A stretch of 64,000 bases of DNA from Asticcacaulis taihuensis (GTDB lineage Bacteria; Pseudomonadota; Alphaproteobacteria; Caulobacterales; Caulobacteraceae): NCBI RefSeq assembly GCF_900100255.1, contig NZ_FMTS01000006.1:124001-188000 (forward strand). Reading direction: 5' to 3'. Below, in pieces: positions 1 through 64,000 of the stretch (positions within the stretch are counted from its first letter, which is position 1; each line of letters starts with the position of its first letter). The position numbers and the translations under genes were made by a program. The notes below the pieces were generated by a model, which made no database searches, was not told the origin of the DNA, and saw only the letters and a list, made by a program, of their open reading frames with translations.

Positions 1-1
1 T

Positions 2-1321
2 GAAGCCGACCAGATGCTTGACCTGGGCTTCGTCAAGCCGATCCGCCAGATTGCCTCGCGCATCAAGGGCAAGCGTCAGAACCTGTTCTTCTCGGCCACC
101 ATGCCGAAGGAAATCGGCATCCTGGCTTCTGAGTTGCTGAACGAACCGAAGAAGGTCGAGATCACGCCGGAAGCCACCACGGCCGAGCGCGTCGAGCAGA
201 CCGTCCTCTTCATCGAGGCCGTGCGCAAGCGCGCCCTGCTGACCGAACTCTACGCCGAAGACAAGCTGTCGCGTACGCTCGTTTTCACCCGTACCAAACG
301 TTCGGCCGACAAGGTCGCCGCCTATCTCCAGGCCGGGGGTATCGAATCCGCCGCCATCCACGGCGACAAATCGCAGGGCCAGCGCGAACGCGCTCTGCAA
401 GCCTTCAAGGCCGGCAAACTCCGGGCCCTGGTCGCCACCGATATCGCCGCGCGTGGTATTGACGTCGATAACGTCTCGCACGTCATCAATTACGAACTGC
501 CGAACGTATCAGAGGCCTATGTCCACCGTATCGGCCGTACCGCCCGTGCCGGCAAGAGCGGTATCTCGATCAGCTTCTGTTCGGATGACGAACGCAAGAT
601 GCTGAAGGATATCGAACGGATGACACGCCAGCGCATTCCGTCGTTCGATCGCCGCAAGGACCAGGCGCTGAAGCTGCTCGACGAGGCCATGCTGGCTTCG
701 GGTGTGGCCGAAAAGCCGACCACGCCGGAGCGTATCCCCGTCAAGCGTGAAGCCCGTCACATCGATCCGCACGCCGAGAACGTTCATAAGCGCAGTCGTA
801 ATCGTCCGGGTAAATCCAATGCCGAAGGTTCGGACCGCGGCGAGCGTTCGTTTGCCGATCGCAAGTTCGGCAAGAAGCCGGGCGGTAAAAAGGATTTCGG
901 CCCGCGCCCGGCGGCCTATGATCCGATGGCTGCCGAGCGTCCGGCGCCGGTCAATACCGATGCCTTCTTCGAGAAGCGCGCCGAAAAGAAGCCATTCGGC
1001 AAGAAGAAGCCGTTTGACCGTAACGCCCCGCGCGGGGGCCAATACGGTGAACGCGCCGAACGCAGCTATGATCGTCCGCGTTCGGAGCATGTCCATGCCG
1101 AACGCCCGCGCGAATACACCCCGCGTGACGATCGTGGCCCCCAGTCTTCGTTTGCCGATCGCCCCGTCCAGGAACGCAACAAGGCCCGTCCGTCCAGCCG
1201 CAAGGACAATGCCAAGGCGGGCGCCTCCAAGGGCGCCTTCAAGCCGGTCAACCCGCATTACAGCGAGGCGCCGAAGGCTCGAACGGAAGGCGCCCAGTTC
1301 AAGCGCCGTTCGCGTTCGTAA
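2..1321 (+). CDS. DEAD-box ATP-dependent RNA helicase, 3' part (5' end outside window)
   Basis: An RNA helicase of the RhlE/DeaD kind, which unwinds structured RNA in ribosome assembly or mRNA decay. The window opens inside motif II (EADQM, the end of the DEAD box), so the Q motif, Walker A and the start of the gene are missing. Visible in order: motif III FFSATMP, motif IV TLVFTRT, motif V ATDIAARGIDV and motif VI YVHRIGRTARAGKSG. After about residue 230 of the visible part comes a long low-complexity tail rich in Arg, Lys, Gly and Pro with repeated RSFADRKFGKKP-like units, typical of RNA-binding tails of proteobacterial RhlE proteins. The exact paralogue cannot be named without the N-terminus. 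A hairpin terminator follows directly. Confidence 0.93.
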   Translation, partial: EADQMLDLGFVKPIRQIASRIKGKRQNLFFSATMPKEIGILASELLNEPKKVEITPEATTAERVEQTVLFIEAVRKRALLTELYAEDKLSRTLVFTRTKRSADKVAAYLQAGGIESAAIHGDKSQGQRERALQAFKAGKLRALVATDIAARGIDVDNVSHVINYELPNVSEAYVHRIGRTARAGKSGISISFCSDDERKMLKDIERMTRQRIPSFDRRKDQALKLLDEAMLASGVAEKPTTPERIPVKREARHIDPHAENVHKRSRNRPGKSNAEGSDRGERSFADRKFGKKPGGKKDFGPRPAAYDPMAAERPAPVNTDAFFEKRAEKKPFGKKKPFDRNAPRGGQYGERAERSYDRPRSEHVHAERPREYTPRDDRGPQSSFADRPVQERNKARPSSRKDNAKAGASKGAFKPVNPHYSEAPKARTEGAQFKRRSRS

Positions 1322-1348
1322 ACCGAGGCCAAACCTCTGAATCGCCAG

Positions 1349-1377
1349 GAGCCGCGTGTGACCTTTGCACGCGGCTC
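1349..1377 (+). terminator. Rho-independent terminator after the helicase
   Basis: Ten-bp perfect stem GAGCCGCGTG / CACGCGGCTC with a 9-nt loop, 28 nt after the helicase stop. The downstream T-rich part (TTGTGCTATTTT) is modest. Confidence 0.7.
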
Positions 1378-1469
1378 TTGTGCTATTTTCACGGTTGTGT
1401 GAAGACAGCTTTTCCCGTTTAATAGAGGTGTGCCGAACAACGGTGCCAGTTGCCTGAGGATGCCGATCG

Positions 1470-3446
1470 ATGCCCGCCCTTTCGAGGATTGCCAAAGCCG
1501 CGACCAAAGCTGCCAGACAACCGATCGGCCTGATCACCTGCCTGATAGCGGCGCTCACCCTCTCTGCCGGCCTGATGATGACCGGCTGCACCCCCAGGGA
1601 CAATGAAGCCGCCGCCCCTCTGGCCATTGTCGCCAAAACGGTCGATGATCATTCCTATGCCCGCCCGCAGGAGGCGCGCGTCAGCCATGTCGATCTCGAC
1701 CTGACCGCCGATTTCAACCAGAAGATTCTCAAGGGCACGGCGACACTGACGCTCGTCACCGAGGCCAATGCCAAGCAGGTCATCCTCGATACCCGCGCGC
1801 TCGACATCCAGTCTGTCACCGATGCCTCCGGCGCCCCGCTGAAATTTACCCTTGGCAAGGGCAATGATATGATGGGCAAGCCGCTGACCATCGAACTGCC
1901 GCAAGGGGCGCAGAAGATCGTCGTCCATTATGCCACGACGAAGGACGGCACTGCCCTGCAGTGGCTCTCGCCCGAACAGACGGCCGGCAAGAAGCTGCCC
2001 TTCGTCTTCAGCCAGGGTGAAGAAATCCACACCCGCACCTGGATTCCGACCCAGGACAGCCCGGCCATCCGCCAGACCTACAGCGCGCGCATTGTCGTGC
2101 CGTCCAATCTGGTGGCGGTGATGAGCGCCGATCGCCTGACGCCGGAGGGCGAAAAGGTGCCCGGTCATGCGGCCCAGCGCGCTTTCCGCTTCGATATGAA
2201 GAAGCCGATCGCCCCCTACCTGATCGCCATAGCCATCGGCGATATCGGTTTCAAGGCCGAGGGCTCGCGCACCGGCGTCTATGCCGAAAAGGCGACGCTG
2301 GCCGCCGCCGCCAGTGAATTCAGCGACATGCAGTCCATGCTGGAAGCCGCCGAAAAGCTCTACGGCCCCTATCAGTGGGGCCGCTATGACGTGCTGGTCC
2401 TGCCGCCCTCCTTCCCCTTCGGCGGCATGGAAAACCCGACCCTGACCTTCGCCACCCCCACCGTCATCGCCGGCGACAAGTCGCTGGTTTCACTGGTAGC
2501 GCACGAACTGGCGCATAGCTGGTCTGGTAACCTGGTGACCAACGCCACCTGGGAGGATTTCTGGCTCAATGAAGGCTTCACGGTCTATTTCGAGGGCCGG
2601 ATCATGGAAGAGGTTTACGGCAAGGATCGCGCCGACATGCTGCGCGTCCTCGGCTGGCAGGATTTGCAGGGCACGCTGAAAGACCTGACCGAACCGGGCA
2701 GCAAGACGGCCAATCCCGATTTCACCCGCCTGCATCCGGACCTCAAGGGCATTAATCCGGACGATTATTTCAGCGACGTGCCCTATGAAAAGGGCGCCGC
2801 CTTCCTGCGGATGCTGGAAGCCCATTTCGGTCGCAAGAAGCTGGACGCCTATCTCAAGGGTTATTTCCAGCGCTATGCCTTCCAGAGCATGACGACGGAC
2901 GCCTTCGTCATCGACCTGCGCACCCACCTGCTGCACAATGACGCCGACCTGGAAAAGAGCCTGAAGATCCATCAGTGGCTTTATGACAAGGGGATGCCGG
3001 ATAATGCCGTGGCCCCGACCTCGGCCCTGCTGGACGAGGTGTCGGCCCAGGTGCTGGCCTTTACCGAAGGTACGCCCGCTAAGGATCTGAAGGTCGCGGA
3101 TTACAGCTCGCCGCAATGGCAGTATTTCCTGACGCACCTGCCCGATACCCTGACGGTCGAACAGATGGCACAGCTTGACGATGCCTATGGCTTCTCGAAG
3201 ACGCACAATTCCGAAATCCTGTTTGCCTGGCTACAACTGGCGATCCAGCATCATTACCAGCCTGCGATGCCGGCACTGGAAAGCTTCCTGACCGGGCAGG
3301 GCCGCCGCAAGTTCGTGGTGCCGCTGTTCAGGAGCCTGATGGCGCAGGAAGGCTGGGGCGTCGATATGGCCAAGGCCGTTTATGCGAAGGCGCGTCCCGG
3401 CTATCATGACGTCACCCGCCATACGGTCGATGACATCGTAAAGTAG
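1470..3446 (+). CDS. M1 family zinc aminopeptidase, lipoprotein
   Basis: A 658-aa zinc metallopeptidase of the M1/leukotriene-A4-hydrolase-like group that removes N-terminal residues from peptides. The N-terminus is hydrophobic and ends in a lipobox (LMMTGC, Cys about residue 40), so it is probably anchored in the cell envelope. The substrate-recognition motif GGMEN (GGMENPTLTFATP) precedes the zinc site HELAH, followed 18 residues later by the third ligand Glu in NEGFTVYFEG. A helical C-terminal domain with the motif YFSDVPYEKGAAFL is also typical of this group. The ATG at 1470 is preceded by GAGG. It stands alone between the helicase terminator and the convergent dcd. Family assignment is firm; the physiological substrate is unknown. 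Confidence 0.93.
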   Translation: MPALSRIAKAATKAARQPIGLITCLIAALTLSAGLMMTGCTPRDNEAAAPLAIVAKTVDDHSYARPQEARVSHVDLDLTADFNQKILKGTATLTLVTEANAKQVILDTRALDIQSVTDASGAPLKFTLGKGNDMMGKPLTIELPQGAQKIVVHYATTKDGTALQWLSPEQTAGKKLPFVFSQGEEIHTRTWIPTQDSPAIRQTYSARIVVPSNLVAVMSADRLTPEGEKVPGHAAQRAFRFDMKKPIAPYLIAIAIGDIGFKAEGSRTGVYAEKATLAAAASEFSDMQSMLEAAEKLYGPYQWGRYDVLVLPPSFPFGGMENPTLTFATPTVIAGDKSLVSLVAHELAHSWSGNLVTNATWEDFWLNEGFTVYFEGRIMEEVYGKDRADMLRVLGWQDLQGTLKDLTEPGSKTANPDFTRLHPDLKGINPDDYFSDVPYEKGAAFLRMLEAHFGRKKLDAYLKGYFQRYAFQSMTTDAFVIDLRTHLLHNDADLEKSLKIHQWLYDKGMPDNAVAPTSALLDEVSAQVLAFTEGTPAKDLKVADYSSPQWQYFLTHLPDTLTVEQMAQLDDAYGFSKTHNSEILFAWLQLAIQHHYQPAMPALESFLTGQGRRKFVVPLFRSLMAQEGWGVDMAKAVYAKARPGYHDVTRHTVDDIVK

Positions 3447-3452
3447 TGCTGG

Positions 3453-4487
3453 CTACCAGGGCTTGAAATGCTTGCTCAGCTTCAGGCCCTGCTTCTGGTA
3501 ATTCGAGCCCAGTTGGCCGTAGAGCTTGTCCGGTCGTGCGGTCAGGGGTTCATAGACCAGCCGCGCCACGGTCTGGCCGTCTTCCAGCAGGAAGGGCGTC
3601 TCGTGGCAACGCACTTCCAGCACGCCTTTCGAGCCTGTACCGGCCGCTTCCGCCGTGCCGAAACCGGGATCGAAAAAGCCGGCATAATGCACACGAAACT
3701 CGCCGACGCCCGGATCGATCGGCAGCATTTCCGCCGCTTCCATGGCCGGGATTTCGACATCGGTCTTCGAGGCCAGGATATAGAACTCGCCCGGATCGAG
3801 CAGCAGTTCGCCGCCGGCATAATAAAGCGGTTCCCAGAACTTCTTCGGATCGTGGCCGTCAATATGATCGAGATCGATAATGCCGGCGTGGCGGCGGGCA
3901 CGAAAACCGACCAGCTCACCCGTCAGGTCGACGCCGCAATCGGATGTCCGCAATTTCGGCGACACGCCACGCTTGAGGCGCAACTGGTTCAGGCGCGTAC
4001 CGGAACGGGCCAGTACTGAAAAGGTCTGCGGCGCAATCTCGATATAGAGCGGCCCGCAATAGCCCTCGGCCACGTCATCGAAGGCCACGCCGTAATCGGT
4101 CAGCAGGCGCACGAAGACATCGACCCGACCGGTGGAGGATTTCGGATTGGCGCGCGCCGAAATGCCCTTCGGCAGGTTCAGGCTTTCCTTCAGCTCGGCG
4201 ATATAGACGCAGCCCGATTCAAACACGGCGCCGCGCGTCAGGTCCATTTCGTGCATCTGCACGTCGCGCAGACGCCCGGCCACCGTGCGGGCGCGCGGCA
4301 GATAGGAGGCGCGGACCCGCCAGGCGCGATCGCCCAGGCGCAGATCGATGCTGGCCGGCTGGATCTGGTTGTCATCGAATGGCGACGTGCTCGTCACCGC
4401 GCCCTGTTCGGCAAGCGCCGCCAGGCTCTGCATCGGCAATATGCCTTGCGCTTCGGGCTGTTCGGCGGGAACGGGTTTCAGGGACAT
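3453..4487 (-). CDS. dcd: 2'-deoxycytidine 5'-triphosphate deaminase, long alphaproteobacterial form
   Basis: Converts dCTP to dUTP, feeding dTMP synthesis in the cytosol. The 344-aa product is much longer than E. coli Dcd (about 190 aa) and matches the long form known in alphaproteobacteria, in which two trimeric dUTPase-like folds appear to be joined. Visible signatures are IQPASIDLRLG near residue 45, the ARANPKSSTGRVD segment near residue 125 and a second conserved block GVDLTGELVGFRARRH. It is convergent with the aminopeptidase (6 nt between stop codons) and divergent from apaG across about 70 bp, which must hold both promoters. Confidence 0.9.
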   Translation of the reverse strand: MSLKPVPAEQPEAQGILPMQSLAALAEQGAVTSTSPFDDNQIQPASIDLRLGDRAWRVRASYLPRARTVAGRLRDVQMHEMDLTRGAVFESGCVYIAELKESLNLPKGISARANPKSSTGRVDVFVRLLTDYGVAFDDVAEGYCGPLYIEIAPQTFSVLARSGTRLNQLRLKRGVSPKLRTSDCGVDLTGELVGFRARRHAGIIDLDHIDGHDPKKFWEPLYYAGGELLLDPGEFYILASKTDVEIPAMEAAEMLPIDPGVGEFRVHYAGFFDPGFGTAEAAGTGSKGVLEVRCHETPFLLEDGQTVARLVYEPLTARPDKLYGQLGSNYQKQGLKLSKHFKPW

Positions 4488-4559
4488 CAGAGCGCTATTC
4501 TCTTTTCATGATCGGGCGCACCATTTAAGAGAGCTTATCGGAGTGAGCAAGCTTTAAAC

Positions 4560-4961
4560 ATGTTTTACCAGCACACCAGCCACGATATCACCGTCCGCGT
4601 CGAGGTCGAATATGTGCCGCCCGAGGCCCACAGGCGCGGGGCGGACATGCGTCACGTCTGGGCCTATCACATCAGCCTGATGAATGGCGGCAATCAAACC
4701 GTACAGCTCAAAACCCGTCACTGGACGATAATGGATGCGCGCGGCCATGTCGAATATGTCAATGGTCCCGGCGTGGTCGGCGAAACGCCGGTGCTGAAGC
4801 CCGGCGAGACGTTCAGCTATTCTTCCGGCTGTCCGTTAAGCACCGCCTCCGGTTCCATGAGCGGTTACTATATGTTTGAGAATGAAGACGGCCGGCCCCT
4901 GAAGGTCATTATCCCGACCTTCTCGCTCGACCTGCCGAACGCCAGACGCACTCTGAACTAG
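4560..4961 (+). CDS. apaG: ApaG domain protein (Co2+/Mg2+ efflux protein ApaG)
   Basis: A 133-aa protein covering the whole ApaG fold (fibronectin-III-like beta sandwich). The family motifs are present: an N-terminal ITVRVEVEYVPPE strand, HVWAYHISLMNGG, the QLKTRHWTIMDARGHVE core and the LKPGETFSYSSGCPLSTASG Gly-rich turn. ApaG has been linked to divalent-cation tolerance and diadenosine tetraphosphate levels in enterobacteria; the biochemical activity is not settled. It is divergent from dcd and ends in a hairpin shared with gcrA. Confidence 0.95.
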   Translation: MFYQHTSHDITVRVEVEYVPPEAHRRGADMRHVWAYHISLMNGGNQTVQLKTRHWTIMDARGHVEYVNGPGVVGETPVLKPGETFSYSSGCPLSTASGSMSGYYMFENEDGRPLKVIIPTFSLDLPNARRTLN

Positions 4962-4966
4962 ATACA

Positions 4967-4999
4967 AAAAGCCCCGCGGTTCAAAACCACGGGGCTTTT
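4967..4999. terminator. Bidirectional terminator between apaG and gcrA
   Basis: Arms AAAAGCCCCGCGGT and ACCACGGGGCTTTT (one C-A mismatch) with a short loop. An A-run precedes and a T-run follows, so it can stop transcription from both convergent genes. Confidence 0.85.
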
Positions 5000-5019
5000 A
5001 ATTTCAAAGATCGGGCCTT

Positions 5020-5553
5020 TTACAGGTAACGACGCAGGTTGCGCGATAAGTCCGCGCCGTTGTCGCGTTTCTTGGCCTTTTGCGACGGCTGGTAGGCGAC
5101 GCGGCCGTGCTCGACGCAATAGGGCGTGCCGTCATCCGAACGGCGGCCGCAGAAGGAGAAGCTGTCCGAGGACGGATCGCCGATCGGCCACTTGCACATC
5201 TTGGCGCCAAGCGTCAGCACCGTGGCGGTGCCGGGTTCTTCGACATAGGGTGTAACGGGCTGGCTGATTACCGGGCGGGCCAGAACCGGCTCGCTACGGC
5301 GGACGGGGGTCTGTGCGGCCGGACGCTCGGCATGTGATGTGGTCGAGGCGGCGGGGCGCGGCGGGCGGGCGGGTTTGTATAGCGGGCGCGTCGGCTGCGA
5401 GGGCGCGGCGCGGCCGGAGAGGCCGAGGCGATGCACCTTGCCGATGACGGCATTGCGCGTGACGCCGCCAAGCTGCTTGGCGATCTGGCTGGCGGAATGA
5501 CCTTCCTGCCAGAGCTTTTTCAGGGTCTCAACGCGTTCGTCGGTCCAGCTCAT
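5020..5553 (-). CDS. gcrA: Cell-cycle regulator GcrA
   Basis: GcrA is a Caulobacterales/Rhizobiales cell-cycle transcription factor that binds RNA polymerase sigma70 and activates promoters carrying CcrM-methylated GANTC sites. The 177-aa product begins MSWTDERVETLKKLW with the helix-turn-helix SASQIAKQLGGVTRNAVIGK, a basic Pro/Arg linker, and the C-terminal sigma-binding region with conserved Cys and His (CKWPIGDPS...FCGRR...YCVEHG). An in-frame upstream start at 5655 would add 34 non-conserved residues; the ATG at 5553 is chosen because GGGAGAG lies just before it and because GcrA proteins start MSWTDE. Its upstream region carries DnaA-like and CtrA-like sites. Confidence 0.96.
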   Translation of the reverse strand: MSWTDERVETLKKLWQEGHSASQIAKQLGGVTRNAVIGKVHRLGLSGRAAPSQPTRPLYKPARPPRPAASTTSHAERPAAQTPVRRSEPVLARPVISQPVTPYVEEPGTATVLTLGAKMCKWPIGDPSSDSFSFCGRRSDDGTPYCVEHGRVAYQPSQKAKKRDNGADLSRNLRRYL

Positions 5554-5662
5554 TACTCTCACTCTCCCATGCTTATCTATAATCACTTGCGGTTCAAAAG
5601 TAATGAAACCACAAGATATAGATATTCCCGAAGGGACTTGCTCCCCAGTCATCAACAGATGG

Positions 5663-5763
5663 TAAACGAAATGTTAAAAACCGCAATATATGGTGTGAGG
5701 GGAATTTCATCTGTCCACAACATATCTATATGTAGTGTTCAAGTGATCCACACATGTGGATAG
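5663..5763. promoter_or_regulatory. Candidate DnaA and CtrA sites upstream of gcrA
   Basis: The sites are TAAA-N7-TTAA at 5663-5677 (one mismatch to the CtrA motif TTAA-N7-TTAA), CTGTCCACA at 5711-5719, TGATCCACA at 5744-5752 (identical to the Caulobacter origin G-box) and the inverted CTATCCACA at 5755-5763. The last two form an inverted pair. In Caulobacter DnaA activates and CtrA represses gcrA, so these are plausible regulatory sites; binding is inference. A GAATC (CcrM) site lies at 5833-5837. Confidence 0.55.
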
Positions 5764-5838
5764 TTATGCCTCGATCTTCCGATCAGCGGTTTATGACGCA
5801 TTTTGCGGGAGAAACGGGCGTTCACGCGCCGTGAATCA

Positions 5839-5868
5839 GAACGGCGGCCCCTTATTGAGCCGCCGTTC
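5839..5868 (-). terminator. Hairpin downstream of the alcohol dehydrogenase
   Basis: Perfect 10-bp stem GAACGGCGGC / GCCGCCGTTC with a 10-nt loop, 32 nt past the dehydrogenase stop on the minus strand. There is no good T-run, so it may be a weak or Rho-assisted terminator. Confidence 0.5.
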
Positions 5869-5899
5869 CGTATCACTTAAATGGGGAATCCCGCGCGTT

Positions 5900-6958
5900 T
5901 TACAAGGCAGGCTCACCGAGAGTCGACATGTCGATGGTGAAGCGATAACGCACGTCTTGTTTCAGCATTCGCTCATAGGCGGTGTTGATATCCTTGATGT
6001 CGATGACCTCGACATCCGAGGTAATGCCGTGCTCGGCGCAGAAATCGAGCATTTCCTGGGTCTCGGCGATGCCGCCGATGCCTGATCCGGCGAAGCGGCG
6101 ACGTTTCATCAGCAGCGGGAAGGCAGCGATGGCCTGCGGATTTTCCGGCGCGCCAACGAGGCAAAGTGTGGCGTCACGCTTGAGCAGGTTGAGATAGGCA
6201 TTGATGTCGTGATCGGCGGAGACGCAATCGAGGATGAAATCGAACGACTGCGCGTGTGCGGTCATTTCGGCCTCATTCTTCGAGATAACAACCTCATGGG
6301 CGCCCAGTCGCTTGCCGTCCTCCACCTTGGACGGCGAGGTGGTGAAGAGCACGACATGCGCCCCCAGGGCACGGGCAAACTTGACCCCCATGTGGCCGAG
6401 ACCGCCCAGGCCGACAATGCCGACCTTCATGCCGGGCCCGACCCTCCAGTGGCGCAGCGGCGACCAGGTGGTGATGCCGGCGCAGAGCAGCGGCGCTGTG
6501 GCGGCCAGGTCCAGTTTTTCCGACACTTTCAGCACAAAGCCTTCATAGACGGTAATCGATTTGGAATACCCGCCGGCGGTCGGCTTGCCGGTCTGCGGTT
6601 CGATGCCGCCATAGGTCTGGATATTGCCAACATCACAATATTGCTCCAGTCCCTCGCGGCAGTTCGGGCAGGTGCGGCAGGAATCGACCATACAGCCGAC
6701 GCCCACCAGGTCGCCGACCTTGAATTTTGTCACATCCGAACCGACCTGCGAAACGCGCCCGACGATTTCATGACCGACGACCACCGGATAGGTCGTGAAA
6801 TGCCATTCGTTACGCGCCATGTGCAGGTCGGAGTGGCAGACGCCGCAATAAAGAATGTCGATGACCACATCTTCCGGCGTCGGGTCGCGGCGTTCAATGG
6901 TCAATGGGCCAAGAGGCTTGTCGGCCGCGGGCGCGGCATAGGCTTCGCATCGAAACAT
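5900..6958 (-). CDS. Zinc-dependent NAD(P) alcohol dehydrogenase (cinnamyl-ADH/YahK type)
   Basis: A 352-aa medium-chain dehydrogenase/reductase that interconverts alcohols and aldehydes with NAD(P)H. Catalytic zinc ligands are in CGVCHSDLH and GHEIVGRV; the structural zinc is held by the cysteine cluster C-x2-C-x2-C-x7-C in DSCRTCPNCREGLEQYC. The Rossmann motif is GLGGLGHMGV. Length and motifs match the YahK/AdhC subfamily that reduces a broad range of aldehydes. It is monocistronic, followed by a hairpin and then the gcrA promoter region. The specific substrate is not deducible. Confidence 0.93.
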   Translation of the reverse strand: MFRCEAYAAPAADKPLGPLTIERRDPTPEDVVIDILYCGVCHSDLHMARNEWHFTTYPVVVGHEIVGRVSQVGSDVTKFKVGDLVGVGCMVDSCRTCPNCREGLEQYCDVGNIQTYGGIEPQTGKPTAGGYSKSITVYEGFVLKVSEKLDLAATAPLLCAGITTWSPLRHWRVGPGMKVGIVGLGGLGHMGVKFARALGAHVVLFTTSPSKVEDGKRLGAHEVVISKNEAEMTAHAQSFDFILDCVSADHDINAYLNLLKRDATLCLVGAPENPQAIAAFPLLMKRRRFAGSGIGGIAETQEMLDFCAEHGITSDVEVIDIKDINTAYERMLKQDVRYRFTIDMSTLGEPAL

Positions 6959-7058
6959 GGGATTATCCTGTCATAAAAGGGGAAAGCCCTTCTCAGGTAG
7001 GCCGATGCGCCTGCAATACAAGACAGTGTCACCATCTATTCACGGAAGAATCCGCTCT

Positions 7059-7442
7059 TTACGGATGAAGTGTCTGCAAGGTGACGAGCAGCAGGCGCAG
7101 GCGGTCTTCCGGCCACTTCGTCAACTGTGCGAACAGGCGCGGATGGCGGCCATGCAAGGCCTGTGCATCCCGCAGCCAATCCTGGCCTGGTACGGCCGCG
7201 TGCCACTCGCCGCGCGGCATCAGATCGCCGGCGTCGCACGCCAGCGCGCGGCTTATTTCGTAGAGACGCGATGCGCTGACCCGGTTAGCGCCGCGTTCGT
7301 ACTTCTGGATTTGCTGAAAGGTCACATTCACGGCGGCCGCCAGCGCTTCCTGTGAAATACGCAGGCTGCGTCGTCGCCGGCGAATATTGTCGCCGACCGT
7401 CACATCAATGATATGCGGCCCCTTGCGCCTGATATCGCCCAC
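7059..7442 (-). CDS. XRE-family HTH transcriptional regulator
   Basis: A 127-aa cytosolic DNA-binding protein. The HTH (VGDNIRRRRRSLRISQEALA, then VTFQQIQKYERGANRV) occupies residues 15-70; the rest is helical with no recognised domain. The start is a GTG at 7442 with only a weak GGTG upstream; no better in-frame start precedes the HTH. It closely resembles the product at 8136-8576 (both share QEALA, VTFQQ, QKYERGANRVSAS and a C-terminal HPRLF...PEDRLRLL block), so the two are paralogues flanking an S24-like repressor. Targets are unknown. Confidence 0.88.
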   Translation of the reverse strand: MGDIRRKGPHIIDVTVGDNIRRRRRSLRISQEALAAAVNVTFQQIQKYERGANRVSASRLYEISRALACDAGDLMPRGEWHAAVPGQDWLRDAQALHGRHPRLFAQLTKWPEDRLRLLLVTLQTLHP

Positions 7443-7501
7443 AATTCACCACGGCATAAAATCAACCCATAAGTTGAAATTATCACCCTAATCAATCAGC
7501 G

Positions 7502-8056
7502 TCAATCACCGCGCAAAACAATCCGGTGAAGCCCTGCCACCTGTGAATGCAGAACCTGCTCCGTGCTTTCCGGATTGACCCGCCTGAAATAGAGAAAGCC
7601 GTCGCGCTCGCGTTCATACAGGCGAACCTGCCGGGTGCCGTCTCTCATTTCGATAAAACAGCCCTCCAGGCGTTTGGGGGGGCGGCCGCGCTGGAAGAAG
7701 ACCTTTTCACCCGGCTCGCACCACGGCGCCATGCTTTCATCGGAGACGATATGGCTTTCCAGTTCAGCCGGAAATCCTTGCCACCATGCGGTGTTGCGCT
7801 GAAAACGCGCCGCGAACGGGTCTTCTGACACCGAATAGAGTTCGCGGTCGAGATCGGCCTCGCTGGCGCCGACCGCCCGCAGATAAAGCGCCACCCGTTC
7901 CTCCGGCCATGCGGCCGCGGCGTTTTCCCACCGGCTCATAGCCTGGGCGGAAACCCCGACATCGGCCTGCAGTTCGGCCAGTGATTTGCCGGCGCGCTGG
8001 CGCAGAAGCTTCATGGCGGCGGCGAAGGCGGGGTCTTTGGCGGTGTGTCGTCTCAT
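7502..8056 (-). CDS. XRE HTH regulator with degenerate S24/LexA-like C-terminal domain
   Basis: The N-terminus has an HTH (KSLAELQADVGVSAQAMSRWENA). The C-terminal half resembles the S24 peptidase fold of CI/LexA repressors: DESMAPWCEPGEKVFF carries the Ser-containing motif and the later block DGTRQVRLYERERDGFLYFRRVNPE aligns with the region of the catalytic Lys. In LexA-type proteins that Lys lies in a V-K-R/L context; here it appears to be Arg (QVRLYE), so self-cleavage is doubtful. An in-frame GTG at 8080 would add 8 residues; neither start has a clear ribosome-binding site. It lies between two paralogous XRE regulators. Its DNA targets are unknown. Confidence 0.82.
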   Translation of the reverse strand: MRRHTAKDPAFAAAMKLLRQRAGKSLAELQADVGVSAQAMSRWENAAAAWPEERVALYLRAVGASEADLDRELYSVSEDPFAARFQRNTAWWQGFPAELESHIVSDESMAPWCEPGEKVFFQRGRPPKRLEGCFIEMRDGTRQVRLYERERDGFLYFRRVNPESTEQVLHSQVAGLHRIVLRGD

Positions 8057-8135
8057 GCCGCTATCATCAATGAGACACACGCAAACGCTACAGATAAAAA
8101 ATCACCCTTATAAACCTATATCAACCTGTCAGACC

Positions 8136-8576
8136 TCAGGCAATAAGCTCGGGGTTGCGCCCGTTGCTGATCAGCTTCTCTTTGGCCGGCGGCTCCGCCG
8201 TCAGCGCCTGAAGGCCGGCAACCAGCAGGCGCAGGTTTTCCTCCGGCAAGGCCATCAGGGTCTCGAAGAGGCGCGGATGCAGAACGTGCAGCGCGCGGGC
8301 ATCTGACATCCATTTCATGGCTTTTTCATCCCCGTACCAGTCCGGCGGAGGCATCAGGTCTGCCGGATGGCACTTCAGCACCCGGCAGATGTCAAACAGG
8401 CATGACGCACTAACCCGGTTGGCGCCGCGTTCATATTTCTGCACCTGCTGGAAGGTGACGGCGATCGCCTCGGCCAGCGCTTCCTGTGAAATCTTGAGCG
8501 CCCGGCGTCGCTGGCGGATATTGGCCCCTACCGCGACATCGACAATATGCGGCGTGGTCCGGCTGGGTTTGGGCAT
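8136..8576 (-). CDS. XRE-family HTH transcriptional regulator (paralogue of the 7059-7442 gene)
   Basis: A 146-aa protein with HTH residues in VGANIRQRRRALKISQEALA and AVTFQQVQKYERGANRVSAS. The chosen ATG at 8576 has GGAG 6 nt upstream; a longer frame to 8633 adds residues not conserved with the paralogue. The C-terminal helical block ARALHVLHPRLFETLMALPEENLRLLVAGLQAL is shared with the neighbour at 7059, pointing to gene duplication. It is divergent from phaC across about 210 bp, so it could regulate that promoter, but no operator for it was identified. Confidence 0.88.
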   Translation of the reverse strand: MPKPSRTTPHIVDVAVGANIRQRRRALKISQEALAEAIAVTFQQVQKYERGANRVSASCLFDICRVLKCHPADLMPPPDWYGDEKAMKWMSDARALHVLHPRLFETLMALPEENLRLLVAGLQALTAEPPAKEKLISNGRNPELIA

Positions 8577-8741
8577 GGTGGCTCCGTGGTTCTCCCTGAC
8601 ACGCGGGCGTGATTGCGCTAACAACGAAAGCACGAACCCTTAACACAACCCTGAGAAAGCGCAAGCGTGCAAAAAATACAATCTATAGGCGTTTTAAACT
8701 TCCGCTGCGCAACCCGCTAAACCGATAAATTTCCACGTGAT

Positions 8742-8755
8742 TTGCGTTTGATCAA
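8742..8755. promoter_or_regulatory. FNR/FixK-type box upstream of phaC
   Basis: TTGCG-TTTG-ATCAA: the right half matches TTGAT-N4-ATCAA perfectly, the left differs at two bases. Its centre (8748.5) is 41.5 bp upstream of 8790, the phaC ATG, which is the class II FNR distance to a +1. Confidence 0.6.
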
Positions 8756-8789
8756 ATGAGTGAGGACGGGTGCGGGCTATACACGCGCC

Positions 8790-10535
8790 ATGTTCGACCC
8801 GATCACACCTGAAAGTCCGGTTGCGGATTCGCGTGCGTCCGCCAACCCGATGACATGGCTGGCGCCGGACATGGCCGATCAGGCGGATCAGACGTGGCAA
8901 GGGTGGCTGTCGCATTTCACCTTCGGCCTGACGCCGGCGGGACTGGCCGAAACCGGCTTCGCCTGGCTGTCGCACCTGACCCTTTGCCCCGGCCGGCTGG
9001 CCGAGCTGGCCGTGTTACCACTGACGCATCTTCATGATCCGTTTGCCGAGGGGCCGCGCGATTCCCGTTTCCGCTCCGAACTGTGGAAACAGTGGCCGTG
9101 GCGGCAATATGTGCAGAACTTTCATCTGGCCCAAGCCTTCTGGGACCGGGCGACGCTGGATATTCCAGGCCTGGCGCCCGCCCATGCCCGCAGCATCAAT
9201 TTTGTGGCGCACCAGGTGCTTAACGCCCTGTCGCCGGCCAATTTCTGGCTGACTAATCCCGAGATCCAGAAGGCCGTCCGGCAATCCGGCGGACAAAACC
9301 TGGTGCAGGGCCTGATTCATTTCTACGAGGATTGGCAGCGCAGGGTGACTGGCCAGCGTCCGAAGGGCATGGACGCCTTCATCCCCGGCCGTACCGTGGC
9401 GGTGACGCCGGGGCGGGTTGTATTCCGCAACGATCTGATCGAACTGATCCAGTACGCGCCGCAGACTGCGGATGTCCATGCCGCGCCGGTCCTGATCCTG
9501 CCGGCGTGGATCATGAAATATTACATTCTCGACCTGTCGCCGCACAATTCACTTGTCAAATGGCTGGTTGGGCAAGGCCACACCGTTTTCATGGTGTCAT
9601 GGAAAAACCCCGGCAGCGTCGACCGCGACAAAGGCATGGACGACTATATGCGTGACGGCGCCCTGGCCGCGCTCGATGCCGTGTCCGATATCGTGCCGGG
9701 CCAGAAGGTCAACCTGGCGGGCTATTGTCTGGGCGGCACCCTGGCCCTGATCCTCGCCGCCTGGCTGGCGGTGAAGCGGGATGACCGGCTGCAAAGCCTG
9801 TCGCTTTTCGCCGCCCAGGGCGATTTCACCGAGGCCGGGGAACTCAGCGTGTTCGTTACGGATTCCGAAGTCGCCTACCTCAAAAACATGATGCGCGCCC
9901 AGGGCTATCTCGATACCCGCCAGATGGCCGGCGCCTTCCAGATGCTGCGCTCCAGCGAAAGCCTGTGGTCGCACATCGTCCGCGATTACTGGCTGGGCCA
10001 GCGGGCGGAGATGTTCGACCTTCTGGCCTGGAACGCCGACGCCACGCGGATGCCTTACCGGATGCACAGCGAATACCTGGAGAAGCTTTTCCTGCAGAAT
10101 GCCTTCATCAACGGCCATTACCGGGTGCTGGGCGAAACCGTGGCGCCCGAAAACATCACCCTGCCAGTCTTCGCGGTCGGCACAGAAAGCGACCACGTCG
10201 CCCCGTGGCGCTCGGTCTACAAGGTTCATCAGTTCACGGCGGGCGATGTCACCTTCGCCCTGACCAATGGCGGGCATAATGCCGGCATTGTCAGCGAACC
10301 CGGCCGCACCGACCGCCACTACTGCCTGGCCGAACACAAGGCGGGTACGCCGCTGCAATCCCCTGATGACTGGCGGGCCGGCGCGCCGTGCCATACGGGC
10401 TCCTGGTGGCTGGCCTGGGACGACTGGCTTTCCAGGCAGGACAAGGCGGCAAGGCAATCGGCGCCGGTGGCCTTCGGCAATGCCCGTTTCCCGCCCCTCG
10501 AAGCCGCGCCCGGCCTCTATGTCCATCAGCCCTGA
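8790..10535 (+). CDS. phaC: Class I poly(3-hydroxyalkanoate) synthase
   Basis: Polymerises hydroxyacyl-CoA into polyhydroxyalkanoate granules, a carbon and reducing-power store. The 581-aa length fits class I PhaC. The lipase-like box has Cys in place of Ser (AGYCLGG, Cys about residue 313), followed by the catalytic Asp in GTESDHVAPW and His in TNGGHNAG. The N-terminal PhaC_N region contains NPEIQKAVRQSGGQNLVQG. No ribosome-binding site precedes the ATG at 8790; a GTG at 8760 lies in frame but just below the FNR-type box. It starts a tight operon with pta, ackA and fabI (8-nt gap, then two ATGA overlaps). Confidence 0.93.
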   Translation: MFDPITPESPVADSRASANPMTWLAPDMADQADQTWQGWLSHFTFGLTPAGLAETGFAWLSHLTLCPGRLAELAVLPLTHLHDPFAEGPRDSRFRSELWKQWPWRQYVQNFHLAQAFWDRATLDIPGLAPAHARSINFVAHQVLNALSPANFWLTNPEIQKAVRQSGGQNLVQGLIHFYEDWQRRVTGQRPKGMDAFIPGRTVAVTPGRVVFRNDLIELIQYAPQTADVHAAPVLILPAWIMKYYILDLSPHNSLVKWLVGQGHTVFMVSWKNPGSVDRDKGMDDYMRDGALAALDAVSDIVPGQKVNLAGYCLGGTLALILAAWLAVKRDDRLQSLSLFAAQGDFTEAGELSVFVTDSEVAYLKNMMRAQGYLDTRQMAGAFQMLRSSESLWSHIVRDYWLGQRAEMFDLLAWNADATRMPYRMHSEYLEKLFLQNAFINGHYRVLGETVAPENITLPVFAVGTESDHVAPWRSVYKVHQFTAGDVTFALTNGGHNAGIVSEPGRTDRHYCLAEHKAGTPLQSPDDWRAGAPCHTGSWWLAWDDWLSRQDKAARQSAPVAFGNARFPPLEAAPGLYVHQP

Positions 10536-10543
10536 GACCTGTC

Positions 10544-11491
10544 ATGAACGTCCCTGTCCACCCTGCCGATCATTACAGCCACATCCTGGAGAGCGCCAAG
10601 GTGCTGCCGCGCATCACAGTGGCGGTCATTCATCCGGTCGATGCCCACGCCTTGGAAGCAGCGGCCGACGCCCAGGCGGAAGGGCTGATCATGCCGATCC
10701 TGATCGGCCCGAAAGAGCGTATCCGCAAGGCGGCGGAGGATAACGGCATCGACATAGCCGGCTGGACGGTGATGGACGTAGAGCACAGCCATGCCGCCGC
10801 TGAAACCGGTGTGGCCATGGCGGCGCGCGGCGAGGTCGATGCCCTGATGAAAGGCGCGCTGCACACAGACGAACTGCTGACGGCCGTAGTGGCGAAAGAG
10901 GCCGGCCTGCGCACCGAACGGCGCATGTCGCACGCCTATATTCTCGACATTCCCATGTATCACAAGCCTCTGATCGTCACCGACGCGGCGATCAATGTCG
11001 CCCCCGACCTCGAAGAAAAGGCCGATATCTGCCGCAACGCCATCAGCCTGTGGCACAGCCTGTTTGGTGATGAGCGCCCGCCCAAGGTCGCGCTTCTGTC
11101 GGCGGTGGAAACCGTGATCAGCGCCATGCCCTCGACCATCGATGCCGCCGCCCTGTGCAAGATGGCCGACCGCGGCCAGATTACCGGGGCGATCCTCGAC
11201 GGCCCGCTGGCCTTCGACAACATCATCAGCCGCGAGGCCGCCGATGACAAGGGACTGGTCTCGCCTGTGGCGGGCGATGCCGATATCATCGTCGTGCCCA
11301 ATATTGAGGCCGGCAATGCCCTGGCCAAGGAGCTGATCTATTTGGGCCACGCCCAGGCCGCCGGCATCGGGCTCGGCGCACGGGTGCCGGTCATCCTGAC
11401 CAGCCGGGCGGACTCGTTGCGGACGCGGCGACTGTCCTGCGTTGTGGCACAGTATCTGGTCGAGGCCCGACGGAAAGGTCGCCTGAAATGA
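10544..11491 (+). CDS. Phosphate acetyl/butyryltransferase
   Basis: Transfers an acyl group from CoA to phosphate, giving acyl-phosphate for the downstream kinase. The 315-aa product covers the PTA_PTB domain: PILIGPKERIRKAAEDNGIDI, then ARGEVDALMKGALHTDELL, and the C-terminal GAILDGPLAFDNIISREAADDKG and VPNIEAGNALAKELIYLG motifs. It lacks the extra N-terminal domains of long Pta proteins, so it is the short type, close to phosphate butyryltransferases; acetyl versus butyryl preference cannot be read from sequence. The start at 10544 lies 8 nt after phaC, and the stop overlaps ackA by 4 nt. Longer in-frame extensions run into phaC and are rejected. Confidence 0.92.
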   Translation: MNVPVHPADHYSHILESAKVLPRITVAVIHPVDAHALEAAADAQAEGLIMPILIGPKERIRKAAEDNGIDIAGWTVMDVEHSHAAAETGVAMAARGEVDALMKGALHTDELLTAVVAKEAGLRTERRMSHAYILDIPMYHKPLIVTDAAINVAPDLEEKADICRNAISLWHSLFGDERPPKVALLSAVETVISAMPSTIDAAALCKMADRGQITGAILDGPLAFDNIISREAADDKGLVSPVAGDADIIVVPNIEAGNALAKELIYLGHAQAAGIGLGARVPVILTSRADSLRTRRLSCVVAQYLVEARRKGRLK

Positions 11492-12603
11492 CCGACGCCC
11501 TGCTCGTTCTCAATGCCGGCTCATCCAGCCTGAAATTCCGCCTGTTCGGCCTGACGCCGGACCTGCCGGTGATTGCCGGCGGCAAGGTCAGTGATATCGG
11601 CGGCCGGCCGGTGTTTCAGGCGGCGGCCTCCGGTGAAGCGCCGCGCGCCCTGCCGCCTCATATAGATGCCGGCAAGGCCCTGGCCTTCGTACTGGACTGG
11701 CTGAAACAGGCGGCCGGACAGGCTCGCTTGCGGGCCTGCGCTCACCGGATCGTGCACGGTGGGCCAGATTTCCTCCACGCCACCGAACTGGACCGTGCGG
11801 CGGTCGATGACCTGCGCCGCTTCAACAGCCTGGCCCCGCAGCATCAGGTGCATAACCTGGCGGCCATCGAAGCCCTGTGGGCGCAGGATCCGCGCTTGCG
11901 TCAGTTCGGCTGTTTCGATACCGCCTTTCACGCCCATATCGATCCGCTTCATTATCAGTTCGCCCTGCCGAAAAGCCTGCGTGACAAGGGTGTCCGCCGC
12001 TACGGCTTCCATGGGCTGTCCTATGCCTGGATCGCCCACCGCCTGGCCTATGATCATCCGGCATTGGCGAAAGGCCGGGTGGTGGTGGCCCATTTGGGCA
12101 ACGGGGCCAGCCTGTGCGCCCTGAAAGCCGGCCGCAGTATCGATACCACCATGGGCCTGACGGCGCTTGATGGTTTGCCGATGGGCACGCGCTGCGGCGC
12201 CCTCGATCCAGGCGCGGTGCTCTACATGCAGCAGGGGCTTGGCCTGTCGCTGGAAGACATCAGCGATGTGCTCTATAACCAGTCCGGCCTGCTCGGCCTG
12301 TCGGGCGTCAGCAATGATGTCAAAACCCTGCTTGAAAGTCCGTTGCCGGCTGCGGCCCTGGCGCTCGATTATTTTGCCCTGAAAACGGCCCAGCAGATCG
12401 CCGCCATGACCGTGAGTCTGGGCGGTCTCGATGGCCTCGTCTTTACCGGCGGCATCGGCGAAAACGCCGCGCCGGTGCGTGAAAAAATCCTCCACCATCT
12501 CGCCTTCCTGCCCCCGTTTGAAACCCACATCATCGCCGCCAATGAGGAGCGCCAGATGGCGCTGGAAATCATGACGGCCTTTTATCAGGAGACTGTCTCA
12601 TGA
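11488..12603 (+). CDS. ackA: Acetate (or butyrate/propionate) kinase
   Basis: Makes ATP from acyl-phosphate and ADP, completing substrate-level phosphorylation with the upstream phosphotransacylase. The 371-aa protein has all ASKHA-fold signatures: LNAGSSSLKF at the N-terminus, RYGFHGLSY, the nucleotide loop VAHLGNGASLC, the acetokinase motif TTMGLTALDGLPMGTRCG and FTGGIGENA near the C-terminus. It is slightly shorter than E. coli AckA (400 aa). It overlaps pta and fabI by ATGA junctions, implying translational coupling. The pairing suggests fermentative energy conservation when respiration is limited. Confidence 0.94.
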   Translation: MTDALLVLNAGSSSLKFRLFGLTPDLPVIAGGKVSDIGGRPVFQAAASGEAPRALPPHIDAGKALAFVLDWLKQAAGQARLRACAHRIVHGGPDFLHATELDRAAVDDLRRFNSLAPQHQVHNLAAIEALWAQDPRLRQFGCFDTAFHAHIDPLHYQFALPKSLRDKGVRRYGFHGLSYAWIAHRLAYDHPALAKGRVVVAHLGNGASLCALKAGRSIDTTMGLTALDGLPMGTRCGALDPGAVLYMQQGLGLSLEDISDVLYNQSGLLGLSGVSNDVKTLLESPLPAAALALDYFALKTAQQIAAMTVSLGGLDGLVFTGGIGENAAPVREKILHHLAFLPPFETHIIAANEERQMALEIMTAFYQETVS

Positions 12604-13358
12604 CCGACGCTCTCAAGGGTCTGGTGATCGGCATTGCCAACGAAGACTCCATCGCCTGGGCCTGCGCCAGGGCCTTTCACGACCGGGGCGCGCACCTGAT
12701 CGTGACCTGCCAGAACGAACAGACGCGTGGTGCCGTCGAAGACCTGGCCGCCCGCATCGGCGCCGAACCGGTTTTGCCGCTTGATGTCACCAGCGAAGCC
12801 CAGATGGACGCCGTTTTTGCGGCCATCGCCGATAAATGGGGGCGGTTCGACTTTCTGCTCCATTCCATCGCCTACGCCCCGCCGGCGGATCTTCTGGGCG
12901 AACTCACCAATGCTTCGGGCAGCGGCTTTGCCATAGCCATGGATGTCTCGTGCCACTCACTGATCCGGCTGGCGAAACGGGCGCGGCCCCTGATGAAAAA
13001 TGGCGGCGCCATCCTGACCATGAGCTATTACGGCGCGGAAAAGGTCATGCCGCATTATAACCTGATGGGTCCGGTCAAGGCCGCGCTGGAATCCAGTGTG
13101 CGTTACCTGGCCTGGGAGTTGGGCCCCAGCGATATCCGCGTCAATGCCCTGTCGCCCGGACCGGTGCGCAGCCGGGTGTCGCCGCATCCTGGCCGCTTTG
13201 ACGAGATCATGCAGGAGGATGTATTCCGGACGCCCCTGCACCGCGCCATCACCCTCGAACAGATCGGTGATGTGGCGGCCTTCATGGTGTCGCCCCTGGC
13301 CTCCGGCATCAATGGCCAGGTCATCCACGTCGATAATGGCTTTACGGCGATTGGTTAA
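12600..13358 (+). CDS. fabI: Enoyl-ACP reductase, FabI type
   Basis: Reduces trans-2-enoyl thioesters with NAD(P)H. This 252-aa SDR has the FabI-specific nucleotide motif GIANEDSIAWACA and the catalytic layout Y-x-GAEKVMPHY-x6-K (YYGAEKVMPHYNLMGPVK) of FabI rather than the common YxxxK. It is the last gene of the phaC-pta-ackA operon, outside any fatty-acid synthesis cluster, so it is probably a second FabI paralogue; it could reduce enoyl-ACP for membrane lipids or supply a redox sink. The adjacent phasin has its own promoter. Confidence 0.9.
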   Translation: MTDALKGLVIGIANEDSIAWACARAFHDRGAHLIVTCQNEQTRGAVEDLAARIGAEPVLPLDVTSEAQMDAVFAAIADKWGRFDFLLHSIAYAPPADLLGELTNASGSGFAIAMDVSCHSLIRLAKRARPLMKNGGAILTMSYYGAEKVMPHYNLMGPVKAALESSVRYLAWELGPSDIRVNALSPGPVRSRVSPHPGRFDEIMQEDVFRTPLHRAITLEQIGDVAAFMVSPLASGINGQVIHVDNGFTAIG

Positions 13359-13366
13359 TAAATGAC

Positions 13367-13396
13367 GGGTGGTTTTGATCGGGGTCAAAACCACCC
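13367..13396. promoter_or_regulatory. FNR/FixK box inside a 12-bp inverted repeat, upstream of the phasin gene
   Basis: The core TTGAT-CGGG-GTCAA spans 13375-13388 and sits in a perfect longer repeat, GGGTGGTTTTGA / TCAAAACCACCC with a 6-nt loop. It starts 9 nt after the fabI stop and its centre is about 71 bp before the phasin ATG, so it may also act as a hairpin for the upstream operon. Confidence 0.7.
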
Positions 13397-13452
13397 TGCG
13401 ATTGTCATGCGACCATGCCGCCTTCCCGGACAGACAGAACAGGAGAGCCCTC

Positions 13453-14010
13453 ATGCCCGCTGATACCATTGCCCCCTCACGACCTGCCCCTTCGCAGACT
13501 ACCGCCCCTGACGCCGTTGCCGCTCAAGCTGCGGCCTCACAGACCACCGCGCCGCAAAAGCCCCGCCCCCAGCCGAATGGCGGAGCCAGGCCCCGGCCGG
13601 ACGGCCTCGACCGCTCGGAGGAAGGCGCCGCCACCTTCGTCCAGGCCAGTGATGGCCTGAAACGGATCAGTGCCGCCTGCATGACCGTCGGGTCCGACAA
13701 CATGGCCGCCCTGACCGAGGCCGGCGCCCTGGCCGGACGCCTGATGACCGATATGACCAAAAGCTATATCGACGCCGTCAGCTATGCCGCCGTCACCTAT
13801 GCCGGCCTGGGCCGCGATTGCCTCACCTGCCGCACACCGGCCGATGTCGTCGAATTCCAGAAAAAGGCGCTCGAAGGCTTCACCGAAACCTATGAAGCCT
13901 CCAGCAAGGTTTACAGCAATCTGTTTGAAGCCTTCTCGACCGCTTTCGAACCGCTTATGGCGCGGGCGGCGGACGGTCCGGAACGGATGTTCCGCGCCTT
14001 TGCTGATTGA
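13453..14010 (+). CDS. Phasin family protein
   Basis: Phasins coat polyhydroxyalkanoate granules and set their size and number. The 185-aa product has a low-complexity Ala/Pro/Gln/Thr N-terminal 60 residues and then the helical phasin domain (SDNMAALTEAGALAGRLMTDMTKSYID, TPADVVEFQKKALEGFTETYEASSKVY, LMARAADGPERMFRA). AGGAGAG lies just upstream of the ATG at 13453, which settles the start against an upstream GTG at 13369. It is monocistronic: an FNR-type box lies above and a strong terminator below. Position next to phaC supports the granule role. Confidence 0.9.
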   Translation: MPADTIAPSRPAPSQTTAPDAVAAQAAASQTTAPQKPRPQPNGGARPRPDGLDRSEEGAATFVQASDGLKRISAACMTVGSDNMAALTEAGALAGRLMTDMTKSYIDAVSYAAVTYAGLGRDCLTCRTPADVVEFQKKALEGFTETYEASSKVYSNLFEAFSTAFEPLMARAADGPERMFRAFAD

Positions 14011-14046
14011 AACCGGGCCGATTGAACACCTCAGCAATAACCCAGC

Positions 14047-14079
14047 AAAAAGCCGGATCGTTTTTACGATCCGGCTTTT
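14047..14079. terminator. Terminator after the phasin gene, usable from both strands
   Basis: A 13-bp perfect stem AAAAGCCGGATCG / CGATCCGGCTTTT with a 6-nt loop, flanked by A- and T-runs, between the convergent phasin and GNAT-like genes. Confidence 0.88.
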
Positions 14080-14089
14080 CCGTTTTCAC

Positions 14090-14650
14090 CTACAGCAGGC
14101 AGATCATCTGCTGCCGCCCGTCGCGGCTGCGGCAGCCGGTGTAGAGGAAGCCGGCTGCGACAAGCCAGTCGGCCAACTGGTTGTCCGCCCCGCTGTGTTC
14201 CGCATGGATGACAAAGCAGATATCATGGTCGCGCAGCCAGCCCAGCAGGCCGTCGATCACCTCCGGCACATAAGGGGCAAATATCCGGTCACGGCGGCAG
14301 GCGATATCGAGATGCGGGCCGAAATAACAATCAAAATCCGAAGACACCGGCGCCGGATTCAGAGACACAAATCCCAGCGGATCGCCGCGGTTGGTGAAGA
14401 CGGCCCACATCCAGCCGGTGTCATCACCCCCGTGCCCATCGGCAGGCCGGTAGACGCCCGGAAGGGGTGCGCCATACGCCTGTCCGGCCTGGATCAGTTC
14501 CAGCCGCGCATTTTCCGTCTGGATCGAGATGGGCAACGGTCTGAAGCCCCCCCTTGCCGGCAGGCTTTCCGGGCTCAGACCGTCCAGGCTCTGAAGGGGG
14601 GCAGGGGACTGCGGATAGCGTATTTCATGGGAGGCAACACGGGCATTCAT
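14090..14650 (-). CDS. GNAT-like protein, function unknown
   Basis: A 186-aa protein. The second half looks like an acetyltransferase fold: WMWAVFTNRGDPLGFVSLNPAP as a beta hairpin, a central stretch IFAPYVPEVIDGLLGWLRDHDICFVIHAEHSGADNQLADW and a terminal strand AAGFLYTGCRSRDGRQQMICLL. The classic acetyl-CoA loop Q/R-x-x-G-x-G/A is not evident, so catalysis is uncertain. GAGG precedes the ATG at 14650. It follows a 68-aa gene by 45 nt and is probably co-transcribed with it from the promoter carrying the perfect FNR box at 14959. Confidence 0.7.
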   Translation of the reverse strand: MNARVASHEIRYPQSPAPLQSLDGLSPESLPARGGFRPLPISIQTENARLELIQAGQAYGAPLPGVYRPADGHGGDDTGWMWAVFTNRGDPLGFVSLNPAPVSSDFDCYFGPHLDIACRRDRIFAPYVPEVIDGLLGWLRDHDICFVIHAEHSGADNQLADWLVAAGFLYTGCRSRDGRQQMICLL

Positions 14651-14695
14651 GTCTATTTCCTCTGGATTTTCTTCCGGATGAACGGGCTGGTTTCT

Positions 14696-14902
14696 TTAGT
14701 CTGTGGCGTGATCGCAAATATATTCCTGTTCGGGCGTCAGTGCGCAGGGTGTTCTGTCTGACTTTCCTTCAGATGTTTTGAATGTCTTTTCCTGCGGCAC
14801 GGCTTCTGGTTTGCGGCATGTGACAGTCAGCTCGCAATCAATGCCGCCGACCTCGCGTTCGAATTCCACCTGTCCGGCCTGTCTGGGGTGTGGCTTTTTC
14901 AT
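14696..14902 (-). CDS. Small cysteine-containing hypothetical protein
   Basis: A 68-aa ORF with a strong ribosome-binding site (GGGAGGACATA before the ATG at 14902). The product is basic at the N-terminus (MKKPHPRQAGQVEFER) and has four Cys, in DCELTVTC, TPC and YIC. I do not recognise the family. It is the first gene downstream of the FNR box at 14959-14972, whose position predicts a start of transcription about 22 nt before this ATG, and it probably shares an mRNA with the GNAT-like gene. The Cys residues could bind metal or act in redox sensing; that is speculation. Confidence 0.6.
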   Translation of the reverse strand: MKKPHPRQAGQVEFEREVGGIDCELTVTCRKPEAVPQEKTFKTSEGKSDRTPCALTPEQEYICDHATD

Positions 14903-14958
14903 TATGTCCTCCCGATCGGATTGTTAGGATTTTATAAACCTTTCCGGATCGGGCGCGT

Positions 14959-14972
14959 TTGATCGCAATCAA
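14959..14972. promoter_or_regulatory. Perfect FNR/FixK box between the 68-aa gene and the Crp/Fnr gene
   Basis: TTGAT-CGCA-ATCAA matches the consensus at all ten half-site positions. At -41.5 it predicts a minus-strand start near 14924 (22-nt leader) and, on the plus strand, a start near 15007 (110-nt leader) for the regulator gene, allowing autoregulation. Confidence 0.8.
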
Positions 14973-15116
14973 TGAGTACAACGATGCGCACGGAAATTTG
15001 AGAGCCTCACTTAGGAACGCAAAGGTAGGGCTGCGTATTATTTCGCTATTTAAGCGAACCTTATTGGGTTAATATAGGACTGCATCAGGATCGTCCCCAA
15101 TAGACGAGGCGCATGA

Positions 15117-15875
15117 ATGAGTAAGCAGACCGACATGCTGAAAACCCTGCCACTGTTCTGTGATTTGCCAGAACAGCAGGTCCTGCTGCTGGCGTCACAC
15201 AGCCACATCCGCAAATGCGAACGCGGCACGTTTCTTTTCCTGCACGGCGACGAGATACGCAATTTCAAGATCCTTTGCCGCGGCACGGTGCAGCTTTTCC
15301 GCGAGACACCGGACGGTCACGAAGTGACCAGCGACATTCTCATCGCCGGGGATTGCATCAATGCCGAGGAGGTGATTGCCCTCCAGACCACCCACCTGAC
15401 CAGCGCCCGGATTGTGGATGATGCCCAGGTGCTGGAAGTGCCGATCCGCTGGATGCGCGAACACCTGGCGGATTTCGACCGGCTAGCGCCGCGCCTGTTG
15501 CAGAGCCTCTCCGAGCGACTGCATGGCGCGCGCATGGAGGCCGAACACCGCTCCACCATGTCGGCCACACAGATGGTGGCCTGTTATCTCCAGGGCCTGT
15601 GCGTGCTCTATGATTTCGACCCGAACGGGTTCGAACTGCCCTATTCCAAGACGCTGATCGCCTCGCGCCTGCGCATGGAACTGGCCACCTTTTCGCGCAC
15701 GCTCCAGAAGCTGAAGGAGGTGGGCATTTCGGTGAACGGAAACCATGTGGCCTTCACCAATCTGAACCAGGCCGGCCATTTCGTCTGCGACAACTGTTCG
15801 ATGGCGGAGGATTGCGCCACGCACCGGGCCCTGTCGCAAATGGCTCAGCCGGACAACCTCAGGATAACCAGCTAA
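15117..15875 (+). CDS. Crp/Fnr family transcriptional regulator with C-terminal Cys motif
   Basis: A 252-aa regulator with a cyclic-nucleotide-binding-like beta-roll (residues 10-115), a dimer helix (115-150) and a winged HTH (160-215). The region most resembles FNR/DNR proteins: SKTLIASRLRMELATFSRTL aligns with the recognition helix, where FNR and DNR have E-T-x-S-R; here the Glu position is Ala190, followed by Ser193-Arg194. The N-terminal Fe-S cysteines of E. coli FNR are absent, but C224-x2-C227-x5-C233 at the C-terminus has the same spacing as FNR C20/C23/C29, and B. subtilis Fnr is known to use C-terminal Cys ligands. It lies in the middle of a cluster of FNR-box promoters and is the likely controller. 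Its 3' end overlaps the convergent nitroreductase gene by 17 nt. Confidence 0.9.
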   Translation: MSKQTDMLKTLPLFCDLPEQQVLLLASHSHIRKCERGTFLFLHGDEIRNFKILCRGTVQLFRETPDGHEVTSDILIAGDCINAEEVIALQTTHLTSARIVDDAQVLEVPIRWMREHLADFDRLAPRLLQSLSERLHGARMEAEHRSTMSATQMVACYLQGLCVLYDFDPNGFELPYSKTLIASRLRMELATFSRTLQKLKEVGISVNGNHVAFTNLNQAGHFVCDNCSMAEDCATHRALSQMAQPDNLRITS

Positions 15876-16506
15876 AGACTTCCGGCGGGAAGCGGTTGAC
15901 CGTCGGCAGGGGCCCCTCCGGCGTGCCCAGCACGATGGCCGCGACCGCCAGCGCCGCTTTCGGTACGTCCAGGCGACGTTTCCATTCCGCCCCGTTGAGC
16001 GCATCCACCGCCGGGGCGATCAGGCATGTGCCCAGCCCCATGCCGCAGGCGGCCAACATCAGGTTTTCCGCCGCCATCCAGCATTCCGGTACATGCCGCG
16101 CCTCGCCGGAGAGGTCATAGATGACCATAAGCAGGTGCCCGCCGTGGAAGAAGTCGAGATCACCCGCCTCCGCCCGGTGGGGGGTCATGGCCTGGCCCTC
16201 AACCGCATTATAGAGCCGCCCGGTCCATTCCGACAGGTCGCACAGAACCTGGCGATCGCCAATGATCGAAAACCCTAGGGCGGCGCTGTCCTGGGCCAGT
16301 GTGGGCGCCTGGACTGCGGCGTAAAGCAGCGCGTGGATCGCCGTTTCCGGCACGGGTGCGGCCGTGAAGCGCTGGACGGCGCGCCGGCTGTAGATGGCAT
16401 CCATGATGGTCATGGTGCGTCGTCCCGGCGCGAAAGCCGGGCGCGGCGGGATATCGTTGGCCGCCAACGGACTGCCTTTTGGCTCTGACATGGCGTTCAT
16501 ATCCAT
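15859..16506 (-). CDS. Nitroreductase family flavoprotein
   Basis: A 215-aa FMN enzyme of the NfsB/BluB-like fold, reducing nitro groups, quinones or other acceptors with NAD(P)H. FMN-binding signatures are IYSRRAVQRFTAAPVPE at the N-terminus, the central AAVQAPTLAQDSAALGF (serving as the APSxxNxQPW equivalent) and the C-terminal ENLMLAACGMGLGTCLI and IVLGTPEG. GGGAG lies directly before the ATG at 16506. It begins 6 nt after the universal stress gene ends, so both form one minus-strand operon driven from the box at 17500. The physiological substrate is unknown. Confidence 0.9.
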   Translation of the reverse strand: MDMNAMSEPKGSPLAANDIPPRPAFAPGRRTMTIMDAIYSRRAVQRFTAAPVPETAIHALLYAAVQAPTLAQDSAALGFSIIGDRQVLCDLSEWTGRLYNAVEGQAMTPHRAEAGDLDFFHGGHLLMVIYDLSGEARHVPECWMAAENLMLAACGMGLGTCLIAPAVDALNGAEWKRRLDVPKAALAVAAIVLGTPEGPLPTVNRFPPEVFSWLS

Positions 16507-16512
16507 GCTCCC

Positions 16513-17424
16513 TCAGTGCGACAGGAGAAGGGGAATACGCGAATGTTGCAGGACATGCCGGGTCGCGCCGCCCAGCAGCGCTTCCCCCACATGTCCGCGG
16601 CCGTAGGCGCCCATCACCAGCAAGCCGGCACCCAGCCCGGCGCTTTTTTCCAGCAGCCGGGGCCCCACCCCGCCGCCTTGCGGCATATGCAGGCATTCGG
16701 GAAATATGCCGTGGCTTTCCAGATAGCCCATGACATCCGCCTGATGGCCCTGGGCCGGATATTTGCCGTCTTCCTCGGCCATGAGCACATAGACATCCTT
16801 CGCCCGCAGCAGGAAGGGCAGGGCGTCGCGCATGGCCCTGCCGGCGGAGAGGCTGCCGTCCCAGGCCAGCGCCACCGTGTCGGGGAAGCCCGTATCGGCC
16901 AAGCCCGCGTGTGAAAGCACCGCGCCGGGGGTGCGCGGTAGCAGCAGGAGGGGGCGGCCGGTCTGGTAGAGGCCGGCGCGGATCGTTTCCTGGTCGCCAT
17001 CGGCCTGATTGTTAAAGCCGGCCACGATCAGATCGACGGTCCGGCCTTCGGCGTTCAGGCATTCGGCGGGGGAGCCGATGCGCGTGCGAAACACCACCGC
17101 ATCACGGCCTTTGGCACTAGGGGGGATGTCCTCGACCTCCAGCCCCAGGCCGTTTTTCTCCGCCCATTCACGTGACAGGCGCAGCGCCTCGTCGTGCAGT
17201 TCACGGGCGTCCCGTTCCAGCACCTCGACTGCCGTGCCGCCACCGTAGGCGGCAAAACCGTAGCCACCGATGCCGAGGGTTTCCGCCGCCAGTATGGGCG
17301 GCGCGGCGATATGCAGGATGCGCAGGCGGGCACGGCATTCCTGGCGGATGGCGAAGGCCGTGCCCAGGGCGTTGAGGTCATGGCGCTCGCCGCTGAATAC
17401 GCAGAGGATGGATTTGATCGACAT
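16513..17424 (-). CDS. Universal stress protein, tandem UspA domains
   Basis: A 303-aa cytosolic protein with two UspA folds. Domain 1 (1-150) is divergent (MSIKSILCVFSGERHDLNALG); domain 2 (150-303) contains VALAWDGSLSAGRAMRDALPFL and the ATP-binding G-x2-G-x9-G motif in MGAYGRGHVGEALLGGATRHVL. GGAGG lies 6 nt before the ATG at 17424, which fixes the start against a longer frame to 17520 that would read through the FNR box. It is divergent from a second tandem USP gene. USPs of this kind are induced by anoxia through Anr/FixK in other proteobacteria. Confidence 0.92.
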   Translation of the reverse strand: MSIKSILCVFSGERHDLNALGTAFAIRQECRARLRILHIAAPPILAAETLGIGGYGFAAYGGGTAVEVLERDARELHDEALRLSREWAEKNGLGLEVEDIPPSAKGRDAVVFRTRIGSPAECLNAEGRTVDLIVAGFNNQADGDQETIRAGLYQTGRPLLLLPRTPGAVLSHAGLADTGFPDTVALAWDGSLSAGRAMRDALPFLLRAKDVYVLMAEEDGKYPAQGHQADVMGYLESHGIFPECLHMPQGGGVGPRLLEKSAGLGAGLLVMGAYGRGHVGEALLGGATRHVLQHSRIPLLLSH

Positions 17425-17499
17425 GTCTGGCCTCCGAAGCGGTCCTCCTTGCGGGAGGTATATTTTACGAGACCATAGGGTGCGCCGCATCAATTGACT

Positions 17500-17513
17500 T
17501 TGATCGCAGTCAA
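17500..17513. promoter_or_regulatory. FNR/FixK box between two divergent USP genes
   Basis: TTGAT-CGCA-GTCAA, one base from a perfect palindrome. A -41.5 placement predicts leaders of about 23 nt (plus strand) and 41 nt (minus strand), so one site could serve both genes. Confidence 0.8.
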
Positions 17514-17570
17514 ATACCATGACGGCCCGCGATCCTAGAGTGTCGGGACATCCGATCAGGAGGCTGTCCC

Positions 17571-18485
17571 ATGCCGATCAAATCGATACTTTGCGCCTAT
17601 GGCGGTGTCGCCTTTGAGCAGAACGCCCTCGATACCACCCTGTCCCTGGCCGGCTTCTTCCAGGCCGAAGCGCGGTTCCTGCACATATCCGTGCCGCTCA
17701 ATGTCTATCCCGAGCTCTATGGCATCACGCTTTATGGCCAGGCGGTATCCGGGGATGTCGGCGTGCTGGACTCCATCGCCGAAGCCAATGAAGAGCAGAG
17801 GAAAATCGCTCAGACGGCAGTCATCAGCGCTGCGAGGGCGCACGGTGTCGCCTTCAGCCGCAAGGACTGCCTGGGCACGACGACCGGCACCGCCATGGCC
17901 GTCTTCTGCCCGGTGACCGCCCGCCTGAAAGACTGCCTGCCGCAAGCCGGGCGCCTGGCCGACCTGATCGTCATTCCCCGCGAGCGGGCGAATGCGGTGA
18001 CGGATCTCGAAGCCGTGCTGTGCGGCCTGTTCGATACCGGGCGGCCGGTCCTGGTCGTTCCCTTCACCGATACGGCATCTGCCGTGCCAACCGCAAAGAG
18101 CCCGTTTGTGACCGGAAAGGCAGCCATCGCCTGGGACGGCAGCCTGCCGGCGGCGCGCGCCCTTTATAATGCCCTGCCCTTCCTGCGCCGGGCCAAACAG
18201 ATCGAGGTCATCTGCGTCCGCCACGCCCATGCCGACGCTGAAGCGGACTATCATGGCGACCTGTCGCACTGGCTGGACCTGCACGAACTGCCGGCCCATA
18301 TCCATCGCATTGACCGCGAGGCGACCACCGTGGGCGCCGCCATCCTTGACCGGGCCGAAACCTTTGAAGCGGAATGGCTGGTCATGGGCGCCTATGGCCA
18401 CAGCCATGTCGGGGAAATGATTCTGGGCGGCGCCACCAACTATGTCCTGAAACACAGCCGGATGCCGCTCCTGCTGTCACACTGA
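17571..18485 (+). CDS. Universal stress protein, tandem UspA domains
   Basis: A 304-aa paralogue of the divergent USP gene, with the same layout: MPIKSILCAYGGVAFEQNALD at the start of domain 1, AIAWDGSLPAARALYNALPFL opening domain 2, and the nucleotide-binding MGAYGHSHVGEMILGGATNYVLKHS. AGGAGG precedes the ATG. It is convergent with the quinone reductase gene (1 nt between the stops). The two tandem USPs presumably arose by duplication and inversion around the shared FNR-type box; an anoxia-survival role follows from context. Confidence 0.92.
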   Translation: MPIKSILCAYGGVAFEQNALDTTLSLAGFFQAEARFLHISVPLNVYPELYGITLYGQAVSGDVGVLDSIAEANEEQRKIAQTAVISAARAHGVAFSRKDCLGTTTGTAMAVFCPVTARLKDCLPQAGRLADLIVIPRERANAVTDLEAVLCGLFDTGRPVLVVPFTDTASAVPTAKSPFVTGKAAIAWDGSLPAARALYNALPFLRRAKQIEVICVRHAHADAEADYHGDLSHWLDLHELPAHIHRIDREATTVGAAILDRAETFEAEWLVMGAYGHSHVGEMILGGATNYVLKHSRMPLLLSH

Positions 18486-18486
18486 G

Positions 18487-19089
18487 TCAGAGCGCTTTAC
18501 CGCCCAGGTTGCGCACCCGCGCCAGGTGCCTTTCCCGCGTCGCCTGGCCCTGTTCGACCATGCCGAGATAGGTGGCGCGCACCGGACTGAAGCCGCAAAA
18601 TGACAGCAGGCTGCGGAACGCCTTGCCGCCGTGCGCCCGGAAAACGATCTCGTAAAAAGCCTGCGGCATACCCATGGTCTGGATCAGCCTTGCCGACCGC
18701 CCGCGCAGCAGCGCTGCCTGCATCGGATTTTTGGCCTTCACATTATAGGCGAAGCCGGGCGTGAAGGCGCGCTCGCAGAAGCCTTTCACAAGCGCCGGTA
18801 TGCCGAATTGCCACATCGGATAGATGAAGACCACATGCTGGGCCCAGGTAATCTGCGCCTGCACCGCCGCGATATCGGGCTCCGCCGGCTGAACACCTTG
18901 ATAGCCCTCGTGCAGGATCGGATCGAACGCCAAGTCGGCGAGGCGCACCGTATGGACCACATGACCGGCCTCGATCGCCCCATCGTGATAAGCCTGCGCC
19001 AGGGCCGAGCTGAAGCTGCTGCGCTGCCGGGCCGGGTTGCCGTTGATGATAAGGATGCGCCGGCCTGTGCTGTCGCCACCCCCGGACAT
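18487..19089 (-). CDS. NAD(P)H-quinone oxidoreductase, flavodoxin fold
   Basis: A 200-aa flavodoxin-like flavoprotein of the NQO1/KefF/MdaB family, which reduces quinones by two electrons using NAD(P)H. Seen: the N-terminal RILIINGNPARQRSSFSSALAQAY phosphate-binding loop, the conserved VVFIYPMWQFGIPALVKGFCERAFTPGFAY block and a C-terminal GFSPVRATYLGMVE. An alternative GTG lies one codon upstream at 19092; either start overlaps the stop of the cytochrome c gene, indicating one operon driven from the box at 19534. It probably acts as an electron sink from NADH to quinones. Confidence 0.88.
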   Translation of the reverse strand: MSGGGDSTGRRILIINGNPARQRSSFSSALAQAYHDGAIEAGHVVHTVRLADLAFDPILHEGYQGVQPAEPDIAAVQAQITWAQHVVFIYPMWQFGIPALVKGFCERAFTPGFAYNVKAKNPMQAALLRGRSARLIQTMGMPQAFYEIVFRAHGGKAFRSLLSFCGFSPVRATYLGMVEQGQATRERHLARVRNLGGKAL

Positions 19090-19481
19090 CACGGCTTCTC
19101 GTGCAGCGTCTTGAGATAGGCGATGACGCCGGCCCGTTGTTTCGCATTTGGAATCATGTAGGGCATCCCCGTTCCGGGACGGACATGGCTGGGATTGGTC
19201 AGGAATTTGTTGAGTGCGGCAGGTGTCCAGGTATCGCCACGGTCATAGGCGTCCCGCAGGGCCGGCGTGTAGAGAAAACCTTCGACCGAACCGACGCGGC
19301 GGCCCACCACGCCGAAAAGAGCGGGGCCAATATCATTGACCATGTGCTGGCTGTTATCGTGGCACAGGCTGCACTTGCTGGCATAGATCTGTGCCCCCAA
19401 AGCCACCTGAGTGGTCTTGCCGAAAGCGGGTGTGGTCACGCAAATCACGGCCAAAGCTGCAAGTGTCAGAAATCGGGTCAT
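19089..19481 (-). CDS. Periplasmic c-type cytochrome, class I
   Basis: A 130-aa protein with a Sec signal peptide (MTRFLTLAALAVICVTTPAFG), one heme-attachment site CSLCH near residue 37 and a distal Met ligand in GTGMPYM near residue 107. It looks like a single-heme cytochrome c of the c550 type that carries electrons in the periplasm. It is the first gene of a two-gene operon with the quinone reductase and is divergent from the SDR gene. The FNR-type box predicts an 18-nt leader. The electron partner is not evident; no oxidase gene is in the window. Confidence 0.92.
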   Translation of the reverse strand: MTRFLTLAALAVICVTTPAFGKTTQVALGAQIYASKCSLCHDNSQHMVNDIGPALFGVVGRRVGSVEGFLYTPALRDAYDRGDTWTPAALNKFLTNPSHVRPGTGMPYMIPNAKQRAGVIAYLKTLHEKP

Positions 19482-19533
19482 GGTATCCTCCGGTCATACC
19501 TCGCCATCCATAACAGGAAATTCGCCAGGCGGT

Positions 19534-19547
19534 TTGACGCCGGTCAA
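19534..19547. promoter_or_regulatory. FNR/FixK box between cytochrome c and SDR genes
   Basis: TTGAC-GCCG-GTCAA, a perfect palindromic variant. A -41.5 placement gives leaders of about 21 nt (plus) and 18 nt (minus), consistent with control of both operons. Confidence 0.75.
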
Positions 19548-19602
19548 ATCAGCGGCGCTGCGGCCTCTCTATGGTATGGGGGTAATCACCGGAGGCATTG
19601 CC

Positions 19603-20370
19603 ATGGACAGGGTAAGGAACAAGGTCGTCATCGTCACCGGCGGCGCCAAGGGCATAGGCCGGTCGGCCTGTCACCTACTGGCGCGCGAAGGCGCCAGGGT
19701 CGCTGTCGTCGACATGGACCCGGCCGGCGAAGCAGTGGCCGCCGAAATCCGCGCCGGCGGCGGCGAGGCCTGGTTCTGGCCGCTCAATACCCTGAACGAG
19801 GCTGATGTCGCCCGCGTCTTCGCCGAGGCGGCGCATCGCTTCGGCGGCATCGACGCCCTGGTCAATAATGCCGGCATCGCCGGGGTCAACAAGCCGACCC
19901 ACGAATTGAGCGAGGCCGAGTGGGACGCGGTGATGGATGTCAATGTCAAGGGTGTCTTCTTCTGCACCAAGCACGCCATCCCTTACCTGCGCACGGCCGG
20001 CGGTGGTTCGATCATCAACCTGTCCTCGATTTACGGCCTGATCGGCGCGCCCGACAATCCGCCCTATCATGCCTCCAAGGGGGCGGTCCGGCTGATGACC
20101 AAGACCGACGCCATGCTGTATGCGGGCGATCATATCCGCGTCAATTCCATCCATCCCGGCTATATCTGGACGCCGATGGTCGAGGCCGTGGCGGCGCAGG
20201 ACCCGGAAGGCATCGATCATTTCAAGGCCGCCATCAGCCAGTTGCACCCGCTTGGCGTCCTGGGCGAACCGGATGATATCGGCTGGGCGATTGTCTACCT
20301 GGTGTCTGACGAGGCCAAATTCCTCACCGGCTCGGAGCTGGTGATAGATGGCGGCTATACGGCGCGGTGA
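19603..20370 (+). CDS. Short-chain dehydrogenase/reductase
   Basis: A 255-aa NAD(P)-dependent oxidoreductase of the classical SDR family. Cofactor motif TGGAKGIG (residues 12-19), NNAG at about 88-91, catalytic Ser in SSIYG and YHASK (Tyr/Lys) at about 155-160. GGAGG lies before the ATG at 19603; the frame upstream would cross the FNR-type box. The last 30 residues (FLTGSELVIDGGYTAR) are typical of FabG-like and cyclopentanol or 3-oxoacyl reductases. The zinc ADH gene follows by 9 nt, so both are probably one operon interconverting carbonyls and alcohols under low oxygen. The substrate is unknown. Confidence 0.9.
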   Translation: MDRVRNKVVIVTGGAKGIGRSACHLLAREGARVAVVDMDPAGEAVAAEIRAGGGEAWFWPLNTLNEADVARVFAEAAHRFGGIDALVNNAGIAGVNKPTHELSEAEWDAVMDVNVKGVFFCTKHAIPYLRTAGGGSIINLSSIYGLIGAPDNPPYHASKGAVRLMTKTDAMLYAGDHIRVNSIHPGYIWTPMVEAVAAQDPEGIDHFKAAISQLHPLGVLGEPDDIGWAIVYLVSDEAKFLTGSELVIDGGYTAR

Positions 20371-20379
20371 CATCTGATT

Positions 20380-21441
20380 ATGCGCGCCATGCAGATTTCA
20401 CGGACCGGTCCCCTGCATGAGCGGTCGCTGGAGCCGGTGGATATCCCCGTTCCGGCGCCCGGTCCCGGCGAGGTGCGCCTGCGCGTCCTGGTCTGCGGCG
20501 TCTGCCATACCGAACTGGATGAGATCGAGGGCCGAGCCATACCGCCGCACCTGCCGGTCATTCCGGGCCATCAGGTGATCGGCCGCATCGATGCCGTTGG
20601 CGAGGGTGTCGAGGGCCTGTCCGTCGGTGATCGGGTCGGGGTCGCCTGGATATTCCACGCTTGTGGCCAGTGCCGCCATTGCCTTGATGGCGAGGAAAAC
20701 CTGTGCGCCGGTTTCCGGGCCACCGGCCGCGACGTCAATGGCGGCTATGCCGAGAAAATGATTGTCTCTGCCGATTTCGTCCATGCCATCCCGGAATCCT
20801 TCAGCGATGCCGAGGCCGCCCCTTTGCTTTGCGCCGGCGCCGTCGGTTTCCGTGCCCTGCGGCTGACGGGCCTGCTGGATGGCGAACAGGATGGGGCGAC
20901 GCTTGGTTTCAGCGGCTTCGGCGCATCGGCGCATCTGGTGTTGCAACTGGCCCGCCAGCGCCTGCCCGCCTGCCGCTTTTATGTCTTTGCCCGCAGTGCT
21001 GATGAACGCGCCTTCGCCTTGAACCTCGGCGCCGACTGGGCCGGCGGCTTCGATGAGGCGCCGCCGCGGCTGCTGGATGCCATAATCGACACCACGCCCG
21101 CCTGGCGGCCCATCGTCTCCGTCCTGCGCCACCTCGTGCCCGGCGGCCGGCTGGTCATCAATGCCATCCGCAAGGAAGACACCGACAAGGCGGCCCTGCT
21201 GGAGCTCGACTATGCCCGCGACCTGTGGCTGGAGAAACAGGTCCGCACCGTCGCCAATGTCACCCGCGAAGATGTCCGCGAATGCCTGCTGTGGGCAGCC
21301 GAGGCCGATCTCCATCCGCAGGTGGAAGTCTACGACCTGGCGGAGGCCAATCAGGCTCTGCTCGATCTCAGGTCGAAGCCGGTGCGTGGTGCGAAGGTTT
21401 TGCGCGTCGCCAGCGATACCACCGCCCCGTCAGCCATTTAA
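20380..21441 (+). CDS. Zinc-binding alcohol dehydrogenase family protein
   Basis: A 353-aa medium-chain dehydrogenase. Catalytic zinc ligands are in CGVCHTELD and GHQVIGRI, and the structural zinc cluster is ACGQCRHCLDGEENLC. The coenzyme motif is altered: the usual GxGxxG is GFSGFGASAH, common in a subfamily annotated as zinc-binding ADH next to stress genes. It lies 9 nt after the SDR gene. Its last 74 nt overlap the 3' end of the convergent P-type ATPase gene, which could cause antisense interference. It plausibly reduces aldehydes to alcohols to regenerate NAD+ under low oxygen. Confidence 0.9.
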   Translation: MRAMQISRTGPLHERSLEPVDIPVPAPGPGEVRLRVLVCGVCHTELDEIEGRAIPPHLPVIPGHQVIGRIDAVGEGVEGLSVGDRVGVAWIFHACGQCRHCLDGEENLCAGFRATGRDVNGGYAEKMIVSADFVHAIPESFSDAEAAPLLCAGAVGFRALRLTGLLDGEQDGATLGFSGFGASAHLVLQLARQRLPACRFYVFARSADERAFALNLGADWAGGFDEAPPRLLDAIIDTTPAWRPIVSVLRHLVPGGRLVINAIRKEDTDKAALLELDYARDLWLEKQVRTVANVTREDVRECLLWAAEADLHPQVEVYDLAEANQALLDLRSKPVRGAKVLRVASDTTAPSAI

Positions 21442-23932
21442 GCCCTTCCAGGCCCGCCAGCATGAGCACCCCGGCGGAAAGGGCCAGGGCAGTCATCGGC
21501 CAGGACGGGGCGTCAAAGCGGAACAGGTGGCGGGCGAAAGGCAGGGCGAGGCCGAGCGTCAGCACCACCGCCACGGCGAGGAAAACCAGCACCAGGGCGC
21601 GATTGGGCCGGCGTATCGCTTCCAGGATGGACGCGGCGCGCGAACGATTGACCAGCACCAGGCTGAGGATGACCGCCACCAGCGCCATGAAGGTCACGGC
21701 GCGCACGGCGTCCACCGAAAGCCCGGCCCGGAGGGCGAAGCCCAGCATCAGGACGACCGCGCCCAGAGCGAGCCCGCCCTGGATGACGCCGCGGCTGATA
21801 AAGGCCAGGGAAAACATCGGCCGCTCCGGATCACGCGGCGGCCGGCGCATGATGTCGTCCTCCTCGGTCTCCGCCTCGAAGACGAGGGTGCAGACCGGAT
21901 CGATGATCATTTCGAGGAAGGCGATATGGACCGGCCCCAGCAGGATCGGCAGGCCAAACACCAGGGGCAGCAGGGCCAGCCCGGCGATCGGCACATGCAC
22001 GGCCAGGATGAAGGTCACCGCCTTGTGCAGGTTGTCATAGATGCGCCGCCCCAGGCGGATGGCCTTGACGATCGAACCGAAATCATCGTCGAGCAACACG
22101 ATCGCTGAGGCTTCGCGCGCCACGTCCGTGCCGCGCTGGCCCATGGCAATGCCGATATGCGCCGCCTTGAGCGTGGGGGCATCATTGACGCCGTCACCGG
22201 TCATGGCCACCACCTCGCCTTTTGCCTTGAGGGCCTCGACGATACGCAGTTTCTGCTGCGGCATGATGCGCGCGAAGACGGTGGTGGCCTCGATGCGGCG
22301 GGCGAGGTCTGCGTCATCCATCGTCGCCAGTTCATCGCCGGTCATTATCTCATTGGCGTCGATCCCGGCCTGGGTGGCGATGGCGCGCGCCGTTACCGGA
22401 TAATCGCCGGTGATCATGACGACGCGGATTCCGGCCGTCCGGCATTCGGCTACCGCCGCCGGCACGGCCGCCCTCAGGGTATCGGCCAGGCCGACCAGGC
22501 CCAGAAATTCAAACGCGAAGCCGTGCTGGTCCTCGGGCAATGCGGGCCGGGCCGCCGTCGCTCGCGCCACCCCCAGCACCCGCAAGCCTTCCGCCGCCAT
22601 GGCGTCGGCATCGCCCGCGAGCCGGGCGCGGCTTGCCGCATCGAGCCCGCACAGCCCGGCGATGGCCTCCGGCGCCCCCTTGCCCGCCACCACCAGCTCG
22701 TCGTCATCCGCCGTCTGCCAGACATTGGACATGGCCAGCAGGTCGGGATGCAGGCCGAAGGCCCGGACCAGTTGCCACTGATGGACGGCTCCGTCGGGCT
22801 GAAAGGCGTGCAGGGCCTTTTCCATCGGGTCGAACGGCTCGCGCGCGCTGGCCAGGATGCTGAACCGCGCCAGATCGTGGAAAGCATCCGGCAGGGCCTC
22901 GTCGGACGCCCGGTAAACCTGGCCGTCGGGCCGGCGCAGTTCGGCCACCCGCATGATATTTTCTGTCAGGGTGCCGGTCTTGTCGGTGCAGAGCACCGTG
23001 GCCGCGCCAAGGGTCTCAATCGCCGCCGCCCGCCGGGTCAGCACCCTGGCGCGGGAGATGCGCCATGCCCCCATGGCCATGAAGATGGTGACGACGACCG
23101 GAAATTCCTCCGGCAGCATCGACATGCCGACGGCGATCCCCGCCAGCAGCGCCTCCAGCCAGGTGCCGCGATAAAGACCATAAAGGATCATCACCAGCAG
23201 GCTGATAACCCCGCCGCCGATGGCGAAGACACGGACCAGCCGGCCCATTTCGCGCTTGAGGCGCGGCGGCTCGGTGATCAGTTCGCCGAGGCTCTGGCCG
23301 ATGCGTCCGATCTGGCTGCGCGGCCCGGTGGCGATTACCTCGGCGAGGCCCGAACCGCGCACCACCATCGTGCCGGAAAAGACGTAAGGGCGGTCATCGC
23401 CGCCCGGCAACGCCGCCTCTTCCGCCACGGTGACAGCCGCCACCTTGCGAACCGGCACCGACTCGCCGGTCAGCAGGGATTCGTCGGTTTGCAGGCTTTG
23501 GCACTCGATCACGCGGCCATCGGCCGGCACCCGGTCGCCTTCGCTGAGCACCAGCAGGTCGCCGGCCACCACCTCGCGCCCGGCGATACGCTCGCGCTGA
23601 CCATCGCGGATGACCAGGGCGCGCGGACTGGTGAGGTCGCGCAGGGCCTCCAGCACCCGCTCGGTGCGCGCCTCCTGCACCACGGTGATCACCACTGAAA
23701 ACAGGGCGAGAACCATCAGTATGACGGCTTCGCTCAGGTCACCGAGGACGAGATAGATTACCCCGCCTGCGATCAGCAGGGCCAGCATGGGCTCGCGGAT
23801 TACCTCCAGCGCGATCCGCAACGGGGTGCGCTTCGCCTGGCGCGGCAGTTCGTTGGCGCCGTCACGGGCAAGACGAACGCTGGCCTCTTCCGCACTCAGG
23901 CCGGTTGAAAGGCTCTGCGAGGGTCCGGACAT
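21368..23932 (-). CDS. P-type cation-translocating ATPase, type II (Ca2+-ATPase-like)
   Basis: An 854-aa integral membrane pump. Order: N-terminal actuator region (LSAEEASVRLARDGANELP), TM1-2, TGES in the A domain (LLTGESVPVRK), TM3-4 with the ion-site motif PEEFP (Ca2+-ATPases usually PEGLP), the phosphorylation site DKTGT, nucleotide-binding KGAPEAI, the hinge TGDGVNDAPTLKAAHIGIAMG, then TM5-10. AAGGAGAG precedes the ATG at 23932. Its ion cannot be fixed from sequence; the PEEFPV variant suggests Ca2+ or Mg2+-type transport but is unconfirmed. It lies divergent from the BON/Hsp20 genes across two FNR-like boxes. Confidence 0.9.
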   Translation of the reverse strand: MSGPSQSLSTGLSAEEASVRLARDGANELPRQAKRTPLRIALEVIREPMLALLIAGGVIYLVLGDLSEAVILMVLALFSVVITVVQEARTERVLEALRDLTSPRALVIRDGQRERIAGREVVAGDLLVLSEGDRVPADGRVIECQSLQTDESLLTGESVPVRKVAAVTVAEEAALPGGDDRPYVFSGTMVVRGSGLAEVIATGPRSQIGRIGQSLGELITEPPRLKREMGRLVRVFAIGGGVISLLVMILYGLYRGTWLEALLAGIAVGMSMLPEEFPVVVTIFMAMGAWRISRARVLTRRAAAIETLGAATVLCTDKTGTLTENIMRVAELRRPDGQVYRASDEALPDAFHDLARFSILASAREPFDPMEKALHAFQPDGAVHQWQLVRAFGLHPDLLAMSNVWQTADDDELVVAGKGAPEAIAGLCGLDAASRARLAGDADAMAAEGLRVLGVARATAARPALPEDQHGFAFEFLGLVGLADTLRAAVPAAVAECRTAGIRVVMITGDYPVTARAIATQAGIDANEIMTGDELATMDDADLARRIEATTVFARIMPQQKLRIVEALKAKGEVVAMTGDGVNDAPTLKAAHIGIAMGQRGTDVAREASAIVLLDDDFGSIVKAIRLGRRIYDNLHKAVTFILAVHVPIAGLALLPLVFGLPILLGPVHIAFLEMIIDPVCTLVFEAETEEDDIMRRPPRDPERPMFSLAFISRGVIQGGLALGAVVLMLGFALRAGLSVDAVRAVTFMALVAVILSLVLVNRSRAASILEAIRRPNRALVLVFLAVAVVLTLGLALPFARHLFRFDAPSWPMTALALSAGVLMLAGLEGLKWLTGRWYRWRRAKPSHHAPAST

Positions 23933-23971
23933 GATCTCTCCTTCCGTGTGTACGACCGGGAGACGCCCGCC

Positions 23972-24028
23972 TTGATCACGATCCAGACATTGGCGTGAAT
24001 TCCGTCGGTGGTGTTTGACAGCGGTCAA
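23972..24028. promoter_or_regulatory. Two FNR/FixK-like boxes between the P-type ATPase and BON genes
   Basis: TTGAT-CACG-ATCCA at 23972-23985 (one mismatch) and TTGAC-AGCG-GTCAA at 24015-24028. The second, at -41.5, predicts a 45-nt leader for the BON gene and a 48-nt leader for the ATPase gene. The first overlaps the predicted ATPase start and might repress. Confidence 0.65.
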
Positions 24029-24107
24029 ATGGCGGCCGCCGGGCGGCGATTAAACTGCGCGCCGAGGCCGCATGTAGCGCCCGCATCTCAGTCAACAGGA
24101 GCTAATC

Positions 24108-24755
24108 ATGAAAGACGATCAGTTGCATCAGGATGTTCTGGATGAACTTGATTTTGAACCGAGCATCAATGCCGCCCATATCGGTGTCGCTGTCGATGAC
24201 GGCATAGTCACCCTGACCGGCGAGGTCGGCAGCTTTGCCGAAAAATATAATGCCGAGCGCGCCGTCCGCCGCGTCAAGGGCGTGCATGGCATAGTCGAGC
24301 ACATCAAGGTGGTATTCCCGTCCGACAAGGTGACGGGCGACGCCGAAATCGCCGAGCGCGTCCTGGCCAGCCTGAAATGGAGCGCCCTGGTGCCGGCTGA
24401 CCGTGTCACCGTGAAGGTCGAAAATGGCTGGGTGGCGCTCAATGGCGAGCTCGACTGGCAGTTCCAGAAGTCGGCGGCCGAGGCAGCCGTGCGCCGCCTG
24501 TCGGGTATCAAGGGTATCAGCAACCTGATCAAGCTGCCGCCGCAGGTGGCCGGCACCAATGTCAAGCAGCGCATCGAGGACGCCCTGAAACGCAATGCCG
24601 AGGTCGAGGCCCAGCGCATCCAGGTCGGGGTCAACGGTTCAAAGGTGATCCTGAACGGCAGCGTCGATACCTGGCATGAACGCAATGTCGCCGAAAGCGC
24701 TGCCTGGGCTGTGCCGGGCGTCACCATGGTCGAAGATCACCTGCGTATTGCCTGA
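24108..24755 (+). CDS. BON domain protein, three BON repeats
   Basis: A 215-aa protein built almost entirely of three BON domains (about 5-75, 80-145, 150-215), each with the pattern hydrophobic-V-x-V-x(D/N)G-x-V-x-L-x-G (DGIVTLTGEV, NGWVALNGEL, GSKVILNGSV). There is no signal peptide, so it is probably cytosolic, unlike OsmY. AGGAGC precedes the ATG. BON domains bind phospholipids and occur in stress-protection proteins. It is co-transcribed with hsp20 19 nt downstream. Such proteins co-occur with USP and Hsp20 in Anr/FixK-type regulons of other proteobacteria. Confidence 0.9.
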   Translation: MKDDQLHQDVLDELDFEPSINAAHIGVAVDDGIVTLTGEVGSFAEKYNAERAVRRVKGVHGIVEHIKVVFPSDKVTGDAEIAERVLASLKWSALVPADRVTVKVENGWVALNGELDWQFQKSAAEAAVRRLSGIKGISNLIKLPPQVAGTNVKQRIEDALKRNAEVEAQRIQVGVNGSKVILNGSVDTWHERNVAESAAWAVPGVTMVEDHLRIA

Positions 24756-24774
24756 ATCTTGAAAGGAAATTGTC

Positions 24775-25290
24775 ATGTCTACTCAATCTCTTACCCCCGC
24801 CCGCAAGGAAGCCGTTTCGGTCGTCCGGGGCGATAATCCGATCCGCGGCCTGCAGAACGACGTCAACCGCCTGTTCAATGACTTCTTCGGCGACCTGTCC
24901 TTTCCCTCATGGGATAACTTCTTTGGCGACCGTTTCACCAGCGCCCTCTCAATGAAAATGCCGGCGCTCGACCTGCGCGAAAGCGACAAGGCCTATACGC
25001 TCGTGGCCGAGGTGCCAGGTATGCAGGCCAAGGATATACAGGTCTCGACCGCCGATGGCTGCATTACGCTGGCCGGAGAAAAGTCTGAATCCCACGAAAC
25101 CCGCGACAAGGACTATATCCGCCAGGAACGCAGCCACGGCAGCTTCCGGCGCGTGGTTCCCATGCCGGCCGATGCCGATATCGACAATGTCAAGGCCGAG
25201 ATGAAGAACGGCCTGCTCACCCTGACCATCGCCCGCAAGGCGGAGGACAGCACGAAGTCGCGCAAGGTCGATATCCGTGAACTGGCCTGA
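24775..25290 (+). CDS. Small heat shock protein Hsp20
   Basis: A 171-aa alpha-crystallin-domain holdase that prevents protein aggregation. The N-terminal arm (RGLQNDVNRLFNDFFGD) precedes the crystallin domain (about residues 62-160; PALDLRESDKAYTLVAEVPGM, the FRRVVPMPADADIDNVKAEMKNGLLTLTIARK block carrying the GLLT strand) and a short basic tail. Length and order fit Hsp20 family A. It is the second gene after BON and probably the last of that operon, with a strong hairpin 25 nt downstream. Confidence 0.93.
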   Translation: MSTQSLTPARKEAVSVVRGDNPIRGLQNDVNRLFNDFFGDLSFPSWDNFFGDRFTSALSMKMPALDLRESDKAYTLVAEVPGMQAKDIQVSTADGCITLAGEKSESHETRDKDYIRQERSHGSFRRVVPMPADADIDNVKAEMKNGLLTLTIARKAEDSTKSRKVDIRELA

Positions 25291-25314
25291 GAACTGGCAT
25301 TAAAGCGTATAAAG

Positions 25315-25353
25315 ATATCCGGCCGGCGCATTTATTTTGTGCCGGCCGGATAT
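25315..25353 (+). terminator. Hairpin terminator after hsp20
   Basis: A 13-bp perfect stem ATATCCGGCCGGC / GCCGGCCGGATAT with a 13-nt loop starting 25 nt after the hsp20 stop. There is no long T-run, so intrinsic termination may be partial. Confidence 0.65.
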
Positions 25354-25413
25354 TGACCTGAAGGCGGTGAGAGGGTTCCGTCAGGTCATGGCTAAATCCA
25401 ATGACTAAACCCA

Positions 25414-25881
25414 ATGACTAAACTAAGCGCGGGCGTCCTGTTGTTTAATGAACGCGCCGATGGCCTGCATATGCTGCTGGTGCATCCCGGCGGGCCGTTC
25501 TGGGCCCGGCGCGATCTGGGTGCGTGGTCGATCCCGAAAGGGGAGTATACGCCGGATGAAATCCCCGAACAGGCGGCGCGGCGCGAACTGGCGGAAGAGA
25601 CCGGCCTTAGCCTGACCGCTGATCTGATCTCGCTGGGCGAGGTGCGACAGCCTTCGGGCAAGGTCGTTAGTGCCTTTGCCGCACGGTCCGGTTTCGATCC
25701 GGCCGATCTTCGCAGCAACCTGTTCGAGCTGGAATGGCCAAGGCACTCCGGGCACATACGCCACTTCCCCGAAATCGACCGCGCCGAATGGTTTGACGTG
25801 GCCGAAGCGCGCCGGCGCATTCTGCCCGGCCAGGCGGTCTTTATCGACCGGCTGCTGGCCGCCCTGGGCCAGCCCGTTTAG
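25414..25881 (+). CDS. NUDIX hydrolase
   Basis: A 155-aa hydrolase of nucleoside-diphosphate-linked substrates. The Nudix box G-x5-E-x7-R-E-x2-E-E-x-G is present (GEYTPDEIPEQAARRELAEETGL, residues about 43-65); the N-terminus SAGVLLFNERADGLHMLLVHPGGPFWARRDLGAWSIPKG matches small Nudix proteins of alphaproteobacteria. The start at 25414 lies in the second copy of a 13-bp tandem repeat (25398-25423); the first copy carries an ATG that hits a stop six codons on. The substrate is unknown. It is convergent with the carboxymuconolactone decarboxylase-like gene. Confidence 0.9.
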   Translation: MTKLSAGVLLFNERADGLHMLLVHPGGPFWARRDLGAWSIPKGEYTPDEIPEQAARRELAEETGLSLTADLISLGEVRQPSGKVVSAFAARSGFDPADLRSNLFELEWPRHSGHIRHFPEIDRAEWFDVAEARRRILPGQAVFIDRLLAALGQPV

Positions 25882-25889
25882 CAGGCCGC

Positions 25890-26234
25890 TTAGGCTACCA
25901 GATACTGTTCATAGGCGGCGATGGCATCCGCCGCGTACATCAACGAAGGCCCGCCGCCCATATAGATGGCCATGCCCAAGCATTCCTCGATCTCCGCTCG
26001 GGTCGCGCCCAGGCGGACCAGCGCCTCCATGTGGAAGCCGATGCAGCCGTCGCAGCGGGTGGCGATGCCGATGGCCAGGGCGATCAGTTCCTTGGTCTTG
26101 CGATCGAGCGCCCCGTCCTTGCCGGCAGCCTGGGCCATGGCGGAAAAGCCGCTCATGGTCTCCGGGATATCCTTGCGCAGGGTCTTGATATTGGCGGAAA
26201 TGCGTTTGGTGATGTCGGGGTAGGACTTGGTCAT
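25890..26234 (-). CDS. Carboxymuconolactone decarboxylase family (AhpD-like) protein
   Basis: A 114-aa alkylhydroperoxidase-D-like protein. The core RKTKELIALAIGIATRCDGCIGFHMEALVRLG carries the C-x2-C redox pair and nearby His typical of AhpD-fold peroxidases. A longer frame to 26366 would read antisense through the neighbouring gene, so the ATG at 26234 is chosen. It is the third gene of an operon with sqr and a DUF2892 protein, hence probably linked to sulfide/persulfide or peroxide handling. Similar genes occur beside BigR-controlled sqr genes; the precise role is not established. Confidence 0.88.
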   Translation of the reverse strand: MTKSYPDITKRISANIKTLRKDIPETMSGFSAMAQAAGKDGALDRKTKELIALAIGIATRCDGCIGFHMEALVRLGATRAEIEECLGMAIYMGGGPSLMYAADAIAAYEQYLVA

Positions 26235-26245
26235 GGAATACTCTT

Positions 26246-26455
26246 TTACTTGAAGCTGACGCCTGGTTTGACGCCCAGTTTCTTGAAGATCATGGCGGCC
26301 GGGCAAAAGCCGGTGAAGGCTGCCTGGAACATGTTGGCGCCGGCAAAGGCCGTCAGCCAGTACCAAAGCGGGTTGACGAAATATCCGAGCGCCAGGCTCG
26401 CCAGGACGACGAAGCCGGCAAAGGCCATAACGGCTTTATCGAGAGTCATGATCAT
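26246..26455 (-). CDS. DUF2892 (YgaP-like) membrane protein
   Basis: A 69-aa inner-membrane protein with two hydrophobic helices (VMAFAGFVVLASLALGYFV and WYWLTAFAGANMFQAAFTG) and the family hallmark GFCPAAMIFKKLG. The DUF2892 domain is the membrane part of YgaP, where it is joined to a rhodanese; here it is a separate gene in the sqr operon, with a rhodanese gene on the other side of the promoter. The start at 26455 overlaps the sqr stop (ATGA). Confidence 0.9.
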   Translation of the reverse strand: MIMTLDKAVMAFAGFVVLASLALGYFVNPLWYWLTAFAGANMFQAAFTGFCPAAMIFKKLGVKPGVSFK

Positions 26456-27744
26456 TCACCTTTCAGCTTGTGGGCGCCCATCATATTGAGCGCCATTTTT
26501 TCAAAGAACATTTCGCTTTTCCCGGCCTTGACCTTGCCGATGAAGTAACCCTCGAAGGCTTCCTTGGCGAGGTGGACCCACTTGCCGGAAGCGGCCCAGT
26601 TGATATTACGCGGCGGGATCTGCGGCTGGGCGAAAAAGGCCACCCCGCCGTCGCCGAAATCGGCCAGGCAGATGGCGTTCCAGGTCGCTTCGTGCGTCGG
26701 CGCCTGCCCGGAGAGTTCCTGCTTCAGATTATGCGCCACGGCCGTGACCATGGATTCGATCATGAAGCCGGTCTTGGGCACACCCACCGGCACGGCGGTC
26801 TTGCCCATCGGTGGAATGGCAACGCAGACGCCCAGACTGTAGATATTGGGGAAGGCCGGATTGCGCTGGTGCTTGTCGATGAGGATGAAGCCGCGCGGAT
26901 TGGTCAGGCCCTCGATGCCGCGCACCGCCTCGACGCCGCGGAAGGCGGGCAGCATCATGGAAAAGCCGAACGGCAGTTCGTGATCGGCCTTGTGCGCGCC
27001 ATCCTCGGTCAGTTCCTCGACGAATATCTTGCCGGCTTCGACGCGGCTGACCTTGGCGTTGACGATCCACTTGATGTGGCGGTTGCGCATCTCGCTTTCG
27101 AGCAGGCCCTTGGTGTCGCCCACGCCGTCGAGGCCGAGGTGGCCGATATAGGGCTCGGAGGTGACGAAGGTCATCGGCACGCGATCACGCACCTTGCGTT
27201 TCCTCAGTTCGGTATCGACGATCATGGCGAATTCATAGGCCGGACCGAAGCAGGACGCGCCCTGCACCGCGCCGATAACGATCGGCTGCGGATTGGCGGC
27301 CAGTTGATCGAAGACAGTGCCGGCGGCCACGGCATGATCGACCTGGCAGACCGATTGCGTAAAGCCGGTATGCGGCCCCAGTCCCTCGATCTCGTCGAAG
27401 GCCAGTTCCGGGCCTGTGGCAATGACCAGATAATCGTAGGTCAGAGCCTCGCCAGTTGTCAGTTGCACGACATTATTCGCCGGATCAATGCGCGCGGCCC
27501 CTTCCGGGTGGAAAATGATGCCCTTCTTCTGGAAGACCGGACGCAGGTCGACCTCGATCGCCTCGCGCTTGCGCCAGCCGACGGCGACCCACGGGTTGGA
27601 CGGCACGAACTGATAACGATGGCCCTTGTTGACCACGATGATCTCGGCCTTGTCGCCGACGGCTTCCCAGATCTCGAAGGCGGCGATGGAGCCGCCAAGC
27701 CCCGCGCCCAGAATGACGATGCGTGGTGTCTTACCGGTAGTCAT
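26452..27744 (-). CDS. sqr: Sulfide:quinone oxidoreductase family flavoprotein
   Basis: Oxidises sulfide to (poly)sulfane sulfur and passes electrons to quinone at the inner membrane. The 430-aa product has the FAD motif GAGLGGSIAAFE at residues 13-24, an ATGPEL second FAD motif and three Cys at positions typical of SQR: QSVCQVD, GASCFGPAYEF and LGVCVAIPP. The C-terminal amphipathic segment (AFEGYFIGKVKAGKSEMFFEKMALNMMG) may attach to the membrane. It starts a three-gene operon with DUF2892 and carboxymuconolactone decarboxylase-like genes. An FNR box and an AT-rich palindrome precede it. Confidence 0.9.
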   Translation of the reverse strand: MTTGKTPRIVILGAGLGGSIAAFEIWEAVGDKAEIIVVNKGHRYQFVPSNPWVAVGWRKREAIEVDLRPVFQKKGIIFHPEGAARIDPANNVVQLTTGEALTYDYLVIATGPELAFDEIEGLGPHTGFTQSVCQVDHAVAAGTVFDQLAANPQPIVIGAVQGASCFGPAYEFAMIVDTELRKRKVRDRVPMTFVTSEPYIGHLGLDGVGDTKGLLESEMRNRHIKWIVNAKVSRVEAGKIFVEELTEDGAHKADHELPFGFSMMLPAFRGVEAVRGIEGLTNPRGFILIDKHQRNPAFPNIYSLGVCVAIPPMGKTAVPVGVPKTGFMIESMVTAVAHNLKQELSGQAPTHEATWNAICLADFGDGGVAFFAQPQIPPRNINWAASGKWVHLAKEAFEGYFIGKVKAGKSEMFFEKMALNMMGAHKLKGE

Positions 27745-27806
27745 GGTACTCTGTCCTCCTGATTTGGCCTGGCTCCAAGCCTTAGGCTTAAAAAGGCCGG
27801 TGAGGT

Positions 27807-27820
27807 TTGATCGGCGTCAA
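27807..27820. promoter_or_regulatory. FNR/FixK box between sqr and the rhodanese gene
   Basis: TTGAT-CGGC-GTCAA inside an 8-bp arm inverted repeat (AGGTTTGA / TCAAACCT). At -41.5 it predicts a 28-nt leader for sqr and about 109 nt for the rhodanese operon. Confidence 0.75.
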
Positions 27821-27887
27821 ACCTTACCGTTTCGATTGGTGGCATCTCCAGACCGGGACACCGCGAAAAGTCGGGTGAAGGGCCTTG

Positions 27888-27933
27888 ATTGTATATTTGA
27901 ATTATCTTATATTCGGATTATCGAAAATACAAT
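27888..27933. promoter_or_regulatory. AT-rich palindromic operator candidate for the BigR/SqrR-like repressor
   Basis: Outer arms ATTGTAT / ATACAAT frame an inner GAAT-N8-ATTC, about 31 bp before the rhodanese ATG. BigR/SqrR-type repressors bind AT-rich inverted repeats at such divergent promoters, so it is the best candidate; binding is inference. Confidence 0.55.
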
Positions 27934-27963
27934 ACCTTTTTTAGCTCTTCCGGAGACCCGATC

Positions 27964-28290
27964 ATGTTCAGCCTGTTCACCGTCAAAAATCTTACGCCCG
28001 CCGAAGTCCGCGAAGGCATGGAAAAGGACGAGATCGTCCTCGTCGATGTCCGCGAGCTGAATGAGCATAATGCCGAGCGCATCAAGGGCGCGGTCAGCGT
28101 CCCCTTGTCACGACTGGAAACTGCGAAGCTGCCGGATGCCGAGGGCAAGCGGATCGTCATGCACTGTGCCGGTGGCGTGCGTTCGGCCAGGGCCGTGACA
28201 GTGTGCCGCAAGCGCGGCCTGACGGTCGATCATCACCTCGCCGGCGGCATTGCCGCGTGGAAGGCCCACGGCCTGCCGACTATCCGATAA
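27964..28290 (+). CDS. Single-domain rhodanese (thiosulfate/sulfane sulfurtransferase)
   Basis: A 108-aa rhodanese that moves sulfane sulfur between thiols. The active-site loop HCAGGVRS puts the catalytic Cys at about residue 68, preceded by VLVDVRELNEHNAERIKGAVSVPL and followed by LAGGIAAWKAHGLP, all hallmarks of GlpE/PspE-like rhodaneses. It starts the plus-strand operon of the sulfide locus and is divergent from sqr; with DUF2892 it reconstitutes the YgaP pair as two genes. It probably takes persulfide from SQR-derived glutathione persulfide. Confidence 0.93.
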   Translation: MFSLFTVKNLTPAEVREGMEKDEIVLVDVRELNEHNAERIKGAVSVPLSRLETAKLPDAEGKRIVMHCAGGVRSARAVTVCRKRGLTVDHHLAGGIAAWKAHGLPTIR

Positions 28291-28313
28291 TAAGTGTTAA
28301 AGGGGTGCATCAC

Positions 28314-29369
28314 ATGCCGAGGCCAAATCAAATGCTGCGAGCTGGACTGTCGATCATCGCCATATCCATTGCCATTTCAGGCATGGGGCTGGCCTCATGC
28401 GGCCGCAAGGAACCCGCCCCGGCGGTAACCGCCTATAAGGGCCAGACCCTGCGCGTCTCGGCCCAGACCATTGACGATTTCAAGCCGCTGGCTGCCACCT
28501 TGACCACGCGCCAGACCGGCGAAGCGACGGCACGCGTGTCCGGCATCCTGACCAGCCTCAAGGTGCGCGAAGGCGACATGGTAAAGCAGGGCCAGGTGAT
28601 CGGTTTCGTGCAGGACCAGAGGCTGAACCTGCAAACCGGCGCCTATGATCAGGCCGCCGTCGCCGCCGAGGCCCAGGCCAATCTGGCGCGTGCCGCCCTG
28701 AAACGCACCCAGACCCTATTCGACAAGGGCATATATGCCCAGGCGAAGCTGGATCAGGACAAGGCGGCCGCCGAAGCCGCCGAAGCCAATGCCCGCGCCG
28801 CCCGCGCCCAGACCTCCGCCAGTGGCGAGGCGGCCCGGCAGGGCGCCATCCTGGCCCCGGCCAGCGGCCGCATCATCCATGCTACCGTGCCGGTCGGCTC
28901 GGTGGTGATGGCCGGCCAGTCGGTCGCCACGGTAACCGCTGGCGCCCGCGTGGTGCGCATCGAACTGCCGGAAGCCCAGGCGACCGCCCTCAGCCTCGGC
29001 CAGAACGTGATGCTGGATGCCAATGGCGTGCGCAGCTCAGGCGTGATCAGTGAAATCTACCCCTCCGTCACCGCGGGCCAGGTGGTGGCCGATGTCACGC
29101 CGCAAGGGCTGGATAACGCCGTGATCGGCCAGAAGGTTACCGCCTATGTCGGTGTCGGGCAACGCACGGCGATCGTCCTGCCGCGCACCTATGTGGCCAC
29201 GCGTTACGGTCTCGACTATGTCCGCCTGGTGCAGAAGAACGGCGCGGCCATGGAAACCACCGTTCAGACGGCTCCGACCGGTGATCCGCAGCGCCTTGAA
29301 ATCCTGGGCGGCCTGAACAGCGGCGACGCCGTCGCCCCCTATGGCGCTGCTTCGGGAGCCAGCCGATGA
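28314..29369 (+). CDS. RND efflux periplasmic adaptor, lipoprotein
   Basis: A 351-aa membrane-fusion protein that links an RND pump to the outer membrane. A lipobox (GLASC, Cys about residue 29) shows lipid anchoring in the inner membrane. The biotinyl-lipoyl-like half-motifs GEATARVSGILTSLKVREGDMVKQGQ and ILAPASGRIIHATVPVGSVVMAGQ flank an alpha-helical hairpin rich in Ala. AGGGG precedes the ATG at 28314. Its stop overlaps the start of the RND gene (ATGA). It lies in the sulfide operon, so the pump probably exports a sulfur-related or toxic compound; the cargo is unknown. Confidence 0.92.
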   Translation: MPRPNQMLRAGLSIIAISIAISGMGLASCGRKEPAPAVTAYKGQTLRVSAQTIDDFKPLAATLTTRQTGEATARVSGILTSLKVREGDMVKQGQVIGFVQDQRLNLQTGAYDQAAVAAEAQANLARAALKRTQTLFDKGIYAQAKLDQDKAAAEAAEANARAARAQTSASGEAARQGAILAPASGRIIHATVPVGSVVMAGQSVATVTAGARVVRIELPEAQATALSLGQNVMLDANGVRSSGVISEIYPSVTAGQVVADVTPQGLDNAVIGQKVTAYVGVGQRTAIVLPRTYVATRYGLDYVRLVQKNGAAMETTVQTAPTGDPQRLEILGGLNSGDAVAPYGAASGASR

Positions 29370-32300
29370 GCGACGCAAAGCTGGGCCTTTCCGGCCGCCT
29401 GACCAAGGCCACCCTGACCTCGCCGCTGACGCCGCTGTTCCTGATCGTCGCCATTCTGGTGGGCCTGCTCGCCGTCATGTCGATTCCGCGTGAGGAAGAG
29501 CCGCAAATCAGCGTGCCGATGATCGATATTTCCGTTGCCTCGCCCGGCCTGAAGGCCGTGGACGCCGAACAACTGGTGGCCAAGCCGCTGGAAGCCATCG
29601 TCAAGAGCGTCAATGACGTCGACCACGTCTACAGTTTCATCGACGACGACCGTGTTCTGGTGACGGCGCGCTTCAAGGTCGGCACCGATCCGGACAATGC
29701 CGCCATCCGCATCCGCGAAAAGCTGGACGCCAATATGGACCGCCTGCCGGTCGGCATCGCCGCGCCGCTGGTGCAGACGCGCGGCATCAATGATGTGCCG
29801 ACCATGATCATCACCCTGTCGCCAAAGCCCGGCAGCGGCGACTCCTTGAGCGATACCGCCCTCTATAACCTGGCGGCGCGCCTGCGCGTCGAACTGGCCA
29901 AGGTCGATAATGTCGGCCTGACCTTCATCGTTGGTGGCCGGCCGGAAGAAATCCGCATCGAGCCCGATGCCGCCGCCATGAGCGCGCGCGGCATTTCGCT
30001 GGAGACGCTGATGACCGCCGTCAAGGCCGCCAATACCAGCTTTCCGGCGGGCAATATCCGCCAGGCCGGACAGGCGGTGACGGTGGGGGCTGGCCAGACC
30101 CTGCAAACCGCCACGGATGTCGGCCTGATCACCCTGCCTTCGGTGACCGGCCAGAATGTCCTTGTCCGCGATGTGGCCACCGTCATTCAGGCGCCGCGCG
30201 AAGACCAGTCGCATGTCTTCCGTTATGCCCGGCTGAAAGACGGCACCTGGGGCCAGTCGCCGGCGGTCTCCCTGGCCATCGCCAAGCGCAAGGGCGCCAA
30301 TGCGGTGGTGCTGTCCCATGCCGTCCATGCCCGTGTCGAGGCCCTGCAGGGCACGCTGATCCCCGCCAATGTGCAGGTTTCGGTCACGCGCGATTACGGC
30401 GAAAGCGCCAATGAAAAAGCCAATGAACTGCTGTTTCACTTAGGGCTGGCCACGGTCTCTATTGTCATTCTGATCGGCTTTACCATTGGCTGGCGCGAGG
30501 CGGGCGTTACAGCCGTCGTCATCCCCACCACCATCCTGCTCACCATGTTCGCCTCGAACCTGATGGGCTATACGATCAACCGCGTCAGCCTGTTCGCCCT
30601 GATCTTTTCGATCGGCATCCTGGTCGATGATGCCATCGTCATGATCGAGAATATCTCGCGCCATTGGGGCATGAATGACGGACGCACCCGCATAGCCGCC
30701 ACCATCGACGCCGTGGCCGAGGTTGGCAACCCCACCGTGATCGCCACCCTGACCGTCGTGGCTGCCCTCTTGCCCATGCTGTTCGTTTCCGGCCTGATGG
30801 GGCCCTACATGGCGCCCATTCCGGTCAATGCCTCGGCGGCGATGATCTTCTCCTTCTTCGTCGCCGTCATCCTGGCGCCGTGGCTGATGATCCGCTTTGC
30901 CCGGAAAACATTGAAAGCCGGTGAACACGGTCATTCGCATGATCATGAAGGCTTTATCGGCGCCATTTACCGCCGCGTCGCCGCCGCCATCATCAGGGAT
31001 AAGAAGAGCGCCGGCCGTTTCCTCGCCTGGGTGGGCATTGCCACCGTGGTTGCCTGTTCCGCCTTCTATTTCAAGGCCGTCACGGTCAAGCTCCTGCCGT
31101 TCGATAACAAGTCCGAGTTGCAGGTCATTGCCGACCTGCCGCGCGGCACATCGCTGGAAACCACCCAGCGCATCCTCAATCAGGCGGCGCAGATCACCAC
31201 GCAACTGAAGGAGGTCGAGGCCATCGATTCCTACGCCGGCACAGCCACGCCCTTCAATTTTAACGGCCTGGTGCGTCACTATTATTTCCGCACCAATCCG
31301 GAACAGGGCGATCTGAATGTCCTGCTGGCGCCCAAGGGTGAGCGTTCGCGTGCCAGCCACGCCATCGCGCTCGACCTGCGCCAGCGCCTGAAAGCCATAC
31401 CCCTGCCGGCCAATGGCGTGCTGAAGGTTGTCGAAGCCCCGCCGGGACCGCCGGTCATGGCCACCCTGCTGGCCGAAGTCTATGGTCCGGATGCCGCCAC
31501 GCGCCGCGTCGTCGCCGAAAAGGTCAAGGCGATCTACAAGTCCGTCCCCTATATCGTCGATGTCGATGACAGCTACGGCGTGGCCGCGCCTCGCCTCGAT
31601 ATCGTCGCCAACCGCCAGAGGCTGGAAGCGCTGAATGTCTCCGACGGCCAGGTCTATGCTTCCCTGGGCGCCCTGATGAACGGACAGGTGCTCGGCTATT
31701 CCAACCGCGGCGATGGCCGTGATCCGCTGGAAATCTCCCTGCGTCTGCCGCAATCGCAGCGCACCTATGATCAGGCCCTGCAATCCATGCCCGTGGCGAC
31801 CTCGGTGTCAGCTTCCGGTACGCGCCTTGTGTCGCTCGGCGAAGTCACCACCGCGAAACAGGGCCTGACCTCGCCCCATATCTTCCGCCGTGACGGCCGG
31901 GATGCCGACATGATTCTAGGCGAAATGGCCGGCCAGTACGAGGCGCCGATCTATGGCATCCTGGCCGTGGACAAGGCCATAAAAAATGCGGATTGGGGAA
32001 GCATTATGCGCTCAGAGGCCGCGCAGGCTCCTCGCATAGGCTCGGGCGGGCTTTCGCCCTTGCCAAATTCCAGGGAATTTGGAGTACCGGCCATCCGGCT
32101 CAACGGCCAGCCGGCCGATGAAAGCCACGCCACGGTCCTGTGGGACGGCGAATGGGAAATCACCTGGGTCACCTTCCGCGACATGGGCGCCGCCTTCGGC
32201 GTGGCCCTGCTGGGCATTTACGTGCTGGTCGTCGGCCAGTTCAAGAGCTTCAAGCTGCCCCTGGTCATTCTGACGCCAGTACCCCTGACCCTGATCGGCA

Positions 32301-32680
32301 TCGTTATCGGCCACATGCTGTTCCGCGCCCCCTTCACCGCCACCTCGATGATCGGTTTCATTGCGCTTGCCGGCATCATCGTGCGCAATTCGATCCTGCT
32401 GGTCGATTTCATCCGTCATGCCGACAAGCTGGACGCGAACGGTAATCCGCGCCGTCTGCAGGATATCCTGCTCGACGCCGGCGCCACGCGCTTCAAGCCA
32501 ATCCTGCTGACGGCCCTGGCCGCCATGATCGGCGCGGCGGTGATCCTGACCGATCCGATTTTTCAGGGGCTGGCCATTTCCCTGCTGTTCGGACTTTTGT
32601 CATCCACGCTTTTGACGGTGCTGGTAATTCCTGCCATCTATGTCGTTATGCGTGGCGATTCCCATAACAGTAAGGCGTAA
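29366..32680 (+). CDS. RND efflux transporter permease (AcrB/MexF-like HAE type)
   Basis: A 1104-aa inner-membrane proton-driven pump. It has the two RND repeats with large periplasmic loops; TM4 motifs SIGILVDDAIVMIENI carry the proton-relay Asp residues, and TM10-12 end with IGFIALAGIIVRNSILLVDF. Around residues 875-905 a stretch rich in Gly/Ser/Pro (MRSEAAQAPRIGSGGLSPLP and following) interrupts the usual DWG-x-P-x-I-x-L-x-GQP junction and coincides with inverted repeats in the DNA (see the repeat at 32044-32082). The frame stays open. No outer-membrane factor gene is beside it. Confidence 0.92.
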   Translation: MSDAKLGLSGRLTKATLTSPLTPLFLIVAILVGLLAVMSIPREEEPQISVPMIDISVASPGLKAVDAEQLVAKPLEAIVKSVNDVDHVYSFIDDDRVLVTARFKVGTDPDNAAIRIREKLDANMDRLPVGIAAPLVQTRGINDVPTMIITLSPKPGSGDSLSDTALYNLAARLRVELAKVDNVGLTFIVGGRPEEIRIEPDAAAMSARGISLETLMTAVKAANTSFPAGNIRQAGQAVTVGAGQTLQTATDVGLITLPSVTGQNVLVRDVATVIQAPREDQSHVFRYARLKDGTWGQSPAVSLAIAKRKGANAVVLSHAVHARVEALQGTLIPANVQVSVTRDYGESANEKANELLFHLGLATVSIVILIGFTIGWREAGVTAVVIPTTILLTMFASNLMGYTINRVSLFALIFSIGILVDDAIVMIENISRHWGMNDGRTRIAATIDAVAEVGNPTVIATLTVVAALLPMLFVSGLMGPYMAPIPVNASAAMIFSFFVAVILAPWLMIRFARKTLKAGEHGHSHDHEGFIGAIYRRVAAAIIRDKKSAGRFLAWVGIATVVACSAFYFKAVTVKLLPFDNKSELQVIADLPRGTSLETTQRILNQAAQITTQLKEVEAIDSYAGTATPFNFNGLVRHYYFRTNPEQGDLNVLLAPKGERSRASHAIALDLRQRLKAIPLPANGVLKVVEAPPGPPVMATLLAEVYGPDAATRRVVAEKVKAIYKSVPYIVDVDDSYGVAAPRLDIVANRQRLEALNVSDGQVYASLGALMNGQVLGYSNRGDGRDPLEISLRLPQSQRTYDQALQSMPVATSVSASGTRLVSLGEVTTAKQGLTSPHIFRRDGRDADMILGEMAGQYEAPIYGILAVDKAIKNADWGSIMRSEAAQAPRIGSGGLSPLPNSREFGVPAIRLNGQPADESHATVLWDGEWEITWVTFRDMGAAFGVALLGIYVLVVGQFKSFKLPLVILTPVPLTLIGIVIGHMLFRAPFTATSMIGFIALAGIIVRNSILLVDFIRHADKLDANGNPRRLQDILLDAGATRFKPILLTALAAMIGAAVILTDPIFQGLAISLLFGLLSSTLLTVLVIPAIYVVMRGDSHNSKA
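32044..32082. repeat. Palindromic element inside the RND permease gene
   Basis: Two nested hairpins lie in the coding region: GGGCG-GGCTTT-CGCCC (32044-32059) and the perfect CCAAATTCC-AG-GGAATTTGG (32063-32082). They sit in a roughly 26-residue low-complexity insert that homologous pumps appear not to have, reminiscent of palindromic elements that insert in frame in other alphaproteobacteria. Confidence 0.5.
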
Positions 32681-32684
32681 CCCC

Positions 32685-33002
32685 ATGACCAGGCCGGTTT
32701 CTCCCATGACCCTGGCGGCGAGCGCCCAGAAGGCCAGCCGTTTACTCAAGATGATGGCCAGTGAACAGCGGCTGATGATCCTCTGCAAGCTCAGTGAAGG
32801 CGAACAGAGCGCTGGCGAACTGACCGAGCTTGTCGGCCTGAGCCAGGGCGCCGCCTCTCAGCATCTGCAAAAGATGCGGGCCGAGGGACTGGTCGGCACC
32901 CGCCGTGACGCCCAGACCATCTATTATCACCTGGCCGATGAAGGCGCCGGCCAGGTGATCGATCTCCTGTGCCGGATTTATGGCGAGGCCGAAAAGGCTT
33001 AA
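32685..33002 (+). CDS. ArsR-family repressor, BigR/SqrR-like persulfide sensor
   Basis: A 105-aa winged-helix repressor (HTH in SAGELTELVGLSQGAASQHLQKM). Two Cys, C34 (LMILCKL) and C96 (IDLLCRIYG), occupy the positions of the BigR/YgaV/SqrR pair that forms a tetrasulfide bond with persulfides and lifts repression. Metal-site motifs of classic ArsR are absent. The start at 32685 follows the RND stop by 4 nt; the longer frame to 32640 overlaps the pump gene. It is co-transcribed with rhodanese, the RND pump and ChrA, and is probably the sulfide-responsive controller of this locus. Confidence 0.88.
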   Translation: MTRPVSPMTLAASAQKASRLLKMMASEQRLMILCKLSEGEQSAGELTELVGLSQGAASQHLQKMRAEGLVGTRRDAQTIYYHLADEGAGQVIDLLCRIYGEAEKA

Positions 33003-33037
33003 GCGGCGGGATGACAAAAGAACAGGGGGTAGCGGTC

Positions 33038-34258
33038 ATGACACCAGCACCGGCGAAATCAGCGACAGCCGGAGGCGCCCTGGAAGTCCTGCTCGCCTTT
33101 CTGTGGCTGGGCCTGACCTCGTTCGGCGGGCCGATCGCCCATCTCGGCTATTTCCGCCGCGCTTTCGTGCAGAAACGAAACTGGCTGAGCGAAGACGAAT
33201 ACGCCGACCTGGTGGCCCTTTGCCAGTTCCTGCCCGGTCCTGCCAGCAGCCAGACGGGCCTGCTGATCGGCCTGCACCGCGCCGGTGCCTGGGGCGCCCT
33301 GGCCGCCTGGACGGGTTTCACCCTGCCATCCGCCCTTTTGATGTTCGCCTGTTCCGTTCTTGCCCCCGGTTTGAAGGGTCCGGTGGCCCTCAGTGCGATC
33401 CACGGCCTCAAACTGGTCGCCGTGGCGGTCGTTGCCCAGGCGGTCTGGAGCATGGCCGGCAGGCTCTGCCCGGATCGGCGGCGCGCGGCCATTGCCCTGG
33501 CCGCCTTTCTGATTATCCTGCTGGTGGCGTCACCGGTGACGCAGCTACTGGCCATTGCCGGGGGTGCGATTTGCGGATTTCTGTTGTGCCGCGATATTCG
33601 GGACATATCCACGAGCGCGGTGCATCCACCGGTCCGCCGGCGCACGGGCATCGCCGCCGCCGTGATTTTTATCGGGCTTCTGGCCGGTCTGTCGCTGGCG
33701 GCTTCCCTTTACCCCGGACATACGCCGTGGGCGCTGGCCAATATCTTCTATAAAAGCGGCACGCTTGTTTTCGGCGGCGGGCATGTGGTTTTGCCCTTGT
33801 TGCGGGATGCACTGGTGCCGGTCGGGTGGATCGGTGATGACGCCTTCCTCGCCGGTTATGGCGCGGCGCAGGCCATGCCGGGGCCGCTCTTTACCTTCGC
33901 TGCCTATCTGGGGGGAACAGTGGTCTCACCCTGGAACCCCGCCCTGATAGCGGCGCTGGCGCTTGTCATGCTGTTCCTGCCGGGTGTTTTGCTGGTGGTG
34001 GCCGTCTATCCGTTCTGGTCCCGACTGGGGCATAATCTCGTGGCGCGCGCCGTGCTGGCGGGCGTTAATGCGGCGGTGGTCGGCATCCTTGGCGCGGCGC
34101 TTTACAATCCGGTCTGGACATCCGCAATTTTCGGTCCGGGCGATGTCGCCATCGCGGTTGCGGGCTTTCTGCTTCTCGAAAAATGGCACACCCCGCCGCT
34201 GCTGGTCGTCGGACTATGCATCGGCGCCTCGATGCTCCGGATGTACCTGGGTTTTTGA
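33038..34258 (+). CDS. chrA: Chromate transporter family protein (ChrA)
   Basis: A 406-aa inner-membrane protein with two homologous halves (CHR domains). Each half starts with a Gly-rich motif (LGLTSFGGPIAHLGYFR; SGTLVFGGGHVVLPLL) and has a proline motif (FLPGPASSQ; AMPGPLFTFAAYLG). The family exports chromate and may also move sulfate-like oxyanions. The ATG at 33038 has AGGGGG 8 nt upstream; an alternative ATG at 33011 lies 8 nt after the ArsR stop and would add 9 residues. Being the last gene of a sulfide-linked operon, it may move a sulfur oxyanion here; that is inference. Confidence 0.9.
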   Translation: MTPAPAKSATAGGALEVLLAFLWLGLTSFGGPIAHLGYFRRAFVQKRNWLSEDEYADLVALCQFLPGPASSQTGLLIGLHRAGAWGALAAWTGFTLPSALLMFACSVLAPGLKGPVALSAIHGLKLVAVAVVAQAVWSMAGRLCPDRRRAAIALAAFLIILLVASPVTQLLAIAGGAICGFLLCRDIRDISTSAVHPPVRRRTGIAAAVIFIGLLAGLSLAASLYPGHTPWALANIFYKSGTLVFGGGHVVLPLLRDALVPVGWIGDDAFLAGYGAAQAMPGPLFTFAAYLGGTVVSPWNPALIAALALVMLFLPGVLLVVAVYPFWSRLGHNLVARAVLAGVNAAVVGILGAALYNPVWTSAIFGPGDVAIAVAGFLLLEKWHTPPLLVVGLCIGASMLRMYLGF

Positions 34259-34287
34259 GGGCCAAGCCTTGACCGTGAGTTGAGCAA

Positions 34288-34364
34288 TGGCGCACCCAAG
34301 AGGATTCGAACCTCTGACCTTTGCCTTCGGAGGGCAACGCTCTATCCAGCTGAGCTATGGGTGC
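34288..34364 (-). tRNA. tRNA-Arg (anticodon CCG)
   Basis: A 77-nt minus-strand tRNA including encoded CCA. The acceptor GCACCCA pairs with TGGGTGC, the anticodon loop is CTCCGAA giving CCG (reads CGG), and the T arm GAGG-TTCGAAT-CCTC is canonical. It lies between the chrA-like and LacI genes. Confidence 0.95.
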
Positions 34365-34429
34365 CTTTAGCCGGTCCAAGCTACCTAAGCGAAACCGCCC
34401 GCGCACTCAACCGCAAAAATGCGATTAGA

Positions 34430-34473
34430 GCGCAATCCGACAAAGTGGCCGCCACTTTTCGGATAGATTGCGC
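34430..34473. repeat. RIME-like imperfect hairpin repeat
   Basis: A 44-nt dyad: GCGCAATCCGA ... TCGGAT(A)GATTGCGC as the outer arms and AAAGTGGC / GCCACTTT as the inner arms. This layout resembles dispersed alphaproteobacterial intergenic mosaic repeats; no second copy was seen in this window. Confidence 0.55.
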
Positions 34474-34531
34474 GATGAAAATGAGAAGCGGGAGTAAAAT
34501 GACGGTTTTATAAAATCATTTTGCGCCCGCT

Positions 34532-35518
34532 TCATTTGTGACGCGAACTTTCCCGTCGCACCAGTTCGGGCGCCACGATAATGCCCTGGGTGGTCGTCTC
34601 GTCTTCGCCTTCCAGCGTCGCCACCAGCATTTCCAGGCCGCGACGCCCCAGGTCGAACACCCCGACGCGCAGGGTGGTCAGCGGCGGTGAGGTAAAGCGC
34701 GCAATGGGGATATCATCGAAACCGACCACGGCGATATCTTCCGGCACACTTACGCCTGCCTCGCGCAGGGCCAGCAGACAGCCCACCGCCATCATGTCAT
34801 TGGCGGCGAAAATGCCGTCAGGCCGTTCCGCCAGAGTCAGAAAGCTCTTGGCGCCGCTATAGCCGGATTCCTCGGTGAAATCGCCCTCGAACACGGGCGG
34901 CGGTTCACCATCGAAAACCGACAGGAAGCCGCGCCGGCGTTCCTCGGCCTCGAAATTGCGTGACGGACCGGAAATCAGGGCCGGCCGGCGGCAGCCCTGT
35001 TCGCACAGGTGTCGGGCGGCCGTGACGCCGCCGCCGAAATTATCGACGCTGATACCGCCGCGTCCGGCGCCGATCTGGCTGGCTATGGTCACCACGGGCA
35101 GGTTGAGCGGCAGGGCGGAGGCCAGGTCGTGCGACTCGACGAAGGGCGACATGACCAGCAGGCCATCCACGCGGCCGCCCATCGCGCGCATGATGCTGAG
35201 CGCCTCATCGGGATTGCCGTGCGAGCCGGAAACCAGCAGATGCAGGCCGCGCGCCCGCGCCGCCACATCGATGCCGCGAATGATCTCGGCAAAGAACTCG
35301 CCATAGATATCAGGCAGCAGCACGCCGATGGTATTGGTGCGCGACATCACCAGCGACCGCGCGCCACCATGCGGTACGTAGCGCAGCCGCTTGGCGATCT
35401 CCAGCACGCGCTGTTTCACATCGTCGGCGACATTATCGAGGCCATTGATGGCGCGGGACGCCGAGGCGATGGACACATTGGCTTCGCGCGCGATGTCTTT
35501 CAGCGTAGCTCCGGCCAT
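34532..35518 (-). CDS. LacI-family transcriptional regulator
   Basis: A 328-aa repressor with an N-terminal LacI HTH and hinge (TLKDIAREANVSIASASRAINGLDNVADDVKQRVLEIAKRLRYVP) and a periplasmic-binding-protein-like ligand domain (TNTIGVLLPDIYGEFFAEIIRG ... FAANDMMAVGCLLALREAGV ... VGFDDIPIARFTSPPLTTL). The effector is probably a sugar, but no operator or catabolic gene lies next to it; the nearest carbohydrate gene is the GH8 enzyme 1.8 kb away, and control of it is unproven. Confidence 0.92.
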   Translation of the reverse strand: MAGATLKDIAREANVSIASASRAINGLDNVADDVKQRVLEIAKRLRYVPHGGARSLVMSRTNTIGVLLPDIYGEFFAEIIRGIDVAARARGLHLLVSGSHGNPDEALSIMRAMGGRVDGLLVMSPFVESHDLASALPLNLPVVTIASQIGAGRGGISVDNFGGGVTAARHLCEQGCRRPALISGPSRNFEAEERRRGFLSVFDGEPPPVFEGDFTEESGYSGAKSFLTLAERPDGIFAANDMMAVGCLLALREAGVSVPEDIAVVGFDDIPIARFTSPPLTTLRVGVFDLGRRGLEMLVATLEGEDETTTQGIIVAPELVRRESSRHK

Positions 35519-35574
35519 AAGGTCTCCTTCACGTCTGATGTAGGTCGATTATGGGACGCTGTAAAGTTTCGGGT

Positions 35575-35593
35575 GCAGGGACAGTGTCCCTGC
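35575..35593. promoter_or_regulatory. Perfect palindrome between the ScfR-like and LacI genes
   Basis: GCAGGGACAGTGTCCCTGC (9-bp arms, one central base). It abuts the stop of the ScfR-like gene and lies 57 nt before the LacI start, so it may be a weak terminator of the former or an operator for the latter. Confidence 0.45.
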
Positions 35594-36664
35594 TCAAAAA
35601 GGAAAGGCCGTCACGCCCTTGATCCATTCATCGATAACCAGCGCCTTGACCGCCGGCGGGGCGGCGCGTTCGCGGCAATTGGGACGTTCGCATAGCCGGC
35701 ACATCGGCCCGGTCTGGACGGCATTGGGCTGGGCCAGGTCAAGCCCGCGGGCATAGATCAGCTTTTCGGCATATTTCAGCTCGCATCCCAGGCCGATCGC
35801 CTGTTCGGCATAAGCGCCATCGGCATAGGCGCGCAAGGAGCGGTCGAGCGTGCGCGACAGGGTGAAGTAGCGCTGGCCATCGGGCGTTTCGATCACCTGG
35901 GTGATGATCCGGCCGGGCGTCTGGAAAGCCTGATGAATATTCCAGCGCGGGCAGGCGCCGCCATATCGGGAAAACGGAAAATGTCCGGCGGCGAAGCGCT
36001 TGGAGACATTGCCGGCGGAATCGATGCGCATCAGGAAGAAAGGCACGCCGCGACTGCCGGGGCGGGAGAGCGTGGTCAGGCGCTGGGCGGCCTGCTCGTA
36101 AGACACCTCGAATGGGGCACGCAGAAGCTCGATGTCATAGGCATTGCTTTCGGCCTCGTTGAGGAAGCGGCCATAGGGCATGAGGGTGGCGGCGGTCAGG
36201 GCATTGAGCAGGGCGATCTTGTAGAGTCTTGCCGTGGCCAGGTCGGGCGCCTTTGCCTTTTCGGTCATGGCGTTGATTTCGGCGCCATATTCACTGAGCG
36301 CCAGTTGGTAAAGGATGGCGAAGCGCCGCGAGGAGGGGCCAAGCGTTTCCGAAATCATCAGCCGGCGGCGGTGCGGATCAAAACGGCGCTGATAGATCAT
36401 CATCACCTGGGCCGGCATCAGGCGGATTTCGATGCCGTACTGGTCTTTCAGCCGCGCCTGCGCCGCCTCTTCGAGCGTATGCGGATCGCCGCCCAGAGTA
36501 TCGAAAAGCTGTTCGCCACGTTCGTCCAGTTCGGGGAAAAAGTTGTGATGGCCCTGAATCTGATCACGCACCCAGTCGGTGGGGGATTGCTCGGTCTCTT
36601 CCGGCGCCGCCACCAGGGCATCACGCTTGCGGCGTCTCCGGTTGGCAGGTCGCGGCCGATTCAA
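35594..36664 (-). CDS. DUF2083/ScfR-like short-chain fatty-acid regulator lacking its N-terminal HTH
   Basis: The 356-aa frame matches the IrrE-like central domain (FAILYQLALSEYGAEINAM) and the C-terminal DUF2083 domain (LTTLSRPGSRGVPFFLMRIDSAGNVSKRF, ACPRWNIHQAFQTPGRI, GLGCELKYAEKLIYARGLDL, CRLCERPNC) of short-chain fatty-acyl regulators such as ScfR and RamB-like proteins, usually about 470 aa with an XRE HTH of about 100-130 residues at the front. Here the only start is a TTG at 36664 and no HTH precedes it. It therefore appears to be N-terminally truncated, either decayed or acting without its own DNA-binding domain. The four-Cys C-terminal motif is intact. Confidence 0.75.
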   Translation of the reverse strand: MNRPRPANRRRRKRDALVAAPEETEQSPTDWVRDQIQGHHNFFPELDERGEQLFDTLGGDPHTLEEAAQARLKDQYGIEIRLMPAQVMMIYQRRFDPHRRRLMISETLGPSSRRFAILYQLALSEYGAEINAMTEKAKAPDLATARLYKIALLNALTAATLMPYGRFLNEAESNAYDIELLRAPFEVSYEQAAQRLTTLSRPGSRGVPFFLMRIDSAGNVSKRFAAGHFPFSRYGGACPRWNIHQAFQTPGRIITQVIETPDGQRYFTLSRTLDRSLRAYADGAYAEQAIGLGCELKYAEKLIYARGLDLAQPNAVQTGPMCRLCERPNCRERAAPPAVKALVIDEWIKGVTAFPF

Positions 36665-36687
36665 ATACCGGTTACCGCGATCGCGGC

Positions 36688-36882
36688 ATGGCGGCCTATT
36701 CCGAACTGCAACAGCGCGAATTCGCCAACGAAGCCGCCGGCTACACCGCCACCCGCCACCAGCGCGAGGTCGGCACCGGCTATTTCGACAAGGTCGCCGA
36801 GACGATCAGCAATGGACAATCCTCCACCACCGCCATGAAGGCTTCAACCGAAACCGCGCAATTTGTTGCAGCGGCTGAATAA
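36688..36882 (+). CDS. Hypothetical small protein
   Basis: A 64-aa ORF (MAAYSELQQREFANEAAGYT at the start) with no clear ribosome-binding site before the ATG. It is Ala/Thr/Gln-rich and not recognised. The stop is followed by a strong ribosome-binding site for the next gene, so the two may be co-transcribed. Its 5' end sits only 24 nt from the point where the neighbouring regulator loses its N-terminal domain, so it may itself be truncated. Confidence 0.4.
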   Translation: MAAYSELQQREFANEAAGYTATRHQREVGTGYFDKVAETISNGQSSTTAMKASTETAQFVAAAE

Positions 36883-36894
36883 GGAGAGTGAACT

Positions 36895-37113
36895 ATGGAA
36901 ACCAGCAATCGTGACTCGATCATCGCCTACTGCCTGGCGCCCCTAAAGGAAAGCCTGAACCTGGATGCCAACAGCGAGGCCACGCGCGAAACCATGCGCC
37001 GCCTCGATCATGCGCTCAAGACCTTCCAGTCGCAGGCGGGTCGCCCGGTCGCGGTGGACTTCTCGAAGATGCCGTCACTGGTCATCAACGAGGCCGCGCA
37101 CGGTTACGAATAA
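36895..37113 (+). CDS. Hypothetical small protein
   Basis: A 72-aa cytosolic protein with a good AAGGAGAG before the ATG at 36895. The product METSNRDSIIAYCLAPLKES has two predicted helices (TRETMRRLDHALKTFQSQAG) and no hydrophobic segment. I do not recognise the family. It ends 36 nt before a strong terminator. The good ribosome-binding site and terminator suggest a real expressed gene. Confidence 0.65.
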   Translation: METSNRDSIIAYCLAPLKESLNLDANSEATRETMRRLDHALKTFQSQAGRPVAVDFSKMPSLVINEAAHGYE

Positions 37114-37149
37114 ACCCGGCATAAACAAAAACCATAAGCGCCGGCATAA

Positions 37150-37182
37150 GCGCCCTCTTCGCTACCCCCGCGAAGAGGGCGC
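37150..37182 (+). terminator. Rho-independent terminator before the GH8 gene
   Basis: A 13-bp perfect stem GCGCCCTCTTCGC / GCGAAGAGGGCGC with a 7-nt loop, then GATTTTGTG. Confidence 0.8.
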
Positions 37183-37306
37183 GATTTTGTGTTCTGCTCT
37201 TTTCCTGAAGCGGATTGCGTGTCATGTTGCGGTCAGGAAACGTATCGGCGGCCATAAAGAGGGTGATGCCCCGCGCCGCACCACTGACCAGGAAAGACAA
37301 GCAAAC

Positions 37307-38749
37307 ATGAAGACGCGCCGCGTTCTGATCTCAAATGTTACCGCTATCATTTTGGCTCTGAGCCTGCCCATAACCATCACCATGCCCGCACAGGCCGCAA
37401 CGGCCACTGTGAGCGATGGATCAGGCGCTTACAAAACCGGCCAATATCATAACCTGTTCGTTGAGCGGCTGGGCCACACCCAGGCCGAAACGCAGCAGAA
37501 GATTGAGCAAACCTTCCAGCAGCTTTTCCACGGCGACGGTCAGGAGCAACGCGTCTATTTCGAGACCGGCGCCAATGCCAATGGCACCCTCGCCTACATC
37601 ACCGACTGGGCCAATAACGATGCGCGCAGCGAAGGCATGAGCTATGGCATGATGATCGCCGTGCAACTGGATAAGAAGCGCGAGTTCGACGCCCTGTGGA
37701 ACTGGTCGAAGACCTATATGCTGACTACCGACCCGGAAAATCCGTCCTATGGCTATTTCGCCTGGTCGATGGGCACGGATGGCTCACCGCGCGCGGTGGG
37801 GGCCGCACCGGATGGCGAGGAATATTATGCCATGGCGCTCTATTTCGCGGCGCACCGCTGGGGCAATGGCCAAGGCATCTATAATTACCAGGCCGAGGCC
37901 GACAAGATCCTGAGCGGGATGCGTCATCATCCGGTCAAAACCGCCACCACGCCCTTCCGCATCCACCCAGGTGACGCGCCGTTTATCGAGCCGGATACGC
38001 CCTGGCCCAGCCCGAATAACCGCCGGGCCGAGGCCGAAGCGCTGAAAGCGGGCAAGCCGTGGCCGCCCTATCGGCCTATGCGCGCCCCACGTTCGGTGAC
38101 GGTCGGGCCTATGGTTGATGAAGACCACACCATGATCCGTTTCGTGCCGGAGACCAATGTGCCCGGCACCGACGCTTCCTATCACCTGCCGGCTTTCTAT
38201 GAATTGTGGGCGCGCTGGGGCCCGGTCGAGGACCGCGCCTTCTGGGGCAAGGCGGCCGATGTCAGTCGTGATTTCTTTGAAAAAGTCGCCGACCCGAAAA
38301 CCGGCCTGGCGCCCGACCGCAGCACCTTCGACGGCCAGCCGGCCATGGGCTGGGATGGCAAGCCGAGCCAGTTCGCCTATGATAGCTGGCGCACGGCCAG
38401 CAACTGGTCGGTCGATTATAGCTGGTGGGGCAAGGATGCGCGGGCGAAGACCCGCAGCAACCATATCCAAGCATTCCTCTATGGCCAGGGCATTCATACC
38501 TTCCCCGATCGCTATTCACTGGAGGGCCAGCCGATGTCCGATCGCCATTCCACCGGCATGGTGGCTGCCACGGCGGTCGGCAGCCTGGCGGCAACTCAGG
38601 GTGAAGTGTCGGATGCCTTTCTGAAGGAGCTGTGGGACACGCCGGTGCCGGCGGGCGAGCAGCGCTATTTCGATGGGATGCTGTACCTGATGAGCCTGAT
38701 GCACCTGAGCGGTGAGTTCCGCATTATCGAGCCGTCAGGGCAGAATTAG
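37307..38749 (+). CDS. Glycoside hydrolase family 8, reducing-end xylose-releasing exo-oligoxylanase type
   Basis: A secreted 480-aa (alpha/alpha)6-barrel enzyme. A Sec signal peptide ends at ITMPAQAATA. GH8 motifs: DARSEGMSYGMMIAVQL with the general-acid Glu, YGYFAWSMGTDGSP, DGEEYYAMALYFAAHRWG and DYSWWGKDAR with the candidate base Asp. Its full set of motifs resembles Rex enzymes, which remove the reducing-end xylose from xylooligosaccharides, more than cellulases. AGGAAAG precedes the ATG at 37307. It is monocistronic, between a terminator and a palindromic repeat. The neighbouring LacI gene could be its regulator but this is not shown. Confidence 0.9.
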   Translation: MKTRRVLISNVTAIILALSLPITITMPAQAATATVSDGSGAYKTGQYHNLFVERLGHTQAETQQKIEQTFQQLFHGDGQEQRVYFETGANANGTLAYITDWANNDARSEGMSYGMMIAVQLDKKREFDALWNWSKTYMLTTDPENPSYGYFAWSMGTDGSPRAVGAAPDGEEYYAMALYFAAHRWGNGQGIYNYQAEADKILSGMRHHPVKTATTPFRIHPGDAPFIEPDTPWPSPNNRRAEAEALKAGKPWPPYRPMRAPRSVTVGPMVDEDHTMIRFVPETNVPGTDASYHLPAFYELWARWGPVEDRAFWGKAADVSRDFFEKVADPKTGLAPDRSTFDGQPAMGWDGKPSQFAYDSWRTASNWSVDYSWWGKDARAKTRSNHIQAFLYGQGIHTFPDRYSLEGQPMSDRHSTGMVAATAVGSLAATQGEVSDAFLKELWDTPVPAGEQRYFDGMLYLMSLMHLSGEFRIIEPSGQN

Positions 38750-38776
38750 GTTTTAGAGCGTGTGATACAAGAAAGG

Positions 38777-38920
38777 AAGATACCCCACCACCACGCCTTC
38801 GGCGCGGTCCCCCTCCCCGACAAGCGGGGAGGTGCAAGAAAGAATCGTTCCCCCTCACTTGTTGGGGAGGGGGAACGCACGAGTGAGCGAAGCGAATGAG
38901 ATGTGGTGGTGGGGTATCTT
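38777..38920. repeat. MITE/REP-like palindromic intergenic element
   Basis: A 144-bp element bounded by perfect 18-bp arms (AAGATACCCCACCACCAC at 38777-38794, its complement at 38903-38920) with internal GC-rich hairpins (CCCCTCCCC/GGGGAGG; GTTCCCCCTC/GAGGGGGAAC). Its right arm ends 2 nt from the transporter stop. Related GC-rich elements lie at 40504 and 46302. Confidence 0.75.
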
Positions 38921-38922
38921 GC

Positions 38923-40197
38923 TTAGCCCTCATCCGGATGAAAAGCGTTCCTCACCTTCGTATCAGCGGTGAAGACATAGACCAGCAGCGATACGGCGAT
39001 ACAGGCAGTGACGTACCAGAAGAAGCTCTCTTCCGCGCCCGCCTGTTTCAGCCACAGCGCCACATATTCCGCCGAGCCGCCGAAGAGCGACACCGCCACG
39101 GCATAGGGCAGGGCCACGCCCAGCGCCCGGACATGGGCGGGGAACAGTTCGGCCTTCACCACGGCGTTGATAGACGTATATCCGCTGACGATTAGAAGCG
39201 CTGCCATCACCAGTCCGAAGGCGGCCCAGAAGCTTTGCACATGGCTAAGCGCCGTCATGATCGGCACGGTAAAGATCACCCCCAGCACACCGAAACCGAT
39301 CAGCAGGGGACGGCGGCCGATCCGGTCCGACAGGGCGCCAAAAAGCGGCTGGGCCAGCATGTAGAGAAACAGGGTCAGGGCCGACAGGCTGGTCGCCTCG
39401 GTCTTGCTCCATCCCGCCGTATTGACCAGGAATTTCTGCATATAGGTGGTGTAGGTATAAAAGGCGACCGTGCCGCCCATGGTCAGGCCGACCACCTGAA
39501 GCGCCTGCCACGGATGCTCTTTCAAAAGCGTCAGGGTGCGGTTACGCTCAAACTTCCGGCTTTCCAGAAATGACCCTGTCTCGCTGATATGGCGGCGGAT
39601 AAACAGGGCCGCCAGGGCCAGCAAGGCGCCGATGACGAACGGAATCCGCCAGCCCCAGGCTTCCAGTTGTTCATGCGTCAGCAGCCATTTTTGCAGCAGG
39701 ATCAGCACGCCGAGCGCGATCAGTTGCCCCATGATCAGGGTGACATACTGGAAGCTCGACCAGAAGCCCCGGTGGGTCTCGCCGGCCATTTCCGACAAAT
39801 AAGTGGCGCTGGCGCCATATTCACCGCCGACGCTCAAACCTTGCAGCAACCGCGCCAGCAACAGCAGCGCCGGTGCCGCGATACCGATGGTGGTGTATCC
39901 CGGCGTCACCGCAATGATCAGCGATCCGGCGCACATCAGCAGGATCGAGGCCGTCAGTCCTGATTTGCGGCCGAAGCGATCGGCATACCAGCCGAGCAGC
40001 CAGCCGCCGATCGGGCGCATGAAGAAGCCGACCGCGAAGATGGCGGCCGTATTGAGCAGTTGTGCCGTTGGACTCGAATTGGGGAAGAAAGCTTTCGAGA
40101 AATAGAGGGTAAAGGCCGAATAGGCGTACCAGTCATACCATTCGACCAGATTGCCAATCGATCCGCCGAGGATGGAGCCTAATTTTCCCTGTTTCAT
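38923..40197 (-). CDS. MFS transporter, metabolite:H+ symporter (KgtP-like)
   Basis: A 424-aa inner-membrane permease with 12 predicted helices. MHS-family signatures: GNLVEWYDWYAYSAFTLYFSKAFFP near the start, GWYADRFGRKSGL in loop 2-3, LLQGLSVGGEYGASATYLSEMA and the second DRIGRRP motif. The closest named family member type is alpha-ketoglutarate permease, but proline/betaine or citrate transport is possible. It ends next to the palindromic element and is divergent from the zinc-finger gene. Confidence 0.88.
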   Translation of the reverse strand: MKQGKLGSILGGSIGNLVEWYDWYAYSAFTLYFSKAFFPNSSPTAQLLNTAAIFAVGFFMRPIGGWLLGWYADRFGRKSGLTASILLMCAGSLIIAVTPGYTTIGIAAPALLLLARLLQGLSVGGEYGASATYLSEMAGETHRGFWSSFQYVTLIMGQLIALGVLILLQKWLLTHEQLEAWGWRIPFVIGALLALAALFIRRHISETGSFLESRKFERNRTLTLLKEHPWQALQVVGLTMGGTVAFYTYTTYMQKFLVNTAGWSKTEATSLSALTLFLYMLAQPLFGALSDRIGRRPLLIGFGVLGVIFTVPIMTALSHVQSFWAAFGLVMAALLIVSGYTSINAVVKAELFPAHVRALGVALPYAVAVSLFGGSAEYVALWLKQAGAEESFFWYVTACIAVSLLVYVFTADTKVRNAFHPDEG

Positions 40198-40285
40198 GCC
40201 ATGAGGGTTTCACAGTTCAATTGACGAAACAAGGCGGTTTGTTTTAAGGATCGGCAACGGTTTTTCCGCAAGGTTATTAAGCATC

Positions 40286-40501
40286 ATGAGCGATATCATC
40301 CCGCCCCCCGAAGTCATCTATGTCGACAGCCACAAGGTCGCCTGCAATGGCGGTGGCGGCGCACTGGGTCACCCGCTGACCTATTACGAACTGGGCGAAG
40401 ACGGTACGGCCGAATGCGGCTATTGCGACCGCAAGTTCGTGCATAAAGATCATGCGCACGACTATGTCGATCCGGCACCGCGTCCGGAAGGCGAGCACTA
40501 A
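40286..40501 (+). CDS. Zinc-finger domain protein (zf-CHCC, NDUFS6-like)
   Basis: A 71-aa protein with the CHCC zinc motif: Cys in HKVACNG, His in GHPLTYYEL, then C-x2-C in ECGYCDRKF, the same pattern as mitochondrial complex I subunit NDUFS6. Alphaproteobacterial homologues are thought to associate with NADH:quinone oxidoreductase. It has a short acidic tail (DPAPRPEGEH). Its 3' end lies next to a palindromic repeat element. No complex I genes are nearby. Confidence 0.9.
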   Translation: MSDIIPPPEVIYVDSHKVACNGGGGALGHPLTYYELGEDGTAECGYCDRKFVHKDHAHDYVDPAPRPEGEH

Positions 40502-40503
40502 AA

Positions 40504-40586
40504 ACAATCTCCTCCCCTGTAGCGCAGCGTACGGGGGAGGTGGCGAAGCACATCGCGTAGCGATTGTCTCGCCGGAGGGGGCAATT
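40504..40586. repeat. GC-rich palindromic intergenic element
   Basis: A hairpin CCTCCCC-TGTAGCGCAGCGTAC-GGGGGAGG (40511-40540) followed by a second inverted part ending GGAGGGGGCAATT. It resembles the elements at 38777 and 46302 in composition and in position just behind a gene. Confidence 0.55.
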
Positions 40587-40607
40587 CACCCCAATTCGGA
40601 GTTATTT

Positions 40608-41063
40608 ATGCGTTTTCTGCATACCATGGTGCGGGTCCATGACCTAGAAGCCTCCCTGGCTTTCTGGTGCAAGGGTCTGGGTCTGATAGAGACCCGCCGC
40701 ATGGAATCCGAAAAGGGCCGCTTTACCCTGCTCTATCTGGCGGCCCCGCTTGATGAGGATCACGCGCGATCCTTCAAGGCGCCGGAACTGGAACTGACCT
40801 ATAACTGGCCGGACGAGAGCGGCGTGGTCGAGACCTATACCGGCGGCCGCAATTTCGGCCATGTCGCCTATGAGGTCGATGACATCTACGCCGCCTGCCA
40901 GCGCTTTGCCGATATGGGCGTGCTGATCAATCGCCCGCCGCGCGACGGCCATATGGCCTTTGTCCGCTCACCGGACGGCATTTCGGTGGAACTGCTGCAA
41001 AAGAATGGTTCGCTGGCACCCGCGGAACCCTGGGCATCGATGCCGAATATCGGAAACTGGTGA
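40608..41063 (+). CDS. gloA: Glyoxalase/lactoylglutathione lyase-like VOC protein
   Basis: A 151-aa vicinal-oxygen-chelate protein matching glyoxalase I (lactoylglutathione lyase), which detoxifies methylglyoxal with glutathione. Motifs: MRFLHTMVRVHDLEASLAFWCKGLGL with a metal-ligand His, LELTYNW with Glu, FGHVAYEVDDI with His, and the C-terminal DGISVELLQK with Glu, i.e. the four expected ligands H/E/H/E. GGAG precedes the ATG at 40608; a longer frame reads into the repeat. Confidence 0.92.
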   Translation: MRFLHTMVRVHDLEASLAFWCKGLGLIETRRMESEKGRFTLLYLAAPLDEDHARSFKAPELELTYNWPDESGVVETYTGGRNFGHVAYEVDDIYAACQRFADMGVLINRPPRDGHMAFVRSPDGISVELLQKNGSLAPAEPWASMPNIGNW

Positions 41064-41354
41064 TCAGTTAAAAGCGTAAGGCGTTTCAACACACAGCACA
41101 TGGGTCGTGGCCAGGCGCACCAGATGCGTCACGGCGAAGTCATGATCGATCTCACCGTTCGAGGCCAGAACCAGTGTATCCGCCAAGCGCTTGTCCATGT
41201 TCGGGCCATTCAGGTGGCACAGGTCCAGCCGGCACAGATGGGCCAGATCGGCGACCGCCTCCCGCAAGGTGATGTGGTCCTGCAAAAACGCTTCGAGAAT
41301 ACCGCTGGCCTGAATCTGCAGGCGGGTCTGGTCGTTTTCTTTCATCATGGACAT
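41064..41354 (-). CDS. Hypothetical protein, Caulobacter-type
   Basis: A 96-aa protein (MSMMKENDQTRLQIQASGIL at the start) with GGAG 7 nt before the ATG; the longer frame to 41441 lacks such a site. The sequence is helical, with a C-terminal block ILASNG-like (LVLASNGEIDHDFAVTHLVRL). I do not recognise a domain. It is convergent with the glyoxalase (stops adjacent at 41063/41064) and divergent from polA. Confidence 0.7.
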   Translation of the reverse strand: MSMMKENDQTRLQIQASGILEAFLQDHITLREAVADLAHLCRLDLCHLNGPNMDKRLADTLVLASNGEIDHDFAVTHLVRLATTHVLCVETPYAFN

Positions 41355-41563
41355 GGGGGTACTCCGGATTACTGGGTCTGGCTGGATTTGAAAAAATTTA
41401 TCTCGCACTAGCACAACGGATTTCATATCGCACTGCGGCATAACGGCCGTGCCGACATAACTGGTTTCAGAATGTAAATCCTGACGTTACCTGTCGCTTT
41501 GAATTGGCATGTGGTGCGGAACGTCCTATGAAGTCAGCCGAACACCTTCCGAACAGAAAACGC

Positions 41564-44422
41564 ATGTCAGATACCGAAAAACAGAAGCGCCTCGTCCTGA
41601 TCGACGGCTCCGGTTATATTTTCCGCGCCTATCATGGCCTGCCGCCCCTGACACGCAAGTCGGATGGCCTGCCGGTCGGAGCCGTGGCCGGCTTCTGCAA
41701 CATGCTGTTCAAGCTGATAAAGGAGCACCGCGGCGATGACGCGCCCTCGCACCTGGCGGTCATTTTCGATGCCGGTTCCAAGACCTTCCGCAATGAAATC
41801 TACGACCAGTACAAGGCCCACCGTCCGCTGGCGCCGGAAGACCTGATCCCGCAGTTTCCGCTGATCCGCGAGGCCACCCGCGCTTTTGGCCTGCCCGCCA
41901 TCGAGATGGAAAATTTCGAGGCCGACGACCTGATCTGCACCTATACGCACCTGGCCAAGAAGGACGGCTTCAAGGTCACCATCATTTCCTCCGATAAGGA
42001 TCTGATGCAACTGGTTGATGACGATGTCAGCCTGATGGACCCGGTCAAGGGCACCCTGGTCGGCCGCGAGGGCGTGATCGAGAAATTTGGCGTGCCGCCC
42101 GAACTGGTGGTCGATGCTCAGGCTCTGATAGGGGATTCCGCCGATAACGTCCCCGGCGCCCCGGGCATCGGCGTCAAGACCGCCGCGCAACTGCTGCTCG
42201 AATACGGCAATCTCGATGCCGTCCTCGCCCGTGCTGGTGAGATCAAGCAGGAAAAACGTCGCCAGACCCTGATCGACTTCAAAGACCAGATCCTGATGTC
42301 GCGCGAACTGGTGACCCTGCGCTGTGATAGCCCCACGCCGGTCGATATCGATACTTTTATCCTGAAAGAACCCGAGCAGGACGTCCTTTTGACCTTCCTC
42401 GGCCTTATGGAGTTTAATTCCCTGGCCAAGCGTGTCGGCGGTAATTCCTTAAGCCTGCTGCAAGCCTCCTCGGCACTCGATAAGCTGCCGACCGCGCCGA
42501 TCCTGCGCCCGCTCTATAGCGCAACGAAACAGGGGTCGGCCGAGGCCGCCATCCAGCCAATCCACCGCGAGACCTATGAATGCGTCCAGTCGATGGAAGC
42601 GCTGGAGAAGTGGATTGCCTGCGCCTATGAGGCGCAGGTGATTGCCATCGATACCGAAACCGATGATCTGTCGGCTTCGCACTCCGGTCTGGTGGGTATC
42701 TCTCTGGCGGTTGGCGTCAATCAGGCGTGCTATATTCCGCTGGCGCACACCTCAAATGAGGGTTTCGATTTTGGTGATGGCGGCGGAATCGAGCAGATCG
42801 ATTTTCAGACGGCCATTGCCGCGCTGAAGCCTTTGTTTGAAGACCCGACCATCCTCAAGGTTGGCCAGAACATCAAATACGACCTGTCGGTCCTCCATCG
42901 CCACGGCATCGATGTGGCGCCTTATGACGACACCATGCTGATCTCCTATGTGCTCGAAGGCGGGCTGCATGGTCACGGTATGGACGAGCTCTCTGAACTG
43001 CATCTCGGCCACACCCCAATACCGTTCAAACAGGTGGCCGGCAGCGGCAAGTCAGCGAAATCGTTCAAATATGTAGCCCTGAAAGAGGCCACCGAATACG
43101 CCGCCGAAGACGCCGATGTGACGCTTCGCCTGTGGCATATCCTGAAACCGCGTCTGCAACGCGAAGGTCTGGTCACGGTCTACGAGACCCTCGAACGCCA
43201 GATGCCCGCCGTGCTGTCTGAAATGGAGTTGGCCGGCATCCGCATCGATCCGGCCATATTGCAAAGCCTGTCGCATGATTTCGGCACGCGCATGAACGCC
43301 ATCGAACAGGAGGCGCAAGCCCTTGTCGGCCGGCCGTTCAATATGAACAGTCCCCAGCAACTGGGCCAGATCTTCTACGATGAAATGCAGCTAACCGGCG
43401 GCAAGCGCACGGCCTCAGGCCAGTGGGCCACCGACGTCAAGGTGCTGGAAGAAATCGCCGAAGGCAAACCGGGCCTTGAGGCCGGCCAGCCGCTGGCCAG
43501 AATGCTGCTCGATTACCGCCAGATGGCCAAGCTCAAAGGCACCTATACCGATGCCCTCACCGGCTATGCCGACAAAAACACCCAGCGCATCCATACCAGC
43601 TTCCACCTGGCGGCGACGCCGACCGGGCGCCTCAGTTCCAACGAACCCAACCTACAGAATATCCCGATCCGCACCGCCGAAGGCCGCAAGATTCGCCAGG
43701 CGTTTATTGCCAAACCCGGCCACAAGCTGATCAGCGCCGACTACTCCCAGATCGAATTACGCATCCTGGCCCATATCGGCGACATTCCGCAGTTGAAGGA
43801 AGCCTTCCAGCGCGGCGACGATATCCATGCCATGACCGCTTCGGAAATGTTCAATGTGCCGATGGAAGAGATGACCTCCGAAATCCGCAGGCGCGCCAAG
43901 GCGATCAATTTCGGCATCATCTATGGTATTTCTGCCTTCGGCCTCTCCAACCAACTCGGCATCGAACGCGGCGAGGCCGGCCGCTATATCGAGACCTATT
44001 TCGACCGCTTCCCCGGCATCAAGGGCTATATGGACGCCACAAAAGCCTTCGTGAGCGCCAATGGCTTCGTCATGACCCTGATGGGCCGCAAGATCCATAT
44101 TCCGGAGATCAATGGCAAGGGGGCGCTGAAATCATTCGCCGAACGCGCCGCCATCAATGCGCCGATCCAGGGCACAGCCGCCGATGTCATCCGCCGTGCC
44201 ATGATGCGGATGCCGCAGGCGCTGCTTGACGCCGGCTTTACCACAAAAATGCTGCTCCAGGTTCACGACGAACTGATCTTCGAGGCGCCTGATTCGGAAG
44301 TCGAGGCCGTGATCCCGCTGATCAAACACATCATGTCGGACGCCACCCTGCCGGCCCTTGAAATGAGCGTGCCCCTGATCGTCGAGGCCCACGCCGCCCT
44401 GAACTGGGATGAAGCGCATTAA
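41564..44422 (+). CDS. polA: DNA polymerase I
   Basis: A 952-aa replicative-repair polymerase for Okazaki-fragment processing. Domains: 5'-3' exonuclease (LVLIDGSGYIFRAYHGL to about 290), 3'-5' proofreading domain with AIDTETD (the DxE motif is intact, unlike some Pol I), YAAEDADVTLRLW near 530, and polymerase with motif A SADYSQIELRILAHI, motif B RRAKAINFGIIYG and motif C LQVHDELIFE. Upstream in-frame starts (ATG 41528 and others) add poorly conserved residues; the true start is not certain. Confidence 0.95.
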   Translation: MSDTEKQKRLVLIDGSGYIFRAYHGLPPLTRKSDGLPVGAVAGFCNMLFKLIKEHRGDDAPSHLAVIFDAGSKTFRNEIYDQYKAHRPLAPEDLIPQFPLIREATRAFGLPAIEMENFEADDLICTYTHLAKKDGFKVTIISSDKDLMQLVDDDVSLMDPVKGTLVGREGVIEKFGVPPELVVDAQALIGDSADNVPGAPGIGVKTAAQLLLEYGNLDAVLARAGEIKQEKRRQTLIDFKDQILMSRELVTLRCDSPTPVDIDTFILKEPEQDVLLTFLGLMEFNSLAKRVGGNSLSLLQASSALDKLPTAPILRPLYSATKQGSAEAAIQPIHRETYECVQSMEALEKWIACAYEAQVIAIDTETDDLSASHSGLVGISLAVGVNQACYIPLAHTSNEGFDFGDGGGIEQIDFQTAIAALKPLFEDPTILKVGQNIKYDLSVLHRHGIDVAPYDDTMLISYVLEGGLHGHGMDELSELHLGHTPIPFKQVAGSGKSAKSFKYVALKEATEYAAEDADVTLRLWHILKPRLQREGLVTVYETLERQMPAVLSEMELAGIRIDPAILQSLSHDFGTRMNAIEQEAQALVGRPFNMNSPQQLGQIFYDEMQLTGGKRTASGQWATDVKVLEEIAEGKPGLEAGQPLARMLLDYRQMAKLKGTYTDALTGYADKNTQRIHTSFHLAATPTGRLSSNEPNLQNIPIRTAEGRKIRQAFIAKPGHKLISADYSQIELRILAHIGDIPQLKEAFQRGDDIHAMTASEMFNVPMEEMTSEIRRRAKAINFGIIYGISAFGLSNQLGIERGEAGRYIETYFDRFPGIKGYMDATKAFVSANGFVMTLMGRKIHIPEINGKGALKSFAERAAINAPIQGTAADVIRRAMMRMPQALLDAGFTTKMLLQVHDELIFEAPDSEVEAVIPLIKHIMSDATLPALEMSVPLIVEAHAALNWDEAH

Positions 44423-44609
44423 ACCGTAGATTTTGTAAGGCTTTGTGATGCAAAGTACGGTTTTTGCAGGATTTTTCAACTCTTACAAAGTGCGACATAG
44501 TTTCGCATTCTGTACAATATTTACCCCCTGTTAACCGGCGAATATTCAAAAACAACGTTACGTGCCTGCGCCAAGTGGCTGCCAGGTGTCACGTGTTTCG
44601 GGGGCAGAA

Positions 44610-46292
44610 ATGCTTAAGAATTTTACAATCCGTTTCCGCGTCATCGCGGCGATTTCTCTTCTTCTGCTGACGACGATCGGGACAGGAGTATTTTCCTGGC
44701 TGAGCCTGGACACGGTGAATGCGCAATCCAACGCCGTCGCCACCAACTGGCTGCCCGCGACACAGGCCATAGGCAGCCTGTCAGAAGATTTCGAACGCTA
44801 CAGGCTGCTGCAAGGGGTCGCTCTGCTGCGGAGCGGGGAGGACCGTGAGAAAACCCTGGCCAAGGCGCGTAACACGCTTGAAGAAATAGAACAGGATTTA
44901 AAGGCATACGATCCGACCATTACGCCTGGTAAAGAAGAGGGACTGGCAAAGGCGATGCACGCGGCCCTTGCGGATTATATTGCCGTGTCCGCAAAATTTG
45001 AATCCAGCCTGGCCGCCAATAATACCGAAATGGCCATGGCAATATATATTGGAGATATGCAGCCCATTGTCGACCGCGTGCGTGCAACCGTAACCGCCGA
45101 TCGGGAATTCCAGGTGGAAATGGGTAATGCCGCGGCTACCGGCAGTATGCGCAAAGGTGCGGAAGCCAAGACCTTCATTATGGTAGCCATCGGTCTGGCG
45201 GTGCTGCTGGGCGGCGCTATCGGCGGGTTGATGATTACCGGTATCTCAAACCCTGTCCGCAAGATGACGGACGCCATGCGCACCCTGGCCAATGGCGTTA
45301 CCACGGCGAAAATCCCCAATATCGGCGAACGCAACGAAATCGGCGACATGGCCTCTGCTGTTGAGGTCTTCAAGGACAATATGATCCGCAACCTGGCGCT
45401 TGAAGAAGAAACCCGCCAGGCGCGCGAAGATGCCGAAATTCAGCGCCGGAAAACCATGTACGAACTGGCCGATCAGTTTGAAAGCGCCGTCGGCGGCATT
45501 GTCGAAATGGTCTCCTCCGCTGCCACTGAAATGCAGGCCACAGCTTCGCAACTGACATCCTCAGCCCAGGAATCGGCGGCTCAGGCCACTTCGGTTTCCG
45601 CCGCCGCCGAAGAAGCCGGCACCAATGTCACTTCAGTCGCCAGCTCGGCCGAAGAACTGGGGGCTTCCGTCTCCGAGATCGGCCGTCAGGTCGAGCACTC
45701 CTCTGTCATGGCGCGTGAAGCGGTGCGCGAGGCCGACTCCACCGCCGCCATCGTTCAGGAACTGTCCGAAGCCGCCGATCGCATCAATGGCATTGTCGAC
45801 ATGATTGCCGGCATTGCCTCTCAAACCAATCTGCTGGCGCTGAATGCCACCATCGAGTCGGCCCGAGCCGGCGAGGCCGGTAAGGGCTTTGCGGTCGTCG
45901 CCGCCGAGGTCAAGCAACTGGCCCAGCAGACCGGTAAGGCGACGTCCGAGATCAGTCAGCATATCGGCAGCATCCAGTCGACGACAAAGCGCGCGGTCGA
46001 GGCCATCGAGAATATCACCGGCACGATCCGCGACATCAACGACTCGTCATCCACCATTGCCGCCGCCGTCGAACAGCAGGGCGCCGCCACCAGCGAGATC
46101 GTCCAGGCGGTCAATCAGGCGTCGCTCGGCACGCAGGAGGTGACCTCCAACATCACCGGCGTGGCCCGCATGGCCGAGGAAACCGGCGCCGGCGCGGCAC
46201 AGGTACTGTCAGCTTCCGGCGAACTGGCGCTCCAGGCCGAAAACCTGCGCACCCAGATCAACAACTTCCTGGCGCATATCCGGGCGGCGTAA
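44610..46292 (+). CDS. Methyl-accepting chemotaxis protein
   Basis: A 560-aa inner-membrane chemoreceptor. TM1 ([22 protein letters not shown]), a periplasmic domain of about 150 residues predicted helical (4HB-like), TM2 ([22 protein letters not shown]), a HAMP region and the signalling coiled coil with the hairpin tip [35 protein letters not shown]. The ATG at 44610 follows GGGGCAGAA. No cheA/cheW gene is beside it. The ligand is unknown. Confidence 0.93.
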
Positions 46293-46301
46293 GCCCTGAA
46301 A

Positions 46302-46429
46302 AATCTCCCCCTCTTGGAGGGGGAGCTTCCCTCCGCCGCGTGCGGCGAAGGGAAGAGGGGGTAAATGACTCAGGCGAAGTTACCCCCTTCGGCGCTGCGC
46401 GCCACCTCCCCCTCCAAGAGGGGGAGATT
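46302..46429. repeat. Palindromic intergenic element
   Basis: A 128-bp element with perfect 24-bp arms at 46302-46325 and 46406-46429 (core AATCTCCCCCTCTTGG) and an internal GC-rich hairpin. It lies directly behind the chemoreceptor gene and is of the same type as those at 38777 and 40504. Confidence 0.75.
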
Positions 46430-46465
46430 ATTGTGCCAGCGCGGCGAATACGATAGGGTTTGACT

Positions 46466-46864
46466 ATGACCGTCAAAACTCTCGACCACGTCAATATCCA
46501 GACCCGCGACATGGCGGGCACCATCGCCTTTTATGGCGACCTGCTGGGGCTGGTGGCCAGGACGGCGCCGCGCCGCAGGCCGGAAGAGCGCCAATGGCTC
46601 TATGCCGGCGAACGGGCCGTCATCCACCTCAATCTCTTCGGCACAGACAATACTTACGAACGCGAGGTCATTCCCGGCGGCACTACCGGCGCCATCCACC
46701 ATGTCGCCTTCGAGTGCGACGATCTTGATGGCATGGTGTCTCGGCTTGACACCAAGGGCCTGCGTTATGAACGCGCCGAACTGCCGGAGATCGCACTGAC
46801 ACAGTTATTCGTGGTTGATCCCAACAATGTGCTGCTGGAACTCAAATTCCGCGGAATCCTCTGA
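46466..46864 (+). CDS. VOC-family glyoxalase/dioxygenase-like protein
   Basis: A 132-aa protein of two beta-alpha-beta-beta-beta modules. Metal ligands likely at His in TLDHVNIQTRD, His in IHHVAFEC and Glu in LLELKFRG. The product resembles small VOC proteins of dioxygenase or antibiotic-resistance type; the activity is not assigned. It starts ATG 46466 (a TTG lies two codons upstream) just past the palindromic element. Confidence 0.85.
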   Translation: MTVKTLDHVNIQTRDMAGTIAFYGDLLGLVARTAPRRRPEERQWLYAGERAVIHLNLFGTDNTYEREVIPGGTTGAIHHVAFECDDLDGMVSRLDTKGLRYERAELPEIALTQLFVVDPNNVLLELKFRGIL

Positions 46865-46909
46865 CGCGCAATTTATCCAGAAGGTTCGTCGCACTTTACT
46901 GGATCGCGC

Positions 46910-48631
46910 TTAGGCGGCTAATACCCCCGCCGCCTGCATCATCGGCCTGAGCGTCGCCAGTATCTGCGGCTGAGCCGAAAGCCCCGAGCGCAGGGCCGGA
47001 TCGCGCATCATCTTCATCACTTCGGCTTTCGCCTGCTCGCTTAAGGGGCCGAAAGGCGCGGACTGCCCGGCGGCGAAGCTCAGCAGCATCGAAAACTTCT
47101 GCATGGGGGAGGCGCCGCCGCGCTGGATATGGGCCAGCAGTTTCACATCGGTGGCGATCTGATTACCGATAAGGCCAAGTCGGCGGGTGACCTCTTCGCC
47201 ATCCTGGTCGATCAGCGCCGCAGCCGCCACACGGCCCTGCATCTGCGCCAGCGAGAGCAGGCGCTGTGCCGCCGATTGCTGGCTTTCGCGCATATGGCGC
47301 TCGAACTTGTCGGCGCCGACGATCTGCGACAGCCATCGCGCCGCCTGGCGCTTGTTGGCGGCGCCGACCATGTTTTCGCACAGCCAGATCAGGCGGTCGG
47401 CCTCCTCAGCCGGCGTTTCGGCGGTTTCCAGCAGGTTGGTGATGAAATCCGCCGACACCAGCTTGCGGGACCGGTCGGCAAAGGCTTCGGTGATGTCGTC
47501 CCTCTGGCTTTCATCACGGCCGGCGGCAGTCATGCACAGGGCCAGGACGCGCAGGATCTCGATCTCGCCCATCGGGTCATTCGGGCGCAGACGGCGCGGG
47601 CTCTTCAGTTCCTGCATCAGGCGCTTGGAAATATGATAGCTCAGGTGCGGCAGGCGGCTGTTCAGGATCAGGTCGTGGTAGCCGCCCAGAACACCGCTGA
47701 GCGGCGGGGTCAGGCGGGCCACGCGGGCGTCGGCGCGGGCGATCAGGTCCACTTCGCGGCCGGCCGCCAGGCGGGTCATGATCATCATGGCGCCGCCAAG
47801 GTCCATCTCTTCGCCCAGCACATCGTTCAGGCTGCCGCGCGCGGCAAAAAGCTCCACAACCGGAATTTCGATCAGTTGCAGCGCCCATTCGCGCTCCGGA
47901 TGCGCATCGAGCCAGGCATTGATCAGACCGGCATGGATCAGCAGAGTTTCCAGCTTCACCGATGGCCGGCGCTGGCCTTTCAGGGTGGCCGCCAGCGCGC
48001 CGCCGAAGACATAGGCGCGTTCAGGGTGGTCATGCAGGCGATCGACCACTTCCAGGCAATTCTCCGGCGTCAGTTCCGGGAAAAGCCCCTTGCGGCCATC
48101 CTGGATCAGGCGGGTGCACGCCTTGTCGAACAGGCCCGTCCAGCGCCGCATCAGGTCATGCAGGGCCTGGCCGGTTTCGTGGCTTTCGGGAACGGCCAGC
48201 TTTTGCACCACATGCAAAAGTTCGCTGCCGGAGGCTTCCAGCCGTTCGGCCAGATCGGGCCGGTGCAGCAGTTCGAATGCCGTCACGCCCTGCAGCTTCA
48301 GCCAGTCTTCCAGCAGGCGCGAAATCTTCTCACGGGCAAGCGCACTGTAAAGGTCCTGCGGGCTGGTGCAGACCGTATCGGTGGTGGGGGCCAGTTTCGG
48401 CTTTTTCGCCGCCACCGCCACGCCCTTGTCCAGCACGGTCACGCTGCTGTATTCACCGCTGTCCGGGTCGAGCATTTCCTTGGTGACCCGCACCGCGGCG
48501 CGGCCGCTTTTCAGCATTTCATCTGCCGCGGCCACCACCTGATCGCGCGATTCCGACGCCATTTCCAGCACCCACGACGATTGCGGGGTGCGGCGGGAAA
48601 AGAGTTCGTAATGCACCGGGCGGTGGCTCAT
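46910..48631 (-). CDS. Uncharacterised long helical protein divergent from chvI
   Basis: A 573-aa soluble protein, mostly helical, with no transmembrane helix and no recognised domain. Conserved-looking stretches include LHDHPERAYVFGGALAATLKG, SYHISKRLMQELKSPRRLRPNDPMGEIEILRVLALCM and ARWLSQIVGADKFERHM. It is divergent from the chvI-chvG pair, so it may belong to the same envelope-stress circuit, but function is not known. It begins at the ATG at 48631; its coding region is long and intact. Confidence 0.8.
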   Translation of the reverse strand: MSHRPVHYELFSRRTPQSSWVLEMASESRDQVVAAADEMLKSGRAAVRVTKEMLDPDSGEYSSVTVLDKGVAVAAKKPKLAPTTDTVCTSPQDLYSALAREKISRLLEDWLKLQGVTAFELLHRPDLAERLEASGSELLHVVQKLAVPESHETGQALHDLMRRWTGLFDKACTRLIQDGRKGLFPELTPENCLEVVDRLHDHPERAYVFGGALAATLKGQRRPSVKLETLLIHAGLINAWLDAHPEREWALQLIEIPVVELFAARGSLNDVLGEEMDLGGAMMIMTRLAAGREVDLIARADARVARLTPPLSGVLGGYHDLILNSRLPHLSYHISKRLMQELKSPRRLRPNDPMGEIEILRVLALCMTAAGRDESQRDDITEAFADRSRKLVSADFITNLLETAETPAEEADRLIWLCENMVGAANKRQAARWLSQIVGADKFERHMRESQQSAAQRLLSLAQMQGRVAAAALIDQDGEEVTRRLGLIGNQIATDVKLLAHIQRGGASPMQKFSMLLSFAAGQSAPFGPLSEQAKAEVMKMMRDPALRSGLSAQPQILATLRPMMQAAGVLAA

Positions 48632-48814
48632 GGGGTCCCTGAAGCGGCGGTTTAGTGATTGATCTGCATGGAATTATTACACCCTCGACGTTAAATTATG
48701 ATTTAGGCCGCATTTGCGGACCCAAAGGCCAGAAAACGCCGTGTTCAGGCCCTGAAAAGACCGCAGCCATGCGTTTAGTGCCTCATAAGGAACTGCCGAT
48801 GGTGGTTTTACACG

Positions 48815-48836
48815 CCAAAGTTCAATTGAACTTTGG
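48815..48836. promoter_or_regulatory. 22-bp perfect palindrome upstream of chvI
   Basis: Arms CCAAAGTTC and GAACTTTGG around a central AATT, 47 nt before the chvI ATG in the 250-bp gap between the divergent genes. It may be an operator or an mRNA leader hairpin. No protein is assigned to it. Confidence 0.6.
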
Positions 48837-48883
48837 AGATATGCGTTTATTTAAGAGACAGCTTTTTTAATTCCGGAGATCAC

Positions 48884-49594
48884 ATGGCCAAGATTACTTT
48901 GGTGGACGACGACGAGAACATTGTCACCAGCGTGTCGCTCGCGCTCGAAAGCGGCGGCCACACCGTCCAGGCCTATTATGACGGCGCCTCCGGTTTGGCA
49001 GCGCTCGAAAAAGACCCGCCCGACCTGGCCATTCTCGACGTCAAGATGCCGCGCATGGACGGCATGGAAGTCCTGCGCCGCCTGCGCAATACCTCCAATC
49101 TGCCGGTCATTATCCTGACCTCGAAGGATGACGAGATCGACGAGGTGCTGGGCTTCAATCTCGGCGCCGACGACTATATGCACAAGCCGTTTTCGCAGCG
49201 TCTGCTGCTGGAGCGCGTCAAGGCTGTGCTGCGCCGCGCCGGCATTGTCGAGCAGGGCGAGGCCCCCGAAGTCACCGAGGCGCTCAATGCCAAGTCGCTC
49301 AAGCGCGGCAAGCTGGTCATGGACGCCGCCCGCCATGAATGCACCTGGGACGGCAAGCCGGTCCGCCTGACTGTCACCGAGTTCCTGCTGCTGCACGCCC
49401 TGGCCCAGCGCCCTGGCTTCGTCAAGAGCCGCGACAACCTGATGGATGCCGCCTATGACGACCAGGTATATGTCGATGACCGCACCATCGACAGCCACGT
49501 CAAGCGGATGCGCAAGAAGTTCCGCCAGGTCGACCCGACCTTCGACTCGATCGAAACCCTCTACGGCGTCGGTTATCGCTACCGGGAAATTTAA
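48884..49594 (+). CDS. chvI: Response regulator ChvI
   Basis: A 236-aa OmpR-family DNA-binding response regulator of the ChvGI system, which controls envelope stress and acid response in alphaproteobacteria. Receiver: VDDDE acidic pocket, phospho-acceptor Asp52 in [12 protein letters not shown], Thr in LTSKDD and KPF near 107. Winged-helix output begins near residue 140 (RKRL-like [24 protein letters not shown]) and ends with [15 protein letters not shown] precedes the ATG at 48884 and the stop is 6 nt from chvG. Confidence 0.95.
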
Positions 49595-49600
49595 GAGCGC

Positions 49601-51166
49601 ATGGCGAAGCCCTGGCTAAAACGGCTCCCTTTCGGTCAGTCCCGTCTGGGACGGCTGATCTTCGGGCTGAATGTGCTGGGGTTGATCATCATCGTGATCG
49701 GCGCCCTGGTTCTGAGCGATTTCCGCGGTGGCCTGATCAATGCCCAGAGCGATTCCCTGCTGTCACAGGCCCAGCTCATGGGCGAGGTCATCGCTGAAGC
49801 GGCAACTGAAGGCACGCCGGAACCCTATCTGGAAGCGGACAATGCCGCTTTCGTCATGGCAAGGTTTATTCCGTCAGGCCAGCGCGCCCGCCTGTTCGAT
49901 GACAAGGGCAACCTGATTTCGGATTCCTACGCGGTTTCCGACATGATTGACGTGTCGCAGCTTCCGCCGGCGCGCAAACCTAACGATCCGGTGCCGGAGG
50001 ATAAGTCCGCCAAGCGTCAGGCCCGCCGGGCGCTGGCCGAACAGCAACTGCATGGCGAGGTGATGATGGCCCTGTCCGGTGCGCCGCCCACCGCCGTGGT
50101 CCGGCGCAATGAGCGCGGCGTCAAGGTAGTGTCGGTATCGGTGCCTCTGCGCCATGTGAAAGAAGTGCTGGGCGTGCTGACCATCGAGCGCGGCGATGTC
50201 GACAAGATCGTGGCGGCGCAGCGCTGGTCCATGCTGCCCTTCATCCTCGTCGCCTTTGGCGTCACCATGCTGTCGTCCCTGCTGCTCAACTGGCTGGTCA
50301 GCCGGCCGATCCACCGGCTGTCGGCGGCGGCGGATAATGTCCGCCTGGCGCGTACCCGCGCCATTTCCCTGCCGGACCTGGAATCGCGCAGGGACGAGAT
50401 TGGCACCCTGGCGCGCTCGCTGGAATCGATGACCGATACCCTGTGGCGGCGCATGGAGGAAATCGACCGCTTCGCCGCCGATGTCTCGCATGAGATCAAG
50501 AATCCGCTAACCTCGATCCGTTCGGCCCTGGAAACCCTGCCCCTGGTGAAGAATGACGAGGCGAGGGACAGGCTGATGGCGGTCATCAACCAGGATGTGC
50601 GCCGTGCCGACCGCCTGATCACCGACATTTCCAACGCCTCGCGCCTCGATGCCGAACTGTCGCGCGATACGCCGAAAAAGGTCGAGGTCGGCACCCTGCT
50701 GGAGGATATCATCTCGCTCTACCAGCAGAGCCATATCGCCGGTCAGGTGACGGTCAGCTTCAAGCGTACCCTGTCGCCGGCCGCGTCTCTGGTCAATGGC
50801 CGCGAAGGGCCGCTCGGCCAGGTCTTCCGCAATATCATCGATAATGCCCGCTCCTTCTCGCCAGAAGGCGGCGAGGTCCGTGTCACACTCTCGCACAGCA
50901 ACACCGATCCGTTGCGGCCGACGAGCATTGTCTTCGAGGACGACGGCCCAGGCATTCCGGAGGACAATCTGGAAACCATCTTCCAGCGATTCTATACCTC
51001 GCGCCCCAAGGGCACGAGCTTTGGCAGGAATTCGGGCCTCGGTCTGTCGATCTCACGCCAGATCATCGAAGCGCACAACGGCAAAATCTGGGCGGAAAAC
51101 CGCAAGGATGACAGTGGCAATGTGGTCGGCGCCCGCTTCGCGATCCTTCTGCCAAGTGTGAACTGA
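49601..51166 (+). CDS. chvG: Sensor histidine kinase ChvG
   Basis: A 521-aa membrane kinase partner of ChvI. TM1 (RLIFGLNVLGLIIIVIGALVL), a periplasmic sensor of about 170 residues, TM2 (MLPFILVAFGVTMLSSLLLNWLV), HAMP, H-box ADVSHEIKNPLTSIRSALE (phospho-His), N-box NIIDNARSFSPEGG, G1 FEDDGPGIPEDN, F-box and G2 SFGRNSGLGLSISRQI. In many alphaproteobacteria hprK and PTS genes follow this pair; here a transposase remnant does. Confidence 0.95.
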   Translation: MAKPWLKRLPFGQSRLGRLIFGLNVLGLIIIVIGALVLSDFRGGLINAQSDSLLSQAQLMGEVIAEAATEGTPEPYLEADNAAFVMARFIPSGQRARLFDDKGNLISDSYAVSDMIDVSQLPPARKPNDPVPEDKSAKRQARRALAEQQLHGEVMMALSGAPPTAVVRRNERGVKVVSVSVPLRHVKEVLGVLTIERGDVDKIVAAQRWSMLPFILVAFGVTMLSSLLLNWLVSRPIHRLSAAADNVRLARTRAISLPDLESRRDEIGTLARSLESMTDTLWRRMEEIDRFAADVSHEIKNPLTSIRSALETLPLVKNDEARDRLMAVINQDVRRADRLITDISNASRLDAELSRDTPKKVEVGTLLEDIISLYQQSHIAGQVTVSFKRTLSPAASLVNGREGPLGQVFRNIIDNARSFSPEGGEVRVTLSHSNTDPLRPTSIVFEDDGPGIPEDNLETIFQRFYTSRPKGTSFGRNSGLGLSISRQIIEAHNGKIWAENRKDDSGNVVGARFAILLPSVN

Positions 51167-51199
51167 GACGGTCATGAGTGAACCTTAGAAGAAGCGGTT

Positions 51200-51490
51200 T
51201 TTCAAGCCGGCGTCTTCGGGCGGTATTGTGCCATCTGTGGGCAAGCACCGCATTCTGTGCTACTGGCCAAATACCGTATTAGTCCGTCCTGATCGATTGT
51301 TGGGACAGCTTTTCCGGGTACCGGCCGAAGCGCTCATCGACGCGGTCAATCTTGGTGCGCACGGCTTTGACGTCTGCCTGTCAGATCGCGCGAGAGGACT
51401 CGATATCGAGAATGACGGCCTGCTTAGGTCGATCGATAGTTGGGGCGCCGCCCGCATCACCGTCCGCTCGTCCGTCATAACCGGAACCTC
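51200..51490 (-). pseudogene. Remnant of an IS1182-like transposase
   Basis: Minus-strand translation gives a chain with stops and frameshifts that still reads like the DDE transposase core: IDRPKQAVILDIESSRAI, then VKAVRTKIDRVDERFGRYPE and YGIWPVAQNAVLAHR. The pattern Y/I-D-x-K-x-A-V-I-x-D-E ... T-x-I-D-R-x-x-E-R-F-G-x-x-P-E ... Y-G is that of IS1182/IS4-like transposases. No ends or target duplications are recognisable. The stretch sits between chvG and the TetR gene, and its base composition is lower in GC than the neighbours. The 51491-51649 part holds a small hairpin (CCTCCT/AGGAGG) and nothing else recognisable. Confidence 0.6.
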
Positions 51491-51649
51491 CTGCTAATAG
51501 GAGGAGTGAGCCAGGATTTTAGGTCGATAGCAACAGCAACTTTTTCAACAATATCGGCGCGAACAAGATCCAAGAATTTCCAAGAACGAACCGTTGAGAC
51601 TTCCAAAGCAGTGTGCATCAGTAAGAGGTCAAGCACTGCTGTCTCAAGT

Positions 51650-52345
51650 TTACGCTCTGCGGTTATTTTCTTCTGCAATGCCTGCCATCAGAAGGTTTAC
51701 AATTCGGTCGGCCGCGAACTTGAATGACGCAAAATCGCTTCTCAATTTGAGAACCTGTACGCGATTGAAATGACCGGCTGCCATGTCGAGTATGGAGGCG
51801 GCTATGAACTCCGGATCGCTTACAGTAAGACCGGTCCGTTGCGCCGTATCCCGGATTGTCTGCGCGATCGGATTGATACCGATATCGCGAGTCATCTCCT
51901 CGGCAATGAGGGCAATTTCCGGCAGGCCCATCACTTCGGCAGCCCCCAGGGTGCGGATTACCTTCATCGACGGATCGCTGGCGATGATGAAATAGTTTTC
52001 TGTATGGAACATCAGACAGGTTCGCATATCCGGAAAGGCCATCGGCTCGGGTACGGCTGCCGTCCGGATGATGGTTTCCAGCACGTCCCTGAAAAGCGTG
52101 ATCTTGTCCGGGTAGCGGGTGTAAAGCGTCCGCTTGGCGATCCCGACCTTTGTGGCGATCGCTTCCATCGACGTCGCCGCATAGCCCTTGTCCGCGAATA
52201 ACTCGGTTGCGACCTTCAGGATGTCCAGATCAATGACCGGGGCATGTTGCTTTGTTGGTCGCCCGCGTAGTTTCGGGCGCTCGGCGTGTGGGGTCTCATC
52301 CGAAATAACCGGCGTGGGGCGGGAGGGGGTAGTCGAGTTATCCAT
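51650..52345 (-). CDS. TetR/AcrR-family transcriptional regulator
   Basis: A 231-aa repressor: a 45-residue disordered N-terminal extension, then the TetR HTH (ATELFADKGYAATSMEAIATKVGIAKRTLYTRYPDKITLF) and a helical ligand domain of AefR-like type (MFHTENYFIIASDPSMKVIRTLGAAEVMGLPEI). It follows the GH3 gene on the same strand and is the only regulator in the rhamnoside locus, so it may be the binder of the shared operator at 57509 and 58120; this is inference. Confidence 0.88.
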   Translation of the reverse strand: MDNSTTPSRPTPVISDETPHAERPKLRGRPTKQHAPVIDLDILKVATELFADKGYAATSMEAIATKVGIAKRTLYTRYPDKITLFRDVLETIIRTAAVPEPMAFPDMRTCLMFHTENYFIIASDPSMKVIRTLGAAEVMGLPEIALIAEEMTRDIGINPIAQTIRDTAQRTGLTVSDPEFIAASILDMAAGHFNRVQVLKLRSDFASFKFAADRIVNLLMAGIAEENNRRA

Positions 52346-52404
52346 GGTCTTACTCTAGGCAGGCTTCCAGAAAAATGCACTCACAAATCAGATGGCTGTG
52401 ACTG

Positions 52405-54615
52405 TCACGGCGCTATGGATAATTCGCTCAACTGAACAGTCGTCGTGGCAGAAGAATCCGCAGAGGATTTTCCGAGCACCAGATGGTAAGCGCCGGCAGC
52501 CACCTTCCACCTCTGGTTGGCGACATCAAAATTGGCCAGCAGTCTGGGGTCAATTCGCACCGTGAGGCTCCGGGTCTCACCGGGTTTCAGCGTGACACGC
52601 TGCCACCCCACAAGCCGTTTGACGCGCACGCCGTCCCGTCCAGGAACGCTGGCATATATCTGAGGCGTAGCAATACCCGGGCGCTTGCCTGCGTTCTTGA
52701 CTGTGAAATTCACCTGGAGGCTATTCGATGGATCCAGGCTTAGGCCGGAATAGGTGAAGCGGGTGTACGACAGACCATAGCCGAACGGGAACAGTGGCTT
52801 CAGTTTCTGGTGCTCGAACCATCGATAGCCCACATTCGCCCCTTCGATATTATAGTCGACGTCGAATGCCTTCAGGCCATAATCCAAGCCGTAGGAAATC
52901 TCGCCTTTGGAGTTCTTCTTCTCGATCAGGCCGGGAATTTCCGGGCGCGGGAGTTGCGTGGCTGCGGTCGGGAATGTGACGGGCAAGCGCCCTGCCGCAT
53001 CGACATCGCCGGCCAGAACGCGGGCGATCGCTTCACCGCCATTGGAGCCGGGATACCAGGCCTCCACAACGCCTGCGACTTTGTCGAGCCATGGCATAGC
53101 GACAGGGCCACTTGTCTGCAACACGACCACCACCTTTTTGTTGGCTGCCGCAAGCGCTTCAATGAGAGCGTCCTGGTTGTCGGGCAAGTTCATGTTTACG
53201 AGGTCTTCGCTCTCGGTCGCCCACTGGTTTGCAAAGACAATAACCAGGTCGGTGTCCTTGGCGAGCGCTGTCGCGACAGCCACATCGTCACCATTGTTGA
53301 AGGTAAACTGGCTGCTCGGATAGCGTTTCTCTAAAGCCTTTAGGGGCGAAGACGGGAAATAGGTGATCCGGGCAAACGCCGCTGCGGCCCCTTTGGGAAC
53401 GATTTCCAGAGCGGGGCCACCGACCGGACGGACCTGGGACGAGCCGCCACCGGACAGCACCCCCACATCCGCGTGTCCACCTATGACAGCGACCTTGCGG
53501 GCACCAAGAACCAGCGGCAATATATTGCCTTTGTTCTTAAGGACGACAATGCCTGCTTCAGCGGCCTCCTGACTGACCTTAGCGTTGGACGCATAGTCGA
53601 TCGCCTGAGGCGTAATCGGTACTGGATTGTCCATGAGACCTGTGGCGTAGAATGACCGGACAATCCTGAAATTCATGTCGTGTATACGGTTCCGTGAAAC
53701 TGAGCCGCCAGCCAGTGCGTCTTTAAGCGGTGCCCCGAACCAGGGTTTTTTGTCGAGCGTGTACCCCGATTGATGATCCAGTCCCGAGTTGGCAGCGAGT
53801 GCGGCACTGTGGACTGAGCCCCAGTCGGACATGACCCAGCCCTTATAAGCCCAGTCGCCTTTGAGAACCTTATTGAGCAGGAAGTCGTTTTCGCAGGCAT
53901 AGACGCCATTGATGCGGTTATAGGCGCACATCACAGACGCGGGTTGCCCGATTTCGATGGCAAGTTCGAATGCAAGCAAATCCGACTCGCGCAGACTGGC
54001 TTCGTCAATCCTGGAACTCAGTACGTTGCGGCCAGTTTCCTGATCGTTAACCACGAAGTGCTTGACCGTGGACAGGATATGATTGCTCTGGACACCTTTG
54101 ATGGCCTGCCCCGCCATGACGCCACTGAGCAAAGGATCTTCGCCGGCATATTCGAAATTCCGGCCATTTCTGGCATCCCGAACAAGGTTCACACCGCCAG
54201 CAAGCAAGACATTGAAGGTTTTGGCGCGGGCCTCAGACCCGATCATTGCGCCGCCGCGATAAGCAATGTCCGGGTCCCAGGTTGCCGCGACGGCCAAGCC
54301 TGACGGAAGGGAGGTCGCGACGTCTCCGGTGCGTTTTCCCATAAGATTGGCAACGCCCATTCCGGCATCTGACTCTCGTAATGACGGCAGGCCAAGCCTT
54401 TTGATTCCGGGAACCCAGCCGGCGGCGATAACCGCATCACCTGATTTACTGAACCATCCAAAGCTCCCCTTGACCATAATCAACTGCTCGTCCGGCGTCA
54501 TCTGATCGACGATGGCTTTCGCCCTGGCATCGGGGGGCTCCGGCTGAGCGAAGGTTGAAGTGGCGGCGGCGAGGGTCGCGGCGGAGACAGCCATTGTCAA
54601 AAATAACTTAAGCAT
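52405..54615 (-). CDS. Glycoside hydrolase family 3 (beta-glucosidase-like)
   Basis: A secreted 736-aa enzyme (signal peptide MLKLFLTMAVSAATLAAATSTFA). N-terminal TIM barrel with nucleophile Asp in GWVMSDWGSVHSA, KHFVVNDQETGR, then the alpha/beta sandwich with the acid/base region and a C-terminal fibronectin-III-like domain (WRVTLKPGETRSLTVRI). The length and order match bacterial beta-glucosidases. It lies 5 nt after the GH106 gene in one operon; with GH106 and GH78 it probably releases glucose units from rhamnosylated plant compounds or glycans. Substrate specificity cannot be read from sequence. Confidence 0.93.
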   Translation of the reverse strand: MLKLFLTMAVSAATLAAATSTFAQPEPPDARAKAIVDQMTPDEQLIMVKGSFGWFSKSGDAVIAAGWVPGIKRLGLPSLRESDAGMGVANLMGKRTGDVATSLPSGLAVAATWDPDIAYRGGAMIGSEARAKTFNVLLAGGVNLVRDARNGRNFEYAGEDPLLSGVMAGQAIKGVQSNHILSTVKHFVVNDQETGRNVLSSRIDEASLRESDLLAFELAIEIGQPASVMCAYNRINGVYACENDFLLNKVLKGDWAYKGWVMSDWGSVHSAALAANSGLDHQSGYTLDKKPWFGAPLKDALAGGSVSRNRIHDMNFRIVRSFYATGLMDNPVPITPQAIDYASNAKVSQEAAEAGIVVLKNKGNILPLVLGARKVAVIGGHADVGVLSGGGSSQVRPVGGPALEIVPKGAAAAFARITYFPSSPLKALEKRYPSSQFTFNNGDDVAVATALAKDTDLVIVFANQWATESEDLVNMNLPDNQDALIEALAAANKKVVVVLQTSGPVAMPWLDKVAGVVEAWYPGSNGGEAIARVLAGDVDAAGRLPVTFPTAATQLPRPEIPGLIEKKNSKGEISYGLDYGLKAFDVDYNIEGANVGYRWFEHQKLKPLFPFGYGLSYTRFTYSGLSLDPSNSLQVNFTVKNAGKRPGIATPQIYASVPGRDGVRVKRLVGWQRVTLKPGETRSLTVRIDPRLLANFDVANQRWKVAAGAYHLVLGKSSADSSATTTVQLSELSIAP

Positions 54616-54620
54616 AAGAA

Positions 54621-57464
54621 CTAGGCCTTCATTATCAGATTTACGGGGCCAACCAGGCCCGCGGGTTTCAATTTTAAATCTTTCAGACCCGGCAATTTCA
54701 GATCCATCATCGCGTTGTTGGGACCGTTGAAGGTGCGAATGACCAGGGCATTGGGTCCAGTTTTGATCGCCTGGGTAATGTCAATCTGGAAAGGTGGCGC
54801 CAGGGTGGCGCTGAAGTCCGTCCCGTTGACCGTTACGCGCGCCATGTCGTGGACTGTGCCCAGGTCGAGCCAGACGGAAGCGTGGTCGTGTTGCCAGGCC
54901 GGATCGATGTCAAAGGTCGCGGCATAGGCGGCCTCGCCCGAGAAATCGGCCAGGGTCTCCGTCGTAGACAAATCTGTGAGGGTGAAGTCGGCCTGAGTAC
55001 CTGTGACAACCCGGCCACGATGCCCGTGGCCCGCCAGGGTGAGTGTCCAGGCTTGCGGGCCAGGACGGGTATCAATCGTGGCCAGGACCTTCGGCGCCTT
55101 CAATCGGTCCGGCGTGAACACTACAAAGCTTGCCCCTCCGGCCTCAATATCGAGTTTAAGCATGGTGAGCCCGCCGGACGTCCGGAGCGCCAGACCCCTT
55201 AGATGACCGGTGAATGGATCGTAGAGGCAGGGATATCCCTTGGCCGCAACCTCACAGTCGAGCGTAATGGCCTCGGAACTCGTATTATGGAACACGAACA
55301 GTGTCTCGTCGCCGTGACGTTTTTCGATAAACAGGCACGGCGTGCTTTTGAAACGCACATTCGGCGAAACACCTGCCGAAGCCAGGGATGCGGAAATATG
55401 CTCCGCACCTACGACCTGAGCGCCCGCTGCCTGAAGCGCGTCCATTCCCTTTCGTATGGTGGCATCGGCCACAGGGCTGTCGCGCAGACTGTCTGAGCGG
55501 TCCGGCACGCGATCAACAAAAAGGACTTTTACTCCCGAACGTGCCAGCCTCAGGAGTGTGTCAAGCAGCCCGGGCGCCAAGCCATTCAAAGCGGGTACGA
55601 TAAGCGCCGAGTAGCGGGCATGGCCGGGGGAAATAAATGATTGTCCATTTATTTTCGATTTCGACAGGCCGTCAGGATTGATCCGGTCATAGTCATAGCC
55701 ACCATCGAGCAGACCTTGCAGCCATTTCTCGACCTTGTCTTCCCCTGGATTGGAGCCGTAGCCAATGTCGGTCAGGAGGACTGCCACGGGCACGATATTG
55801 GCACCACTTTGCAGCAGACCCTGAGCGCGCGTGAGGTAGGCATTCAGTGTGGGGATTGCTGCCCACAAGGGGTTCGCTTCGTTAATCTGGCTGCTGAAGC
55901 CGGACAGAAACGGGCTGGGCTCGAAGGGAAACCAACCGGGCCACTTCTCTTTATGCAGGGCATACGGAAAGCCGTGCATGACCAACGCATTGACGCCGCT
56001 GACAAACAGCAGATTTGCCCGGCCAAGCCATTGAGCCGGTGTAACCTCGTAAGGCGTGCCGATCCAGCACATGCTTTCGCAACTGACCATGGGGCGGCCA
56101 TAAATATCTGCGGCGGCGCGCGCAAGCCTTAGAACGTGGGTGTTCCCGCCGGCCCCAAGGTCCTCGGTTTCAGGTATATCGGCCAGGCCATAGGCGCATA
56201 ACACGTCGCTAGGCCCACCGTGCGCCTGCAAACGTGCCTTGAAGCCGTGACGATGATTCCAGTCGACGAAGGGCTGCCAGAAATTCTCGATCAACAGCTC
56301 CGAAACCACCGCCCGATAATCGGCGCGTACGCGATCACCAGTATCATCGGAAATATAGTAGGGTTGCGATACGCGCGGGTTCCACGGGTTCATCCAGCCA
56401 GGCTGAACCAGGTAAGGCAGATAAGGCATCAGATCGTAGCCACGCCGCTTCTGAAACTGCTCAGGGAAGTCATCTGACCAGTGCAGGTCGGTCATCAGTT
56501 CGAGGCTATCGATGAAGGTCGCGCGAATAGCTGTTTTTGCTGTTCCCAATTGGTCGAGCGGATCACCGACACGACGGGCGTGGGCCTCGAATGCGGCTTT
56601 ATTGAAATGATCGAGCACCAGTTGCGGGCCCTCGCCGACGCCGGCCATGACACTGCTGTCCACAGTGAAGCGCTTGAAGGCAATGATTTGCCAGGGACCA
56701 GCCTCGGGTGGCGTCCAGTTCAAGATACCATCGGGTTGCAGGCACTCGGTGACGACGATGCCAGCGCCGGGCGCAATCTGGCCAGGCATGAGGACCCTGG
56801 AATCGCGGAAGGTCTTTCCGTCAGTTTCCGCCGCCGTGCCCTTCACCGCGACAATGGCAATAAGCTTCCAGCGCTTTTCAAGACGGGCCTTCCAGTCCGA
56901 GGCTCGTGGATCGCGATTCCGGGAATCCAGACCGCCCATGGCACCAAACTTCTTCGTCTGTACCGGCAGATTTATCACAATCGGTCCTGAAACAGGCGCG
57001 GTGATGGAGGTAATCGCGGGGGTCAGTTCGACCAAAGCCAGTTCGGGTGTAATGGCGAAGCCGCCACCGGACGGCCAGGCGGAGCCTAAGGTGTAGTCGA
57101 TCTGCACGCGGTCCTTTTGGGCGGCTTCGGCGCAGCGTTTGACATGCTCGAAAAAGGTCGGGTTGGCGTAATCGTTGATGTGCGCGCGTTCATCGGCCGT
57201 GAGATTGGGCACGGCTGGATTAAACGCCTGGATTTCAGCCCCGCCGAAGCCTGCGGCCTTCAATACCGCGATCTCTCTATCTAGTTCGGTGTTTTCAACG
57301 GCACCGCCCGGCCACCACCATCTGATCCAAGGGCGCGCAAACGGTTGCATCGCGGTCGCACTGGAAAGCCAGGATCCCTTGCTGGCAAAGGCCGGGGAGG
57401 CAGCCGCAGAGGCGCCAATGGCTGCCAATCCGAGCTTTAGTGTGGTGCGGCGCGACAAATGCAA
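54621..57464 (-). CDS. Glycoside hydrolase family 106 alpha-L-rhamnosidase
   Basis: A 947-aa enzyme exported by the Tat route (SRRTTLKLGLAAIGASAAASPAFA, RR at residues 5-6). The barrel opens with WIRWWWPGGAVENTELDREIAVLKAAGFGGAEIQAF, typical of GH106, and the middle carries the long FIDSLELMTDLHWSDDFPEQFQKRRGYDLMPYLPYL and CESMCWIGTPYEVTPAQWLG motifs. The C-terminal domain looks like a jelly roll with galactose-binding fold (VWLDLGTVHDMARVTVNGTDF). Removes terminal alpha-L-rhamnose. It precedes GH3 in an operon whose promoter has the motif at 57509. Confidence 0.9.
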   Translation of the reverse strand: MHLSRRTTLKLGLAAIGASAAASPAFASKGSWLSSATAMQPFARPWIRWWWPGGAVENTELDREIAVLKAAGFGGAEIQAFNPAVPNLTADERAHINDYANPTFFEHVKRCAEAAQKDRVQIDYTLGSAWPSGGGFAITPELALVELTPAITSITAPVSGPIVINLPVQTKKFGAMGGLDSRNRDPRASDWKARLEKRWKLIAIVAVKGTAAETDGKTFRDSRVLMPGQIAPGAGIVVTECLQPDGILNWTPPEAGPWQIIAFKRFTVDSSVMAGVGEGPQLVLDHFNKAAFEAHARRVGDPLDQLGTAKTAIRATFIDSLELMTDLHWSDDFPEQFQKRRGYDLMPYLPYLVQPGWMNPWNPRVSQPYYISDDTGDRVRADYRAVVSELLIENFWQPFVDWNHRHGFKARLQAHGGPSDVLCAYGLADIPETEDLGAGGNTHVLRLARAAADIYGRPMVSCESMCWIGTPYEVTPAQWLGRANLLFVSGVNALVMHGFPYALHKEKWPGWFPFEPSPFLSGFSSQINEANPLWAAIPTLNAYLTRAQGLLQSGANIVPVAVLLTDIGYGSNPGEDKVEKWLQGLLDGGYDYDRINPDGLSKSKINGQSFISPGHARYSALIVPALNGLAPGLLDTLLRLARSGVKVLFVDRVPDRSDSLRDSPVADATIRKGMDALQAAGAQVVGAEHISASLASAGVSPNVRFKSTPCLFIEKRHGDETLFVFHNTSSEAITLDCEVAAKGYPCLYDPFTGHLRGLALRTSGGLTMLKLDIEAGGASFVVFTPDRLKAPKVLATIDTRPGPQAWTLTLAGHGHRGRVVTGTQADFTLTDLSTTETLADFSGEAAYAATFDIDPAWQHDHASVWLDLGTVHDMARVTVNGTDFSATLAPPFQIDITQAIKTGPNALVIRTFNGPNNAMMDLKLPGLKDLKLKPAGLVGPVNLIMKA

Positions 57465-57508
57465 CGGTTCCGTTCCCTTTGGTTATGTTTCTTCGAATTT
57501 GAAAATAA

Positions 57509-57527
57509 AGTAACACTACCGTTTACT
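57509..57527. promoter_or_regulatory. Shared operator candidate, GH106/GH3 promoter
   Basis: AGTAACACTACCGTTTACT, an imperfect palindrome (arms AGTAAC / GTTTACT). Its core ACTACCGTTT is found inverted, as AAACGGTAGT, before the TonB receptor gene. The centre lies 55 nt before the GH106 start. Confidence 0.55.
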
Positions 57528-57645
57528 TTTAACAAGGCCTGGGTTAGGCTGAATTCACAGCCGGCAATAGCGCAAGATTGGCGCGCCTGGCTTTGGGTGG
57601 AATCGGCTCTCTCAATGTGGATCGCCATAAAGGAAGGAAATTATT

Positions 57646-58002
57646 ATGAAAAATATGAATATTGTAGCGACCGCGGCTGCGTGTGCTTTACTGGCAGGTG
57701 GCACGGTCCACGCGCAAACGGCCTCGATGCCGGCTTCGTCCGATGCTGCCGCTTCTGAAGCGCCGGCCTGTGCTGCCGAGACACTTTCGTCGGATTCGAC
57801 GGTAGGCGAGTTGCTGGATAATCCGGCAGCCAAGGCGATCCTCATCAAGCGTGTGCCTGAACTAAAGGATAATGATCAGATCGATCAGGCACGGCCTATG
57901 ACCTTGCGTTCACTTCAGGCGTATGCCGCCGATACCTTTACCGATAAGGTTTTGGCTGACATTGATACCGATCTTGCGGCTCTCCCCGCTTGCGGCAAGT
58001 AG
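57646..58002 (+). CDS. Small secreted protein of the rhamnoside locus
   Basis: A 118-aa protein with a Sec signal peptide (VATAAACALLAGGTVHAQ). The mature part has a Ser/Ala-rich stretch, then STVGELLDNPAAKAILIKRVPELKDNDQIDQARPMTLRSLQAYAADTFTDKVLADIDTDL, a helical pattern seen in small proteins next to glycoside hydrolases in sphingomonads and caulobacters. Two Cys (near residues 42 and 116) may form a disulfide. GGAAGG precedes the ATG. I do not know its function. Confidence 0.75.
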   Translation: MKNMNIVATAAACALLAGGTVHAQTASMPASSDAAASEAPACAAETLSSDSTVGELLDNPAAKAILIKRVPELKDNDQIDQARPMTLRSLQAYAADTFTDKVLADIDTDLAALPACGK

Positions 58003-58119
58003 ATCGTTTCGAGGCCTCTCTTCAAGGCTGTACCTGGCGTCGCGAAAGCGGCGCCATTTTTATTGTCAGTGCCTCTGCTGCAAAAACGCAACATATCCGT
58101 ACACTTTTAATTGAAATAA

Positions 58120-58138
58120 TGAAACGGTAGTTGACACT
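58120..58138. promoter_or_regulatory. Shared operator candidate, TonB receptor promoter
   Basis: TGAAACGGTAGTTGACACT shares AAACGGTAGT with the inverted copy at 57509-57527, followed by a similar ACT at one base greater distance. It sits 135 nt before the receptor ATG. Confidence 0.5.
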
Positions 58139-58272
58139 TTCGTCCCGGATATGGAGAATGACGTTCAGAATATGAAATCCGGAAATGAAATCCGGATTGC
58201 AGGCGAGTTGCCGGGGTGCCGGCCAGGGAAACAGGCGGTGCCATCGAAGGGTGCCGCATCAGGAGGGACACA

Positions 58273-60606
58273 ATGACTTTTTTTAAATCGGTTATGTACG
58301 CGTCTGTGGCTGTCGGCGCGGTGGCGTTGGCGATGCCGGCTTTCGCCCAGGAAAAGACTATCAGCGGGGATGACGCCACGGTTGTCGTGGTCACAGCCAC
58401 GAAGCGCAAGGAAAGCCTTCAGACCGTGCCAATGTCCGTGGACGCGGTGACCGGCGACACGCTTGCCAAACTGAACGTCCAGAAATTCGAGGATGTTCAA
58501 AAGCTGAGCCCCGGCCTGGTTCTCAACGCGGCCGACGGCCGTGGGCAAAACGTATCGCTGCGTGGCGTGACCTTCGATCCGGATACGGGGGCGTCCCCCA
58601 CAGTCCAGGTCTACTGGAACGAAACGCCGATCTCGACCTCGGATGCCTTCCGCAGCCTGTTCGACATTTCGCAGGTTGAAGTGCTGCGTGGTCCGCAGGG
58701 CACTTTGCGTGGCCAAACCTCACCGGCCGGCGCCATCACGATCGCAACCCAGCGCCCCAATCTGCATCGCTTTGAAGGCACCTATAATCAGACCTTCGGG
58801 TCACGTTCCCAGATGAACAGCCAGTTGGGTGTCAGCATCCCGCTGATTCAGGACAAGCTGGCGATCCGTCTGGCCGGTGTCTACGATTATTCCGAAAATG
58901 GCGTGCACAATGTCATCAATGATCGCGACAACAGCGATATGGCGCACGGCGGGCGTATTTCCCTGCTGTACAAGCCCATGAGCAATCTTGAAATTCTCTT
59001 GGTTCATCAGCAATTGAACGATACCAATGTCAATTATCAGGTGGCGGTCGGCGCGCCGGTCAGCGGGCAGGCGGACGGCCCGACTCTGACGGCAAGCAAC
59101 CGGGCCTCGGTGACGGAAGGTATGTACGACTTCCGCAGCCACTCACAACTGACCTCGCTGAACGTCAGTTGGGACCTGGGCGGTCAACGCTTAAGCTATA
59201 TCGGCGGCTTGCAACAGGGGCGTGAGGAGGATCTGCGCGACCAGGACGTCACCAACGTCATCTCCGGCTGGACCTACCAGCAGGATGTCTATGCCAAGAC
59301 GCGGCAGATGACGCATGAATTGCGTTTAGAATCCACCAAGGCCGGGTTCTGGACCTGGATGGTGGGGGCTTACTACAGCAAGAACACCGGCGCAGCGACC
59401 TTCACCCAACCGCTGGCTTACTACTTCTATGCACCGTACACCGCACCGCTGGAGACCACCCTCACGGGCACGACCGATCCCGATAACTATGGTCAGAATA
59501 CCGCCTTCTTCACCGATCATCGCTTTGCTGTCACAGCGAATGACACGATTGAGCTGGGCCTGCGTTATCAGGAAAACAAGTCTCAGAACCAGCAGTATCT
59601 GAGCTATTTCGGTCTGACTCAGCCGGCGCTTTCGGCTGACCTGACCCACCTCAAGAGTCACGGAACAACCGGCTCATTGAGCTACAAGCATACGTTCGAT
59701 AAGGACACCATGGCCTATGCCAGCTACTCAAAGGGGCTGCGCCCTGGCGGGGCGGTGGGTTTCATCACGGCCGTCGGTCTCGACCCGCATTACTATATCT
59801 ACCAGCCCGAAACGACGGACTCGTATGAGATTGGTTATAAGTCGAAGCTGTTCGATCGTCGCGTCACCTTCAGCGCGGACATCTTCCAGCAGAACATCCA
59901 TAACTATATCGCACGCGCCAATGGCACCTGGGTGCGGACGGCGGCCGTCGCAGGCGAGCCGGACGGCACTGGTCCTGGCGGCACATATCCGGCCGACACC
60001 GGGACCGGCGCAATCAACTTCAATACCAATGGCGACGTCGTATCAAAAGGCATCGAGGCCACGGCGAACTGGCTCATCACCGATCGTTGGAACGCCCAGA
60101 TTTCCGCGGCCTACATCGATGCGCACTACGACAATGCCCTGCTTTATTGCAATGACAGCAATAACGATGGCGTGCCAGACAATGGTGGCGCCTATGTCCA
60201 GCCCGGCCGGCAGGTTTCGCTGTGCGCCAGTGATCGTCCTCTCCAGGACACCTTCGGCAACGAAGCCGGCAAGTTCAACATGACGCTGCGATCCGAGTAC
60301 AGCCACCAGTTCAGGAAATACGAGGGCTTCGTGCGTGGTCTCGTGCGCTATATTCCGCCATCCTATAATCTGGCGCTCGACAAGCACATCTCGTCCTATA
60401 CGCCGGTCGACCTCTATGTCGGCCTGCGCAATCCGGACGAGCAATGGGAACTGAGCCTGTGGGCGCAGAACCTGTTCGACAAGTCGATCGACCGCGGCAT
60501 GAATGCAAACTACGAAGGTGGCTACGCCGGTGGTTATTCGTGGCTGCGGACCGCACCTGAAGAACGCAAGGTCGGCGTGACACTCCGTTATAACTTCGGC
60601 CAGTGA
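58273..60606 (+). CDS. TonB-dependent outer-membrane receptor
   Basis: A 777-aa receptor with signal peptide (VAVGAVALAMPAFAQ), TonB box region (VVVVTATKRKESLQTVPMSVD), plug domain (VEVLRGPQGTLRGQTSPAGAI), and a 22-strand barrel ending in a C-terminal aromatic residue signature (GVTLRYNFGQ). AGGAGGG precedes the ATG at 58273. Placement between three glycoside hydrolases suggests uptake of a rhamnose-containing glycoside rather than iron; no receptor-specific sensor genes are nearby. The strong hairpin 6 nt past the stop closes the transcript. Confidence 0.93.
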   Translation: MTFFKSVMYASVAVGAVALAMPAFAQEKTISGDDATVVVVTATKRKESLQTVPMSVDAVTGDTLAKLNVQKFEDVQKLSPGLVLNAADGRGQNVSLRGVTFDPDTGASPTVQVYWNETPISTSDAFRSLFDISQVEVLRGPQGTLRGQTSPAGAITIATQRPNLHRFEGTYNQTFGSRSQMNSQLGVSIPLIQDKLAIRLAGVYDYSENGVHNVINDRDNSDMAHGGRISLLYKPMSNLEILLVHQQLNDTNVNYQVAVGAPVSGQADGPTLTASNRASVTEGMYDFRSHSQLTSLNVSWDLGGQRLSYIGGLQQGREEDLRDQDVTNVISGWTYQQDVYAKTRQMTHELRLESTKAGFWTWMVGAYYSKNTGAATFTQPLAYYFYAPYTAPLETTLTGTTDPDNYGQNTAFFTDHRFAVTANDTIELGLRYQENKSQNQQYLSYFGLTQPALSADLTHLKSHGTTGSLSYKHTFDKDTMAYASYSKGLRPGGAVGFITAVGLDPHYYIYQPETTDSYEIGYKSKLFDRRVTFSADIFQQNIHNYIARANGTWVRTAAVAGEPDGTGPGGTYPADTGTGAINFNTNGDVVSKGIEATANWLITDRWNAQISAAYIDAHYDNALLYCNDSNNDGVPDNGGAYVQPGRQVSLCASDRPLQDTFGNEAGKFNMTLRSEYSHQFRKYEGFVRGLVRYIPPSYNLALDKHISSYTPVDLYVGLRNPDEQWELSLWAQNLFDKSIDRGMNANYEGGYAGGYSWLRTAPEERKVGVTLRYNFGQ

Positions 60607-60612
60607 GCCGCA

Positions 60613-60640
60613 GAGGCCGGCCTTCGGGGCCGGCCCTTTC
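60613..60640 (+). terminator. Terminator after the TonB receptor gene
   Basis: A GGCCGGCC / GGCCGGCC stem with TTCGG loop, followed by CTTTCTC; it starts 7 nt past the stop. Confidence 0.75.
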
Positions 60641-60707
60641 TCATACACCAAAACAGGCTATGATCGCCTTGAGATAGCCGGTCGACAAAAATCGGGTGGA
60701 GGACGTG

Positions 60708-63095
60708 ATGAAGTCTGCAATGGGTTTTCTGGCCGGCGTTTCGGTTACCATCGGTCTGTGGGCGACCCAGGTATCGGCTGAGGAATGGATCACGGCCCCG
60801 GGGTTGGGAAAGACCGAGACCGTGGTCCTGCATTTCCGCCGCGAGATAGATCTGAAAAACACGCCGGCTCATTTCCCGGTTGAAGTGAGCGCAGACAATC
60901 GGTTCATCCTCTATGTGAACGGCCAGCGTGTGGGCCAGGGACCGGCACGTGGTGATCTCGCGCATTGGCGCTACGCTACTTTCGACCTGGCGCCTTATCT
61001 GAAACGGGGCCACAATGTCCTGGCGGCGGAGGTATGGAATGCTTCCGGTGATATTTCCAAGCCGGGGTTAAAGGGCGCCCCGATGGCTCAGATCAGTGCT
61101 CGCACAGGGTTCTGGCTAAGAGGTGAAGGTGCCTCTCAGGCTGTCGATAGCGGTCCGCAGTGGCGGGTTTCCGTACAGCCGGGTCATAGCTTTGCCTCTC
61201 CGTTCATCTCTATCCTGAAGGTATTAAAGACCGGCATCTGGTTCGCCGCCGGCGGCAACGAAGCGGTCGATGGCAATAAAGCCGACTGGAACTGGGCGGG
61301 TGACAAAGAGACGGGCGCCGCATGGACCGCCGCCGTCCCGGTTTTGGCCGCAGACGAAGCCGCGCCGTGGACACTGGTGGCTGATCCACTCCCCCCCATG
61401 TCTTATACGCCGATTAAGCCAGGCAAGGCGGTTCGGTCCACCCTGCCAATCCTCAAGGCATTTCCAGGCAAGTCAGTCACAATCCCCGCCAATACTGAAG
61501 CATCAGTATTAATAGATCAAACTGAGATGGTCGCGGCATATCCGGAGCTGACTCTTTCCGGTGGCAAGGAGGCGCGCGTGACCGTGACCTATTCGGAGGC
61601 GCTTTATGACGACAAGGGCCACAAGGCGGATCGTAACTCTATCGAAGGTCGAAAGGCGGTGGGACCGGCGGATGTCTTTATCGCCGATGGCGGTATTGGC
61701 CGCACATATAGACCGCTTTGGTGGCGGACCTGGCGGTATATGGAGATAAGCGTCAAGACGGTTGATCAGGCGCTGACACTCGATCGCCTGAAGCTGCACG
61801 AGGATGTCTACCCGTTCGCGGCAAAGGGCTATTTCCGCAGCAGCGACCCCGAACTGAACCGGATTTGGGACATCGGTTGGCGGACCCTGAAAATCGATGC
61901 TCATGAGACCTTCATGGACAGCGCCTATTGGGAGCAGCTCCAGTATGTCGGTGATACTCGCCTGGAAAGCCTGATCGTCTACCCGGTGTCGGGAGATCCG
62001 CGTTTACCGGTACAGGCCATCGATGCCTTCGGTCAAAGCGCCCACGCGGATGGTATGATCGAATCCGCTTATCCCAGTAATTCGAAGAATATCATTCCAA
62101 CTTTCGGCCTCCTCTGGATCGGCATGATCCATGATTACTGGATGCAACAGCCGGATCATGCGGTTGTCAGGCGCAATCTCCCAGGTATGCGTCGGATTCT
62201 GGACTGGTATGCCCCCTATGTATCCGGCAATGGGCTTTTGAAGCAGAATCCAGAATGGAACTTCGTCGATTGGGTCGGTGATCCATCCATCCCCCGTGAA
62301 AAGTTCCCGTCCTTCGATCCGGCGTCGGGGACGTCCTGCCTCACCTCGCTGTTTTACCTGGGCGCTCTGCAACAGGCGGCCGATCTGGAGGGTTCGACAG
62401 GCGAGGCCGCCCTGGCCGCATCCGACAAGGAAAAAGCGGTCTCTCTTTCGGCGGCTATCCAGAATAATTGCTGGGATGAAAAACGGGGGCTCTATGCGGA
62501 CGATCCTTCCAAAACGATCTTCAGCCAGCACGCCAATGCGTTAGCGGTCCTCTACGATGTGGCGCCAAAGGATAAGGCAGCGGATGTTCTGAGCAGAATT
62601 ACCCTGGCGAAGGGCATAGATGCGCCGGAGGGCATTCTTGAGAGCAGCTATTATTTCTCGTGGTATCTGATCCATGCCTTCGACCATGCCGGTCTTGGCG
62701 ATCGTTATCTCGATCAGGTACAGACGTGGCGCGACCTGACTAAACTCAATTACACGACCTGGCCCGAGCAGCGCGGCAACACGCGATCGGATACGCACGC
62801 CTGGAGCGCCCATCCGACAGCGGATTTACTGGGCATAGTGGCTGGCATTTCGCCAAATGCGCCCGGTTATACGTCCGTTCGTGTCGCGCCTCATCCAGGC
62901 AACCTCAAATCCTTCGACGCAGCCGCAATGTCTCCGAAGGGGCTCGTGACTGTAGAATATGAAAGGATTGGCGCGAAAATCAGGTTTGCTGTCAGGTTAC
63001 CTGGTGATTTGTCAGGTGTGTTCGAATGGCACGACAAATCGATGCCCCTGAAACCGGGGGTGAACGTGTTCACCGTGCCGACAACACAACCTTAA
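60708..63095 (+). CDS. Glycoside hydrolase family 78 alpha-L-rhamnosidase
   Basis: A secreted 795-aa enzyme (signal peptide near LWATQVSAEE). N-terminal beta-sandwich domains (FILYVNGQRVGQGPARGD), then the (alpha/alpha)6 barrel with the acid motif DSAYWEQLQYVGDTR (Glu), and a C-terminal catalytic-base region RSDTHAWSAHPTADLLGIVAG. GGAGG precedes the ATG at 60708. It is on the plus strand after the TonB receptor and probably transcribed from its own promoter because a terminator lies between them. It removes terminal alpha-L-rhamnose from glycosides. Confidence 0.9.
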   Translation: MKSAMGFLAGVSVTIGLWATQVSAEEWITAPGLGKTETVVLHFRREIDLKNTPAHFPVEVSADNRFILYVNGQRVGQGPARGDLAHWRYATFDLAPYLKRGHNVLAAEVWNASGDISKPGLKGAPMAQISARTGFWLRGEGASQAVDSGPQWRVSVQPGHSFASPFISILKVLKTGIWFAAGGNEAVDGNKADWNWAGDKETGAAWTAAVPVLAADEAAPWTLVADPLPPMSYTPIKPGKAVRSTLPILKAFPGKSVTIPANTEASVLIDQTEMVAAYPELTLSGGKEARVTVTYSEALYDDKGHKADRNSIEGRKAVGPADVFIADGGIGRTYRPLWWRTWRYMEISVKTVDQALTLDRLKLHEDVYPFAAKGYFRSSDPELNRIWDIGWRTLKIDAHETFMDSAYWEQLQYVGDTRLESLIVYPVSGDPRLPVQAIDAFGQSAHADGMIESAYPSNSKNIIPTFGLLWIGMIHDYWMQQPDHAVVRRNLPGMRRILDWYAPYVSGNGLLKQNPEWNFVDWVGDPSIPREKFPSFDPASGTSCLTSLFYLGALQQAADLEGSTGEAALAASDKEKAVSLSAAIQNNCWDEKRGLYADDPSKTIFSQHANALAVLYDVAPKDKAADVLSRITLAKGIDAPEGILESSYYFSWYLIHAFDHAGLGDRYLDQVQTWRDLTKLNYTTWPEQRGNTRSDTHAWSAHPTADLLGIVAGISPNAPGYTSVRVAPHPGNLKSFDAAAMSPKGLVTVEYERIGAKIRFAVRLPGDLSGVFEWHDKSMPLKPGVNVFTVPTTQP

Positions 63096-63217
63096 TGAGG
63101 GTTGCCGCACAACCTCCCCTCAAATGCAAGATGCATTGCTCCCAATAAAATATGTTTTATATCAATTGGTTAGTATCTTGAAGGTTGATTAGAACTGAAT
63201 GCAATCTCACAACCCGA

Positions 63218-63640
63218 TCAGTTCTTCAGTTCCGCCGGCACCTTGCCGCCATTTTCGGCCAATTTTTGCATGACCTGTTTATGCAGCCAGACATTCATGG
63301 CGCCTGAATGGCGCAGATCACCGGTAAAGCCCAGTTCTGCGGCCAGAGCCTGACGCACGCCCAGGTCCGATTCCAGCCCGACCAGCTTCAGCAGATCGAC
63401 GATCGACATGCGCCAGTTGAGCTTCGGGTCGCGCTTAGCGTTTTCCTGGTCGAGAATAGCCGCCACATCGACCTGCTCCATCACCGGCGCTGGCAAAGGA
63501 TCGGCCATGGTGGTAGCCGGCGCGATGGCTTCAGATGTATGGATAGCCTCTTCGGCGGTTATCGGCTGCCGCGTCGCCGGGACGATCTGATCGCCGTGTT
63601 TATGGAAGATGAAGTCCTTGATCTGGCTGAAAATGCTCAT
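63218..63640 (-). CDS. DUF3597-type protein
   Basis: A 140-aa protein. N-terminus MSIFSQIKDFIFHK, a disordered Pro/Ala middle, and a C-terminal domain (DVAAILDQENAKRDPKLNWRMSIVDLLKLVGLESDLGVRQALAAELGFTGD, then MNVWLHKQVMQKLAENGG) typical of DUF3597. The family function is unknown; no membrane segment is visible. It is divergent from the partial gene at the window end and convergent with GH78. Confidence 0.9.
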   Translation of the reverse strand: MSIFSQIKDFIFHKHGDQIVPATRQPITAEEAIHTSEAIAPATTMADPLPAPVMEQVDVAAILDQENAKRDPKLNWRMSIVDLLKLVGLESDLGVRQALAAELGFTGDLRHSGAMNVWLHKQVMQKLAENGGKVPAELKN

Positions 63641-63808
63641 AAGCTTTACTCCGTCTTGTCAAACCCCCGTTTGCCGTGACCCGCCTATCTGTCTAGGCCA
63701 GCCGATTATAAAAATGCGATAAGGGATTACAGGCGGTGCTCATCGGCACGACCAAAGACAGATGGAGGGGGCGCCTCGCTCCCGGCAATTTAAACAGGCC
63801 GCACCTGT

Positions 63809-64000
63809 TTATTTCAACCCCAGCTTCGCCTTCAGATCGACAGACAGGTCATGGCCTTCTTCCCAAACGGCTTGCGGCCGATTGCAAAGCGCCGTTGCGT
63901 TTGCCCCCAGGGACTGCTCGTAACCACTGGTCTTGATGGTGGAAAACGGCACCCAGTCCGGATTCGCCGCCGTCAGAAATTCGCCGCAGATCAGATAGTT
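63809..64000 (-). CDS. Hypothetical protein, C-terminal part (continues beyond window)
   Basis: A minus-strand frame open from the window edge to a TAA at 63809-63811, 63 codons without a stop. The visible C-terminus (NYLICGEFLTAANPDWVPFSTIKTSGYEQS ... VWEEGHDLSVDLKAKLGLK, written partly) is not recognised. Because it starts outside the window, its family and length are unknown. Confidence 0.5.
   Translation of the reverse strand, partial: NYLICGEFLTAANPDWVPFSTIKTSGYEQSLGANATALCNRPQAVWEEGHDLSVDLKAKLGLK

Follow-up and report, generated by a model that had tools for sequence, protein, structure and literature searches.

A clustered island of FNR-type boxes and survival genes with an internally encoded Crp/Fnr-type regulator bearing C-terminal cysteines in Asticcacaulis taihuensis

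Gene content of the island

The window, the 64,000-nucleotide stretch of Asticcacaulis taihuensis DNA that was analysed, contains what appears to be a 19-kb block of survival genes switched on together by an internally encoded regulator. It begins on the plus strand with genes for a PHA synthase (phaC, 8790..10535; PF07167, with TIGR01838 below cut-off), a phosphate acetyltransferase-type enzyme (pta, 10544..11491; PF01515), an acetate kinase-type enzyme (ackA, 11488..12603, named only from an earlier note on this DNA and the pta context), an enoyl-ACP reductase of the FabI type (12600..13358; NF005717 above cut-off) and a phasin (13453..14010; PF09361, at cut-off). A 68-aa ORF in which a Pfam scan found no family (14696..14902, minus strand) precedes fnrC (15117..15875, plus), which encodes a Crp/Fnr-type regulator of 252 aa. 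The genes beyond it encode a nitroreductase family protein (15859..16506, minus; PF00881), the universal stress proteins USP1 (16513..17424, minus) and USP2 (17571..18485, plus; both PF00582), a flavodoxin-fold NAD(P)H oxidoreductase (18487..19092, minus; PF02525), a c-type cytochrome (19089..19481, minus; PF00034 and PF13442), a short-chain dehydrogenase (SDR, 19603..20370, plus; PF13561), a zinc alcohol dehydrogenase family protein (20380..21441, plus; PF08240), a cation P-type ATPase (21368..23932, minus; PF00122 and PF00689), a protein with three BON stretches (24108..24755, plus; PF04972), Hsp20 (24775..25290, plus; PF00011) and an SQR-like flavoprotein (26452..27744, minus; PF07992, with NF049943 below cut-off).

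Boxes and predicted promoters

The boxes below lie in intergenic DNA and are given on the plus strand. The earlier note had described eight sites of the form TTGAT/C-N4-G/ATCAA, and six match TTGAYNNNNRTCAA exactly: 13375..13388 (TTGATCGGGGTCAA, 5' of the phasin gene), 14959..14972 (TTGATCGCAATCAA, between the 68-aa ORF and fnrC), 17500..17513 (TTGATCGCAGTCAA, between the USP genes), 19534..19547 (TTGACGCCGGTCAA, between the cytochrome c and SDR genes), 24015..24028 (TTGACAGCGGTCAA, 5' of the BON gene) and 27807..27820 (TTGATCGGCGTCAA, between the SQR-like gene and a rhodanese-like gene on the plus strand). The form does not hold for the site at 23972..23985 (TTGATCACGATCCA, 5' of the P-type ATPase gene), which has one mismatch to TTGAY-N4-RTCAA, or for the degenerate site at 8742..8755 (TTGCGTTTGATCAA, 5' of phaC), which has two. 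The boxes at 17500, 19534, 24015 and 27807 do lie between divergent genes as claimed, and so does that at 14959. With a seventh exact match at 54470, the window far exceeds the 0.23 matches expected per 64 kb from dinucleotide shuffles, none of 100 of which reached seven. A position weight matrix trained on 64 boxes, all from relatives outside Asticcacaulis, places the eight sites at ranks 1-4 and 6-9 within the window, fifth place going to 54470; the exact sites were bound to score well, because the same consensus had been used to pick the training boxes. Its support for 23972 (13.8 bits) and 8742 (13.7 bits, rank 9 and near noise) is modest, as Markov sequences yield 0.75 sites of at least 13 bits per 64 kb, and these single weak sites could be due to chance.

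By arithmetic, a box centred at -41.5 predicts a start site 18-45 nt 5' of the start codon in eight cases. For the ATPase gene the predicted distance is 48 or 5 nt, for phaC 0 nt, and for the rhodanese-like gene and fnrC 109-110 nt. These values agree with the earlier estimate of 18-48 nt for most genes. Strict -10 hexamers are present at three of the eight sites. The box at 17500 has a -10 at +29.5 from its centre on both strands, TATGGT for USP1 (17472..17477, minus) and TAGAGT for USP2 (17536..17541, plus); TATGGT (19570-19575) accompanies the box at 19534, TAAACT (24051-24056) that at 24015, and a weak TAAGGC on the minus strand that at 27807. From the box at 14959, TATAAA occupies the class II position on the minus strand, and no clear class II -10 was found for fnrC; nor was a clear -10 found at 13375. 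The -10-like TATACA at the class II position from 8742 (8778..8783, plus) implies, from its spacing, that transcription begins with the A of the ATG start codon of phaC (8790), and so predicts a leaderless phaC mRNA.

Among 31 loci of close FnrC relatives, an offset of exactly +29.5 between box centre and TANNNT is seen in 19 of 96 oriented boxes and one of +28.5 in nine of 96, against a background mean of 1.87 per offset (maximum 5), and 27 of the 48 boxes have at least one such hexamer. This peak falls exactly where class II activation (-41.5) requires. The distant FnrC group has no -10 peak (2/46 oriented boxes at +29.5, not significant). Nor is the spacing peculiar to FnrC: two of six boxes in loci external to the clade show it too.

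Distribution of boxes in the genome

The genome (3.97 Mb in 19 contigs) contains 26 exact boxes, compared with two matches to a reversed control pattern: six in the island, seven in a second cluster and 13 scattered. Six boxes within 14,446 bp never arose in 200,000 random placements of 26 boxes. The proposal that FNR boxes form a clustered regulon here, with promoters of class II geometry, is thus supported by clustering and -10 spacing, but density proved not to be special to the 19-kb region: an equally dense cluster (seven boxes in 15.5 kb of contig C13, six of them with AT-rich spacers) adjoins ftrB, the only other Crp/Fnr transcription factor gene found in the genome, among genes that read as nitrate respiration. 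The boxes are therefore not unique to the region studied here, the second cluster marking an anaerobic island that has a Crp/Fnr gene of its own. Scaled up to a whole genome, the shuffles of the window predict about 14 boxes, in line with the 13 scattered ones. As these outnumber the matches to the reversed control, a part of them may still be real; eight of the 12 that were read lie inside mechanical ORFs.

The regulator FnrC

FnrC belongs to a well-supported Crp/Fnr clade without the N-terminal cysteine motif (support 100/99 in a tree built without the tails), and its predicted fold is FNR-like. The canonical N-terminal CX2CX5C plus Cys122 is absent from its sequence. Instead the C-terminal tail carries Cys224, Cys227, Cys233 and His236 as CX2CX5C(X2H) (codons within 15786..15824, plus), the three cysteines being proposed ligands of a [4Fe-4S] cluster, and the clade-specific Cys156 (15582..15584, plus) is the proposed fourth ligand. 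Among 71 aligned homologs, Cys156 is present in all 47 clade rows and in none of the 24 others; the C-terminal motif occurs in 43, every one of which has Cys156, and 24 have neither. This co-occurrence is confined to one clade and so represents few independent events, and Cys156 may be structural, since two members (L081 and L088) have lost the tail motif and kept it. The histidine two residues past the third cysteine is found in 27/29 close-branch rows and 1/14 distant-branch rows, in which the four cysteines stay. The FNR-type ExxSR motif of the recognition helix retains Ser193 and Arg194, with Glu190 replaced by Ala; this position is Ala in its Asticcacaulis relatives as well (Ala in L067-L071 and L030), Lys in L091, and Glu elsewhere in the clade.

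The earlier attribution to an FNR/FixK-type regulator does not survive at the sequence level. FnrC scores 41.8 bits on the FNR model NF008365 (cut-off 228). Against the FixK model, whose cut-off of 300 the FixK-like proteins of sister genomes G387 and G406 also miss (176 and 182 bits), it reaches 20.8 bits, and against two FtrB models, with cut-offs of 211 and 300, it reaches 66.1 and 35 bits, respectively. Its best matches among solved structures are 3h3z and 3fx3 of Ruegeria pomeroyi (uncharacterised; E 5e-20), then DNR (2e-16), with FNR at 2.5e-10. FnrC and FtrB are the only Crp/Fnr transcription factors found in this genome, a third cNMP-domain protein reading as a patatin-type phospholipase; nothing in it matches the FNR model at E 1e-12 or the FixK-like protein of sister genomes at E 1e-25.

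Conservation and linkage in relatives

The proposed linkage to the adjoining Crp/Fnr gene is borne out, as boxes and island genes recur beside fnrC in relatives. The sister genome G401 keeps all six exact island boxes, although that at 27807 says little because the whole region is 96% identical. The 8742 element is identical there, with the same TATACA before the phaC start, and a perfect box takes the place of that at 23972, where the alignment is poor (49%). The whole unit, however, is seen in G401 only; the other FnrC carriers examined keep subsets, which makes the island a patchy, modular assembly and not a single fixed unit. Across 48 loci from the FnrC alignment (seven external to the clade), 78 boxes were found versus three control matches in 747 kb. 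The 500 nt preceding the fnrC homolog include a box in 21 of the 41 clade loci (L067-L107), and 13 of the 41, some of them short contigs, have no exact box. Recurring neighbours are USP, Hsp20, nitroreductase, cation ATPase, Pta/AckA and PhaC genes. Some distant clade members adjoin genes reading as cydA and ccoN, and one closer member adjoins a COX1-family oxidase gene.

In 18 FnrC-family genomes, the FNR model (E 1e-12) matched only FnrC-family genes (10 matches) and one FixK. FnrC or a FixK-like protein is present in each of the nine Asticcacaulis genomes that have a USP1 homolog, versus one of the 16 without (Fisher 5e-6, ancestry ignored). In G387 and G406, a FixK-like gene has a similar box-bearing gene set no more than about 25 kb away. 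The USP1 homolog does not adjoin the regulator in G386, G396 and G407, and the G396 stretch lacks any exact box. G392 carries Pta/AckA/FabI but neither FnrC nor a FixK-like protein.

Proposed mechanism and alternatives

The textbook example of a proteobacterial oxygen switch is FNR, whose cluster is N-terminal. Our preferred reading, at a probability of about 0.6, is that the island serves survival at low oxygen, being of the lxa/microoxia kind, and is activated by FnrC through an oxygen-labile C-terminal [4Fe-4S] cluster. As oxygen falls, FnrC would assemble the cluster on the three tail cysteines together with Cys156, which lies in the helix that runs into the DNA-binding domain. The resulting holo-dimer would bind TTGAY-N4-RTCAA centred at -41.5 and recruit RNA polymerase, with one box driving both sides of the USP1/USP2 promoter, until oxygen destroyed the cluster and turned the island off. 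PHA storage, ATP supply by Pta/AckA, USPs, Hsp20, the BON protein, the cation ATPase and redox enzymes would be the functions so controlled. We infer that FnrC binds these boxes, that it holds a cluster on these ligands and that oxygen is its signal, which it probably senses through an iron-sulfur site at the opposite end from the usual proteobacterial one. It seems slightly better than an even bet that FnrC represents an undescribed alphaproteobacterial branch of oxygen sensors, which placed [4Fe-4S] in the C-terminal DNA-binding half independently of Gram-positive Fnr, stands in for FNR/FixK in genomes that yielded no other FNR-like gene, and alternates with FixK over similar box-bearing survival genes in Asticcacaulis.

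FnrC might instead control the island with tail cysteines that bind zinc or are structural, responding to another signal, such as NO via a haem-type pocket as in DNR. The ranking of 3h3z, 3fx3 and DNR ahead of FNR agrees with this, and CX2CX5CX2H could be a zinc site in the close branch, but the distant branch keeps the four cysteines with hardly any of the histidines, the tail has the spacing of E. coli FNR, the search of FnrC-family genomes found no other FNR-like gene bar one FixK, and the gene content is of a low-oxygen kind; we consider this rather unlikely. It is more doubtful that FtrB or some other regulator operates the boxes with fnrC as a passenger or minor partner: ftrB lies inside its own cluster of seven similar boxes, which makes it plausible that FtrB and FnrC recognise one and the same motif, yet fnrC has boxes and island genes beside it in many other genomes, the Asticcacaulis USP1 homolog tracks FnrC or FixK, and the FtrB cluster reads as nitrate-respiration genes and has AT-rich spacers in six of its seven boxes.

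An ordinary regulon of a canonical N-terminal-cysteine FNR or a FixLJ-driven FixK would account for the identical box, for gene content similar to FixK/FnrL regulons and for the FixK-like protein of some sister genomes, but with just two Crp/Fnr transcription factors found, no match to FNR or FixK at the thresholds above and FnrC so far below the FixK cut-off, it is very improbable here. That the boxes are chance palindromes in promoter DNA is scarcely credible: the number predicted per genome by window shuffles is in its favour, but clustering and conservation argue otherwise, and the random placements refute it for the cluster as a whole.

If the preferred reading is true, iron-sulfur oxygen sensing has been placed twice on one fold, and placement of the cluster in the DNA-binding domain works beyond Gram-positives. 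FnrC could then explain low-oxygen control in many uncultured Alphaproteobacteria with no other FNR-like gene found. The alternation of FixK and FnrC over similar box-bearing genes in one genus would be a natural test of regulator replacement with target sites conserved, and the promoters yield directly testable predictions, among them the two-way USP promoter and the leaderless phaC mRNA.

Comparison with known systems

The gene content, which the earlier note had judged to fit a low-oxygen response, does resemble known low-oxygen loci. The lxa locus of Burkholderia cenocepacia, about 50 genes associated with low oxygen, includes, in the portions of PMC6127331 available, several USPs, a heat-shock protein, a BON-domain protein, a cytochrome c, a nitro/flavin-reduction protein, a phosphate acetyl/butyryl transferase and a PHB gene; the island likewise combines USP, Hsp20, BON, Pta-type, PHA and redox genes in one cluster. 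The locus number of the candidate lxa regulator BCAM0049 (Anr/FixK-like) lies outside the cluster (same portions of PMC6127331), whereas FnrC is encoded inside the island. The tabulated genes induced by microoxia in Bradyrhizobium diazoefficiens similarly include USPs, a nitroreductase, PhaC2, the alcohol dehydrogenase AdhP and the CRP/FNR gene bll6060. The subject of that paper is the FixK2-related network; a C-terminal-cysteine regulator is not among what the accessible part of PMC6515984 describes. Boxes of the same form lie near FixK-like (Caulobacter type) and ftrB genes, but FtrB and the two FixK-like proteins that were read lack an FNR-type cysteine motif, unlike FnrC.

The CX2CX5C spacing of FnrC is that of Cys20/23/29 of E. 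coli FNR (PMC4214427, in part), but in E. coli and A. fischeri FNR the motif is found at the other terminus. In the Gram-positive Fnr of Bacillus, three C-terminal cysteines are [4Fe-4S] ligands, arranged as CX2CX4C with an aspartate as fourth ligand (PMC3520743 and PMC12937710, as far as their available text goes). FnrC does not have that triad as spaced in PMC3520743, having CX2CX5C and the proposed Cys156 instead, and its likeness to Gram-positive Fnr, a protein outside the present alignment, would be a case of convergence.

Boxes in the window and in the genome

The earlier note had listed eight boxes of the FNR-type palindrome TTGAY-N4-RTCAA, and this observation holds in the main: the pattern TTGAYNNNNRTCAA is matched exactly at 13375, 14959, 17500, 19534, 24015 and 27807, as well as at 54470 (0.23 exact matches expected per 64 kb), but 23972 departs from the box pattern by one mismatch and 8742 by two. 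Scored with a position weight matrix trained on 64 boxes of non-Asticcacaulis relatives, the eight sites rank 1-4 and 6-9 in the 64-kb window, the high rank of the exact sites being by construction, and the imperfect pair reaches 13.7-13.8 bits, a level at which 0.75 chance sites are expected per 64 kb. Rank 5 is an isolated exact box (54470-54483) that has no -10 hexamer at the class II place.

The whole genome (3.97 Mb, 19 contigs) contains 26 exact boxes, versus 2 matches to the reversed control, and six boxes within 14.4 kb did not occur once in 200,000 random placements. The claim that this density is particular to the putative low-oxygen survival island around fnrC fails on the genome-wide scan, which rules out uniqueness by a second cluster of seven boxes on contig C13 (G000:C13:280647-296193, loci L065 and L066), six of the seven with AT-rich spacers. 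By reading, the second cluster includes nrdD/nrdG, narK, narG, narI, moaA, nnrS and ubiU/V, along with an alternative oxidase (PF01786) and ftrB (NF006901, 346 bits); from its gene content it reads as a second local anaerobic regulon. Nor is the island set apart by unusual GC content, which varies from 0.57 to 0.67 in 4-kb steps without a clear break. The 13 boxes outside both clusters are about as frequent as in shuffles of the window, which scale to about 14 per genome; since the reversed control has fewer, a few of the 13 may be genuine. Of 12 isolated boxes read, 8 fall within mechanical ORFs of at least 80 aa and 2 come with a hexamer in the class II position.

The sister genome G401 has kept the entire block from phaC to the RND genes in the same order, and each of the six exact boxes has its counterpart there. 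Where the window has the imperfect 23972, G401 has a perfect box, in a region that aligns at only 49%; the 8742 element is identical. At 14959 the half-sites are constant and the spacer differs (TTGATCGCAATCAA in the window, TTGATTACAGTCAA in G401). Conservation of the 27807 box says little because the whole region is 96% identical.

Promoter geometry and predicted transcription starts

Class II activation requires a box centred at -41.5 and a -10 hexamer whose first base is at -12, hence at +29.5 relative to the box centre. With boxes of identical core context counted once (as also in the upstream-box counts and the list of ORFs behind class II hexamers below) and boxes close to a locus end excluded, the loci around close FnrC homologs (31 loci, 48 boxes, 96 orientations) show TANNNT at +29.5 in 19 cases and at +28.5 in 9, where the background averages 1.87 per offset and never exceeds 5; at least one such hexamer accompanies 27 of the 48 boxes. 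Inclusion of the window and other Asticcacaulis loci raises the +29.5 count to 30 (90 boxes). No peak is found in the distant group (23 boxes with 2 hexamers at +29.5 against a background of 0.79) or for the C13 boxes of the same genome (1/7 at +29.5). The hexamer is at +29.5 in 2/6 boxes of seven loci outside the clade, which means that this spacing goes with the box type and is not exclusive to FnrC.

In the window, 17500 (both strands), 19534 (+) and 24015 (+) have strict hexamers at +29.5, 8742 (TATACA, +) and 14959 (TATAAA, -) have near-consensus ones at the class II place, and 27807 has a weak -10 (TAAGGC, -); 13375 and 23972 have no -10 at that place. By arithmetic from -41.5, transcription would start 18-45 nt upstream of eight start codons: cytochrome c (18 nt, at 19499 on the - strand), SDR (21, at 19582), a 68-aa ORF (22, at 14924 on the - strand), USP2 (23, at 17548), SQR (28, at 27772 on the - strand), phasin (30, at 13423), USP1 (41, at 17465 on the - strand) and BON (45, at 24063). 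The predicted start precedes the ATPase start codon by 48 or 5 nt and that of fnrC by 110 nt. For phaC it coincides with the A of the ATG at 8790, which would give a leaderless mRNA; the element ahead of this start codon is alike in G401.

The 14959 box and its TATAAA are directed at the 68-aa ORF (14696-14902, - strand), which, like the 186-aa protein (14090-14650, - strand), has no Pfam family. Locus L068 retains the 186-aa protein (41%) next to fnrC. A conserved block upstream of fnrC (15050-15090) contains an inverted repeat, TTCGCT-ATT-TAAGCGAA, perhaps the site of another regulator that controls fnrC.

Linkage of boxes and genes to fnrC

The 48 loci fetched by FnrC alignment, seven of them outside the clade, contain 78 boxes in 747 kb versus 3 control matches, with no exact box in 17 of the 48, or in 13 of the 41 loci L067-L107 (37 of which are on the tree). 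In 21 of these 41 loci the 500 nt preceding the fnrC homolog contain a box, whose centre in three of the 21 lies 29.5 nt ahead of the script-chosen start codon, which suggests autorepression there. Genes that recur beside fnrC homologs encode USP, Hsp20, nitroreductase, cation ATPase, Pta/AckA and PhaC, and some members of the distant branch adjoin genes reading as ccoN and cydA. Behind the class II hexamers are 29 ORFs; a Pfam scan of 20 of them identified families that include nitroreductase, COX1-type oxidase, cation ATPase, CBS, OmpW and OmpA but also MerR, HTH_3, ion-channel, DsbD-type and erythromycin-esterase, and no Pfam family in seven. Cytochrome cbb3 oxidase was dismissed as a target in A. 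taihuensis, whose genome has no ccoN match.

The regulator and its relatives

The earlier reading of the region as an FNR/FixK-type regulon is right in kind, but the regulator (FnrC; 15117-15875, + strand) belongs to a branch of its own, for which a C-terminal cluster is predicted. The predicted fold of FnrC is FNR-like. A C-terminal CX2CX5C motif is present in 43 of 71 distinct homologs (counted after removal of rows of up to 200 aa (L077, L092, L095), L097 with its runs of N, and identical duplicates), and all 43 also have Cys156. Neither feature is found in 24, and four have Cys156 without the C-terminal motif: L081 and L088, which have lost the tail motif; L031, which ends in a shorter CX2CX2C and was counted as lacking it; and L030 (L063:9806-10531, - strand, genome G100), in which CX4CX2C near the N-terminus replaces the C-terminal triad, a possible intermediate or relocation of the motif. 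The L030 gene adjoins FabI, Pta, AckA and flavodoxin genes and three boxes. A frameshift was rejected as the cause of the missing L081 and L088 tails, since no CX2CX5C appears in the three frames read.

In a tree built without the tails, the 47 rows with Cys156 form one branch (support 100/99), which makes the pattern a single innovation, retained across long distances, and not a series of independent gains. The motif and Cys156 are the candidate ligands of a putative Fe-S cluster; FnrC would bind the boxes, presumably with oxygen as its signal. The distribution of the His two residues past the third Cys, present in 27/29 close-branch rows versus 1/14 distant-branch rows, argues against a CCCH zinc site being what the two branches have in common, and L081 and L088 speak against Cys156 serving a cluster alone. 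Ala replaces the Glu of the FNR-type recognition motif ExxSR (15684-15698, residues 190-194) in the Asticcacaulis FnrC proteins and L071, although the box is unchanged. One metagenome-assembled genome, D_bin4, carries four fnrC-family copies (L072, L073, L074, L078), with exact boxes near L074 only, representing either a lineage-specific expansion or a mixed bin.

No canonical FNR or FixK was found in the A. taihuensis genome. At E 1e-12, the FNR model has 11 matches in 18 genomes with FnrC-family genes, namely ten FnrC-family genes and one FixK (G394), and the absence of FNR is judged from these matches; the curated cut-off says little alone because all but one of the 14 control genomes fail it. 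A 609-aa ORF with a cNMP-binding domain (G000:C18:108904-109164, L020:1408-3237) reads, from its GSSMG motif, as a patatin-type phospholipase and not a transcription factor.

Distribution

Seven of the 25 Asticcacaulis genomes encode FnrC, in one case (G408) as a 32% relative. A family-wide search at E 1e-25 gives matches in 8 of 199 genomes, every one an Asticcacaulis and none from the other 21 sampled genera. Relaxing the threshold to E 1e-15 across the class brings matches in 53 of 385 genomes, which include the wider family without the motif. The eighth match at E 1e-25, in G385 (L138:9529-11217, - strand), is a NIT nitrate/nitrite-sensing domain fused to a Crp/Fnr regulator; its C-terminus is cysteine-rich (CX2CX7C), and the 20-kb stretch contains four boxes.

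All nine Asticcacaulis genomes with a USP1 homolog (E 1e-30) encode FnrC or a FixK-like protein, one of them both, versus FnrC in 1 of the 16 without (Fisher 4.9e-6 across 25 genomes, uncorrected for ancestry). The USP1 homolog does not adjoin the regulator in G386, G396 and G407, and its stretch in G396 has no exact box. Pta occurs in six of the 25 genomes, five with FnrC or a FixK-like regulator; G392 has Pta/AckA/FabI with neither. G387 and G406 have Pta/AckA, phasin and USP among boxes, with the ATPase also in G387, up to about 25 kb from a FixK-like gene that lacks the FNR-type cysteine motif. The total box count per genome (4 to 46 across the 25) gave no clean split and was discarded as a marker of FnrC.

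Comparison with known systems

Section 6 of PMC2908626 names eight major alphaproteobacterial Crp/Fnr sub-families, without naming a C-terminal-cysteine group, and tells FNR from FixK by the four cysteines of FNR. Among the matches listed in a search of open-access titles and abstract beginnings, none described a proteobacterial Fnr with C-terminal cysteines, which is no proof of absence in print. The alphaproteobacterial FNR regulon predicted in PMC2908626 includes a USP and a heavy-metal P-type ATPase, and Sphingopyxis uspA has a box at -41.5 (PMC7713065). In gene content the island matches known low-oxygen loci, namely the lxa locus of B. cenocepacia (PMC6127331) and microoxia-induced genes of B. 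diazoefficiens (PMC6515984).
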